Shown here in pieces: positions 1 through 64,000 of a stretch of 64,000 nucleotides of DNA; position 1 is the stretch's first letter, and each line of letters starts with the position of its first letter. The stretch is from NCBI GenBank assembly GCA_018524725.1, contig JAEUWP010000472.1, forward strand, positions 1-64,000, read 5' to 3'. The stretch is from Podaxis mareebaensis (taxonomy: Eukaryota > Basidiomycota > Agaricomycetes > Agaricales > Agaricaceae). The position numbers were made by a program, and so were the translations under genes. A model generated the notes under the pieces. That model had not been told where the DNA came from and did no database searches. It saw only the letters and a program-made list of their open reading frames with translations.

Positions 1-178
1 GTGAAACCACCTGTGTACGCAATGCCGAAGTCGGCTCTGGGCGCTCCGCTGAGGCTGGTCACTCCGGCTTTCCATAGAATGAAGCTTAAAAGGGTTCAAA
101 ACGCAGATTTGTCATCACACAAGGATGCAGAACGTAGAGCATGTTATTACAAAATCGGAGCACTACTCACCGAAAACC

Positions 179-303
179 TCAATTGTGGACCATGTTTCCA
201 CTGTTCTCCCTTGCTTGTTGTGCCAATCACCCGTTGTTCACCTCGTATTCGTCTCACCAAGCCTCCAGTTCTGTAGAGCCAGTCTTTTTAGCTGTGTTTT
301 GAA
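179..303 (-). pseudogene. Orphan terminal exon of a sacsin-like/BTB gene (relic 1)
   Basis: This 125-nt minus-strand block lines up with the last coding exon of gene B (25062-25186): same length, same GSTELEA core, and a terminal TGA where B has TGA. It carries an internal TGA at 254-256 and a second one a few codons later, and its acceptor is AAG instead of TAG. No other part of the gene follows within the window on its upstream side, where the TOM70 pseudogene begins instead. I read it as the 3' stump of a lost array copy. Confidence 0.75.
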
Positions 304-362
304 CTTCAAAGGGAATATAATGAGCATCAACTGAAGAGCCGGATCGGTGGTAAGTCTTCGCA

Positions 363-2305
363 GAAAATAAACGCGTAATCCTCATCGGCGCTGCTGCCAC
401 CGTTGTTGCCGTCGGAGGTGTCGCTTACTATGCCTCAACATCCCGACAACGGACCGTGAAAGGGAACCTAGAGAAAGGCGAAAAGAAGGACAAGAAGAAG
501 GGCAAGAAGAAGAAGGGTACTGCCAAGGACGTACAGGGGCCGATTCTGGAGGAGCGGAAGACAACGGTGCAGGAGGCAAAAGGTGAGTAATTGCCTCCGA
601 GACATCGCGCTTCGTCGTGTGTAACTCACATACGGTAGTTGACGTCGAGAAACTGACCGCGGAAGAGATTGTGACCAAGTCTGAGGAGGTAGGTCTGCAC
701 CTTGCACTGTATCTGTTGCCATTGATTCACCTTTGTAAACAGGAGTGGGCGGAGATTGCGGCTGCTTCCAAGCAAAAGCGTCATAATGCCTACAAGTCTT
801 CGAACTTCTCGCAAACTGCAGGATATTACATGAAAGCTATTCAAATATCACCCAAGCCTGAGCCAACGTTCTACAGCGACCGCACAGCGTGCTACGTCAA
901 CATGTCGCCACCCCAATATGAGAAGGTCATGGTGGACTGTGATGAAGCACTGAAACTCGGCCAAAACCACGTCAAGGCACTCAACTGACGTGCTGTCGCT
1001 TTGGACGGTTTTGGCAAATATGAGGCCGCTCTCCACGGTACTTATGTGTAACATCATGCCAATAGTAGTATGTCATGCTGACCGGGCACAACAGACTTTA
1101 CGGCCACCACCATTCTTGATAAATTCCGAAACCAGACCACTGCAGCTGCTGCGAAACGTGTCCTCAAAAAGCCCTCAACAGAAAAGCCCGAGATTCTCAA
1201 AGGCCGAGAACCCCGTCTTCCGTCACATACCCTCATCTCTGCTTACTTCGCCGCCCTCCGTGAACGTCCCCTACCCTCACTTCCCGAGCATCTGACACAG
1301 GGTGATGAGACCCTATTGCTTGCCCTACAAGCACTCAAGGCGTCTGACTGCCCACATGTTGTCACGCTCATTCATGAGTCGATTGAACAGGGCATCTCGA
1401 CAACGCAAGGCAAGGCCGAGGCTTTCAACCTGCAGGGAACATTTAAGTTCTTGTTGGGCGATGTTGAAGGCGCCAAGGCGGACCTTGAGGAGAGCATCAA
1501 ACTCTTTTCTTCGTTCACACAATCCCTCGTCAAGATTGCGAGTGTGCACATGGAGCAGGGCGATCCTCAGAAGGCATTCGAATGCTTTGAGGAGGCGATT
1601 AAACACAACCCCGATGATCCTGATATTTATTATCACCATGGGCAAGGTATGTGTTCGCTTCATCATGTGGGGTTTGGACACAGTGCTGATGCCACATGCA
1701 GTGTTATTTATCATGAGCGAATTCAACGAGCAGCAGAGAATTACACCAAATCGACGGAACTTGACGATACATTCGTGTTCAGCCACATCCATCTTGCGGT
1801 TGCACAATACAAGGTGGGCAAGATTGCGAACAGCGTGGCCACTTTCCGACGAACCATCAAGACCTTCTCTGGTCACAGCGGACCCCGGAATTACTAGTAT
1901 GTTTACATATCTTCTTCGTTAACGCGGGTCTAAACGTACATGCAATCTCAGCGGCGAGCTGCTCTCCGACCAAGGTTGCTTCGAAGACGCCATCGAGTAA
2001 TTCGACAAAGCCATTGAGCTCGAGAAATCCAAGTCACCATGTGCTCGCCCAGCTAAACTTGCAGCAGAGTAGGATTGAGAAGGCTGTAGAGATGTTTGAG
2101 AGGCAAGCGGAGTTGGCGAGGAGTGAACCCGAGCTGGCGAATGTGTTGACTTATCAATATGTGCGTGTTTTCGATTGCCATGGATCCGATTTCGAGTTGT
2201 TAATTCCTTGGATATTGTCAGACTTCGAAAGCTCAACTGGAGTTCTTGAAGAGCTACCCCGAGATGGCAGAGCAGTTGAGTCAAATTGTGAGGGCCATGG
2301 CATAA
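363..2305 (+). pseudogene. TOM70: TOM70 pseudogene, copy 1
   Basis: This is a decayed gene for the mitochondrial outer-membrane import receptor Tom70. Conceptual translation gives, in order, an N-terminal membrane anchor (VILIGAAATVVAVGG, ending in YYAS), a lysine-rich linker (KKDKKKGKKKKG), and then TPR repeats from about 740 (EWAEIAAASKQKRHNAYK, later the [17 protein letters not shown] repeat). It ends in a normal-looking C-terminus (PEMAEQLSQIVRAMA, stop 2303-2305). Several 50-60-nt introns are still recognisable. It is broken by a TGA at 986-988, by a one-base loss near 1730 (copy 2 reads GAGGCGGCA where this copy reads GAGCAGCA), by a TAA in the exon after 1950, and by a deletion of about 130 nt near 2035 relative to copy 2. 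The original start codon is not evident. A functional TOM70 must lie elsewhere if the cell keeps one. Confidence 0.85.
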
Positions 2306-2940
2306 AGGTTTTCCCTGAAGTTCTACGTCCTAGACTTGTTTTGAGAAGTTCTTGGATAGACGCTTCCGCCGACATTGACATCCACGACGCCCTTGTTTTT
2401 TCCTCTATCTTCCACCCTCCCATGACTCCTTACACTGCTTCTCGAACACTTTTGCTTTGATTATTCATAATAATCTCATCTACTCGTTAATTGCTTCTTT
2501 ACTTCTCGTCGTCTTTTGCGCATTTCTTTTTGCGCCCGATTTTCCACCACGAGTTCTTTGGTTTGAAGTTTTTTTTCATGGCAATGCAACTCTCCATTCA
2601 CAAGATAGCCAGAATGCATTTCCTTGTCTCTGCATGTTGACCGAGTCTGTCATGAGTGCCTGGCTGCCGAGACTTCGGACATGGAATGGCATGATATCAT
2701 CGCTGACGCGCCGTTTTGCCAGTACGGTCAAGGAAATAAGAATAGCTTGTCATTCAAGGTCGGCTCAACAACTCAACGAATGATAGACAAGACACCAATG
2801 ATATCGTGATCACTCCTTTAACATCGGGCTTGTGTAATGCATGCTTCAAACCGGAGGTCTTGAAAAATACGAATACATATTGTATAATGATACAGAACGT
2901 AGAGTGTATTGTTACAATTGGAGTATACGGACTAAGCACT
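2306..2940. repeat. Duplicated 3' flank of TOM70 pseudogene 1
   Basis: This non-coding stretch matches 9635-10220 downstream of TOM70 pseudogene 2 over almost its whole length (shared blocks such as CTTTACTTCTCGTCGTCTTT and TTGGGCTTGTG). In the second copy the same sequence runs straight into the 3' end of gene A. The segment is therefore part of one duplicated block of TOM70 plus flank plus the tail of a sacsin-like gene. Confidence 0.7.
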
Positions 2941-3640
2941 GCCACAGGATAATTGAAGTAACGAATACACACAAAATGACACAGTTTAGTTATTCACTTG
3001 AAGTTCACAAGAGGGAAACTGGAAAGCAGATATGCACGGAATTTCACTCTATACGAAGTAAACGTGTGCTTGCCTGCTATGAGCTTTTCCATCACTCGTC
3101 TCGGCCGGGATTGCAATGCCTCTTAACAAGGACATGGGCGGTAACCACATCATTACTTCAGCACAACCGTGAAGAGGGGAAAAGGGGGTAAGCATGCGAG
3201 CACGTCAGCGTCTGTCTGACGTTAGGGCCTCGACTCAAAGGGTCAGAGTAGATAGAGGCGAGATGTGTACGAATAGACTTGTCACGAAAAATGTCGAGAG
3301 CGAGAGAGTGTGAAAGGGAACTTAGTAAATGCTGAGTAGATAGGTAGATACAACGCCGTATTTATACACAAAGCACCTACAGCTGTGCATAATACACGAA
3401 TAAGTTCTGTTGCGCTCTACGTGGTTCGTAGAGGTGATACTGAGTCAGAAAACCGAATAAATGAAATACAACAAAGGGATACACTGAGTTGGGAGTAAAG
3501 GGCAAATCAGAAACTTATAAAGTCTCCACAATTTGTAACACTTTGACCAGGAACTGAATTGGATGGAAAGCAAAACATCGAAATTAGGTGGGATGAGGGG
3601 AGGAGAGGAGATAGCGAAGTTGGAGTGTTGAGGCAGTGGA
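2941..3640. other. Intergenic, 3' flank of truncated gene F
   Basis: The first part (about 2960-3100) resembles 20970-21110 at the 3' end of gene E, sharing short blocks such as TTTAGTTAT and ACGTGCGCTTGC-like sequence. The rest, about 3110-3640, has no counterpart there and no convincing reading frame. Confidence 0.5.
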
Positions 3641-6600
3641 CTACCACGTGCCAAATACATATTGGTTGCGGAGGTTGAAGCGTTGACGGACACCCAATGG
3701 GGGTTCGCACCGTGTTGTTTGCTGAGTCATTATGGGTTGCGAAGGTTGAAGCATTAGTGGATGTCCAATGGGGGTTCGCGTCGCGTCGTTTGCTGAGTTA
3801 TGAATGCGTAGTTGGGGGAATGGATCGGACTGAACAGAGGTGTCGAGAGGGAGATTAGTAGGAGGATGATGGATAGCCGTTTGCACGCGCTGGGTGCCAT
3901 CCGATCCCCACAGCCGCTCTAAGGCTTCTCGAGCTCTTGTATTGAGGCGAGGATCAATGGCAGGGACTCCAAACGGACTCGCGGCTTCATGGTCAGCCTT
4001 TATATCGAAAGTGGTTTCTGATGGGCGCCGTAGGCCGTTGGTGGTAGGGACAAGATTAAACCTATTAAAGATGCTGAGGTCGAAAGACCGGTTCAGCGCC
4101 CAGTCCCAGAATTTGTTCAACCAGTGAATCTGATCACTTGACGCCGCCTGCTGGGACTGAGAGACATACGGTGAAGCACGGAGGTAAACGAAAACTTGAA
4201 CTACGTTGAGTTTGGTTACATTCAACACACTGGGCCCATGGTTGACCAATGCTTTGCGGATGTCTGGTTCGAGTTGCCTGAGTGAGACTGCATCGCGATC
4301 ATAGATAGCAAACAGGTCTTCCTCGATTTCGTTGAGGAGGACATGGGTCTTGCCGAACCCGGTTGATGCAGTGAGAGCCAGTCGAGCTCCGGAAACCGAC
4401 GGAATGAGAGGGAGACCCACGACGTTGCAGAAATTCAGCCTTGACAGAAGGTGGCGGAGGATGGCTTGGGCATCTGTGGCATTGAGGGCTTTCATCTTGT
4501 CGGCGAAAGGCTACAGTGACAGTTAGTTAACGTTGATGACTCAGAGGAATGCCGTCACACCTTCAGCCTTCCGTACGCGATCTCGGGTGATAAGATCTGG
4601 ATTTCACGCGAGAAGGTGAAAGGTTGAGAACGCAGGTACTTGATGGACGCGATGTCCATTTTGGGCGACTGGTCTTGGAAATTCTCTAATACCGTATCCT
4701 GCACGTCACTGGTGGACGGTTGGGGAGAACGATCCAGGTTGAGGTACCGCAACATATCTTGATGTATAACACGAAGATCGAGGTACACAACCGACTTCGG
4801 CGGTGTAAGGGTTTGGACTTGCCCCTGATCAACACCTCGAACGATGACAGTGCTAGCGATGGACGTTCTATGGGTTGATGTTGCACCATCTGAAGACACC
4901 GAGATAATGGGGAAGATGGGGAGTGCACGGAGCCGCGAGCGGAGGAGCTTGTCCGTCGAAATCGACCCATGCCGAGCACAAGCGGAAGGGAGGTTTTTGA
5001 TAAGATAGGCGCACAGATAACTTGCCTCCCTCTCAGAGAATTTTACGCTGATCGTTTTTGGCAGTGCACGCAGGAGGGCATGGATATTGGAGCTCGGCTG
5101 TAACTGCTTCAAGGCCCCTCGGGCTCTCACATTGAGGCGAGGATCAATGACAGGGACAGTCAAGAGCTCCAGCAGGTTCGTAATTTCCTGGTCACCCCAT
5201 GGATCGAAAACGGTTTCTGTAGGGCGTTGGAAGCCTTTGGTGGTAGGGACAAGATTGAATTCATTGAGGAAGCGGAGATCGGGAGACCAGGTCTGCACCC
5301 AGTCCCAGAATTTGTTCAGCCAATGAATTTGATCATCTGTCGCCACCTGCTGGTACCGAGATGCATATGGTGAAGCACTGAGGTAACTAGAGATGTAGGT
5401 TATGTTGAGTTGAGCCACATTTAGCACGCAAGGTCCATGATTGACCAATGCTTCGCGGACATCTGGTTCGAGTTGTCTGAGTGACACTGCGTTGGGATCA
5501 TAGATGGCAAACAGATCTTCCTCGATTTCGTTGAGGAGGACATGGGATTCTGTGAAGAAGGTCGACATGGAGAGGGCTATTCGAGCTCCAGAAACCGACG
5601 GGATTAGAGGGAGGCCCACGATATTACGGCAATTCGACGTTGATAGAAGGTAGCTGAGAATGGCTTGGACGTCTGTGTCATCGAGAGCTTGGATCTTGTT
5701 AACCAGGGGCTAGGGGTGATGATTAGTTCATGTTGGTGACTCGAAAAATCCCGTTCGCACCTTCAGCCTGCTATATGCAGTCTCGGGTGACAACACGTCG
5801 CTGCTCAGGCGTCTGGCTTGTATGACCTGCATGAGATATTGTGGAGGTTGGGTTACCAGAAGGCCAGCACGAGCAAGAGCAGCTAAGGTGCCAGCCTTAG
5901 GGTGTTCATCGGCAATGAGGATAGCAGCGGCAGCCTTATAAGGGGTATTCGTGCCGATCACTGGTGGAGCGGTAAGACTCAGGGCATAATGGGCAACACG
6001 GAAGGATATATCCTTCCAATACGCATAATCTCCAGAATCCACCTCGTCTTGGGGGCTGGGCCATACACCAAGGATGCTCTCGAAGTCATCATGTACAACA
6101 AGAATCTTGAGAAGCACGGCCCATGCCAGGGGAATATAGGTATCGAAAAGTAACCGGTTCCATTCGATCAAAGTCCTGTTTGCAGAGATCAAGGGATGAA
6201 AATTTCCATCCAAATGAGTAACGCACCGGTCATCCGAGTCCTTAGTAGCTTCCACTTCTGTTGTGTTACGCAGATTCTGCCGTGATTGCGTCAGCCCAAA
6301 GAGGGCATTGATATGAACGGGAAACCCTGTTCGCAACGGTAGAGGGAGGTGGGTGAAGAGTCGACCGATCTTTGCTGAAGGCGATGAGTCAAAAGGAACA
6401 GCAAGGTCAATGGTGGGGCTGAGTTTGTGCTGGTGCAGTGTAGCAGTGGGGTTGCTGCCAAGCCACTTGGAAAGCGTCCCCACTGCCCCTGCTTCGGAAA
6501 AGGGAGCATGAAGAATCCGCCATTCCCCCTTTTCCAACGAACGAGCAATAGTAGTTTGGATGGTGGCCTTGTGTATTTCGTACTTTCCATAAGGCTCCGG

Positions 6601-7506
6601 TGGTGTTCTGTTAATTGTCGCACTCGCGATCTGTGTCTTCTTCCCATTAGCACTGATCTCGTAGATATCGATTGAGGAAACGTTGCGCAAGAAGAGTAGG
6701 GAAATATTCAACTCTTCTGCCGCAAAGCTCCTGAGTAAGTTCGAGATGTCATCGGGAGAGGCGACGTTGTTACTGATCTGACTTGCAGAAGTACGTAAAG
6801 GAAGGCGCAAGATGGTGCCATGGAAAGGTTTCCCCCAATCGGAGCGTGAAAAAAACGAGCTAAAAGCAACAAGATGGTCATCGTATTTCCGGGAGTCGTG
6901 CTCGAGGTCCAGCCTGATACCACCCTGGACGCCAGAGACTCCCACGAACTCGTGTTTCGGATCAAGGATGGCAAGGTGAAGCCCGGAAAGTATGTGAGGC
7001 GTGCCAGTTACCTAGGCTGGAGTCAGTGACACCCCACCGTGAGCAAAGAGTGAAACGGACGTGGTAACACGATGAAAGTCCAATCCCGTAATCGCAGGCT
7101 TTCCTGTCTCATGCATAAGTCTTAGTGAAATCAACATGGTTCGGCGGGGATAGTCACGTGGTATCCACAACCTCTGATGGTTGATGGGCGCTCTTCAACT
7201 CCTCCCAGTCGTCCATTCGAGTGGTCACGTCGTTATGGGCCAGAAAGGCTGGTCCCTGGGTCCTAGCGAAATAGGGATGATACAAGTCTTTAGTGCCATG
7301 ATGGCGCCGGTCTAAAACAAAGACCTAGGTTTGGTGTGAGAGCCTGTTTAGAAATGGGGAGATAACTGACAGACCTGTTTGGTGGCGCGAGCATCATCTG
7401 AATTCCGAAGGATGTCATGTAGGAAATTGTTTGAAAATGGGTAGCTTTCCCCAGTTGTGTATGTTGTGGACTTTGGAGAAGCGCTCTGATCGTAGTCTTC
7501 GGTCAT
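3641..7506 (-). CDS. Truncated sacsin-like ATPase protein (copy F)
   Basis: Six exons, open throughout, starting at the ATG 7504-7506. Exon 1 is 44 codons with the N-box ILRNSDDARATKQ. Exon 2 carries the sacsin-type block with GPAFLAHND. A 43-nt exon 3 should hold the G2 glycine loop but reads ACDYGIGLSS instead of IGKYGIGFRS. Exon 4 (about 417 codons, ending near 5761) completes the first ATPase module and its following region (RLPLRTSAS, FPVHINALF). Exon 5 (5709-4561) and exon 6 (4510-3641) both begin with the same linker module containing GLPLIPSVSGAR and LLNEIEEDLFAIYD, so this exon is duplicated in tandem. The last ~90 residues are a new tail encoded partly by a 69-bp repeat. The second ATPase and the BTB domain of the full-length copies are missing. 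It could be an expressed short protein or an unfinished pseudogene; I cannot tell which. Confidence 0.75.
3664..3801 (-). repeat. Two-unit ~69-bp tandem repeat in the tail of F
   Basis: Units at about 3664-3733 and 3734-3801 share blocks such as CCAATGGGGGTTCGC and TTTGCTGAGT. The repeat lies within the open frame and gives two copies of a ~23-residue Pro/Gln-rich segment. Copy E has no equivalent. Confidence 0.8.
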
Positions 7507-7542
7507 GCTGGTTGTGAGAGTGCTAAGGATGATCCATGGATC

Positions 7543-7552
7543 CTTATATAAG
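7543..7552 (-). promoter_or_regulatory. TATA box of copy F
   Basis: The palindromic CTTATATAAG sits 37 nt upstream of the ATG of F. The same sequence is at the same distance in E and a close relative is at B, A and C, so this looks like an inherited core promoter. Confidence 0.65.
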
Positions 7553-7797
7553 GAGTCGTGAACCCGTCCTAAGAATAGTGTGTTCCTTCTGCCACGAGTC
7601 TATGTCATGTGGCATTTAATGTACTTGTTCGAGCGTTAATGTGCTGCGGCGTTGTGTCAAATTAGTCTCGCCAAGTGTTTCTCAATCTCCAACCGCTAAA
7701 GAAGCTTAAAAGAGTTCAAAACGCAGATCTGTTATCACACAAGGACGCAGAACGTAGAGCATATTATTACAAAATCGTAGCACTACTCACCGAAAGC

Positions 7798-7922
7798 CTA
7801 ATTGTGGGCCACGTTTCTACTGTTCTCCCTTGCTTGCTGTACTAGTCGTGCACTGTTCACCTCGTATTCGTCGCAATAAGCCTCCAGTTCCGTAGAGCCA
7901 GTCTTTTTAGCTGTATTTCGAA
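7798..7922 (-). pseudogene. Orphan terminal exon of a sacsin-like/BTB gene (relic 2)
   Basis: This 125-nt minus-strand exon is homologous to the last exon of gene B (same length, same TTTGTAG-type acceptor, GSTELEAYC core, ending VAHN and a stop, TAG here). It is open, but nothing upstream belongs to it: the sequence beyond about 7960 is unrelated. It stands directly upstream of copy F at the spacing that B's last exon has to copy E, so the exon and F were probably copied together. Confidence 0.8.
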
Positions 7923-7929
7923 CTACAAA

Positions 7930-8220
7930 GGGGATATAATGAGCGTCAACAGAAAAGCTGGATTGGTGATACAGTGTACTGGTACAAGTTTAGATGCTTT
8001 CTGATCAATCGGGTCTCCCCATCCTGACCATACAAATTCAAGGAAAAAATAGATTTTATCGCGGTGAAGTATCCCACGATTAATCTATGTAAATATGGCG
8101 TTGAACCGTTAAGCATAAGAGATAAAAATACGTGTCGACTTGGGGAGTATGAATAATGGCTTCGTGCACCAAGTTGAGACACGCGTGACAGTCCATATTA
8201 CATGGGATAAACGTCAGATA
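7930..8220. other. Short unassigned spacer
   Basis: About 290 nt between the relic exon and the transposase-like fragment. I see no gene, repeat or motif that I can name. Confidence 0.4.
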
Positions 8221-8714
8221 TCACTGTGCCCCTTGCATCTCCTCTTCCTCGTCCCCGTCATCGTCGTCCTCACCGGCTCTCTGCTCCTCAGCAGGGATGA
8301 TATCTGATAGCTTTGGCTTCCTTCCACGAACAGGCTTTTGAGGCCAGTCTCGCTTGGGAATGCCCTCCAAAGCCGCTTTCTCGGTCTCTGCTTCCCATCT
8401 CAACAACTCTCCTGGTGTTCGTCCTTCATCTACTGCCACAATAACTCCAGATGAACCTGAGCTTCCTTCTTCCTCTCCCTGGCCTCCTTTTTTCTTTCCT
8501 TTTCTGCCGCATTGGCCTGTTTCTGGGCAGTCCTCTCTTGAATCTTCGCAGGGAAGACGTCATTGGTGAGTACAGCACCCCCATCATCAATTAAAATCCC
8601 ATTATCCTCCACTGACTTCATCTCTTTCTTGTGTAGGGCCTTGTTCAATCGTTGCGACATTGAAGGCGCCAAGGCGGACCTTGAGGAGAGCGTCAAACTT
8701 GTTCCTTTGTTCAC
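8221..8714 (-). pseudogene. Charged-tail fragment, possibly the end of a DDE transposase
   Basis: Two minus-strand frames abut. The first, upstream on the minus strand, is rich in Lys, Glu and Arg (KIQERTAQKQANAAEKERKK). The second (8439-8221) has WEAETEKAALEGIPKRDWPQ, a PVRGRKPK patch and a very acidic end before its stop. They are offset by one frame, so either a small intron or a frameshift joins them. Coiled, charged tails with basic RGRKPK-type patches occur at the C-terminus of pogo/Tigger-like transposases in fungi, but no catalytic DDE part is present, so the assignment is weak. The fragment sits exactly where the 5' half of TOM70 copy 2 is missing, with a small overlap of its open frame into that pseudogene. 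Confidence 0.3.
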
Positions 8715-9634
8715 TCAGTCTCTCGTCGAGATTGCGAGTGTACGCATGGAGCAGGGCGATCCTCAGAAAGCATTCGAATGCTTTGAGGAGGCGATTAAAC
8801 ACAATCCCAATGATCCTGATATTTATTATCATCGTGGGCAAGGTATGCGTTCGCTTCATCAGGTGGGGTTTGGACACAGTGCCGATGTCGCGTGCAGCGT
8901 TGTTTATTACGAACGAATTCAATGAGGCGGCAGAGAACTACACCAAGTCGACAGACCTTGATGATACATTCGTGTTCAGCCACATTCAACTTGCGGTTGC
9001 ACAGTCCAAGGCCGGCAAGATTGCAAACACCATGGCTACTTTCCGACGAACCATCAAGACTTTCTCCGATCGCAGCGAGTCCCAGAACTACTAGTATGTT
9101 TACACCTCTTCTCCTTTATTGACACGGGCCTAACATACACCCAACCCTAGCGGCGAACTGCTCCTCGACCAAGGTCGCTTCGAAGATGCCATCGAGAAAT
9201 TCGACAAAGCTATCGAACTCAAGAACCGAAATCACCACGCCCACCAAACGTCCTCTCGCTTGTCAACAAGGGTCTTGCGTTGTATCAATGGAAACAAGGT
9301 ATTGGTGCTGCGGAGAGATGCTGTAATGAAGCGCTGAGGATTGATCCGGAGTGCGAATTTGCTGTCACTATGCTCGCCCGACTGAACTTGCAGCAGAGTA
9401 GGATTGAGAAGGCTGTAGAGATGTTTGAGAGGCAAGCGGAGTTGGCGAGGAGTGAACCCGAGGTGGCGAATGCGTTGACTTATCAATACGTGCGTGTTTT
9501 TAATTGTCATGTGTGCGATTTCGAGTTGTTGATTCCTTCGGTGTTGTCAGGCTTCGAAAACTCAACTCGAGTTCCTGAAGAGCTAGCCCGAGATGGCGGA
9601 GCAGCTGAGCCAAATTACGAGGGCCATGGCGTAA
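8658..9634 (+). pseudogene. TOM70: TOM70 pseudogene, copy 2 (5' truncated)
   Basis: This is the second decayed TOM70 fragment. Homology to copy 1 begins abruptly near 8658 inside the TPR region ([12 protein letters not shown]) and runs to the end, so the membrane anchor and first TPRs are absent. It keeps ~130 nt that copy 1 lost, including a TPR with ALYQWKQGIGAAERCCNEAL. It is disrupted by a frameshift around 9225-9250 and by a TAG within the last exon (FLKS then stop, where copy 1 has FLKSYPEMAEQ). The C-terminal frame ends at 9632-9634. It lies tail to tail with gene A, as copy 1 does with F. Confidence 0.85.
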
Positions 9635-10232
9635 AGGTTTCCCCTGAAGTTCTACGTTCTAGTAGACTTGTTTTGAGAAATTCTTGGGTAGACGCTTCCC
9701 TTGACATTGACATCCACGATGCCCTTGTTTTTCCCTCTCTCTTCCACTCTTTTATCTTCATATGTGACTCCTTACACTGCTTCTCGGGCACTTTTGTTTT
9801 GATTATTCGTAATAATCTCATTTACTCGTTCATTGCTTCTTTACTTCTTGTCGTCTTTTGCGCATTCCTTTCGCACCCGATTCTCGACCACGGGTTCTTG
9901 GCTTGCAGTTTTTCGTGGCAATGTAACTCTCCATTCACAAGATAACCAAAATGCATTTCCTTGCCTGCCCAGCTGCCAAGACTTCGGACATGGAATGACA
10001 TGATGTCATTGCTGACGCGACATTTTGCCGGCACAATCCAAGAAATAAAAATAGCTTGTCGTTCAAGGTTGGCTAAACAAAACAAATGGCAGACAGGCGT
10101 AAATGATGTGATTACACCAGCAGTTTAACGTTGGGCTTGTGGAGCGCGTGCCTCAAGCGAGATAGAGGTCTTGAAAAGTGCATCATATCTTACAAGGATA
10201 CAGAATGTTGTATTGTTACAATGTCCAAAACT
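9635..10232. repeat. Duplicated 3' flank between TOM70 copy 2 and gene A
   Basis: This is non-coding, matches 2306-2940, and joins the 3' end of gene A. The A-proximal part (about 10150-10232) resembles the 3' flanks of B and of both relic exons (TACAAGGATACAGAA-like block), so it is the common 3'-UTR region of the family. Confidence 0.65.
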
Positions 10233-13200
10233 TCAATTACGAGCCGTGTTTGCACTGTCTTCCCTCACCCGCTGAATTAATTCCGCATTGTTCTCCTCAT
10301 ATGCTTTGCAGTATTCCTCCAATTCCGTCGATTGTGTGTCTTCAGCTGTGCTGCGAACTACAGGTATTGAGCGTTAATGCCAGAGTTAACGGTGGAAGGA
10401 TTTGGAGACGCACCATGATCCAAGTTGAATGGATTAACCATACCCAAGTTTATAATGATCTTCTGCATGACACGTTGCCCGCGAGTCATATCTAAGAAAT
10501 GCATGTATGAAAGCATCTCCAACGCCAGATCGATGTCCGCATCTTGTGTCTGCAACTTGGGCTCCTCCATTGTATACACATAATCTGATTCGAAGTGAAT
10601 CAGTTAGTCGTATGGACGAAGGAAAGAGGGACTCACCAAGAACGCACTCCACACATCGCCGAGAAAATCCTTCGACCTTAATGAGAACAGGATTGGACTG
10701 AGAGGCCTCGCCGCTTTCACGGAAAGATCCGGAAAACATGTCCCTGAAGTAAGTGTTATACGCATATAAAATTGCACGGTACGCGCGGACGGGTTTGCTA
10801 TCAGGCGGAGCGCAGATGAAACTGGCATCTGTAAATATTCCATCTTTCCTCATCTGATTGAGGCTTGTGGAACTGTGGGTCAGATGGTCCTCGCTTGTTA
10901 GCTGGTCGGAATCATCCATCTTTTCACCGGGGTTGATTACAAACGCTCCAGCAGCGATGAGGAGTGAGCGGAAGGATCTGATGAAGTTTCTGGGGGACTG
11001 GAGGAACTTAATGTCATAACCGTCAAGCCAGATATGGTCGGCTCTCTTCCAGTTCCAATCTTCTGGTTTTTTGGGTGCGGCGTCAACGTTGAGGAACAAT
11101 GGGATCTCAGCTTCCTTGCATTGGCGTAGGAATTGTTCCGCATCTTCCGTATGTTCGTTGAGCCATTTATACGTTTGTTCCAGCTGGTCCAGAAGAGTAG
11201 CATGGCACGCGTCATTGTGCACTTGGTCTTCGGCGACCTTAGTAGCCAAGACGATGAGATGGTTGACCTATATTTCCGTCATTACTATTTCAACAATTGT
11301 TACTACCATAAAGGAGATAGGCGTACCACTTCTTCAGCAGCCGGAACGCCCAGATTCGGATATACCATGAGCACGCGCTGGTGGGGCTCGGAGCTGTAGA
11401 AAGAACGCTGAGACCAAGCGATCGCCTTGAATTCCTTGCGGATGAGTTTTCTCGGAGACACAATTTCGGACAAGAAGCGAATGTGGGGAGCGAAGTATCC
11501 AGAAACATCGACTCCTTCGAGGAGTTGAATAGGAGACATATCTCTCGGAATGAATCGCAGGTTATCGAGAGAGTTCCATTGACCTTGAGTGGCAGAGCTG
11601 ACACGGAGAGGTAGAACTTCAGAAAACACGTTGAAGATGACGGCGGCTCGATCAATAAGACCTGGACCAGTCGCGTTCTGAAAAGCCCTCACGCAGTCCT
11701 CGAACATAGAGATATCCAGATCCTTCTGCCTCTTCAAGCCGAATGACTCAAGCCGATCCTCAAGGTGACGGAATGATGGAAGAAGGAAGCGCTCTGAATT
11801 GGTACCGAACGCCGCTAAGAACAGGTCGTCCTGAGATGAATAGAGAGTGTTGGACTCTTTGATCGCTCGTTGCACGTTTGGAACAGGAACCGAAGTGGCT
11901 TTGGCATTAGGCGATAGGAGTATACGAACGAGTCGTTCGTAAGCTGTGTCCAATGGTGCTCCCAAGCGAGTCGGAATTTTGAGGAGGCGTTGAACAGAGG
12001 GAACTGGTTGGATACCCATAGAGGATAACGTAGAACTATACTTCACAATCACCTCGGGCGTGGAAGCGAAAGGAGCAATTGCCTCGTCAATGTACTGCGG
12101 GAGCATGACAGCTTCGTTGGCGGATACGTGCGCACCACCAACGGTCTTCCAAATCGGCAATGAATTGTACTCCTCATGTTCTTCAAAATACTCGTGGTCC
12201 TGCCATGAAAGATGCGCTTGTATCCATGAGATAAAACTTCCGTAATTTTTGGGATCCAATTTTTTGAACATGGTTGATAGGGGTTCAGAGTGGTCAAGCA
12301 GGACAGAAAGAACATTCTCAACCGACAGGGATGTGACGGAGACCTCAGGTAGTACTTGATCTGAGAGGCAGGTGGTATCAACCAGAGTAAAACCCATCTG
12401 CAGGAAGCATTGGGATAGCCACTTGTATTGCGTGAAATCGGCGACGATAGTAGAACGTGTTCCACAATGAGAGATCGAGACATAGTTGCCAGGAGTGACA
12501 GTGGGAAGAAGAGGATAATTCGCAATTGCGGTTGCCGAGACTCTGAGTAACGGAAAAACTTCCCAGAATTTTCCAATCCATTCGCGCAATGCGGGATTTG
12601 CATCCTCCATGACCGGCGACGACGATAGTTTATCATTCAGAAAAGTTGAGATGTCTCCACCCGTCAGCTGCTTCACGTTGAGAGTGCCGATTTTCAGAAG
12701 ATTTTCTGTGTCAAGCCTGGAATCTACAAGGCGGTGGGGTTTGAAGACCTCGATAGATTCTGGTGGAACCACATAGAAGCACGATTCGGAGGAATTCTGA
12801 AACTTTGTGAAAGTGCCGTCTGCCAGGGGGAGGAGTTCCAGGCTCAGCAAACAACTGTGGGCATCCCGATCGCTGGACAAGTAGTCGATAAGGACCTGGA
12901 TTTCGTCGAACTTGAGCATATACGCCGAAAATTGTGACGAGTTGGCGATGATTTGGTCGTGCACATACATCGGAGAAACGCGGGGAATCCGATCACCTGC
13001 GTCACTAAATGAATGGGTGACCGAAGAAGGCAATTCAATGAGGTCGGTAGGCTGTAGGATATTCAAGACTTTGGAAACGGCCTCGGGAAGATCGGCGGCA
13101 ATATGGACGGTTTGGGGAGTGAGAGCATGTGGGTAAAATTTGCTTCTGAAGATATGATTCTCTGACATAGCAGCCATCTCGTAGACTGCATGCGAGACCG

Positions 13201-16200
13201 TACTTGAGATGGTATCATGGGCTTCCTTCGACACACTATTTGAGTTCCCTGGCCAATATATCGCGTTGTCGAAGAGTTGAGGCTGTTGAGCACGATCCTC
13301 CAATAAGTACAGATAAAGTTCAGGCACTACAGCCGTCAGGAGCCGCCGGTTGTATTTCGTCTCATCGTTTTCGTATTCATCCAATCGAACGGATCGCCGG
13401 TCAGGGGCTAAGATGAACGATCCAGAGATATGGACCGGAAGATCGAGTCCGATTGGAAGAGGGAGTGTCGCAAACAATTTGTGCCTGGGAGCGGGGGGCT
13501 GGCATGCAGCAATTCGGACGACAGGAGGAAGCTTGAGTCGATATTTTTCCTGCAGCGAAGGAATGAACGACAGAAGCTCCTGGTCTCTCGCAGAAAGAGA
13601 CAGGATCCGCCATTCTCGGGTACTCTTGGGGGACTTGGGGCAGGTGATTGTTACTGTGTGTGCATCGACATTCTCCTTGATCTTGGCAGGGTCCCCACGG
13701 GATGCTGTAACAGACCAATGCAGCAGAGGTTCGCAGTCCGTTCGGTTAAAAAATCGTATGGACGTTATACGAGTAAATAGAAGGCAGTCAGAGGCGATGT
13801 GTTTGAAGCTGGATATTATGTCGTCTAACGATGTGATCTTCGTGAAGATGGGATCGACATCAAGAACCTGCGCGCTTGACCGGAGAGGGAGCCGAAATAA
13901 CGTCTGAAGCTTGCTCATGAGAACACAGGAAGTGTCAGAATCGAGTCCACGTACTCCGCCATATGAATACTCTTCGTTGACGTCACTGGGCATGTTAAAG
14001 CCGAACAGTCCTTGCAGAGGAGATAAATGATCGCCGTAAAGTCTACATAAGGTGTCAAAAGGCTGGGGGGAAGCGTTTACATTTACCCTCACTTTCTGAC
14101 TCGGGAAAGTGGTAGGCGCAGCGAAGCCCTACCGATTGAAAGATGAGCCTTGCATGGATTCAGGAACAAAACCTGGTCCCCAGAAACGATCATGGCAAAC
14201 TGGAGTAGTGTAGAACTAAACATCTCCGTATGAAAGAAGTTGGGTAAGAACAAACCTCGGTGATGTGGAACATAGTCAGAGCTCCAAGTCCGAATTGCCC
14301 AATGGTATCCTTCCTGCTCGTTTTTCCGCCTACACCTGTCCGCAATATGCCTTTGAAGTCACCATCACTGAAGGTACTGTTGTTGTGAATGACGAGTGCA
14401 TGAACGCGCTGGAACTCAGCACAACGCGAGGAAAATAAGGCCCCGGTTGGCGCTGTTTGCTTGTCGTGGAGGACGTTAAACTCTGTAGCACCAGCGTCCG
14501 CAGCGTTGGCGAAAAACTCGAGGAGCAACTGGGAGTCAGTATATTCCCTCAGGCGATTGCGAATAGTCGTCATGAGATCCTCTCCCATGTCGAATTCGTC
14601 GTCGGTCGGGTTCTGCAAGCTCATGAGTCCCAAACGTCTCAACCCTAGGTTGCCCGCGAGTTCGGGAGAAATGTTCGGGTGTACCAGAGTGTTGGATCCT
14701 ATGTCAACAAGATGCGCACGAGGTCCGACATCGTTATAGCAAACGTTGTCAAATGGGCGAAGAGTACCATTGATATCGGGAATGAAGAGACTTGTACGTT
14801 CTTCTGGAGTTAAGTGGGGAAGCCAGCCCAAGAGACGAATGAGACCTTGAGTAGCACGCCTATTAGTTGGTTCCGTAAGGGTGGATGCGTGAAGCGACTG
14901 TAGATGTGCCAATATGGTTTCTTTCGAAGGCCTGCCAGGGAAGAAATTCGTAATTGACGAGAATCGATCAAGATCATTACACACCGCTTAACGCAGCCCA
15001 TCCGTTGCAAGAACGTGCATACTTGGGAATGGCGACGCGAGTCAAAAACAACCGAGCTGAAGCCGATTTCTGGTACGTCTTCCTCCCCCAGCAGTGCGAA
15101 TTCGACGTTTTTGAGCTTGCCATCACGGGTTGGGATCCACTTTCGACCCTGAAGGACCTTGCGAACGTTAGAAAGCTCCGATTCTGTAAGGCTTCGATGC
15201 CCAAGTTCCTTGACAACTTCGCGGACTTTCTCATACGAGGGCTCGGGAGCCTCCAAAACCTTGATCAACTGCTGAAATACCACCTCAAATGGAACTCTGC
15301 CATCCCAGGAAAATGCTCGACGGAGATAGAAACCGATGTATATATCGGAGGCCACCATTGGCATTACCTCGTCAAATAGCTCCTTTTTTCCAAAGTGAGA
15401 TGATGGATCTCGGCATTTCAGAGGACTTCTGAGACCCTCCGCTGTCGGAATCCATTCGGCTTCCAACGACAGATGTGGGGAGTCAAAGAGGCCACGGCAA
15501 TCAAAGGACGCGTCATTGATATGGTTGATGAGAGTGCGAGCAAGGTGTTCTGGCTGTTGGCAATGACCGCCCGCGATGAAGCGGATACGATCGCGTATGA
15601 TATCCACCGAGAGATCGGTGATGAAGAGGTTGAGACTGCGGAGATGGGCGCTGAGAGTACTGACAGCAGGTCGTGATGTGTCGGGAAGAGAGGGAGATAC
15701 CCGGGAAAACAAGGCTGCAATGCGAGCCTGAGGATCAACGAGGTCCCTAGGCATTCGAAGGGCCCCATCACCAGCGGGTACAAAACTCGTGGCGGCCAAC
15801 CGATTGAGGATACTACGCGAGACGATAGACGAGTTAGAGCTCAGGTGTTTGACATATGCGACTTGCATTTCGAGCGACTGGTGCTTGAAATTCTGTAGCA
15901 TTAGATCGTGCATCTCGTCAATAGAGAGTGGGAAACGGTGCTTCTGATCTATGTATTGTAACATATCCTGGCCGATTGAACGAAGGTCAAGGTAGACAAC
16001 AGAGTCTAAGCGGGGTAGAATTGGGACCTTGAGCGGATCGACACCCCGAACAGTGACGGCACTAGAAATAGACGTCCGTCGGGCGGATGGTGTGTCATTG
16101 GAGAAGGGCGAGAGGATCGGGAAGATGGGAAGTGCACGGAGGCGAGAGCGGAGAGGATAGTTGGCAGAAATTGGCTCATGAACAACACAAGAGGATGGAA

Positions 16201-18728
16201 GATGTCTCCTGAGGTAAGCACACAGGTTCTTTGCTTGGTCCTCAGAGAACTCCACATTCACTGGCAATTGTAATGCATGCAAGAGGGAATAGATGTTGGA
16301 GCTCGACTGCAACTGCTTCAAAGCTCCTCGGGCCTTTGTATTGAGACGTTGATCAATGACAGGGATAGACAAGACCTCCAACAGACTTATGATTTCGCAT
16401 TCATCCCGAGGATCGAAGATGGTTTCCGATGGGCGTCGCAAACCTTTGGTAGTAGGAACAAGGTAGAACTGATCGCAAAAATCTGGGTCCGAAGACCAAT
16501 TTTGCACCCAGTCCCAGAATTTGTTCAACCAGTGAATTTGATTGCCGGTCGCAGCACCCTGACGACGAGAAGCATACGAGGAGGCATTGAGGTAGGCAGT
16601 GACTTGGGCCGAGCCAAGCTTGGTCACATCTAGGACGTCAGGACCATGGTTCACCAAGACTGTGCGAACGTCTGGGTTGAGGCGTTTGAGAGAGACAGCT
16701 TGGGCGTCATAGTCTGCAAACAGTTCTTCCTCCGTTTCGTCCAGTAGGGTATGCAATTTGTCGGACATGGTCCCGGGGCCGATCGAGATCCGACTTCCAG
16801 TTACGGACGGGATCAAGGGAAGACCTTTGATATAATGGCAATTAGATGTGGATAAGAGATAAGTAAGAATTGTCTGAGCGTCGGCGCCATTGAGTGCCTT
16901 GATCTTGTCGGTAAACTCCTGGAATCCGGTCTTAAGCCCTGAATGATAAAGGCGGACCACACTCATACCTGCAATCTCCCATGTGCAACCTTAGGTGATA
17001 AGGCTTCTATTTTACCCGCACTGTTCTTGAGAACAATCTGAGTGAGATATTGCGGGGGACGCGTGATGGAGAGACCTGCGCGAACAAGAATGGTCAAGGT
17101 ATTGTCTTGGGGTTCCTCTCCGGCCATGAGGAGAGAAGTAGCTGTTCCGTAGGAAGGAGGGTTCGTGCCAAAGACTGGCCAAACGGGGAGGTCCAGGGCA
17201 TAGCGGGCGACATGGAGGGGGATATCCTTCCAATACGCATAATCCCCAGAATACACCTCGGCCTGAGGGCTGGGCCACGCGTGGAAGATATCCTTGATTG
17301 AATCACGTGTAACGAGAACTTCGAGAAGTGTAGCCCATGCCTGGGGGATGTAGGTTTCGAAAAGCAACCGATTCCACTCAGTTAAAACGCTACACAACGA
17401 GGTCAGGAAACAAGGAATTTATTCACGAAGATCGGGGGACGCACTCATCATCCGACTTCTTGACGATTCCTACTTCCCCCGCATTGCGTAGGTTTTGCCT
17501 TGATTGGGTCAACGAAAAGAGGGCATTGATATGAACAGGGAACTCCGTTCGTAACGGCAGAGGGAGATAGGTGAAGAGTCGACCAATCCTCGTTGAGCGC
17601 GATGAGTCCAGAGGGATGGCAAGGTCCACGGTGGGGCGGAGTTTATGGTGCGTAAGTGCAGTGGTGGGGTCTCCACCGAGCCGCTGGGAGAGCGCCTCCA
17701 CCGCTTCCACTTGGGAGAAAGGAGCATGGATAATCCGCCATTCCCTCTTCTCCGCAGTACCGGTAGCACGAGTTCGAATGGTAGCCTTGCGTATTTCGTA
17801 GTTTCTATATTGCTCTGACAGTGTTCTGTCAATCGTTGCATTCGCGATTTGTGTCCTCTCGCCATTAGCGCTGATCTCGTAGATCTCGATTGAGTCGACG
17901 TTGTGCAAGAAGAGCAGTGAGATATTCAGCTCTTCTGCCGCAAAGTCCCTCAGCAGTTTCGAGATCTCGTCAGGCGAGACGGTTTTGTCGCTGATCCGAC
18001 TTGCAGAAGTTCGCAAAGGAAAACGAAAGATAGTACCATGAAAACGTGCTCCCCATTCAGAGCGTGGGAGAAGCGAATCAAAGGCAGCAAGGTTGTCACC
18101 ATAATGCTGGTGTTGTTCAAGATTCAACTTGACGCCACCGATCTTAACGCCAGAAAATTCCGCGAACTTATGTTGTGGATCGAGAATAGCAAGATGGAGT
18201 CCAGAAAGTATGTGAGGCGTGTCAGTTACCTAGGTTCAAGTTAGTGACGCCCATCCAGAAGCAAAGTGCCAACGAACATGGTAGCATGAGCGAAACCCGA
18301 TTCCATATTTGCCGATTTTCCTAAGCCACAGGTGAGTCCATAACCAAGTCAATATGAGTCAATAGCGGATATTTACGAAGTATCTGTGGTTTTCGATGAC
18401 TGGTGGATGTTTTTCAATGCATCCCAATCGTTTTCTTCAATCAAACCATCGTTAAAAGCCAGAAGGGCGGGCCCCTGAGTCTCAGCAAGGTAGGGATGAT
18501 ACAAGTCTTTAACGCCGTGTTGGCGCCGATCCAAAACAAAGACCTGAGGTTGGGAAGATGAGAGTGCGAGTACGACTAGGAAGGCAAGCAACAGACCTGT
18601 TTGGTGGCCCGAGCGTCATCTGTGTTCTGAAGAATCTCACGTAGGAGACCAATTGAAAATGGATAGTTTCCCAGAATTGCGCGTATAGCATCAGTTGGTG
18701 CAACGTTCTCGCCAAAGCCTTCGAACAT
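10233..18728 (-). CDS. Full-length sacsin-like double ATPase with C-terminal BTB domain (gene A)
   Basis: About 13 exons and about 2,600 residues; I found no disruption at any junction I checked. Start ATG 18726-18728 (a second ATG lies 10 codons upstream), stop 10233-10235. Domain order: ATPase-1 (N-box LQNTDDARATKQ near residue 35, GPALLAFND near 70, G2 loop IGKYGIGFRSCYH near 100, RFPLRTSAS, FPVHINALF); linker with GLPLIPSVTGSR; ATPase-2 (LLLEFFANAADAGATEF, LVIHNNSTFSDGDF, then IGQFGLGALTMFHITE) followed by its own LFRLPLRSS strand; a long second linker to about 11312; then BTB (MRKDGIFTDASFIC, YRAILYAYNTYF) and a helical tail (LALEMLSYMHFLD). The ATPase motifs match the sacsin N-terminal family within the HSP90/GHKL fold. 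ATPase-1 has Arg for the usual Gly after DDA, while ATPase-2 is canonical. Role inferred: ATP-dependent chaperone-like protein, perhaps a Cullin-3 adaptor. Confidence 0.88.
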
Positions 18729-18763
18729 GTTGGTTGCTGTAACATTGAGCGCAATCAAGGATC

Positions 18764-18771
18764 TTTATATA
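18764..18771 (-). promoter_or_regulatory. TATA box of gene A
   Basis: TATATAAA on the minus strand, about 36-43 nt upstream of the ATG of A and equivalent in position to the boxes of B, C, E and F. Confidence 0.6.
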
Positions 18772-19181
18772 CATGGCCGATTCATTCCTGTGCAAGGATT
18801 ATGAGCTTTTTCTCCGGTCAACGCGGCTGGTCTTGTTCTGATTGTAGGTACAAAGAGACCTGTAAGAAATCCGCAGCATTACAGCATACCGAATGATGAA
18901 AGAAAGGGGCTACTGTGGTGATAGGTATTACGTTACGGCCGCTGCGCCCACTATTACGGTATGGTATGTTGCGTTGATATCAGATAAGTGGCGGTATGAA
19001 TGGGCTTGTTATCAATATAGCAGGAGAAGAATGGAAATTCGGCATAAAGTGGCCCCAACACAAGAGAAAACAAGGGAGGTTGAGGGTACCTTGTGGGAAA
19101 AGTGTCAGCACTAGGAAAACAGCAATCGAGGGTCTATCACAATAAGTATTATGGTGAGGTTGCTATATACACCTGAGACAA

Positions 19182-19540
19182 ATCAGAATCGGTAGCCAGT
19201 GCAGAGGGCGCCAAGGGCTTATATAGGATTTCAAGCTACATAACTCGGGATGCCACATGTATTTTATCACAGAACTAGAACTACTACATTAATCGGTAGG
19301 GATAACCAACTCCGAGATAGGATTCAAAAACAATAAGGGATACAGATTTCAATTTGATACTGTCTCGAACAACCTGTACCCTTATTGTTTTTGGGTCGGG
19401 CCTCTGAGTCGGTTATTCGCCTCGATTAATGTATCAATTCTGTTTCTGCAATAAAATATACATGGCATCTCGAGTTATGTAACGACTTGAAATCCTATAT
19501 AAAACCTTTGGCACCCTCTACACTGGCTCGCGATTCTGAT
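19182..19540. repeat. Large inverted repeat (foldback) upstream of gene A
   Basis: The left arm 19182-19345 and right arm 19374-19540 are reverse complements along their full ~165 nt, with mostly single-base differences and small indels and a loop of only about 28 nt. Landmarks: ATCAGAATCG at the outer left end pairs with CGATTCTGAT on the right, and CAATAAGGGATACAG near the loop pairs with CTGTACCCTTATTG. The similarity may extend a further 15-20 nt outward. Each arm contains a TTATATAGG-type box. No ORF. It could be a foldback/MITE element or a hairpin transcript source. Confidence 0.85.
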
Positions 19541-19644
19541 TGATATTGTCATGTGTTTATCATGATTTCTCCTGGCAATGTCAGTATTGCCAATTGGTCA
19601 ATCAGTTTGCTGTGCATTGTGGGTACCAACACAGCTATGCGCAG

Positions 19645-20362
19645 ATAAGGCGTCGACCGTAGTGACCGTGGCAGAACTGTTCTAGGATAGTTCTGCCGGC
19701 AGATCGGCAAATCGGCAACTGCCAGAGGTGGCAGGACGTGGCAGAATCCTCAACGAAACATTTTCATGATTTTTATCTAACTATAGTTGTAGTACGCTCT
19801 CTTCGACGTTGTTCCTCCACAGACCAACACCGCCTTCAGAAAGAAGACCATCAATACTCCACGCTCTGCTGCTGCTTGCCTCACCTACAAACGGTGCACC
19901 GCTCTCCCTCTCAATGGCCGGTTCCACTCCCTCAGCAAACTTTGCATACTCCTCGAAGTCATGATTTGGACAAAGTTTGGTGTCAATTATGTGATTGTAA
20001 AGGCGGTTGTCGCGGCCCTCAATGCGAGAACCTGGGCCGTTCTCATCTGTACAGTGTTTACACTTCCAGAAGTAACGGCCAGATTTGTTTCCAAGAGCCT
20101 CGAGACGCGTGAAATTGTGAGTGATGAAAGTCGGAGGAGATCTTCCGCCTGGCATTGGAAGAGGTCACGAAATACAGTACAATTTTTTTTTACTCATGGG
20201 CACATAGACCAAGGAAAGGCGGCGGCAGTTTGATGGATTTCCCACGGTTCTGCCATAGTTTTGCCGGTAATGTCGTTGATCTGCCTGGCATTTGCCATTC
20301 TGCCAGCCAGCCATGACAGAATGGCGGAGCTCTGCCATCAACATTAGTCGACCGCCGGTTTT
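19645..20362 (-). mobile_element. Short hAT-like element remnant with BED-type finger ORF
   Basis: A 124-residue minus-strand ORF (20155-19781) has the pattern WKCKHC then NRLYNHIIDTKLC, i.e. C-x2-C followed about 25 residues later by H-x5-C, as in the BED finger at the start of hAT transposases. No catalytic part follows; the ORF ends at a TAA-type stop. Both flanks carry clusters of GGCAGA/TCTGCC motifs (about 19668-19745 and 20238-20335), resembling the subterminal repeats of hAT elements. The ends are imperfect inverted copies around GGCGTCGAC (19648) and GTCGACCGCC (20347). I read it as a short, non-autonomous or decayed hAT insertion. The exact ends and target duplication are unresolved. 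Confidence 0.55.
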
Positions 20363-21150
20363 ACTATTTGCGTTAGTCGTCATCCTACACTTCATGGCAT
20401 AGAAACCGCTAGAATAGTCGCTATCTAATTTTGTGCAGACCCGAGTATTCCCTAGCCACCCCGCGCTGTAAGCCCTTGCTTAATGTCGGTCAAGCAAAGG
20501 AAACAGAACCTTGTGACTGGATTTTGTGGCCGAATTCGTGCAAGATGCTCAGCAGTCTGCGTAACTAGCTTATTGTGACAGGAAACTTGGAACATGAGGG
20601 AAGCTTCGAAGGCGAACACACCTTTCTTCCTCCTTTAAGGTCTTGCCATCAAGGGTTGCTGGAGTGAGCTCTTCCCCCCTCCACCGGCCACAGTTAAAGA
20701 AACTATCCGTCCAAGTGCCATCGAACTTCTTCCAATGTCTGTATAACAATGGGATAGGCGAGATATGTGGAGTGCACGTAACTGTTCAAAAGGAGGAAAT
20801 GGGCGAAGAATGGATATCTAGTAGTCTTGGAAGTTTGAAAGATGAAGGTGCAAGAGTCATGTGGGTTTCATTAGACCGGTCCCAATTGTAACATAGCAAG
20901 ACTCAGCAAAGGAATGAGCTGATGCGAATGTGCGACCTTTAGATTTGACTGAACTCTGCAAGAAGATAGTTGAATCAGCAAATACACATACAGCAATACA
21001 ATTTAGTTATTTACTCGTTCACGGAAGGGAACTGGAACTCAGGTATACATAAAACTTTCGCTACATACGAGGAAAACGTGCGCTTGCTTGCTACGAGCTT
21101 TTCGTCAATCATCTTGGACATGCAGTCCATCGCCAAGCCGCATCATTACT
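20363..21150. other. Intergenic region, 3' flank of gene E
   Basis: It contains a small plus-strand open frame (20643-20891) that I do not recognise and that shows no supporting features. The last ~180 nt resemble 2960-3100 near copy F. Nothing else is identifiable. Confidence 0.4.
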
Positions 21151-24100
21151 TCAACACAACCGCTCCAAGGCTTTTCGAGCTCTTGCATTGAGGCGAGGAT
21201 CAATGACAGGGACTCCAAACAGTCTTGCGACTTCACGGTCAGCCTGGGGATCGAAGACGATATCCGACGGGCGCCGCAGGCCGTTGGCGGTAGGGACAAG
21301 GTTAAACCTATTAAAGAACCTAAGGTCGAAGGACCGGGTCTGCGCCCAGGTCCAGAATTTGTTCAACCAGCGAATCTGATGACTTGTCGCCACCTTCTGG
21401 GACTGAGAGACATACGGTGAAGTACAGAGATAAACGAAAACTCGAACTACGTTGAGTTTAGTCACATTTAACACACCAGGCCCATGGCTGACCAATGCTT
21501 TGCGGATGCCTGGTTCGAGTTGCCTGAGTGAGACTGCATCGCGATCATAGATGGCAAACAGATCTTCCTCAATTTCGTCGAGGAGGACATGAGTTTTGCC
21601 GAACCCAGTTGATGCAGTGAGAGCCAGTCGAGCTCCAGAAACCGATGGAATGAGGGGGAGACCCACGACATTGTGGAAATTCAGTGTTGACAGAAGGTAG
21701 CGGAGGATGACTTGGACATCTGTGGCATCGAGGGCTTTGAGCTTGTCAGCGGAAGGCTAAAAGTGACAGTTAGTTGATGTTGGTGGCTCGAAGAAATGCC
21801 GTTCACACCTTTAGTCTTCTATATGCGGTCTCGGGTGGTAAGATCCGGGTTCCACGCGGGATGGTGGATGGGTGGGAACTGAAACGTTTGATGAACGCGA
21901 TTTCCATTTCGGGCGACTGGTCATGGAAATTCTCCAAGATCAGATCCTGCATTTCACTGACGGACAGTGGGAAGGGATGGCTGGGGTCGAGGTATCGCAA
22001 CATATCCTGATTTATAACACGAAGATCGAGGTACACAACCGACTCCAGCCGTGGAAGGATTGGGATCTTCCCCGGATCGACACCTCGAACCGTGACAGTG
22101 CTAGCGATGGACGTTCTGCGAGTTGGTGGTCCACCATCCGAAGACACTGAGATAACGGGGTAGATGGGAAGTGCACGGAGCCGCGAGCGGAGGAGGTTAT
22201 CTGCCGACATTGACCCATGCCGAGCACAAGCGGAAGGGAGGTTTTTGATGAGATAGGCGCACAGATAACTTGCTTCACTCTCAGAGAATTTCACGCTGAT
22301 CATCGCTGGCATTGTACACAGGAGGGCATGGATGTTGGAGCTCGGCTGTAACTGCTTCAAGGCCCCACGGGCTCTCTCATCGAGGCGAGGATCGATGACA
22401 GGGACAGTTAAGAGCTCCAGCAAACTCGCGATTTCGTGATCATCCTGTGGATCGAAAACGGTTTCTGTAGGGCGTTGGAAGCCTTTGGTGGTAGGGACAA
22501 GATTGAATCTATTGAAGAACCTGAGGTCGGAAGACCAGGTCTGCACCCAGTCCCAGAATTTGTTCAACCAGTGAATTTGATCACCGGTCGCCACTTGCTG
22601 GTACTGAGAGGCATATGGTGAAGCGCTGAGGTAACTGGAGATGCGGGCTATGCTAAGTTTAGCCACGTTTAACACACCAGGCCCGTGATGGACCAATGCT
22701 TCGCGGACATCTGGTTCGAGTTGCCTGAGTGACACAGCGTCGGGATCATAGATGGCGAACAGATCTTCCTCGATTTCGTTGAGGAGGACATGGGATTTTC
22801 TGAAGAAGATCGACGTAGCGAGTGCTATTCGAGCTCCAGAAACCGACGGGATTAGAGGAAGGCCCGCGATGTTACGGCAGTTCGACGTTGATAGAAGGTA
22901 GCTGAGAATGGTTTGGGCGTCTGTGTCATCGAGAGCTTGGATCTTGTTAGCCAGGGGCTAGGGGTGATGATTAGTTCATGTTGGTGACTCGAAAAATGCC
23001 GTTCGCACCTTCAGCCTGCTATATGCAGTCTCGGGTGACAACACGTCGCTGCTCAGGCGTCTGGCTTGTATGACCTGCATGAGATATTGTGGAGGTTGGG
23101 TTACCAGAAGGCCAGCGCGAGCAAGAGCAGCTAAGGTGCCAGCCTCAGGGTGTTCATCGGCAATGAGGATAGCAGCGGCAGCCTTATAAGGGGTATTCGT
23201 GCCGATCACTGATGGAGCGGTAAGACTCAGGGCATAATGGGCAACATGGAAGGATATATCCTTCCAATACGCATAATCTCCAGAATCCACCTCGTCTTGG
23301 GGGCTGGGCCATACGTCAAGGATGCTCTCGAAGTTATCATGTGTAACAAGAACCTTGACAAGCACGGCCCATGCCAGGGGGATATAGGTATCGAAAAGTA
23401 GTCGATTCCATTCAATCAAAGTGCTGCTTGCAGAAATCAAGGAATGAAAATCTCCACCCAAATGAGTAACGCACCGGTCACCAAAATCCTCGATAGTTCC
23501 CACCGCTGCTGTGTTACGAAGGTTCTGTCGTGATTGCGTCAGCGCAAAGAGGGCATTGATATGAACGGGGAACCCTGTTCGCAATGGTAGAGGAAGATGG
23601 GTGAAGAGTCGACCGATCTTTGTTGAAGGTGGTGAGTCAAGGGGAATGGCAAGGTCAACGATGGGGCTGAGTTTGTGCTGGTACAGTGTAGCAGCAGGGT
23701 TGCCACCAAGCCGCTTGGAAAGCGTCCCCACTGCCCCTGCTTTGGAAAAGGGAGCATGAAGAATCCGCCATTCCCCCTTTTCCAATGAACGAGCAATAGT
23801 AGTTTGGATGGTAGCCTTATGTATTTCGTACTTTCCATAAGGCTCCGGTGGTGTTCTGTTAATTGTCGCACTCGCGATCTGTGTCTTCTTCCCATTAGCA
23901 GTGATCTCGTAGATATCGATTGAGGAAACGTTGCGCAAGAAGAGTAGGGACATGTTCAACTCTTCTGCCGCAAAGCTCCTGAGTAATTTCGAGATCTCGT
24001 CAGGAGAGGTGACGTTGTCACTGATCTGACTTGCAGAAGTACGTAATGGAAGGCGCAAGATGGTGCCATGGAAGGGTCTCCCCCAATCGGAGCGCGAAAA

Positions 24101-24753
24101 AAGCGGGCTGAAAGCAGCCAGATGGTCACCACAGTCCTGGGAGCTGCACTCGAGGTCCAACCTGACACCACCCCGGACACCAGAGACTCCCACGAACTCG
24201 TGTTTCGGGTCGAGGATGGCAAGGTGAAGTCCGGAAAGTATGTGAGGCGTATCAGTTACCTAGGCTGGAGTTAGTGACCCCACGATGAGTAAAGAACGAA
24301 ACTGACATGGTAACACGAGGAAAGCTCAATCCCGCAATCGCAGGCTTTCCTGTCTCATACATAAGTCTCAATAGGATTGTGATTCAACAGGGGATAATCA
24401 CGAAGTATCCGCAACCTTTGACGGTTGATGGGCGCTCTTCAACGCCTCCCAGTCATCCATTCGAATGAATATGTCATTATGGGTCAGGAAGGCTGGTCCT
24501 TGGGTCCTAGCAAAATAGGGATGATACAAGTCTTTAGTGCCATGATGACGCCGGTCCAAAACAAAGACCTGTGAATTCGGATGTGAGAACCTGTTTGGAA
24601 ATGGGGAGATAGCCGACAGACCTGTTTGGTGGCCCGAGCATCATCTGAATTCTGAAGGATGTCATGTAGGAAATTATTTGAAAATGGATAGCCTCCCAGA
24701 ATTGTGTGTATTGTGGAATTTGGAGAAGCGCTCTGACCAGAGTCTTCGATCAT
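21151..24753 (-). CDS. Truncated sacsin-like ATPase protein (copy E)
   Basis: Six exons, about 1,115 residues, open throughout; ATG 24751-24753, stop 21151-21153. Approximate exons: 132 nt, about 167 nt, 43 nt, 24259-23009, 22957-21809 and 21756-21151. The N-box is ILQNSDDARATKQ. Exon 2 reads GPAFLTHND where full-length copies have GPALLAFND. The short exon 3 reads ACDCGIELSS where A and B have IGKYGIGFRS, so the glycine loop that closes over ATP is lost. Exons 5 and 6 start with the same linker module (GLPLIPSVSGAR in each), a tandem exon duplication shared with F. Exon 5 ends with the ETAYRRLK motif that normally ends the previous exon, which marks the recombination point. ATPase-2 and BTB are missing. 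E and F are close paralogues along their whole length. Likely a catalytically dead short protein or a young pseudogene. Confidence 0.78.
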
Positions 24754-24789
24754 GCTGGTTGCGACGGTGCTAAGGATGGTCCATGGATC

Positions 24790-24799
24790 CTTATATAAG
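24790..24799 (-). promoter_or_regulatory. TATA box of copy E
   Basis: CTTATATAAG, 37 nt upstream of the ATG of E and identical to that of F. It lies within the ~300 nt between the stop of gene B and the start of E. Confidence 0.65.
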
Positions 24800-25061
24800 G
24801 AGTCACGAACCCGTCCCAAGAATAGTGTATTCCTTCGACCACGAGTCCACGTCATGTGGCATTTAATATGCTTGTTCGAGCTGCGGCATGATGTCACCGC
24901 CGCGCTGCTCAATCAATCAAAACCAGTCTTGCCAAATGGTTCTCAATCCTCAAACACTAACGAAGCCTAGAAGCGTTCAAAACGCAGATTTGTTATCATA
25001 CAAGGACACAGAACGCGGAACATATTGTTACAACATAATAGCACAAAATTCACCCAAAGCT

Positions 25062-28000
25062 TCAGTTGTGGGCCATGTTTACACTGTTCTCCCTTGCTTG
25101 TTGGACCAGTCGCGCATTGTTCGTCTCATATTCACTGCAGTAAGCTTCCAATTCCGTAGAGCCAGTATTGTTAGCTGTCTGTCGAACTACAGGAGAATAT
25201 ACCGAGCGTCAATAAACAGCTGGACTGGTGATGAGCCAACTTTTGGACGCACCATGATCCAAGTTGAACGGATCGACCATCCTCATCTTGATAATGACAT
25301 TCTGCATGACAACTTGTGCATCCGTCATAAACCAGAAGCGCATGAGTGTAAGCATCTCCAACGCTAAATCGATATCGGAGTCCTCCCTCTGCAGTTTGGG
25401 CTCCTTTGCCGTATATATGTAATCTAAGTCGAAGTGAGACTAATCTTAGCAGGGGTCAAAAGCGAACCTACCAAGGACCTGTTCTACACATCGCCGAGAG
25501 AACTCCTCAACGCGAACACGAATAGGATTGGCCTCAGATGCGTCACCAGCTTCCCTAAAAGACCCAGAAAACATCTTCTTAAAGTGAGCATTGTAGGCAG
25601 CCAAGTATGCACGATGCGCGTGGACAGGTTTGTCATCGGGGGGATCACAAATAAAGTTGACGTCGGTACATATCCCATCCTTCCTCATCTGGTCAAAGCT
25701 GGTACAGAGATTCGCCAGACGGTTCTCGTCGGTTGGCCTTTCGGGTGAAGTGCCCGTGATTTGACCGTAATCAATATCGACTGCTCCAGCTGCAACGAGA
25801 AGCAGGTGAAAAGGTTTGATGAAGTCTCTCGGGGATTGGAGGAACCCTGTATCATAATCATCAAGCAATATGTGATCGCCTCTCTTCCAGTTCCAGTCTT
25901 CAGGTCTTTCAGGGGGAGAATCAACGTTGAGGAATAATGGGATCCCGTCTTCCGTGCATCCGCGCAAGTACTGTTCCGCATCCTCAGCGTGATCATTGAG
26001 CCATTCGTACGTTTTCTTGACATGATTCAGAAGTGTAACATGACATTGGCGGTTATGCACTTGATCTTCAGCCACCTGAGTAGCCAAGACGACGAGATGG
26101 TTAACCTGTAATTCCGCCATCAGTTCAGCCATCGCTTTCGTTATGTATGGGACAGGCGCACCACTTCTTCAGCCGTAGGAACGCCCAGGCTCGGATATAC
26201 CATAAGGACTCGTTGGTGAGGTTCTGACTGAAAGAGCGCGCGCTGAGACCAAGCAATTGCCTTAAATTCTTTCCGAACTAGCTTGTTTGGTGATACTATC
26301 GGAGGCAGGAAACGAGCATGGGAGGTGGTGTACCTAGAAGCGGAAACTCCCTGAAGAGGTGGGGCCGGAGACATATTCCGGGGAATGAAGCGAAGGTTGT
26401 CAAGGGCTCTCCATTGAGATTCATTGCTGGAGTCAACACGGACAGGAAGATCCTCAGAGAAGATCCTAAAAATGACTGCAGCCCGACTCGTAAGATCGGC
26501 ATCAGTTGCGTCCTGGAAAACAGTCACGCAGTCCCTGAACATAGCCATGTTCAATTCAGCCTGCCTCTTCAGGCCGAATGATGTAAGACGATCCTCGAGG
26601 CCACGAAATGATGGAAGAAGGAAGCGCTCTGAGCCAGTTCCAAACGCAGCTGAGAATAGAGCATCTTGAGATGAATAGAGGGTATTGGACTCCTTGATCG
26701 CCCGTTTCGAGTTTGGAACGGGGATAGAAGTGGCCGCTGTGTCAAACGATAGGAGAATACGAATCAGCTGCACATATTTTCCCTCTAATTGCTGGTCCAG
26801 GGTGGGAGGAATTCGGAGAAGATTTCGAATCGAGGAAGCTGGTTGGATGTTCATAGAGAGCAAGGTAGGACTGTATTCCACGATTGCCTGGGGCGTGAGT
26901 GCAAAATGGGCGATCACCTCCCCATCAATAGATCGTGGCAACATAACAGCACCGTTGGCGGATACATATGCACCATCAATAGTCTTCCAAATGGGCAGCA
27001 ATCTGTACTGGTTGTACTTTTTGAAGTAGCCCGGACTCCGTCCTCTAAGATGTTGCCGCACCCATGAGACAAAACGCTGGTGATCATCGGTGTCCAAAGA
27101 GTTGAACAAGGATGATATGGATCCACTGTGCCCCAGCAGGATAGAAAGAACCTCTTCAAAGGCAAGAGACCTTATAGTAAGTGCGGAGCGTATTTGGTAT
27201 GAGAGATGCGAGGTATCGACCGGGGTAAAGCCCATCTGAATGAAACATTGGGCTAGCCACTGGTGCTCGTCTCCTGTAAAATCGGCAAGGATGATGGAAC
27301 GTGTCGCACAATGGGAAATTGAAACATAATTGCCAGTAGTGAGAGTAGGAATAAGAGGATAGTTCTGAATTGCGGTCTTCGAGATTCCGAGGGCTGGAAA
27401 GACGTCCCAGAACTTTCCAATCCATTCGCGTAATGCGGGTTCCACGTTCTCCATGACGGATGATGGCGATAGGAAATCATTCAAAAGAGTCGAGATATCT
27501 CCATCTGCCAGCTTCTTCACGTTGAGAGCGTTTCGTTTCAGAAGTCTTGTTACGTCAAGCCTGCTATCTACAAGGCGGTGGGGTTTGAAGACCTCGACTG
27601 ATTCTGGCGGAACCACATAGAAACGTGATTCAGAGGGTTTCTGAAACTTCGTGAATGACCCATCCGCCAATGGGAGTAACTCCAGTTCTAGCAGATGGTT
27701 TTGTGCATCAGAATCATTCGCCAAATAGTTGATAAGCTCTTGGAGTTGTTCAAACTCGAGCGTTGATGCAGCAAACGATGCCGAGTTACTGATGATTTGG
27801 TTGTGCACGTACATCGGAGAAACTCGGGGCATCCGGTCGCTCAATCGGCGGGTAACAGAAGATGGCAATTTAACGAGATCAGTAGGTTGTATGGTTTTCA
27901 AGACCTTGGCGACGGCTCTAGGAAGATGGGCGGCAATATGGGCGGCTCGGGGAGAGAGAGCGTGAGGATGGTATCTGCTCCTGAAGATGCGGTTCTCCGA

Positions 28001-31000
28001 CGTAATAGCCATCTCATAGACTGCATGTAAGACCATATTTGATATGGTGTCATGGGCTTCCTTTGGCACGACGTCTGAGTTCCCTGGCCAATATACCGCA
28101 TTATTCGAGAGCTGAGCACGATCCTCTAATAAGTGTAGGTAAAGCGCAGGCAATACAACGGTCAGGAGCCACCGATTGTAGTTCGTCTCAGGGTTTTCGT
28201 ATTCGTCCAGTCGAACGGATCGCCGGTCAGAGGCCAAGATGAGCGATCCAGAGATGTGGACGGGAAGATCGAGTCCAATTGGAAGAGGGAGCGTCGCAAA
28301 TAAGTTGTGCTTGGGACCAGGGGACTGGCATGCAGCAATTCGGACGACGGGAGGGAGCCTGAGTCGATACTTCTCCTGCAACGAAGGAATGCATGACGGA
28401 AGGCACTGGTCCCTCACGGTAAGAGACAGGATCCGCCATTCTTGGCTCCTCTTGAGGGAATCGGGACAGGTGATGGTGACTGTGTGTGCATTGATGTTGT
28501 CCTTGATCTCGGCAGGGTCGCTGCGGGACGCCGCGACAGACCAGAGCAGTAGAGGTCCGCGTTGTCTCCGGTCAAAAAGTCGTACAGATGTTATAGAGGT
28601 GAACAGGAGACAGTCGGAAGCGAGGTCTTGGAAGCTGGACATTACGTTACGCAACGATGCAGTCCTCCGGAAGACGGGATCGACGTCAAGGAACTGCGTA
28701 CTCGACCGGAGAGGAAGTCGAAATAACGTCTGGAGGTTGACATTAGAACACAGGAAACGTCAGAATCAAGCCTGCGTACCCCGCCATATGAATACTCTTC
28801 ATTGATATCACTGGGCAGGTTGAAGCCAAACAATCCTTGCAGAGGAGACAAATGGTCGCCATAAAACCTACAAAGGGAGTTTAAAAGCGGGAGGAATGCG
28901 CTTGTCTTTATTCTTACTTTCTGACTCGGGAGAGCGGTAGGCGCAGCGAGGCCCTATCAACTGAAAGATGAGCCTTGCATGGATTCAGGAACAAAACCTG
29001 GTCCCCAGAAACGATCATAGCAAACTGGAGTAGTGTAGGGTTAAACATCTTCGTTATGGAGAACTTGGGCAAGAACAAACCTCGGTGATGTGGAACATAG
29101 TCAGAGCTCCAAGCCCGAACTGCCCAATGGTATCCTTTCTGCTCGTTTTTCCGCCTACACCAGTCCGCAGTATCCCTTTGAAGTCGTCGTCGCTGAAGGT
29201 ACTGTTGTTGTGGATGACGAGTGCAGGAACGCGTTGGAATTCAGCACAACGTGGGGAGAGCAAGGCCGTAGTTGGCGCCATCTGTTCATCGACGAGAGCG
29301 TTAAATTCTGTAGCGCCGGCGTCTGCAGCGTTTGCGAGAAATTCGAGAAGCAGCTGGGAGTCGGTATATTCCCTCAAACGGTTGCGGATAGTCGTCATAA
29401 GATCCTCTCCCATATCGAGGTCGTCAACCTGATCCAGTACGCCCACCAAACCTAACCGTCTCAAACCCAGGTCGCTTGCGAGCTCGGAGGAAATGCCCTG
29501 GTGGGTCAGAGTGTTATGTCCCATGTCAATAAAGTACGAGCGAGGTCCGACATCGTTATAACAAACACTCTCAAATGGGCGGAGGGCACCGCTAGTGTCT
29601 GGAATGTAAAGATTTGTGCGTTCTTCTGCAGTGAGCTGAGGAAGCCAGCTCAAGAGACGAATGACGCCCTGAATAGCACGCCTGTTCAGCGACTCCGTGA
29701 GGCTGGAGTTATGAAGAAACTGCAGATGTGCCAAAATAGTTTCTTTCGAAGGCCTGCCAAGCAAGAAATTCGTAATTCATTAGAACCAATAAAGATTATT
29801 ACACACCATTTAACGCAACCCATACGTTGCAGGAACGCACATACTTGGGAATGACGATGCGAGTCAAAAGCAACCGAGCTGAAGCCGATCTCAGGTATGT
29901 CCTCCTCCCCCAGCAGTGCGAATTCGACGTTTTTGAGCTTGCCATCACGCGTTGGAATCCACTTTCGACCTTGAAGGACCTCACGAATGTTAGAAAGCTC
30001 CGATTCTGTAAGGCTTCGATGCCCAAGTTCCTTGACGATTTCGCAGACTTTCTCGTACGAAGGCTCAGGAGCCTCCAAAACCTTGACCAACTGCTGAACG
30101 ACAACCTCAAATGGAACTCTGCCATCCCAAGGAAATACTTGACGGAGATAGTAACCAATGTGCACATCGGGGGCCACCATTGGCATCACCTCGTCGAATA
30201 GCTCCTTTCTTCTAAAGTGGGATAATGGATCTCGGCATTTCAGGGGACTTCTGAGACCTTCCAGCGTCGGAATCCATTCAACTTCCAACGAGAGGTACGA
30301 GGAGTTAAAGAGACCACGACAATCAAAGCGCCCGTCGTTGATATGGTCGATGAGAGTGCGAGCGAGGTGTTCTGGTCGTTGGCAATCACCGCCCGCGATG
30401 AAGCGGATACGATCACGGATGATATCCACGGAGAGCCCAGTGATGAAGAGGTTGAGACTGTGGAGATCAGCAATAAGAGGCCTGAGAATGTCTCGTGACG
30501 TGTCAGGAAGCGATGACGATGCTCCTGGAAATAGGGCGGCAATTGGAGCTTGAGGGTCGACGAGGTCCTTGGGCATTCGACGACTCCCATCGCTAGCAGG
30601 TACAAAGCTAGTGTTGGCTAACCGATTCAGGATTCCACGCGAGATGATCGACGAGTTGGAGCTGAGGTATCTGACAAACGCAATCTGCATTTCGAGCGAC
30701 TGGTCCTGGAAATTCTCCAACATCAGATCCTGCATTTCGCTAACGGACAGTGGGAAGACATGGTTCGGATCGAGGTATCGCAACATATCCTGATTTATAG
30801 TACGAAGATCGAGGTATACAACCGACTGCAGCCGTGGAAGGATTGGGATTTTCCCAGGATCGACACCTCGAACAGTCACAGTACCGGCGATGGACGTTCT
30901 GCAAGTTGATGACCCACCATCCAAAGATGCTGAGATAATGGGGAAGATGGGGAGTGCACGGAGCCGCGAGCGGAGGAGGTTATCTGCCGACATTGACCCA

Positions 31001-33580
31001 TGCCGAGCACAAGCGGAAGGGAGGTTTTTAATGAGATAGGCACATAAATAACTTGCCTCACTCTCAGTGAATTTCACGCTGATCATCGTTGGCATTGCAC
31101 GCAGAAGGGCATGGATGTTGGAGCTCGGCTGTAACTGCTTCAAGTCCCCACGGGCTCTCGCATTGAGGCGAGGATCGATGACAGGGACAGTCAAACGCTC
31201 CAGCAAACTCGTAATTTCGTGATCACCCTGTGGATCGAAAACGTTTTCCGAAGGGCGTTGAAAGCCTTTGGTGGTAGGGACAAGATTGAATACATCGAGG
31301 AAGCGGAGATCGGAAGACCAGGTCTGCACCCAGTCCCAGAATTTGTTCAGCCAATGAATTTGATCATCTGTCGCCACCCGCTGGGACTGAGAGGTATATG
31401 GTGAAGCGCTGAGATAACTGGATATGCGGGATGTGTCGAGTTTAGCCACGTTTAACACACCAGGTCCATGGTTGACCAATGTCTCGCGGACTTCTGGTTC
31501 GAGTTCCCCAAGTGACACAGCGTCGGGATCATAGCTGGCGAACAGGCTTTCCTCAATTTCATTGAGAAGGACATGGGATTTCCCGGGGAGGAAGAAAGGG
31601 AATTTTCCGAAGGGGATCGACATGGTGAGGGCCATTCGAGCTCTAGAAACCGAAGGGATTAGAGGAAGACCTGCGATGTTACGGCAGTTCGACGTTGATA
31701 GAAGGTAGCTGAGAATGGCGCGGACACCTGGGGCATCGAGAGCTTTGATCCTATCAGTCAAAGCCTAAAATAACAATTAGTTAATGGTGATGTCTCGAAC
31801 AAGGCCGTCCAAACCTTCAGTGCGCTATAAGCGACCTCAGGTGACAACATTTTGTTGTTGAGCAGGTTCCCATCTCGCATGACCTGTGTGAGATATTGTG
31901 GAGGCCGGATTACTAGGAGGCCTGCGCGAACAAGAGCGGCCAAGGTATCATGTTTGGGTGATTCATCAGCGACGAGAAGAGACGTAGTGGTTGCATATTC
32001 AGGAGGATTCGTGCCGAAGACCGGCCAAACAGCATGATCCAGGGCAGAGCGAGCAACTTGGAGAGGCATATCCTTCCAATACGCGTAATCTCCCGAATAC
32101 ACTTTCGCCTGAGGACGGGGCCATGCATCGAAGATGTTCTCAATACCATCACGTAGAACAAGGGCCTTGAGAAGCGCGGCCCATGCTAGGGGAATATAGG
32201 TATCGAAAAGTAGCCGATTCCACTCGATTAAAGTACTGCGCGACAAAGTTAGGGAGCAATAATCTTCACAACAAACGGGCAACACACTGATCATCTGAAT
32301 TCTGGACAATTCCGATTTCTCCTCCGTTGCGTAGGTTCTGCCTCGAGTGTGTCAACGAAAAGAGGGCATTGATGTGAACAGGGAACTCTGTTCGCAATGG
32401 GAGAGGGAGATAGGTGAAGAGTCGACCGATCTTCGTTGAATGTGAGAACTCGAGGGGGATGGCAAGGTCGATGATTGGACTAAGTTTGTGCCTGGAAAGA
32501 GTGGCAGCGGGGTCTCCACCGAGCCGCTGGGAGAGCTTTTTCATTGCCTCCTCTTCGGAAATGGGAACATGAACGATCCGCCATTTCCTCTCTTCCGACG
32601 AGCCAGCAAGTGAAGTTTGGATAGTAACCTTGCATGTCTTGTATCCAAGCTCTCCTTCTGGCACCAGCGGCGCTCTATCAACCGCTGCCTTTGCGATCTC
32701 TGTCTTCTTGCCGTCCGCGCTGATCTCGTAGATTTCGATTGAGGCAACATTGCGCAAGAAGAGTAAGGAGACATTCAGCTCTTCTGCCGCAAAGTCCCTA
32801 AGCAATTTCGAGATCTCGCTGGGCGAGATAATTTTATCGCTGATCTCACTCGCGGAAGTACGCAAAGGGAGGCGAAAGATGGTTCCATTGAAAGGATTCC
32901 CCCATTCGGAACGTGGGAGGAAGGAATCAAAGGCAGTGAGATGATCACTGTATGTCTGATAATCGTTTTCAAGGTTTAACTTGACACCACCAATTCTAAC
33001 GCCAGAAACTTCGGCGAATTCGTGTTTCGGGTCAAGGATAGCAAGGTGAGGTCCGGAGAGTATATGAGGCGTATCAGTCACCTGAGGTCCCGTTAGCAGC
33101 ATATTGTCAGGAATAAAGAAAAAAGCGGACATGATAACATGATCGAAATCCAATTCCATATTTGCCGATTTTCCTGCCTCGCATATAAGTACCAGTAGAA
33201 TCAATATAGTTGAACAGAAGATAATTACGAAGTATCTGTGACCTTTGATGATTGATGGATACTTTTCAATGCTTCCCAGTCATTCTCTTGAATCAACGCA
33301 TCGTTAAAAGCCAGAAGGGCGGGTCCTTGGGTGTTAGCAAGATAGGGATGATACAAGTCTTTCGTGCCATGATGACGCCAATCCAAAATAAAGACCTTGG
33401 TTTGGGGGATTGAGAACATGGGTACCGGTAGCAAGACAGGCGACAGACCTGTTTGAGGGCCAGAGCGTCATCTGAGTTCTGAAGAATTTCACGTAGTAGG
33501 CCAATGGAGAATGGGTAGCTTCCCAGAATTGCGCGTATTGCAGCGGTTGGGGCAACGCTCTCACCAAAGCCTTCAGTCAT
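25062..33580 (-). CDS. Full-length sacsin-like double ATPase with C-terminal BTB domain (gene B)
   Basis: About 13 exons and about 2,600 residues, colinear with A and C; all junctions examined keep frame. ATG 33578-33580, stop 25062-25064. ATPase-1 has N-box LQNSDDALALKQ (unusual: Leu replaces both the Gly and the Thr of DDAGAT), GPALLAFND, and an intact G2 loop IGKYGIGFRSCYH in a 43-nt exon. The linker exon 31770-29800 carries GLPLIPSVSRAR. ATPase-2 (about 29764-29085) is canonical: FLANAADAGATEF, LVIHNNSTFSDDDF, IGQFGLGALTMFHITE. The third long exon (about 28710-26190) ends in the HQRVLMVYPSLGVP motif. The BTB follows (MRKDGICTDVNFIC, HAHRAYLAAYNAHFKKMF, FSRRCVEQVLG), then a helical tail and the 125-nt last exon ending MAHN. 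The exon 1-2 intron has an AAG acceptor. It sits 300 nt upstream of E on the same strand. Confidence 0.88.
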
Positions 33581-33614
33581 GTTGGTTGCTGTAGTCTGGG
33601 TGCGATCGATAGAC

Positions 33615-33624
33615 CTTATATAAG
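33615..33624 (-). promoter_or_regulatory. TATA box of gene B
   Basis: CTTATATAAG about 35 nt upstream of the ATG of B, the same decamer as in E and F. Confidence 0.65.
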
Positions 33625-34427
33625 GAATCAGCGTTTGACCTTGTTCTGGAAATGAACATAATCAAGCCTTGTCAGATGCCATGGAAGCAATCCGCAGCGA
33701 CAACAACAGCATTTACTAGCCAAGATGCCTTCTATAAGTAAATAGAAGCACAGCCCTGCATTGAGCGCTGAGTCATGCATTGGATCTTGATCCTGCTCAT
33801 AACTTCCTCAGGCCTCAGATGCAGAAGACCGCAGGGCTCTTCGAATAGGCTTACAAGAAGCAACCAGGTCGCTTCTCGTTCCGACCCCTCACATGAATAC
33901 GAACCTTCACCGAACAAAGTAGAACGCCTGCATCAGAAGCACATCATGTACATCGAGATGGACTTCACGACAACTATCATCGATGTCACCGATAACGTTA
34001 GCTGTCGGCGGCCGGCTAACGATGTACCTACTGACAAAGCAGGGTGAAGCGGGCCGCTCAGCTGACAAGCACGACTGATGCGACTGGCTAAGAAAGCAAG
34101 AGCAAAAGCGGAGTTAGAGTTACGTGGTGCAAAGGCTCGAAGGTGAAGGAGCTCAAGGTTAACTCTGAGGATATCTTACTGGGCAATTGCATTGCGGATA
34201 TTGGGGGTCAGATGTTACCACACATTATGAATCCTTCGCATGCTTATGCCCGCAGTCGTCCAAGCACAAGAAAACGGCACGTAGACTTTCGCGGTGTGCG
34301 TCTGTTGCAACCATCCAACGGTGTTGTGCCTTTGGATTTGAGGGGTAAATGCATACTGTACATTGATACAAGATACATAGACAGGCAGCAGAAGGCATAG
34401 AATTTGTGCAAGATATTCATCAGAAGC
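33625..34427. other. Intergenic between gene C (3' end) and gene B (5' end)
   Basis: About 800 nt. It holds small open frames on both strands (for example plus 33775-34047 and 34143-34400) with no recognisable domain. I see no transposon ends or repeats. Confidence 0.4.
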
Positions 34428-37400
34428 TCAGTTATGAACGACACTTCCCTCTCTCGCTTGCAGAACCAGCTCCATGTTGTTTATCTCGTACGTATTGCAG
34501 TAATTCAATAAAACCCTCGATTCCGTGAGACGGGCCGTAGCACATACTAAGACCAGGCATTAAGCATAAGCACCAACGAACCGACATTGCAGACATACCA
34601 TCATCGAGGTTGAAAGGATCAACCATCTTGAGCTTGATGATAATATTCTCCACTGCGCGCTGTGCATCCACCATTGACCAACGATGCGCGAGTGTAAGCA
34701 TCTCCAGCGCTAACTCGATATCCGAATCTTCTCTCTCCAACTTGGGCGCCTTTCCCGTGTACGCGTAATCTGCCCTTGAATGAGATTAAGGGATACATGA
34801 GGAAACGTTTGACATACCAAGAATACATCCAACACAACGTCTCGAGAATCCAGGAACTTCAATGACAATGGGTTCTTTGTCAGAGGCCTTACCAGCCTCA
34901 CGGAAACCCTCGGAGAACATTACCCGGAAGTAACTGCTATACGCGGCCAGATACGCACGATGCGCGCGCAAGGAATCGTTATTTGGGAAGTCGCAGACGA
35001 AGCTAACATCGGTGCATATCTCGGTTTTCCTCATTTCATCAAATGTAACGCAAAGGCCGTTGGACAGACGATCATCGCTTGCCGGTTGTTGCTCTGGAAC
35101 TTCGATTCCCACCTCGTGTTCGTATTTGATGGTGACCGCTCCTGCAGCGATAAGAAGTCGACGGAAGGACTTGATAAAGTCTCGCGGGCACTGGAGGTAT
35201 CCCGTGTCATAGTTATCGAGCAAGATGTGGTCAGCACGTTTCCAATTCCAGTCCGTCGCATTATCGGGGGGTACATCGTCATTGAGGAACAATGCCATCC
35301 CGCTACATCGGGACAAGTAATATTTCGACTCCTCCGAATGGTTGTCGAGCCATTCGTACGTTTGCTGGAGGTGGTCCAGCAGCGGCACACGACATGAAGT
35401 AACATTCGCTTGTTCACGGGCCACTTTGGTTACTAGGACGACGAGATGATCGACCTGCACTTAATTGTTATTGCTGATACTGCTATCATATTTACGACGA
35501 ACATACCACTTCCTCAGCAGCCGGAACGCTCAGATTCGGATACGTCATCAGCACTCTTTGGTGAGGCTGCGTGGCATAGAATGCGCGTTGAGACCATACA
35601 ATCGCTTGGAACTCTTCCCGTACAAGATGGTTCGGTGACACGATATCTGGTAGCGATCGAATGTGAGGAGCGATATATCTTGTATCGTCGGTGGTTCCTA
35701 GGGGACGAGGGGACGTATTACGGGGGATGAAGTTCAAGGTACCCAGATATCTCCACTGAGCCTCCTGATTAGAACCTGCAGCACGTAACGGGAGTTCTTC
35801 GCAGAAGATTTGGAAGATAGCAGCAGCTCTCTCCCTACGATCATCGGTTTCGGGGGCATCTTGGAAAGCTTCCACGCAAGTTCTGAACATGTCCATATTG
35901 AGACTATGTTGTCTCTTCAAACCAAATCGCTCGAGTTGGCTCTCGAGGCGCCGGAACGATGGGAGAAGGAAACGGTCTGAGTTATCTCCAAACGATGCCA
36001 CAAATAAGGTGTCGCGAGAAGAATAGAGCGTCGTGGATTCTTGTATGAATCGTTGTGAGTTCGGGACAGGAATCCCGGCGCCATTGGAAGTGAATGAAAA
36101 AAGTACGCGAACAAGGCTGTAGTAAGCGTCGTCCAGGCCCTCTCCCAAACGCATCGGAATGCTAAGAAGGGATCGAAGATTGGAAGGAGGTTGGATGCCC
36201 ATGTTCACAAGCAACAAATCATAGCCTACAACAGTCATGGACGTAAACGAGGCAATCGAGTCCGAGGCAACATTGCGCGGAAGCATCTGAAGGTCGTTCG
36301 CAGAAACGAATGAGTCATTTCCTGACCTCCAGATCGGCAATGATCGATACTGCCAATGCCTCTGAAAGTAGGCCTTCTTCCGGTTGGCAAAATCGGTACG
36401 AATCCAAGAAATCAAACGGACGCGCGTCGCTGAGTCCAGGCGATCGAATAATGTCGATACCCCTGCAGGATGATTAAGGATCTTGGAAAGTACGCTCTCA
36501 ACCGTCAGCTGTGAGGACCTAAGGGCGTTTCGTAGCTCCTTTGACAACGCTCCTATGTTGACCAGGGTAAACCCCATGCGGACCAGGCACTGAGGCAACC
36601 AGTCTCGGTCAACGAAGTCGGCAAGGATGATGGAAGGTGTATTACAATAATCAAGGGACAGATAGCGGCCGTTCTGAAGCGTCGGTACAAGTGGGTAAGC
36701 TGAAATGGCTTTTGTAGAAATGTTGAGGGATGGGAAGATTCTCCAAAAATTCGCGATCCATCCTTGGGTAATGGGGTCCACATACTCCAGAGTTTGAGAT
36801 GCAGGTATGTGATCGTCCAAGAGCATCCCGATATTGGTGCTCGTGATCTTGCTCACATTGAGCCTGTCACTCAGACCAAGGAGCCTTTCGGCTGCCAAGC
36901 CATGGTGTACAAGGCGATGGGGGGTGAAGACGTTGGCCGCTTCAGGAGCGACATAAAAACAGGAATTGGAAAACATATCGAACTTAACAAAACTCCCATT
37001 TTCGAGAGGCAACAACGGTAGGCCGATTAGACAGCTGACCGCATCTGAATCTTTGGACAAAAAGTTGATTAAACCTTGGATCTCTCCGAAGTCAAGAATA
37101 GACACCGAAAAGCGCGCAAGATTGTCCAGGATCTGCCCATGAACATATTTCGGTGTCACAAGAGTAACAAGGCTCTCGCCCGCATTCCGCAGTCGTCGAG
37201 TGACCGAGGAGGGGAGCTTGACTGCATCCAAGGGTTTGATTGCCTCTAGTACTTTGGAAACGGCACGGGGAAGACGGGTCATGAAGTGGGCGGCTCGGGA
37301 GGAGAGGACATGCGGATTGAATTTGCTTCTGAGGATAGGATAATGCGAGGTAGTTGCCTCTCGGTAGACTGCGTCGATTACCAGCGTTGAGATAACATCA

Positions 37401-40400
37401 TATGTGTCATCTTTGACGACTTTCGCATTTCCTGGCCAGTAGACTGCATTATCCGAGACCAAAGCACGATCCGCCAACAAGGAAAGATAAAGCCTCGGGA
37501 GGATGGTTGTCAGCAGCCAGCGATTATAGGACGCCTCCAAGTTTTCATATTCGTCAAGGCGGACTGACCTCCTGTCAGAGGCCAAGATGAACGATCCAGA
37601 TATATGGACAGGGAGGGCGAGAGGGATTGGAAGCGGAAGTGTTGAAAAGAGGTTGTGAATAGGGTCGGGTGACGGACATGCAGCGATTCGAAGAACGGGA
37701 GGCAGCCTGAGTCGGTATTGTTCCTGAAGTGAAGAGATGAACGGCGGAAGCTGCTGTTCATTCACAGAAAGAGACAATACACGCCATGCCTGACACCCCC
37801 TCAGCGAGTCGGGGCTAGTGATCGTAACCGTCTGTCCACTGATGTCCCCCTCAATCCAAGAAAAGTCCCCGCGGGATGCGGCAACAGACCACAGAAGTCG
37901 GGGTTCGTGATATTTGCGTTCGAAGAGTCGGATAGAGGTTAGGGAGGTGAAGAGAAGACAACTTGCCGCAACGCCTTCGAACTCTGAAACCAGATTGCAA
38001 AGATTGACAGCCTTTCTGAAGATGGGCTCGACGCTTTGGAACTGCTTGCTCGATCGAAGAGGAAGGCGGAATATTGTCTAGGAGATTTTAGTGAGAGCGT
38101 GGTGAGTGTTAGAAACGATATCCACATACGCCGTTATAGGTATAGCCCTCGTCAACATCCTCAGGAGGGTCGAAGCCAAACAATCCTATCAACGGGAATA
38201 GATGGTCACCGTATAGCCTATACATAGAAGTGTTAGAAAATTAACAAAGGGCCCAATTTTTTTCTCACCTTCGTACAGTAGAAAGGGGAAGACGCAGCGC
38301 AGCTCTATCAACCGCAAGGTGGTACTTGCAGGGATTCAGGAATAAGACCTGATCACGAGAGACAATCATAGCAAACTGAGACAGACCAAGTTAGAGGTAC
38401 TAGCGTTGGGAACCAGATGAAACAAACCTCTGTGATGTGGAACATCGTAAGAGCACCAAGCCCGAACTGCCCGATAGTATCTTTCCTGCCCGACTTTCCG
38501 CCTTTCCCAGTTCGCAGAATTCCTCTAAAGTCATTATCAGTGAATACACTGTTATTATGCATGACAAGCGCAGGAACACGCTGAAATTCAGCACAGCGTG
38601 GAGACAATAAAGTCCGCATGGGCGCCGTCTGTTGGTCGAGCAAGACGTTGAATTCTGCTGCCCTGGCGTCTGAGGCATTCGCGAGGAACTCAAGAAGCAT
38701 TTGAGAATCGGTGTACTCTCGAAGGCGATTGCGGATGGTGGTCATAAGGTCCTCCCCCATATCAAGATCCTCATCAGATTGACTCTGCAAGCTCATAAGC
38801 CCCAGACGTCTCAATCCAAGGTCATTGGCAAGCCCAGGAGAAATGTCTGGGTGTACCAAGCTGTTTACTCCTATGTCAATGAGGCTCGCACGGGGTCCAA
38901 CGTCATTGTAGCAAAGATAGGCAAATGGCCGAAGTGCGCCATTGACGTCGGGTATGAAGAGGAGGTTGCGTTCCTCTGGTGCTAGTTGAGGAAGCCATGT
39001 CAACAGTTGAATAAGACCTTGAGTAACACGTCGATTCATCGTATCCGTGAAGCGCGAGGTGTAAAGCGTGCGTAAATGGTCCAGAATGGTCTCTTTTGAT
39101 GGCCTGTCCAGCATCAGTCCGAACAACTTGCAAGACCTACTAGAGATGATCACGTACCGCTCAACACAACCCATTTCACGAAGGAAGGCGTGGACCTCGA
39201 AATGGCGACGCGCGTCAAAAACAACTGAATGGAAGCCAACTTGAGGTATGTCTTCATCCCCAAGTAGAGCAAACGTAACGGACTCAAGAGTACTATGGCG
39301 AGTTGGTACCCATTTCCGGGACTTGAGGGCCTCGCGAAGAGACGATAACTGTGATTCCGCAAGATCTCGGTGCCCCAATTCCTTGACGACTTCATGGACT
39401 TTCTCATACGACGGCTGAAACCCGTCGAGAATCTTGATCAATTGCTGAGATAATACCTCGAAAGTAACTTCATCATCCCAAGAGAAAGCCTTCCGCAAAG
39501 AGAGACCGATTTGTACATCGGGGTTGACCATTGGCATAATTTCGTCAAAAAGCTCCCTTTTGCCGGAATGGGACAATGAATCTCGGCATTTCAGAGGGCT
39601 TCTAAGGCCCTCTGATGTCGGGATCCATTCGAGTTCCAAAGAGAGGAGTGCGGGATCAAAGAGGTCACTGCAGTCAAAACGTGTATCATTGATGAGGTTG
39701 ATTAGAAGCGTAGCAAGCTCCTCTGGTTGTGCGCAATGACCACCAGCGATAAATTGGACGCGATCGCGCACTATGTTGATGGAGAGCTCAGTGATGAAGA
39801 GTCTGAGGGTGCGGAGATGTGAAGCAAGAGCCTCACGAATCGGGAGTGCGATATCGGGGAGGAAGGGAGACTGTCCTGGAAATAACGCTGCGATCGAAGC
39901 TCGAGGGTCAACAAGATCTTTGGGCGCTTGAAGAGTCCCATCGCGGGCAGGTACAAAGCTGGTGGTGTTCAACCGGTCGAGATTTCCGCGTGAAATGACG
40001 GCGGAGTTGCAACTCAAGTATTTGACGAATGCGACCTGCATTTCTAGCGATTGAATCTTAAGGTTCTGCAGCATCAGATCTTGCATTTCTTCAACAGTTA
40101 ATGGAGAGCGGTGCACTGGATCGAGGTACATCAACACGTCCTGGCTGATTGCACGAAGATCGAGATAAGTAATGGTGTCCAAACGAGGAAGAACTGGGAG
40201 CTTAAGTGGATTGGCCCCTCGAACAGCAACAGCGCCTGGGATCGAAGCTCGGCGAGTGGATGATGTACTATCAGAGGTCGGCGAGAAGATCGGGAAGATA
40301 GGAAGCGCGCGAAGGCGAGAACGGAGAACATTGTCTTTCGAGACTTCGCCATGACGAGCACAAGAGGACGGGAGGTATTTGAGGAGATAAGCGCATAGGT

Positions 40401-42917
40401 AGGCGGCCTGGGACTCTGAAAACTCTACGGAGATCGCCGATGGTAGAAAACGGAGGAGAGAATGGATGTTGGAGCTCCGTTGCAATTGTTTCAGAGGTTC
40501 TAAAGCTTTTGCATTGAAGCGAGGATCGATGACAGGCACGCCCAATAACTCCAACAGACCCGTGACCGCCTTTTCGTTCTGAGGGTCAAAAACGGTCTCC
40601 GTTGGACGCCGCAAGCCGCGGGTGGTGGGAACGAGATGAAATTGGTTGGTGAATTTCAAGAACCACTTCTGGGCCCAGTCCCAGAATTGGTTCAACCATC
40701 GAATCTGGTCATTTGTCACTGCCTCCTGGGATGTTGAAATGTACACTGAGGCTTTGAGGTACATGATAACTCGGTTAGGATCAAGTTTTGTCAGGTTCAG
40801 AACCCTGGGGCCTTCGCTCATAAGCAACGTGCGGATATCGGAGGCGAGGCGCTTGAGTGACACAGCTTGGGTATCATAAGCGGCGAAGAGTCCCTCCTCG
40901 GTTTCGTTGAGTAGAGCGTGAGGTCTGCTGGAGGCAGTTCGCGCTGGGACTGCCATCCGACCTCCAGCAACGGATGGGATCAGAGGAAGGCCGACAATGT
41001 AGTGACAATTGGAAGTTGACAAGAGGTAGCCGAGAACTGTTTGGGCTTCTTCGTCGTCGAGGGCCCTTATCTCGTCAATGAAATACTAAGCAACTGGCGT
41101 CAATCAATGGAGCGAGAAAGAGCGAAAATCGCCTATACCTGCAATTTCCTGTGTGCAATCTCAGGCGACAAGATCTCGATCTTTTTCGTGAAATTCGCGA
41201 GGATGATTTGGGTGAGGTATTGCGGGGGTTGTGCTACCAGGAGACCAGCATGAACGAGGGCGGATAAGACATTCTTTTCAACAGAGCCTTCCGCGATGAG
41301 GAGTGATGCAGCAGTATGATAGGAGGGGGGCTTTGTGCCGAAGACGGGCCAAACCTGAAGATTGAGAGCATGCTTGGTGACGTGGAGAGGAAGGTCTTTC
41401 CAGTATACGTAATCTCCGGAATACACTTCCGCTTGGGGACTTGGCCAAGCATTGAAGATGTTCTCTACTTGATCGTGCTTCACGAGGACTTCAAGAAGAG
41501 CCGCCCATGCCTGCGGTATATACGTGTCAAAGAGGAGGCGATTCCACTCAATTAATGCACTAAAACATAACCTTAGTAAGCAAAGTACCTCTCCGCAAAT
41601 AGATGACATACTGATCGTCAGACTTCTTGACGACTCCGACTTCACCTGCATTTCGGAGATTTTGCCTCGATTGAGTCAACGCAAAAAGAGCGTTGATGTG
41701 GACAGGGAATTCCGTCCTCAATGGGAGAGGGAGGTATGTGAAGAGCCGACCAACATCCACGGAGTTCGAAGAATTCAAGGGAATGGCGAGATCGATGACA
41801 GGACTAAGTTTGTGTTGAGACAGTGTTGTGGTCGGATTTCCGCCCAGTCGGAGAGAGAGGGCATGGATTGCCTTTGCTTCGGAAAAGGGAGCATGAATGA
41901 TTCGCCATTCTCTCTCCTCCGACGAACCAGCAAGATGAGTTCGGATAGTAACCTTCTGTATCTCATATTGCCCATGAGCCTGTGATGGCGTGCGATCAAC
42001 AGTTGCAGTTGCAATCTGCGTTCTCTCGCCATCGGCACTAATCTCGTACATCTCAATCGAAGAGACATTGCGCAAGAAGAGGAGGGAAATATTCAACTCC
42101 TCCTTCGCAAAGTCCTTGAGTAGATCCGAGATTTCGTCGGGAGAGACAATTTTATGGCTGATTTCACTCGCAGATGTACGTAGGGGCAGCCGAAAAGCGG
42201 AGCCACTGAAAGGTTCTCCCCACGCAGATTGTGGAAGGAATGAATTGAACGCTGCGAGATGGTCGCTATATTTTCGCCATTCTTCTTCAATATTCAACTT
42301 CACGCCGCCAATCTTGACACCAGAAAACTCAGCAAAATCGTGCTTGGGATCCAAAATCGCAAGATGAGAACCAGAAAGGATATGTGGTGTATCCGTAATC
42401 TGGAAACAGATTAAATAACCTGCACGCGAGCGGTTTAATGATGTAGAAACTGTGACGTACGTGGTAACAAGAACGAAAGCCGACTCCGTACTTGCCAATC
42501 TTCCTGTACCGAGTTTAAGAGTTGAATAGGTGTGCGACAGGAGGACACTCACGATGTATCTGTGGTCTTGGATGACCGATGGATATTTTGCAACGCTTTC
42601 CAGTCATTGTCTCGTATCAACTCGTTGTTGAAAGCCAAAAGGGCTGGACCTTGAGTTGTGGCAAGATACGGATGATAAATGGCACTTTCGCCGTGAGAGC
42701 GTCGATCAAGCACAAAGACCTAAAAGCCAGAGAAAGGAAATCTGAGCGCTTATGATACTGATACCGAGGAAATACAACAACAAACCTGTTTCGTGGCTCG
42801 AGCATCGTCAGTATTCTGGAGGATTTCACGCAAAAGACCAATGGAAAAGGGATAGCTTCCCAAGATCGCACGGATGGCGGCAGTCGGGGCAACGTTTTCA
42901 CCAAATCCTTCTGCCAT
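34428..42917 (-). CDS. Full-length sacsin-like double ATPase with C-terminal BTB domain (gene C)
   Basis: Thirteen exons could be placed: 42917-42786, 42719-42553, 42503-42461, 42399-41612, 41559-41139, 41085-39158, 39103-38428, 38375-38269, 38217-38130, 38077-35507, 35454-34818, 34769-34599 and 34546-34428, giving about 2,615 residues with no frame break. ATPase-1: N-box LQNTDDARATKQ (residues ~32-44), GPALLAFNN (~68), G2 loop IGKYGVGFRSCYH (~101), RLPLRTSAS, FPVHINALF. Linker 1 spans about 518-1290 (GLPLIPSVAGGR, VHAFLREMGCVE). ATPase-2: LLEFLANASDARAAEF (~1295), IGQFGLGALTMF (~1376), with Arg/Ala where A and B keep DAGAT. Linker 2 runs to about 2307. BTB about 2445-2550 (TDVSFVCDFP, RAHRAYLAAYSSYFRVMF), then a BACK-like helical tail (LALEMLTLAHRWSMVDAQRA). 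It is the most divergent of the three full copies and the first in the array. Confidence 0.9.
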
Positions 42918-42957
42918 GATGGAAGTAGTTGTGAGGTAGAACGAAACCACAGGTCCA

Positions 42958-42968
42958 CATATATATAA
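42958..42968 (-). promoter_or_regulatory. TATA box of gene C
   Basis: A TTATATATA run on the minus strand, about 41-51 nt upstream of the ATG of C. Confidence 0.55.
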
Positions 42969-45080
42969 GGAGACCACACCTCGTTCCCTTGCCTCAATCG
43001 TGGCGTTGCCCAGGTGGGTTTGAGTGGCTTTGTTCCGGATATGGACACGATAAAGCCTCATGCAACACATCTGCAGCTGTGGTTACAGCATAGTTACAGC
43101 ATGTTGGACAGCAAGCTCTTAGAAGGAAACAAAGCATTCGAACTTGGAATTGACCACTTAAGCCTGCAATTGAGAAGGCTGATGTCGTATTCTGGAGATA
43201 CCTCAGAGAGCAGCTACGACCTTTGAGAGTAGGTGGGAAATTATAAAATCTTACTGAACAAAATGGACGGTCTAATTTCGATCGCGTCTCGAGGTCCGTG
43301 CCCAAATGATCGGTATAGCCAAATGTTCCTTGCTTCTTTCCCCATATCACATCCTCACTTTCCCAGGATATAGTATAGTACATAACTGGCAGTTTCTTTT
43401 CACTTTATCTTGCTACCACAGCTGACTCAGACATGAGCTCGACGGCTTGTTCATCCACTCTGGGAGTGCCTACTCTGCCATTTCCTTACTTCTGCCTTTC
43501 GACTAAATTACTGTCTGTTTATGCACCTATTGTACATACTGCCTGTCCCCGCAGGTTCAAGCAGTAGCCTCCATTGTCATTCAGTTTGAGGGTCCGATCA
43601 TCCACATGAAGAGTATTAGGAGCCAGAAATAATTCGTCTCGCTTGCACATTTCTCGTGGTTCTCCCGTTCTGTTCTTCCCCTTCGGAGCACTGTGGCGTG
43701 GGATGCGTGTGACTGAAACGAAACCGATGATGGCAACTCTGTCTGGCCATGCGCTCAGTTCAGCACGCAAGGCAGGCCCTGATTTCCAGTGCCACCCAGT
43801 ACCTCGCACCAAGTCTGGCCTCATTTTTCCCCATATCGGGAATGGCGGCAAGTGAAGAGGGCTATTCGGGGTCTAGGTAGAGCGAAATGTAATCTGTAGC
43901 CCAAGCGGTTGCTCAATGATTTCCATGTAGTGTATCGTAACCGTGCGGCTGTGAGGCCATGGGTGAATGATGTAGATGATACTCGGGCACCACAAACAGT
44001 AAAGGATAATCAGCAGCAGGCATTGCACGTGGTTGCACCGTATAGCAGTTCATGGAGTGAACGACTATATGCAAATATATAGGATATCAATAATGTCATA
44101 GGCAAACTCAATGCAGGTCAAGTTGGCGAATGATGCAGTCTATTGGGGCGGATGGTGCGGAATTGTGATATTAGTACACGAATTGATGAGGGGACGTTCA
44201 TCGTCGCTGGGGCATCGGATGAAGCCCATGGTGAAGCCAAAGGTAGTCAGTGAGTAGGAAACTGTAGTGGTGGCCGCATTGTTATTCCCGGGCTGCTTTG
44301 ATTAAACCGAGGCAAACAGACGCCAGCAGACGCCGAATCGCCGGGCTGACATGTTTTTCTTGGCGTGGTTCGGCTGATGTCACATCACCACGTGTACAAC
44401 ATTGAGAAGTTGGCTAAGATCGGAGCAAGAGATCCTGTTTATATTTCTCCCCTCATGCTGTATCTACGCTCACTTCGCCTAGCAGGCAACCCACTCGAGA
44501 TTGCACACCCCGGCTGTTTCGCCCGGTTTAAACATAAAGTGAATTCCGAACTTGCCGTGCGACCAACCACCCTCGCTTTCATACTAACCGAGTACAAACC
44601 GTTTACGAGATTTTCGAGTATCTTCTAAGGAGAAGATTGTCTCAGCTCTGCAAAATCTAACCGATGCCCCGCCTATCGCGGAAGTAGAGGATCTTGGAGT
44701 GAGCACCAAACCTTTATCACTTCTTTGGTTGATAGCAATCGTCTCAGTCAAGAACACTGTCCCCTGTCCAGCACTTCTCCACTATTCTCCAACGACGCCT
44801 CCTAATCGCCTAAATACTTGTCCTTGGCGTGGTTAATTCATCTACCCCTGTATGCGCGGAAGCAACTTTTCATATGCGGATACAATACAATCCCCCGCCC
44901 CCGCATGGGCAGCTCCAACTCGCCTGATGCATTCTTTAAGGGATGTAGAAATCTGAATGGATGTCAGTTGATCATCAACCAACCTCCATCGAAATACCCG
45001 ACTGATGAGGTAATCTACGAGGGAGGAATTTATCCTACTACCCCATTAAACAGAGTCGCCACTTTCATGGGTTATGCCGA
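42969..45080. other. Intergenic region between the array and the sugar transporter
   Basis: About 2.1 kb separating divergently transcribed genes. A minus-strand open frame of 110 codons (43851-43519) and a plus-strand one of 87 codons (44365-44628) are present; neither shows a domain I recognise. The right end carries the transporter promoter. Confidence 0.4.
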
Positions 45081-45088
45081 ATGAAGGC

Positions 45089-45097
45089 TATATAACA
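45089..45097 (+). promoter_or_regulatory. TATA box of the sugar transporter gene
   Basis: CTATATAAC lies about 50 nt upstream of the ATG at 45145 and is followed by a pyrimidine-rich leader (CCCACTACTTTTCCCTTCTC) typical of fungal genes. Confidence 0.5.
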
Positions 45098-45144
45098 GTG
45101 CTAGGAACTCGCGTATTTTCCCCACTACTTTTCCCTTCTCCATC

Positions 45145-47640
45145 ATGTCAACGGAAAGTGTCGTGCACGAAAAGCAGTCCACCGACGAGGAGAGACAAGA
45201 GCACATTGACTTGTCGAACAATGTTCAGGCCAGGTGAATAAGTCCCATCTTGTTGAAAACAGACTTTGACGACCTCTGTATAGGATCCAGAACCCGCTAT
45301 ACGGGATTCCTCGTGGAAAGCTCTTGAAGCAAGTCGAGGAGTTCACTCGGGAGAAGGGCTTCGAAGACAAGTTGGAGCTCTTCCAGAAGGCAGCTTTGTT
45401 AGCTCAGAACCCGAAGGACTTCGAAAATATCTCCGACCTAACCGAAAGCGACAAGGAGATCATTCGCAGAGAAACAACACGTAAATTACTTATCTGTTTC
45501 ATTTATGTATGTCCCGCTAATACTCCACCTAGACAAATGGAGCCAACCCCGCGCATTGTATATGACGGTCGTCGTATGTAGTCTGGCCGCGGCCGTGCAG
45601 TGCGTTTCGGAGAAGTCAACTTGAACGCTATTACTGATTCTTTGATTGTCAGAGGATGGGATCAGACAGGATCTAACGGCGCTAACTTGTCATTCCCTGA
45701 GGAATTCGGCTTAGTTGGTGGTCCGAACGCTGAACGAAACGAGTGGATCGTGGGTGTCATTAATGCGGGGTACGTAAGCTCATTCAATGGTGTAACGTGT
45801 TTGATTCTTGAACGGAAGTCTAACCTGTCATCTATCATGCCCTCCCCACACGCTCGATGGAATCAAGTCCCTACATTGCATCATGTCTTATTGGATGCTG
45901 GCTAACAGATCCTTTGAACCATTACTTTGGGCGCAGAGGAACACTCTTTTGGTGCGGAATATTTTGCATTTTCAGCGTCATTGGTCAAGGACTGGCACAA
46001 ACGTGGCCCCAACTTTTCGTAAATCTCATCTTCAACTTGCTCGCTTCTTTTGACCTTGATTTCCAAAATTTGTTTAGGTCTGCCGCCTTCTGCTCGGCCT
46101 TGGTATGGGACCCAAGGCAACAACTTCACCAGTGTTCGCAGCAGAAAATGTTCCCGCAAATGTTCGTGGCGGTCTCGTTATGTCTTGGCAACTGTGGGTA
46201 GGTGTCACACTCTCTTTCTGGCTCCACAACAATGTTAATTTTTCTTTTTCAAGACTGCTTTCGGCATCTTCCTCGGATTCACTGCTAATCTGGCCTTATA
46301 CAGCGTGGGCAACATCGCTTGGCGCCTCGAATTAGGCTCGGCATTCATCCCCGCAGTCCCACTTACGCTTCTTATCTATTTCTGCCCTGAGTCACCTCGA
46401 TGGTATATGAAGAAGGGCCGGTATCGTGACGCGTACAAGTCCTTCTGCAGGCTGCGGAACAGTGAATTGCAAGCCGCCCGGGATCTATACTATGTCCATC
46501 GACAACTCGTAGAGGAATTCGCAGTACTTAAGGGATCAACCTATCTTGGAAGGTTCTTTGAATTGTTCACGGTTCCGAGAGTTAGGCGGGCAACCCTCGC
46601 TAGCTGGGTAGTCATGATCGCTCAGCAAATGTGTGGCATTAACATTATCGCCTTCTATTCATCGACGATATTCTTCCAAGCGGGGTACACCACCCGAGAT
46701 GCATTGTTAGCATCCTGGGGATTTGGTTTGGTGAACTGGCTCTTTGCATTCCCTGCTATCTGGGTACGGGCACTCCGGATTATCTCTGCTAGATCCCAAC
46801 TAACCGATTAAGATAGACCATAGATACTTTCGGCCGTCGAAACCTCCTTCTCTTTACATTCCCTAACATGGCCTGGACGCTCCTTGCCGCGGGATTTTCC
46901 TTCTTTATCCCAGACGGCAGTCCAGCAAAGATCCCTCTCATCGCCCTGTTCATCTTCCTCTTTGCCGGTAAGCATCCCCATGTTACCACTCATCGCGCTA
47001 CAACCCTAAGACTCGATTATTTCCAGCGTTCTACTCTCCTGGAGAAGGCCCGGTACCTTATACCTATTCTGCAGAGGTCTTTCCGCTCACGCATCGCGAG
47101 ATGGGAATGTGCGTCATTTTAGTATGAAGGCTGCTCATATTGACAATGCCCACCCGTATCCAGGTCTTGGGCGGTCGCGACTTGCCTCTTTTGGGCTTCA
47201 GTGCTTTCTCTTACATTCCCTCGCATGCTTGGCGCTTTTGGCAGCGTAGGAGGTGCGCCACTTGTTCTGATTTCATACTCACGCAACATTAACCCCTTTA
47301 ACCCCATGCTTAGCATTCGGGTTCTATGCCGGGCTTAACATGGTTGCGTTTGTCATGATCTTCTTTTTGATGCCAGGTGCGCTTCCTTTCCTCTACATCA
47401 TTCTTGCGTCATTGGTTAACGCCACGAAAATGTTCAGAAACAAAACAACGCACGCTTGAGGAGCTTGATTACGTCTTCGCTGTTCCGACTTACAAGCATG
47501 CTTCGTACCAGCTTACGGTGTTCCTTCCCTACTGGATCCGTCGCTGGGTCTTCTTCCAGAGGAACGCTCAGCTGAAACCGTTGTACAACTTTGACGAGGT
47601 CAAGTCAATCACAGTGTTTGAAAAGGGTGTCGGGCATTAA
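45145..47640 (+). CDS. MFS sugar transporter (sugar porter family), intron-rich
   Basis: Eleven or so short exons join without a frame break into a complete 12-helix-type sugar porter. Exon 1 is 45145-45233, and the last codons end at 47640 (stop TAA). Family signatures appear in the right order: [14 protein letters not shown] (loop 2-3), the [12 protein letters not shown] stretch (helix 5), [12 protein letters not shown] (central loop start), [15 protein letters not shown] (helix 7), [11 protein letters not shown] (loop 8-9), [14 protein letters not shown] (helix 10) and [15 protein letters not shown] at the C-terminal cytosolic end. The intron in front of PYIASC ends in AAG, and some others use weak acceptors. 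It should act in the plasma membrane as a sugar/H+ symporter or facilitator; the substrate cannot be told. A long hydrophilic N-terminus with [18 protein letters not shown] is characteristic of the fungal lactose/hexose porter-like subgroup. Confidence 0.9.
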
Positions 47641-49015
47641 GAAAGAGTTGTATGGTTGGAAGAACTTGAGCCAAGGGTATTACAGTATCAGGACCTCCCG
47701 GGCTTTGAAGTTGATATCCAAACTGGCTGTCGACTCGTGTACTATACTTGTTGGACGCAAAACTGCTACCGGCAGGCACATGGCAATGTCTCATTTGGTC
47801 CCGTCGGTAATGGTGACTTTAAATTAAAAGTTTTTGATTGGACACAGTACTCTCCCTCATGGGTAGTGCGTGATTGCTGTGTTACAACTGTACATGCAGG
47901 GGGAAGGGCGCAACAAAATGAATGGTGAAGCCGAAGCGGTTTGAGTGACATGTACCAAGAATTGTTGAAGTACATCATAACAAAGATGGGATGCACGAAT
48001 CGTGTGTAAGCTGGGAGAGTTTCTCAGATTAGGCATATGACCAGCAAGCTATAGGGGGTACTCCTACTACGAGATAGAAGCCGCCTACGGGGCCGAGCAT
48101 TTGAGAAAGCCGAACGGTTAACAGAACCTTGCCCAAATGGCACAACCTCAGACACTAAAGGAGGGTAGGATGGATCGGTGAAAACAAATGCTACGATGGA
48201 ACGGAGTACGAGGAACAACGCATTATCATACTGTCGCACCCTCTGATGTGGGGTGAAGGTCCCCTCATCTCGGATACCCGATCAACAAAGTGGATACTTG
48301 AAGATCGAAGAAGGCGCAGATAATCAATGGGAGTAACTTAGGTACCATCGCTGTGATCATCATTACCACCAATGATTTCTCTGATCTCCACACCGCAAAG
48401 GTTCTATGACAGCTGCAAGGATGTCCTTGTCTACATTATATTCCTCTTTGGCATGATTGAGAGGTGAATTAACTGAGCTACTATTTAACGAACACTTGAC
48501 ACGGATGTGTGACCCGGGGAACATGGGGAATGAGGGGTATTCAAGTATTCGGCTCATTCATATCTATCAGGGGACAATCATCATTCTCTTATCGGCCGTT
48601 ATATCTCCTGCGCCTCGCTCATGTCTTCGCTTGTGGGCCCTGGATACATATACCCGGGCTTCTGGCACCCCTGCCTAGGTGTATCTCCATCAAGGATCAC
48701 AAAAGACACTAAGAGTTTGACTACGGGAGACTAACCGCCTGCTGAGCTGGAATGGCGACACAAATTTGATCTGACGATTCCCTAGCCTAATCACTGACCA
48801 GCGCTCGGAGCTTCAGAACCCACATGGGGATAGAGAATTAGACCAGCATTCAAATTGCTCTATTTCTGGTCCAAAAGCATGGTGTCTGGGAAACAGATTC
48901 ATGGACCTCACGATCATACTAAGGATATTGTGCGCCCAAGCCACATTGCGTTATATATGATGGATGGGATACTAACCAATGCATTGTGCTTCTCATCACA
49001 TTGTACTACCGTTCA
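47641..49015. other. Intergenic region downstream of the sugar transporter
   Basis: About 1.4 kb with only short open frames on both strands. I see no domain, repeat or transposon signature. Confidence 0.4.
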
Positions 49016-50612
49016 ATGGGCGGGATACTGGATGATACGCTCTTGACTCTGCTCCGTCAATTCCAGCTTCTAGCAGTAAGCCTTTCGTTCCCTCCCTCGC
49101 AGTCCCGCCACTGACGATCTCCAAATATATTCAGTATGCACAAAGTGAGCTTCTTGGCGGAGAATATTATTAGTTCATGGAGTGACCTATGAACCACAGT
49201 CGGTCTCCAAGCCTTTTTCGTATACGATTATATCCAACTTTTACCCCGTGAGGTAACCCCAATTGAGAACATTTGGAACTTGTCGTCGACGTCCTCACCC
49301 GTCCAATCCTCGTAGGTTGAACATATCTGGAAAGCGAAGTGGGCAAAAGTCGATGTATTCTATTTTCTCTGCCGCTTTACCACTTTTTTCACACTGGGTA
49401 CCACGATATTCAGTGCGTACGCTTCTCACTATCGAATTTACGTTTCCGTTGATACACGGTTGGCAGGTATGACCGACCTTGCCCGGAACGTAAGTCTTTG
49501 TGTCGCCGGTCTGCCAACATTTCAGGCTGATAACTCTCTACCTTGACGCTACCTAGAGTAAAGCATGTCTTGTGATGGGTCTGAGCTCTTCATGTGAGTG
49601 TTCTTCAACCACTGCTTTTGCCCTGACTCAAGAGAAACCGTAATATAAGGGATGACCTTCATCGGGATGCTAGCAGCTCAGCGTGAGACTCAACGCCCTT
49701 CGCTCGTTCACTACCCACAACTCCACTCACCTACTTTCCAGTGGTCTTCTTCCTCCGAGCCTATGCGTTATGGGGGGCTTCCTGCTTCATAGCAATTTTT
49801 TTGGGACTGCTGGCAATCGTACGTACATATCATAGGGTGTCACAACTGTAGTGTGTCAGGTCGTCTGACAGTCTTCCATTTTCATTCAGGGTATGGTAAC
49901 GGAGGGAATTGTGATAAATACGATCATCATGCAATCGACAACGTGTGCGTGTGCATCTCTTCTTTTAATCTATGTGATGTCAAGTCCTCATGCGCTATTT
50001 GGCCAGTACTTCGTCCGCCAGTTAACAACCCAGCCATCGTCTCGCAGTGTTTCCTCATTGTAGAAGGTCAACCGGAGATTGCAATGTGGGGTATTCTCGC
50101 TGGGTTGATTATCGACATCAGTGTGTCCATACAGCTCGATGTCTGCCTTTCTCAACTGAATGTCCGATAGTACTCGTGCTCGTGGTTATATTAGCCAAGA
50201 TCAAGAGACACCGGGTAGATGCTAGCCCATTCGTCCGCAGGGTTTATCAAGACGCCATATTCTATTTTGTTCTCAATTTTTGTAAGCACAAATTCTGTTC
50301 TTTTATACCGCAGCTGATTAATTTCGGCAGTCATTTCTATGACGACGATATTGGTGTACATTCTGGCACCCGGTCCAACGAAGCAACTTGCTGGAATGTC
50401 AGAAAATATTTTTTGTTGTAATAAAGGGTAAGCTGACAGTTCACGCGCACAGATTCAGTGGCGTTATGTACCGTTGTCTATCATGCCATGTTATTCTCCG
50501 GCTACGAGAACAGGGAAAGGAAGGGATGAATACTACAATCAGCGTACGCTCCGCTCTTCGCTTCCATCATGACGACGTAGAAGGCACGGCATTGAGTATA
50601 AGTCGGTTTTGA
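49016..50612 (+). CDS. DUF6533-like integral membrane protein, copy 1 (possibly degraded)
   Basis: This is a multi-exon gene of very short exons. Pieces follow the layout of the basidiomycete DUF6533 family: LTLLRQFQLL then GLQAFFVYDYIQLLPREV (the DUF6533 core, with the YDY..LPREV motif), VEHIWKAKWAKVDVFYFLCRF, a helix VVFFLRAYALWG, further hydrophobic segments (IAMWGILAGLIIDI), VLVLVVILAKIKRH, SPFVRRVYQDAIFYFVLNF, and a final cytosolic stretch with VILRLREQGKEG. An ATG fits at 49016 and a stop at 50610-50612. Several exon borders between 49440 and 49740 and near 49990 are uncertain, so a frame break cannot be excluded. These proteins are multi-pass membrane proteins of unknown function. A paralogue lies at 53429-54993. 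Confidence 0.55.
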
Positions 50613-51972
50613 ATTATGTATATATACCGATACAAGGTACCGTATGGCCACTTACCTTTGATCTGTTCTAGATCCAAATGCATATCCCCAAAGCATACCT
50701 CTTACTCCGTTATCTATCATCAACGCTACGGTGGCATAGGATAAGGCTTAAAGGCCCACAACGAATGGCTAGGGAGTCGCAAAGTGAATACCACCGACAT
50801 TACCAAGTACTCCACAAAAGCCTATGCCACAATATCAGAATGATCGAGCACTAATGTATCACAAGAACCACCGTACCTGGTGCATCATAAGAACCCGTCC
50901 ATATCTGATACCCATCCGGGTCATCCCCCTATTTTCGATGGCGATGTCCCAGCTTCGGTCCCGATCCTGACAAACCGACATTAATACATTCAACCCTATA
51001 TCAATTCAGATGTCGGAACCAACAGGAATCCAGCCTCTTCTTGGAGTAGCCTGATACTGTAGTCTGAATGCTTTGATGTTGCGTTTCTTGGACAGGACAC
51101 ATCAACGCGTAGGGAGATCCATTGATCGCAGCAACAAGGTTCCCCCTGTTCTGGAACTGGTACTTCCGGTCTTTAAGATGAAAGATCCGACCGCAATGTC
51201 ATGGGACCACTGCCCCCATTCACTTATTCATGAAATCCAAGAATAGACCTGTGACACATGGAGCCTCACCTTCAGGGAGCAACACGATCCCTTGAGGTCC
51301 TACCACCGAATCCGCAGATCGAGAGATTCCGACGGAATGCGTAACCAGATTAGGAGTGAAGAACAGAGCTCTATATTGGCCACTTTGAGGTCATGCGGTA
51401 GCTTGGGACGTTGAAATTATGAGTGCGCAGGGGGGCTATGTTGGTGAGGTGTATAGACCGGAGAAAAGAGTGATATAAGGGCATAGAAAGGAGTGAGGGA
51501 TATATTGAGTGCGAGCATATCTGAGGACCCGGGTGAGGGGGGCCTGACGAGGGGCTTGAGTTCCACAATGGCGATCTTCGAGATAACAAAGGGACTCCGG
51601 TAAAAGTGAGCCAGACACCTAGACTTGATCCTGGGATGTTGTGTTGTCATTGTGTTGTTTGGTCTCCGACGAAATTCAAATCAAATTCGGTTGCACCAGT
51701 TTTGAGCATTTGAAATACGGATCACGAACTGAACGTTTATTGAACATTGAAATATGAGTGGGATGCTGTATCAACTGTCATGTTGAATCGAACACATAAT
51801 GACAAGAGGGCAAACCGACAGTGATTCCTGGGACCAAACGAATACTTCATTGAAGTCTTGTGAAGTGTCACTGCAAATCAAGTGGAGCTATGCGTACATC
51901 CAGCCAGACTAGGAATGGGGTGTGCCGCCGGATAGCGGAGGTTCGAGACTGATAGCTCATGTTAGTCGAGGG
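50613..51972. other. Intergenic region
   Basis: About 1.36 kb between the convergent DUF6533-like gene and MRM2. It holds only overlapping short minus-strand frames (51371-51650) and no recognisable feature. Confidence 0.4.
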
Positions 51973-53019
51973 TTACCACAAGCCTTTCCATCCTTGACAA
52001 AGGAAATATGATTCCTTCGACTCTGGGCGACTTGAAGCCGGTTTGACAATCCTTACTTCGGTGAAATTCGGTACAAGCTTTGCCTTACGGAATTCGTCTA
52101 GGTGAGGGTGGGTGAAATACTTCATCCTGCATGCAAAACACTGTAAGTGGTGGCTATATGCGAAACGAGCCACTTACAGTAGAACACCGCCTTTCTTCCT
52201 TCCAATGCTTTCCGCTGTAAGAAGGTGCCTCGCGGCAAAGTCATATACGGACTCGCAAATTTCTAGACTCGATTCGATATCGCGCATATCGTTGCCTGTC
52301 GAATTTGCTGCCATATCGGAAAGAATGATGTCTGCTTTGCCCTCCATGTTTCCTTTGACACTGAGTAACCGGTGTATTAGGTCCTCGGTTTTAGGTTTCA
52401 GGAAGTCTGCCTGGATATCAAGGACACCATGAATGGGGTTCATCGGCAACAGATCCACTGCGACAATCGTTCCACGTCCGACTTGTGGTCCACTGACGTC
52501 TTTGTCGTCAATGTTCAGCGGATCAAATTTTCCTTCCGCAGACGCGACAACCTCTTTCTCCTTCCCCGTCTCGTGCCCTTTGTCTTTTCCCCTCAGGACC
52601 TCTAGTTTGGGAGAACTCCATGTCCCGTAGCGCTCGTTGAGTTTGGCACCCCGTTTTCCATATGCGAATCCCTTCACTTTCATCAGCTCGCTTTCTTGCT
52701 CTGCCCACCCAAGCTTTCCAGCAACAACTTGGCTCCAGCCACCAGGTGCAGCGCCGAGATCGACAACCGCGCGCACATCAGGATGTAACAGAAAGCCAAA
52801 TGTGGCATCCATTTCTATGAGTTTGAACGCTGAACGGGACCTGTATGCGGTTGGGGATGACAGACGTTTCTTGACATATGGATCTTTGTATTGTCTTGAA
52901 AGCCAGAACCGCGAAGAGGGAGAGAGAGAGCGTACGACTTTGCTAGCGTTCATTGCCCACAAATGAATTTTGACATCACGCATTTTCGGTATAATATTTG
53001 GCAAGACATTGGGGATCAA
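51973..53019 (-). CDS. MRM2: Mitochondrial rRNA 2'-O-methyltransferase, FtsJ/RrmJ family
   Basis: Two exons: 53019-52178 and 52126-51973, joined by a 51-nt intron. The FtsJ fold is clear: [10 protein letters not shown] and [13 protein letters not shown] (conserved Lys of the K-D-K-E set), the SAM-binding [14 protein letters not shown], then VAVDLLPM, and the catalytic Asp in [13 protein letters not shown] second-exon Lys in [20 protein letters not shown] completes the set. The RSRSAFKL and PASSR.ESKE.Y signatures match the FtsJ group that methylates the large mitochondrial rRNA (yeast Mrm2). A low-complexity insert of about 60 residues rich in Lys, Glu and Gly (about 52640-52480) interrupts the domain, as often seen in fungi. 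The start may be at 53019 or at the internal Met (52953-52951), which begins a basic, Ser-rich stretch resembling a mitochondrial presequence. Expected to act in the matrix. Confidence 0.9.
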
Positions 53020-53428
53020 ATAGTCCTATGATGTCCATCAACACAGCCCTCTTACAAGTTACGCAGCGCCTTACGATAAGTATGTAGAGCAGCTAACTAA
53101 ATATGTCTTGAACAAACTCAAGAAAATTCTGCCAGAAGCGGTCAAATTGCAATGGGATACGCCACCGTTCAGCGTCCTCGGTCGAAGAATTTACCTTCGT
53201 ATGTCATGGGTTGGGTGTCGTGGTAAGCAGAACACCCGACTTGAATGAACTCTGATTCCTGGTTTCCGGTAACTTATTCGTAACGACGGGGATTAGCCTC
53301 GGTGAGTTCCGCACCCATTGGATTGCTCTTGCCTCTAACCTCTGGCCTTAAAAGCTGAGCCGGGTTGGGCTGTTGCGACGCCCCCTGGTCTCTAGCCAAC
53401 CCACGTAGCCCTTGGTCCTAACCCGAGC
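53020..53428. other. Short divergent intergenic region
   Basis: About 400 nt between the 5' end of MRM2 and the second DUF6533-like gene. Nothing specific is seen. Confidence 0.4.
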
Positions 53429-54993
53429 ATGGATGCGCGCAATGCTGCACTCTTTATGCTGATCCGCCAGTTTCAGATTCTGGAGGTGCGGCATGCTTCT
53501 ACTGCTGATGATTAGAGATTGGTGCTAACCGGGGGCTAACAGTACGCGCAAGGTCCTTCCCGAAGCACAACTTGTTACCATAGAACTGACGCAAACCATT
53601 GCTTAGCCGGCCTCTACACTTTTTTCTTATACGATTATCTTGGTTTACTGCCTCGCGAGGTACGTTTCAATTCCGAACCTTTATGTGGGTGACACTAAAT
53701 GCCCCAGGTTGAGAGTATATGGAAGAGAAATGGGGCCAAAGTCAACATCCTCTACATTATCTGTCGATATACGGGCTTTGTCAATTTTGCAATATGGATA
53801 TATAGTTCGTGCATTTCATTCCCCATCCGGTGAAAGGAGAACTCATGCATTGCCAGGTCTGACTGATGATGGGACCAAGGTGAGCATTCACTTTCTTGAG
53901 ACTCCGCCAATTCACTTAGGATGGATGATGGTAGTCGAAACCGTGTGTCATAGTCGGATTTGCGTGGGCATGTGAGTCTGATTCCACTTCGTCTTTCCCC
54001 TCGGACCGTGTTAATATCATGGCCCGTTCAGGGATTGCGTTTGTTGGAATGTCTTCCGCACAATGTAGGGTCCTGAATACCCACTTCTGAAGTTAATAAT
54101 AACGCACTCATAGTAACTTTCTTCCTGCGCACATACGCTCTATGGGGCACTTCCAGAATTGTAGCAGTTTTATTGTCAATCCTGGCCGTCGTAAGTGTCA
54201 TGTACTCCTCATTTCGCTGGACAATTCGAAGGATATCCATTCGAATGCTAGGGGATGATCGGTGGTGGTATCATAGTATCTAGCTTGATTATGCGATCGA
54301 CAACACGCAAGTCTTTACGTTGACCCAGCGTCCAAGCTAGTGGCTCACGCAGCAACATTAGGTCTGCAACCCCCTGTCCACAACACAGCCGTCGTGCCGC
54401 AGTGCTTCCTTGCAGTTACTGGCGCAATAACGCTAGGCATGTGGGGCCTCCTGACCGGACGCATAATTGATATCAGTGTGTTTATTATCCACCTTTGACA
54501 TCGCACGTTCACTGAGTGGTGCACCATAGTTCTCGTTGTCATGGTTGTCGTGGCAAAAGTCAGACGATATCATTCGATCGACAATAGCCCATTTGTCAAG
54601 AAAGTTTTCCGAGAAGCAACTATCTATTTCGGCCTCAATTTCAGTCCGTGTTGGTCCTCAAAGCGTAGATAAAGCATTGGTGACTGACGTCCCTCCTTCC
54701 CCGTCCTCAGTCATTACCATCACGACGATAATCATGTATTTTACGTTGCCCGGCGTAACCAAGCAGTTCCCAGCCACGTAAGTCTATACCAGCTAAATAA
54801 GTCGTTATTGCTGACTCATTGAATACCCAGTTTTGCGTCCATAATGTATCGCTGTTTGGCATGTCGTATGATAGTCCGGATGCGAGAACAGGGAAAGGAA
54901 GGTGCTTTTACGGAGTCGGCTTTGCCAGTTTCGGTTCTGCAGTTCCGGCAGGATGAGCAGGATCTAACCGGGCTCACGTCAACTAGACTGTGA
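53429..54993 (+). CDS. DUF6533-like integral membrane protein, copy 2 (possibly degraded)
   Basis: This is the paralogue of the gene at 49016. It opens with MDARNAALFMLIRQFQILE, then TFFLYDYLGLLPREV, the IWKRNGAKVNILYIICRY exon, the helix VTFFLRTYALWG, PPVHNTAVVPQCFL with GMWGLLTGRIIDIS, VLVVMVVVAKVRRY, SPFVKKVFREATIYFGLNF and a cytosolic end with IVRMREQGKEGAF, stopping at 54991-54993. Exon order and most intron positions match copy 1. The short exons between 53820 and 53970 and around 54330 do not translate cleanly, so the gene may be eroding. Both copies flank MRM2, consistent with a local duplication followed by, or spanning, that gene. Confidence 0.5.
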
Positions 54994-56824
54994 CCTCCCC
55001 TTCACTGCCATGCGCGGGCGGAGGCCGGTGTACGGCATTTTATATGTATTTTAAACGCGTGATATTATTTCTTTCGAGTGTTGGATTGATATGTAGGATT
55101 TGTAATTAGTAACGGGAGTTGACTGTTGCGATTCAATACTTTGTTCTTTCATAAGCAATATGTATGGGTAAGTTTGCAATCACACAGTGCCTACTTGTCG
55201 GATGTGGGCGGGGATCCCAGACTACATACCGAGAACGCTGTCTTAATGTCGAGTAATGAAACAGGTCATAACTATATAGTCGTTTGTAGAACCCGAATAG
55301 AGCCCAAACAGATGATATGGAATTGCACAAGGGTCGCATTGGTACGTATGATACATATATATATTCATAAATTCGGACCCGGAGCTCTCCTGTCCATCTT
55401 GACTTGATATTGAACTCTTGGTCTGGACTTTGTCAGCACCTGATGTCATCCTGTCTTTACGTTGATCCTGACCGATACGTTCAAATTGTTCATGAATTGA
55501 TAGAGATATGGGACGAAGAACGATTAGGTCACTGAATGTTCCCCCGGAGCATTGGAACAGAGGAATGGAGCCATCGAAGTGGGTCCTTGGCGTTGGCCTG
55601 CGTTGCTGGAATCTCGGCTTGGGTCCTTGGAGCTGGTCGGTGTTGCTGGGATGGGTTCGCTGTGAATCAAATAGCCTTGACAGAGAGCAAACATTTCTCG
55701 ACACGCTCGATGATTGCATCCTAGCCCTTGTCCGGGAAGTACATATAGTGGAGGTATCGTGTAGTTTCCTCTGTATTCTGTCTCCTTTCTTACTTTCGCT
55801 CGGAACCCTAGTAACATAACTTACGCCTTGTGAGGTATTGGTAGTGAAAAGCATAAAAATTAACCCCTGCTTTTCCTTTGGTGTGATTCTTTTGTCTCGT
55901 TGCCGGGAGGCTGTTTAAAGAAGGCTATGACAGAAGGACCGGCCAGTACAACACGTCTGGAAAGGAAAGCGCAGGACGGCTGTCCCTTGTCCTTTGGCAT
56001 GCTGGAGTGTCTCGGCAACGAGTGTGGAAACAATGAATTTGGGGGACCGAACGAGTGGGATACGCAAACCGTAGACGACGTATATTTATCCCACTTGGTA
56101 TGTGGAAGGGGCCGACATTGTATACACTTGAGTAGATTAGATAACTTTAACCGGCATTCTGTAGCATCGGCATGACTCTGTATTCTGGTCACCTACGTTA
56201 ATTTCTTCCACTACCGCTCCCTTGGTTCGTATCATTGGCATATCTGGCTAATGGGGTGTGAGTAGGCACGTGATCAAGTTTTGTGTTGGTAGTTGTAGAG
56301 GTGCCGAAGTAGCTATGCATAGATGATGCATGATACATGATACATGATACCCGAGATGGTGACCTCCGTCGATCGAGGATACCCCAAGTCAGCTACTATT
56401 CCATAAGCCCGTTATCTAGCCTCCATTCCTTTCCCCGCAGTTCTTATGCACAGAACAGGCCGGCATAGGGCACTCGTAATTTAGTTTTGTTGGTATTCTC
56501 GGGGATAGGATCTATCCGCATGCGCTCGGACTCAAGGCTCGGTGCAGGAATTGTCTCTTTGATTGCCCCGGAAACAATCGTGTGGATTGTTCCTGCTCAC
56601 GATTGACGTCCAGTAGCCTGAGTTTTGGTTCCCAACAATCTTTTCAAGTACCGAAGTGAGAGGGCGTTTCATCTTAAAATGAGCTTGAATATTTGGTAAG
56701 TTCATTGATTTGTCAACGCCGTTAGAACCAACACGCCCGGCCCCTCCCGGCCCGTGCCCACTTCTCCATCTTCCTACCGGACCAATGACATCCCATCCTC
56801 CCATCTCCCCGAAAAGCTGCCCAA
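54994..56824. other. Intergenic region
   Basis: About 1.8 kb with short open frames on both strands that overlap each other (for example 55508-55819 plus and 55854-55243 minus). None has a recognisable domain or a credible start context. Confidence 0.4.
56329..56350. repeat. Three-unit CATGATA microsatellite
   Basis: CATGATA occurs three times in a row within the spacer upstream of the TFIIIC subunit gene. Confidence 0.8.
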
Positions 56825-58024
56825 ATGGACCCATCCCGAACCACTCTCTGCCCAGGATACAAACACGTCACAGCATTCTCACCCGCGCTATCCTCACCAA
56901 AATCGAGACCCGCCTCCGTTTCACTCCCATCATCCACCACCACCAACGACCAAGACCAAAATGAAAATAACGAAGGGGAAGAAAGTGAATATGAAGAAGA
57001 GATTGAATATGTTACTTTGGACTTGGGTAATATCGAGCCGACGCTCGTGCCTAGTTCGTCCACTTATAGGTTAATCGTACGTCCCCCCCCCCTTTTATTT
57101 GAAGTGGATGAGGAGGAAAGCTGAGGGTGGGTACGAGAGTGTAGGGCCTTGATACGCCGACGCCGTATCTCCAGTTGTCGGGTACGATTCTCAGAGGGCG
57201 GCATGAGAGTTTGTTAGGATCCGAGTTGATATTTACTGACAAAGGTACGTTCCTCCCTCCCAGTGGTATCTTCATTTAACGCCCCTTTGTGTTTAGATTC
57301 GACAGTGACTCCGGCGGCAACGACAACAGCAACGACGACGACAGGAGCAGCGGCCGGACAGAAAAAGAAAAGCGTAACGCACGTCTCGACGACTTCCAAA
57401 CGGATTTCATTCCGAGAGGTCCGGCTCCGACCTAAAGAAAAGAAGGGCGGTATCGAGGTGCATCAATACGTACCAGAGGGGGTGGAAGAGGGGGAGGATG
57501 AAGGAGAGCTTGAATATGCAGATGTCGGTGGTAATGTCGACACCAACATGGATATGGATGGGGGCCTAGATGTGGACAGGGATCTGGAAGATGCATTGGA
57601 ATATGTCGACTTGGACCGGATGAACGTGGACCCCGAAGCTTCGATTTCGGCACCTCCGCGTCCGTCCGAGCCTGGACCATCTAGGATACCTACAGTGGCG
57701 CCGACGCCTGGACCGCCCACTGGGCCTTCAATCCCTGTCTCTGCGCCCGCATCGACATCCACTATCACCGCCGGTCTCACCCAAGCAAACATGGACCGTA
57801 AAGGCAAAGGCAAGGAGAGTGCACAAGAATCGGAGGCACCAATGGAAGCGGCGGAGGAACCAAGCGACCCCGCTATGCGTATCGATCGACTGACAGGCAT
57901 CTCACCGCCTCTCACCCGTGCGCCTCGTGGAGCCACTGGGGCGAAAAAGAAAACGACAGCGACAGGTAAAGGGAAACAGAAGGAGACGGGAGACAGTGAT
58001 AGAATGGATGTGACAGAGGGGTAA
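56825..58024 (+). CDS. TFIIIC subunit with triple-barrel domain (Sfc7/TFC7/GTF3C6-like)
   Basis: Three exons: 56825-57076, 57145-57244 and 57297-58024, about 359 residues. An acidic lead (EGEESEYEEEIEYV) is followed by the triple-barrel signature: YVTLDLGNIEPTLVPSSSTY, then GLDTPTPYLQLSGTILRGRH, then LLGSELIFTDKD across the second intron, and the Arg/Lys-rich ISFREVRLRPKEK strand. This is the domain of the small TFIIIC tau-A partner (fission yeast Sfc7, human GTF3C6), which helps place RNA polymerase III at tRNA genes. The C-terminal half is low complexity: acidic repeats (EEGEDEGELEYADVGG), a Pro/Thr/Ser-rich middle and a basic end (GAKKKTTATGKGKQK). The Met at 56825 is the only in-frame start nearby, but its N-terminal 28 residues are unremarkable, so an upstream exon is possible. 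Confidence 0.82.
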
Positions 58025-58378
58025 TATAAATCATTAATGACAAATTTGTTGTAGATTGTGGGTCCACGAGGTTGCCAAGGGCACTGGCGTGGTTTCCAGG
58101 TGGTTGCGGCACCGAGGCAGAGGATCTAGTCACGGATTCTGCACGCGACGGCTCATTTGGGGGTCTGACGCTGCTGCGAAACGGGATTTTCCCACCCCAC
58201 CCACTCGCATCGTCTCACTCATCCAGTCATAGCTCTATCATTATTCCTGAGTGGTCATTCATAGCTTACGGACATACATAATACATAGTCACAACTAAGG
58301 CGAAGAGATTCCTGTCAAATAGTACAGCAAGAGTTGAAGAAACATAGCGCATGGCGATGGTGCCAGACGTCAGGTCGT

Positions 58379-58883
<505 letters not shown>

Positions 58884-59619
58884 GATTAGGTTGGTTCTTG
58901 GGGTTGGTCGAGTTAGTTAGCTGTTGAGAGCACGGAGGCTTGAGAAGATGGTGGTGGTTTGGGAGAGAGGGAGCTGTTGATGGAACACGCCTCTGTAATG
59001 TTTTGTTTGGCTCTATTGACGCGCTTTGACGCGCTGCTGTTGGGTTCGTTGAATGATTAATGGCTTGTCTTGTTTGTCAGATTCTCTGTCCCTGTGCTCA
59101 GTCTAGTTTCTAGAATCTGACCCATTGACATTAGGAGTTAGGTCAGAGATTATCGAAACCCATCGCACTTTGTAGGTCCTCGTGTGCGCCATCTCATTAC
59201 GTCTTTGGATCATTGACAATGGTTGTCTTCCGCAGCTACGCCAGGAACATCGTGGTACTATCTGAAGCTCACCATCTGAGCTCCAGCTTCTGCCGCAGCA
59301 GCCTCATTTTCGTGTTGACCACCAAGTATTGCTACTCCAGCCCGGCTGGGCGGAGAGATCAAAGAATAGTCTTAGCTCAGCATTCCAGAACCACCAACAT
59401 TCTTCTCACCATTGCTCTGGTTCTTGCTACAGCATTATTTCCCGAACATACCTACCTACTTCCCCCCTCGACCGCCGTGGATAAAAACTTACCCTTGTGC
59501 TGCGCGGAACCATCTCTTCTCCGCCCTTGAATCTGAACTCGACTTGTACTGACCCATCTACTGTTTTGAAGCTTGATCTAAAACGTTTTGACTATTGACT
59601 ACCAAAGAATACTTCTAGG
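58884..59619. promoter_or_regulatory. Divergent promoter region between H4 and gene D
   Basis: About 740 nt shared by the two divergent genes. The part next to H4 has pyrimidine tracts on the transcribed side. I see no clear TATA box for D of the kind found in the array. A plus-strand open frame at 59213-59530 has no supporting feature. Confidence 0.4.
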
Positions 59620-62600
59620 ATGCCGACGCCTTTTGTACAAAAGGCGAATGTTGTCAACGCTATCAAGAATGTATTAGAACATTACCCACTTGTGGACGGA
59701 CCTATCAAAGAGCTGCTGCAAAATTCGGACGACGCCGGTGCGACGAAGCAGGTATGTACACCTCATCCCATTTATGTTCTCCGGTTACATTGAAAGGACT
59801 GAACGGTGTTCATATAGATATTCATCCTCGATCGCAGGAACCACCCCATCGATGCTCTTGTCAACCCGGGTTATATATCATATCAGCAATCGCCGGCGCT
59901 AATCGCATACAATGATGCACTTTTCAAGGAGCAAGATTGGAAAAGTTTGGAGAGCCTCTTTGCTTCCAACAAGATTGATGATGATACGTACGACCTCCTC
60001 TTCCTCCTCCTACTCGTCGTCCACACACCCGCTCACAATGCTACCAGCGCGTTCGGTCAATTTGGCCAAGGCTTCCGCTGCGTCTACCACGTCCGTACCC
60101 TCCTCTCTCTTCCCCCACTCCATCTCAAACTATCATTCTCACCATAACAGCTTACTGACTGTCCGCAAATCTTCTCCGGGACCACACTCGCACTACTAAA
60201 CCTCCCAGATGGCACAAACCTCGACACCTCCAACCCCAACGACGCACAATACACCTCCCACATCGCAGCCTTCCAAGGCCTACCTGGCGTCACATACCCC
60301 TCACCTCAACCCTTACACGCACACATCAACGGAACCCTCATCCGCCTCCCCCTCCGCACCCGCGCCTCAAACTTGAGCATCCAATGTCCCACCCCCGAGA
60401 AAATGCTCAAACTCTTCGATGAGTTCATCCAACATGACCTCGAATGTGTTTTACTATTTCTGAGAAATGTGAGGCGGATTGAGGTGTATGAGATTGCTGC
60501 GGATGGTGCGGTGAGGGAGATTTGTTCTACTGGTGTGAGGGATGAAGGTGTGCTGGAGGGAAGCAGTGGAGAGTATACGACCTGGAGGACGGTTGTTGAG
60601 ACCAAAGTTTCCGCTTCTTCTCCTGCTGTTGGTGGTGCGGGTAGGGCTGGAGTTCCCTCCACCACTGCTACCGGAACTGGACCTGGTGCCAGAAGTGGTG
60701 TAACGAAAACGATAACAACAACTTGGAGAATCCTCAATTGCCCTTTCACGGACGCTCCATCTATCGAAGTGTTGAACCGTATCCCGAAGGAGTATCATCC
60801 AGAAGAAGAAATGAGGAGACGCAAGTTGAATCAACGTGTTCGAGTCGCTGCTCCCCTTTCCTCCGTCATCTCTTCTACGTCCACTTCTACCACTTCTACC
60901 ACTTCGGCTGCTACCGCGAATGGAGTCGTCACAAATTATGGGATTGGGTACTGGAGGTCCGGGAGGCTGTTTAATGGACTGCCGTTGCCACGAGCGAATA
61001 ATAAGAAGTGGCCGATTCATGTCGATGCGAGGTTTGCGATTCCGCCTTCGAGGCAGTCTGTTAGGAGTGCGTTGGAAGGAGGGTACGTTATTAGTTTGGT
61101 TCGATTACAAATTTCCCATCTTTTCCTTGCTTTATCCTTTGTTTTCAGCGTCTGGCGGCTGACATCCTGTATACAGCTTCATAGGGGAATGGAACTCGAC
61201 GCTCTTCACGGCGTTCATCCCACAAGCATGGACGTATCTTCTCAACGTCCTGGCACGCGAAGACCGAGTGAAGGATATTTTTGAATATTGGCCACCTCCT
61301 GGTGGCTTTGACGATTCCATCGCTCCTGCTGCTGGTACTGCCACTCGTGGAGGGAGCACCTTCGGAACCGGAGTTGGAAGCTCTGGTACAAGCATAAGTG
61401 GGAGACCCAATGGGATGTTACAAACCGTGTTCGATTGCGTCGTCGTCGCCAAACCGGCGATCTGGCCCGTATACGTAGCGATTACGCCTTCTGTGCCGGT
61501 GTCCCCTCCTCGAACTACCGCGACGACTACCTATCCTAATTTGGGAGGTGTGGCACTCCCGCCACCTGCGCAAGTCATGATGCCAGCAGTACAGACGCAG
61601 CTCCCACCGCCTGAATTTGCGGAATTGGGAAACCTTAAAATCGCAAGAGATGATGTCCATTTTCCGGATCTTAGGAATGCGCTGGCGGATTGTGGGATAC
61701 GGTTCACGAAGCCTCCCATCCACTTTAGGAGTTTGATTGAGGAATGTAAGCGAAGAAAGTTTGAATTTTTAGAGGCGCAGAATGTGTATGAGGAGTTGCT
61801 GGTAAGTTTCTTTTTTTGCTTTTGTGCTTTTTGGGGTTGCTGATTCTGGTGTTGTGGTTCTGGCCTGTAGAAAAATGTGGGGAGGTTAGAAGAAGCGATC
61901 ACTACGAAGCCGAAACACGCTACGTCGATCCTCGACTTTCTGCTCAAAGGACAAGATGTGCAGTTCCTCGTTGGGTTGCCGTTGCTTAAGAATGTAGATG
62001 GGCAGTATATCACCCTTCGGCGCCTTGCTCCCCCCGGATCCACCGCCGCAATGAAACAAACACTGCACCCGCTTCTTGATGCTCTATCTGCACCGTTATT
62101 CAAAGCATACGACTCAAATGCGATCGCCCTAAACGAACTCCCAAGTCAGATCGCCCTTGTTATCAAGACCAAGGGCCCTGGAGTGTTAAACGTCGTAGAG
62201 TTAACGGGAGAAAAGGTCGCGTCCTATCTGTCCTCCGATCCACGCTGGACATCACCCCCTCCTCCCGTTCCTCTTCCTTCCTCGCCAGCCTCGCCCACAC
62301 GCTCACCCACCCCTCCCGAATGCACGCAATTATTAACAAAATTCTATTCCTGGCTCGCTACTCAACCCTTCGCATCGTCGTTTTTGCAGATTCCAGAGAT
62401 CAGAAACTTGTACATTGTGCCTACCCATCTCGGATTGAGGAGAGTTCAGGACCCAGCGTTTGAAACCAAGAGTGTGCCGATGCCGTTGGCCAAATGTTTT
62501 AGAGCGTTGGGCGTGGCATTGTTAGATTCTTCTGCGTCGAGTGCGGCGTCGTTTTTGGTTGGGAATGGAGTGTTGAGGAGGGTGGAGGACGTGAAAGCGA

Positions 62601-64000
62601 TTTTGGATGGTGCGGATTTGGCGGGTATTGCAGCTAACGGCACTCTGCCTGGTGGACAGAGTGCGACTGCACCGGCGAGGAGTTTGGGGTTGACGTGTCT
62701 TGAGTGGAGGTCACTTATTGATCATATTGTGCGGCATGCGGATGAGTTGAGTGAGGCAGAGAGGAGGAAGTTGCGGTTGTTGCCCATTTATCCTCTGCTT
62801 GATCCTTCGAACTTTGATACCACGCCGATACCGCGTCCTGGCCCCATTCCGGAGAACAAGTTCGTCACGGGCGTCACTTCCGTCGAAATCTTGCCTATTA
62901 TCGATGGTAGCGTGTTTCTGGATTTGCGCGGGTATTCCGTGGGGTTGCATGAAATTCTTTCTTTCCTCGATCCATCTTCATCATCTAATGCGCGCCCGCT
63001 AACGAGCACGGAGCTCCTCTCGCTTGGTGTACAGAACTTTGGGAGTCAGCCGCCAGAAATCCGAGTTTCGATTGTCAAGTATGCAACCAAACATGAGAAG
63101 AGTGTTCCGAGAGAGATTTTAGAGAGACTTTGGGAGAAACCGATTGTTGTGTGTCGGGATGGGGTTGAGAGGAAACCAGGGGAAGTCGTCGATCCTATGG
63201 CGAGTGGTGGAGTGGGTGATATATTGGCGACGTGTGCCAGTGTGGATGGAGAAAGGGTGTTTGATGAGTATTTGCCGAGGTCGGAGAGTGATGCGGATGG
63301 CGAGATTCTTGAGAGTTTGAGGAAGTTGCCGGTGTGTCCGTTGAGGACTTGGCTTAATCAGGAGATGTTGCTGAAGGTTACTGCGTGGATATCGAGAAAT
63401 GAACGTAGAGCTGAGGCGGGGGAGGTGTCGAGGAAGTTGTTCAGGCTTCTTGTGAATAACCCGGCTTATGGTGAATTCGTCAAGGCTATACCGAACGATG
63501 ACAGGTGGATTATTACGAATGCGGGTCTCAAGGCAACTCACGAATGTCGCGATCGGAGTGCCCAGTTCGCCCTTTGCGATGAAGTATATGCATTGGTGGA
63601 TGAAGATATTCAGATGACAGATGTTTTGCGGGGGGTTCTTGGTTGGACGCAGAAGCTTTCGCATGATGTTTTGTTTGATCAGCTGGATGCGACGTTGAGG
63701 AAAGGTGGGGACTACAGCAAGGTTCGGGATATCGTGAAGGCAATTGGGTCGGACGAGTTGGCTGAGGAAGATCTTGCCAAGATGCGTGGGATACTTGGGG
63801 AACGGGAATGGGTGCCTACGAAGGGTGGTGGGTTGGTACGGCCGGAGAATGCGGTGTTGGAACATGCTGTTGACGAAGCGGGATTCATGGAGGTGTCGTT
63901 TAGTAAGGCCGCCTACCCAAAGGTAGTGCAGTTTTTGAAGCGTATGGGTGTAATGGAGAGGTGAGTCTTCCCGGATCTCGTTCGTTTACTGATGCTGAGG
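59620..64000 (+). CDS. Divergent sacsin-like ATPase protein, 5' part (gene D, runs off the window)
   Basis: Exons: 59620-59751, 59818-59987, 60048-60090, 60151-61082, 61177-61801 and 61871-63960; an intron then runs to the window edge. The exon plan (132-nt first exon, 43-nt third exon, then long ones) equals that of the array genes. ATPase-1 is canonical: KELLQNSDDAGATKQ (residues ~29-44), PALIAYND (~70), GQFGQGFRCVYH (~103), LIRLPLRTRAS (~180). The first module is longer than in the array owing to Ser/Thr/Gly-rich inserts (for example SSTSTSTTSTTSA and a Pro-rich segment near 61500). Linker 1 (GLPLLKNVDGQY, KGPGVLNVVEL) runs to FLKRMGVMER, exactly where the array genes have the intron before ATPase-2. 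ATPase-2 and any BTB would lie beyond the window. It is probably the single-copy, better conserved ancestor-like member. Confidence 0.88.

What the first reader, a model, noticed from the sequence alone, without database searches (positions are those of the whole stretch)
3641..42917. Tandem array of sacsin-like double-ATPase/BTB genes
Five head-to-tail genes (C, B, E, A, F in transcription order) plus two orphan last exons occupy about 40 kb. The three complete ones encode two GHKL/HSP90-type modules, two long sacsin-like linkers and a BTB domain in one ~2,600-residue chain. Animal sacsin ends instead in J and HEPN domains. A sacsin core fused to BTB and amplified in a local array is unusual and suggests a fast-evolving family, perhaps in proteostasis, non-self recognition or stress. 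Architecture and copy number are read directly; the role is inference.
Basis: partly seen in the sequence, partly recalled or inferred. Interest (0 to 1): 0.88.

Follow-up and report, generated by a model that had tools for sequence, protein, structure and literature searches.

The report
Tandem fungal sacsin-BTB gene array
A mushroom-family fungus carries a row of giant genes that join two Hsp90-like (sacsin) engines to a BTB domain of the kind that can dock onto ubiquitin ligases; the gene type is widespread in mushrooms, I found no study of it in the papers I could search, and it may mark chosen proteins for destruction.

Summary
The array is real. Three full-length genes (C, B, A; 2,615-2,626 aa, 13 matching exons each) and two truncated genes (E, F) lie head to tail, with two orphan last exons. 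The fusion is not peculiar to this genome: 95 of the 120 listed homologs (335 found) carry SACS plus BTB, and linked copies recur. Full copies are under purifying selection (dN/dS 0.13-0.22) and keep the ATP-site residues. The short forms share lost ATP-site residues, yet their frames are open. A-B and B-E look gene-converted. Most likely this is an ATP-driven chaperone-like machine that hands clients to CUL3, which the genome encodes. The modules also match bacterial antiphage TmtA models, so an immune role is a serious rival. CUL3 binding, ATPase activity and function are untested.

The parts
34428..42917 (-). Gene C, full length, 2,615 aa, 13 exons: SACS module 1 (aa 12-240), second GHKL module (weak HATPase_c_3 match at aa 1294-1394), BTB (aa 2445-2565)
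   Evidence: model; Pfam; groups with Macrolepiota copy 3 in the tree
25062..33580 (-). Gene B, full length, 2,626 aa, 13 exons, same architecture
   Evidence: model; genome HMM hits to SACS and BTB
10233..18728 (-). Gene A, full length, 2,618 aa, 13 exons, sister of B
   Evidence: model; HMM hits; tree
21151..24753 (-). Gene E, short form, 1,098 aa, 7 exons: module 1 with degenerate ATP site, one full and one partial exon-6-derived unit; no module 2, no BTB
3641..7506 (-). Gene F, short form, 1,186 aa, 7 exons, same plan as E
59620..64000 (+). Gene G, first part of a sixth, divergent SACS-SACS-BTB gene (runs to about 68761 of contig C269; approximate model of 2,833 aa; 30-32% identical to B in its two long matched stretches)
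   Evidence: SACS hits at 59647-60504 and 64340-64672; BTB at 68167-68316
7801..7923 (-). Orphan last exon, 80% identical in protein to the last exon of B
182..313 (-). Second orphan last exon, 64% identical in protein to that of B
21155..25232 (-). Duplicated block (B last exon plus E), copy 1
   Evidence: 87.5% identical over 4,085 columns to 3909-7970
3909..7970 (-). Duplicated block, copy 2 (orphan last exon plus F)
21809..22957 (-). E, full 383-aa exon-6-derived unit
   Evidence: alignment of units
21151..21756 (-). E, terminal partial unit
4561..5709 (-). F, full 383-aa exon-6-derived unit
3641..4510 (-). F, terminal partial unit with an unrelated tail
42960..42967 (-). TATA box of C (50 bp before ATG)
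33615..33622 (-). TATA box of B (42 bp before ATG)
24790..24797 (-). TATA box of E (44 bp before ATG)
18764..18771 (-). TATA box of A (43 bp before ATG)
7543..7550 (-). TATA box of F (44 bp before ATG)

Best explanation
Each full-length gene encodes a two-engine, sacsin-type, Hsp90-like ATPase that ends in a BTB domain. Most likely the ATPase modules and the long linkers after them bind and remodel particular client proteins, the BTB dimerises the chain and recruits CUL3, and the client is ubiquitylated: a chaperone-type substrate adaptor of a CUL3 ubiquitin ligase. Tandem duplication, gene conversion and divergence of the linkers then diversify the set of clients. The short forms, with a damaged ATP site and no BTB, would act as regulators or decoys of the full-length proteins. 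Shown by computation: architecture, conserved ATP-site residues, BTB fold, a CUL3 gene in the genome, purifying selection, duplication, and signs of conversion. Inferred: ATP hydrolysis, CUL3 binding, client handling and the role of the short forms.
Against: No binding, ATPase or expression data. Phi-x-E is absent, shifted or gapped in 21 of 65 rows, Agaricus and several other Agaricaceae included. The 3-box was not tested (the BTB model ends before it). The top sequence match of the C-terminus is a ZBTB17-NAC1 chain (1.6e-7), and ZBTB8A and BACH proteins also score; NAC1, PLZF and BCL6 are among the fold matches. Only one fold match of the BTB model has E below 0.001 (7e-4). 25 of the 120 listed relatives have no precomputed BTB, some of them partial models. 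A low dN/dS of full copies does not tell a recognition role from a housekeeping one.
Confidence: 0.48

Rival explanations
1. Intracellular immunity or non-self recognition: the proteins are the fungal branch of the family that in bacteria includes the antiphage protein TmtA. They sense viral, transposon or non-self proteins and trigger degradation or cell death; the array is a birth-and-death recognition repertoire.
For: PADLOC TmtA models match P0001 at 1.8e-71 and the N-terminal half of B at 4.3e-50. Signs of gene conversion between A-B and B-E. TATA promoters in six of six array-type genes but not in G. One relative in a Candolleomyces cluster (P0096) carries GTPase domains including AIG1. 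In animals sacsin domains are fused to DEATH and TRADD-N domains (PMC3710099 and PMC8195603, passages read).
Against: Two animal sacsins match TmtA better still (8.9e-239 and 5.3e-161), so the match is a property of the wider sacsin family, not evidence of immunity as such. The best stretch in P0001 and in the half of B that I scanned covers only the N-terminal part of TmtA. No 150-codon window of the five pairs examined has dN above dS.
Confidence: 0.25
2. Chaperone or scaffold without ubiquitin ligase activity: the BTB only dimerises the chain, and the protein organises large assemblies, as proposed for animal sacsin.
For: BTB domains often only dimerise (recalled); phi-x-E missing, shifted or gapped in 21 of 65 rows; the top sequence match is a ZBTB17-NAC1 chain.
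Against: 44 of 65 rows keep phi-x-E, including A, B, C and G; the two top fold matches are KLHL26 and KEAP1.
Confidence: 0.2
3. The short forms E, F and the C15 copy are decaying pseudogenes with no role.
For: They share the change of the catalytic Glu to Asp and the loss of the first glycine of the glycine-rich loop; E also lost another glycine. dN/dS 0.37-0.43 is weaker constraint than in the full copies. The 7 database neighbours of E all keep an intact loop, so the degenerate form is seen only in this genome so far.
Against: All three frames stay open; neutral simulation predicted 10-18 stops each, and 0 of 1,000 runs per gene stayed open (the exon models were built to be open, though at splice sites shared with B). 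TATA box and splice sites are kept. The C241 fragment, by contrast, is broken.
Confidence: 0.25

Closest known systems
Animal sacsin (SACS)
   Same: SACS Hsp90-like modules with the same ATP-site residues and middle-domain arginine by my alignment; very long linkers; giant chain
   Different: Two modules, not three; no HEPN or J hit in the four fungal full-length proteins scanned; a C-terminal BTB instead, which none of the 91 animal or unnamed sacsin-like rows has.
Fungal SACS-BTB proteins annotated 'BTB domain-containing' or 'Sacsin' (Macrolepiota P0001-P0003, P0121; Coprinopsis CC1G_02725 = P0049)
   Same: Same length and domain order; 335 homologs found with B, 95 of the 120 listed with both domains
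   Different: Nothing basic; the window adds a local array with short ATP-site-degenerate forms and exon-unit repeats.
Bacterial antiphage TmtA (system name Tiamat recalled)
   Same: N-terminal part matches the PADLOC TmtA models
   Different: Best stretches do not reach TmtA's C-terminal half; BTB present; TmtA is a single-gene bacterial system (recalled).
BTB substrate adaptors of CUL3 (KLHL, KEAP1, SPOP)
   Same: BTB sequence and fold, phi-x-E in many members, CUL3 encoded in the genome
   Different: The client-binding part would be sacsin-like ATPase modules instead of kelch repeats or MATH.

Membership tests
Sacsin family (SACS Hsp90-like) | SACS (Hsp90 NTD-like) domain | tested here: met
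Sacsin family (SACS Hsp90-like) | ATP-site Glu, Asn, Asp, Gly loop and middle-domain Arg | tested here: met
   62-66 of 66 rows in both modules; Glu and first Gly not kept in short forms E, F, H
Animal-type sacsin architecture | C-terminal J and HEPN domains | tested here: not met
   No J or HEPN hit in C, P0001, P0010 or P0049
Animal-type sacsin architecture | Three Hsp90-like modules | tested here: not met
   Two SACS stretches in C, P0001, P0010 and P0049
CUL3 BTB substrate adaptor | BTB fold of the KLHL/SPOP kind | tested here: met
   only part of the BTB was modelled, and ZBTB, NAC1 and BACH proteins match at similar levels
CUL3 BTB substrate adaptor | Phi-x-E CUL3-contact motif (recalled) | tested here: inconclusive
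   44 of 65 rows, incl. A, B, C, G
CUL3 BTB substrate adaptor | 3-box C-terminal to the BTB | not tested
   A C-terminal extension follows the BTB, but no 3-box profile or model was run
CUL3 BTB substrate adaptor | Physical CUL3 binding | not testable with these tools
   CUL3-like gene present
TmtA (bacterial antiphage) | TmtA N-terminal ATPase part | tested here: met
   animal sacsins meet it too
TmtA (bacterial antiphage) | Full-length TmtA match | tested here: not met
   Best stretch in P0001 (full protein) reaches profile position 617 of 1370 or 396 of 1655; bacterial P0231 matches 10-1355 of 1370. Of B only the first 1,284 aa were scanned.

The most novel reading that the evidence does not exclude
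Mushroom-forming fungi use a sacsin/TmtA-type ATPase fused to a CUL3-type BTB as a diversifying intracellular immune system: full-length members recognise foreign or non-self proteins and have them ubiquitylated, while ATP-dead, BTB-less short forms with variable numbers of an in-frame exon unit act as decoys or regulators. The repertoire is renewed by tandem duplication and gene conversion.
Probability: 0.18. Interest if true: 0.88.

Novelty: new variant of a known kind. Interest (0 to 1): 0.6.

Why it matters
Animal sacsin is known for ataxia (ARSACS), and whether and how its Hsp90-like modules use ATP is debated (PMC9880540, passages read). Here evolution has joined the same modules to a BTB domain that may couple them directly to ubiquitin ligation, in mushrooms that include laboratory models and in natural series of duplicates, ATP-site-degenerate forms among them. 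That makes two questions testable: what the sacsin modules bind, and whether the ATP cycle matters. The shared family with the bacterial antiphage TmtA also ties a human disease protein to a prokaryotic defence protein.

Tried and rejected
Rejected: separate ATPase and BTB genes (95 of 120 listed homologs from independent annotations have both domains in one chain; no RNA-seq was available). Rejected: assembly duplication (A, B and C differ by dS of 0.9-2.2; in the tree C groups with one Macrolepiota copy, and A plus B with another). Rejected: positive selection on the full-length copies as a whole (no 150-codon window of A-B or B-C with dN above dS; A-C windows and single sites were not tested). 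A CArG element was considered for the sequence around the TATA boxes; the exact pattern was not found upstream of any of the seven genes. F-H looked uneven at fourfold sites too (0 of 2,000 shuffles), but their unit numbers differ and the tails align badly, so I do not count it as conversion. The tests (nine comparisons) were not corrected for their number.

Led nowhere: paper searches for sacsin+BTB+fungi (0), DUF3684 (0) and sacsin+hsp90-like+CUL3 (0). Sacsin+basidiomycete and sacsin+mushroom gave 2 papers each, sacsin+fungal 21 (20 listed), sacsin+biological conflict 2 (titles and abstract beginnings seen). By these none is about this family; one lists 'Sacsin [Psilocybe cubensis]' as best hit of an up-regulated Tulasnella gene (PMC11503967, passage read). 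PMC3629688 (passages) has no mention of fungi. Only the CC-licensed PMC library was searched. Gene G's model probably still contains two unspliced introns (near its module-1 glycine loop and in its BTB; my reading), so its length is uncertain. Between the first and this version of the report I lowered the main odds from 0.50 to 0.48 and raised the scaffold rival from 0.18 to 0.20, because the top BTB sequence match is a ZBTB17-NAC1 chain, and raised the pseudogene rival from 0.20 to 0.25.
Full report
What is there. The window is contig C269:1-64000 of an unnamed 37-Mb genome. The nearest relatives are Macrolepiota, Leucocoprinus, Leucoagaricus and Agaricus proteins, so I infer an Agaricaceae mushroom. 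On the minus strand, in transcription order, lie C, B, E, A and F. C, B and A have 13 exons each; the order and sizes of their exons match, including a 43-nt exon 3 that carries the glycine-rich ATP loop. Several introns were set by comparing the paralogs, so the models are homology-supported, not transcript-supported. Pfam finds SACS (two stretches) and BTB in C and one SACS in E; genome-wide scans find the same domains at the matching places in A, B and G. All SACS matches over the family's cut-off lie on C269 or C15; that scan scores only the best candidates and did not list the C241 fragment.

Beyond the finding. A sixth gene, G, runs from 59620 to about 68761 on the + strand, 30-32% identical to B in its two long matched stretches. 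C15 holds an intact short form, here H, with two full units and one partial unit; C241 holds a broken fragment close to B (83.6% at DNA level over 2,573 columns).

Short forms. E, F and H keep module 1 and its middle region, then carry an exon-6-derived unit of about 383 aa, once in E and F and twice in H, followed by a partial copy. First units and last units match their counterparts in other genes better than each other (E_u1-F_u1 78%, E_u2-F_u2 81%, E_u1-E_u2 68%), so the repeat is older than the split of the three. All three changed the catalytic Glu to Asp and the first glycine of the loop to Cys. Their frames are open although neutral change at their dS would have given 10-18 stops (0 of 1,000 simulated runs open for each gene; the models were built to be open); dN/dS is 0.37-0.43. 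I read this as relaxed but real constraint on an ATP-dead derivative. The 7 homologs found with E all keep an intact loop.

Family. The search with B gave 335 proteins; of the 120 listed, 95 carry both SACS and BTB by precomputed Pfam and 25 lack the BTB, some of them partial models. Hosts range from Agaricales to Tulasnella, Serendipita, Auricularia and Exidia, with one ascomycete, Stipitochalara. The tree (62 of the 231 database proteins then held, plus A, B, C and G; FastTree on 2,408 columns, rooted by me on Stipitochalara) places C with Macrolepiota copy 3, A and B as sisters next to Macrolepiota copy 1, and G with Macrolepiota copy 4 and Leucoagaricus copy 3. Species-specific pairs occur in Laetiporus, Athelia, Amanita, Ephemerocybe, Candolleomyces, Mycena and Serendipita.

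Selection and conversion. Full copies: dN/dS 0.216 (A-B), 0.138 (A-C), 0.130 (B-C); dN is among the lowest over the module cores and highest around codons 450-600 and 1950-2100. At fourfold sites A-B identity is uneven (window range reached in 0 of 2,000 shuffles; maximum in 0.0025 of them), as is B-E (0 of 2,000; 0.0045). Controls: B-C 0.68, A-C 0.25, E-F 0.40, E-H 0.16, E-A 0.13 for the range; A-B over the first 900 codons alone 0.03. This fits gene conversion between some neighbours. F-H is also uneven (0 of 2,000), but their units differ in number, so misalignment may explain it.

Mechanism. ATP-site residues are nearly invariant in both modules. A model of P0227, a 1,167-aa relative from Athelia, matches sacsin SR1 best and, over about 400 residues, Hsp90 NTD plus middle domain and other GHKL ATPases (SMCHD1, MORC, MutL, GyrB). 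The BTB matches KLHL, SPOP and KEAP1 but also ZBTB, NAC1 and BACH proteins, a ZBTB17-NAC1 chain being the top sequence match. Phi-x-E (recalled) is present in 44 of 65 rows. A CUL3-like gene lies on C301. The papers I read in passages say that BTB plus 3-box forms the CUL3 interface (PMC10564622, PMC5664961); I did not test a 3-box. I therefore favour a chaperone-type CUL3 adaptor at 0.48, with immune recognition at 0.25.

Link to bacterial defence. PADLOC's TmtA models match P0001 and the N-terminal half of B strongly; two animal sacsins match even better. Sacsin modules and TmtA therefore share a family. The system name Tiamat is recalled; the paper was not available.

Regulation. Six of six array-type genes (A, B, C, E, F, H) have TATAWAWR 42-54 bp before the ATG (0.011 expected per 60 bp); G has none within 160 bp. 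I infer that the array genes are inducible; no expression data were seen.

Novelty. The architecture sits in databases under names such as 'BTB domain-containing protein' or 'Sacsin'; I found no paper on it with the searches named under Tried and rejected. I rate it a new variant of a known kind.

Noticed in passing
C269:69152-70075 (outside the window, L040): A DnaJ-like ORF (J-domain motif read by eye) follows gene G on the same strand by about 0.5 kb; animal sacsin carries its own J domain.
   Followed up: no
window 1082-1894 and 9151-9942: TPR-repeat ORFs (the second a weak match) inside duplicated flanking DNA; similar DNA also lies beside the C15 copy.
   Followed up: partly
upstream of A, B, C, E, F and C15:9344: TATA box at -42 to -54 in six of six array-type genes, none at G.
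   Followed up: yes
C241:13134-15359: Broken fragment of a B-like gene, a decayed copy.
   Followed up: partly
window 19784-20164 (-) and C15:5196-6023: ORFs that by eye resemble a BED zinc finger and a transposase; possible mobile elements near the copies.
   Followed up: no
   Followed up: no
P0087, P0095, P0100 (Dichomitus, Lentinus, Epithele): Same SACS-BTB chain with an ATP synthase OSCP domain (PF00213): a neighbouring gene fused by annotation, or a real fusion.
   Followed up: no
own genome C10, C387, C47, C1: Several similar cullin-like genes or fragments besides the CUL3-like one on C301.
   Followed up: no
window 46239-46808 (+) and 52177-53025 (-): Sugar transporter and FtsJ methyltransferase exons between the array and gene G.
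   Followed up: no
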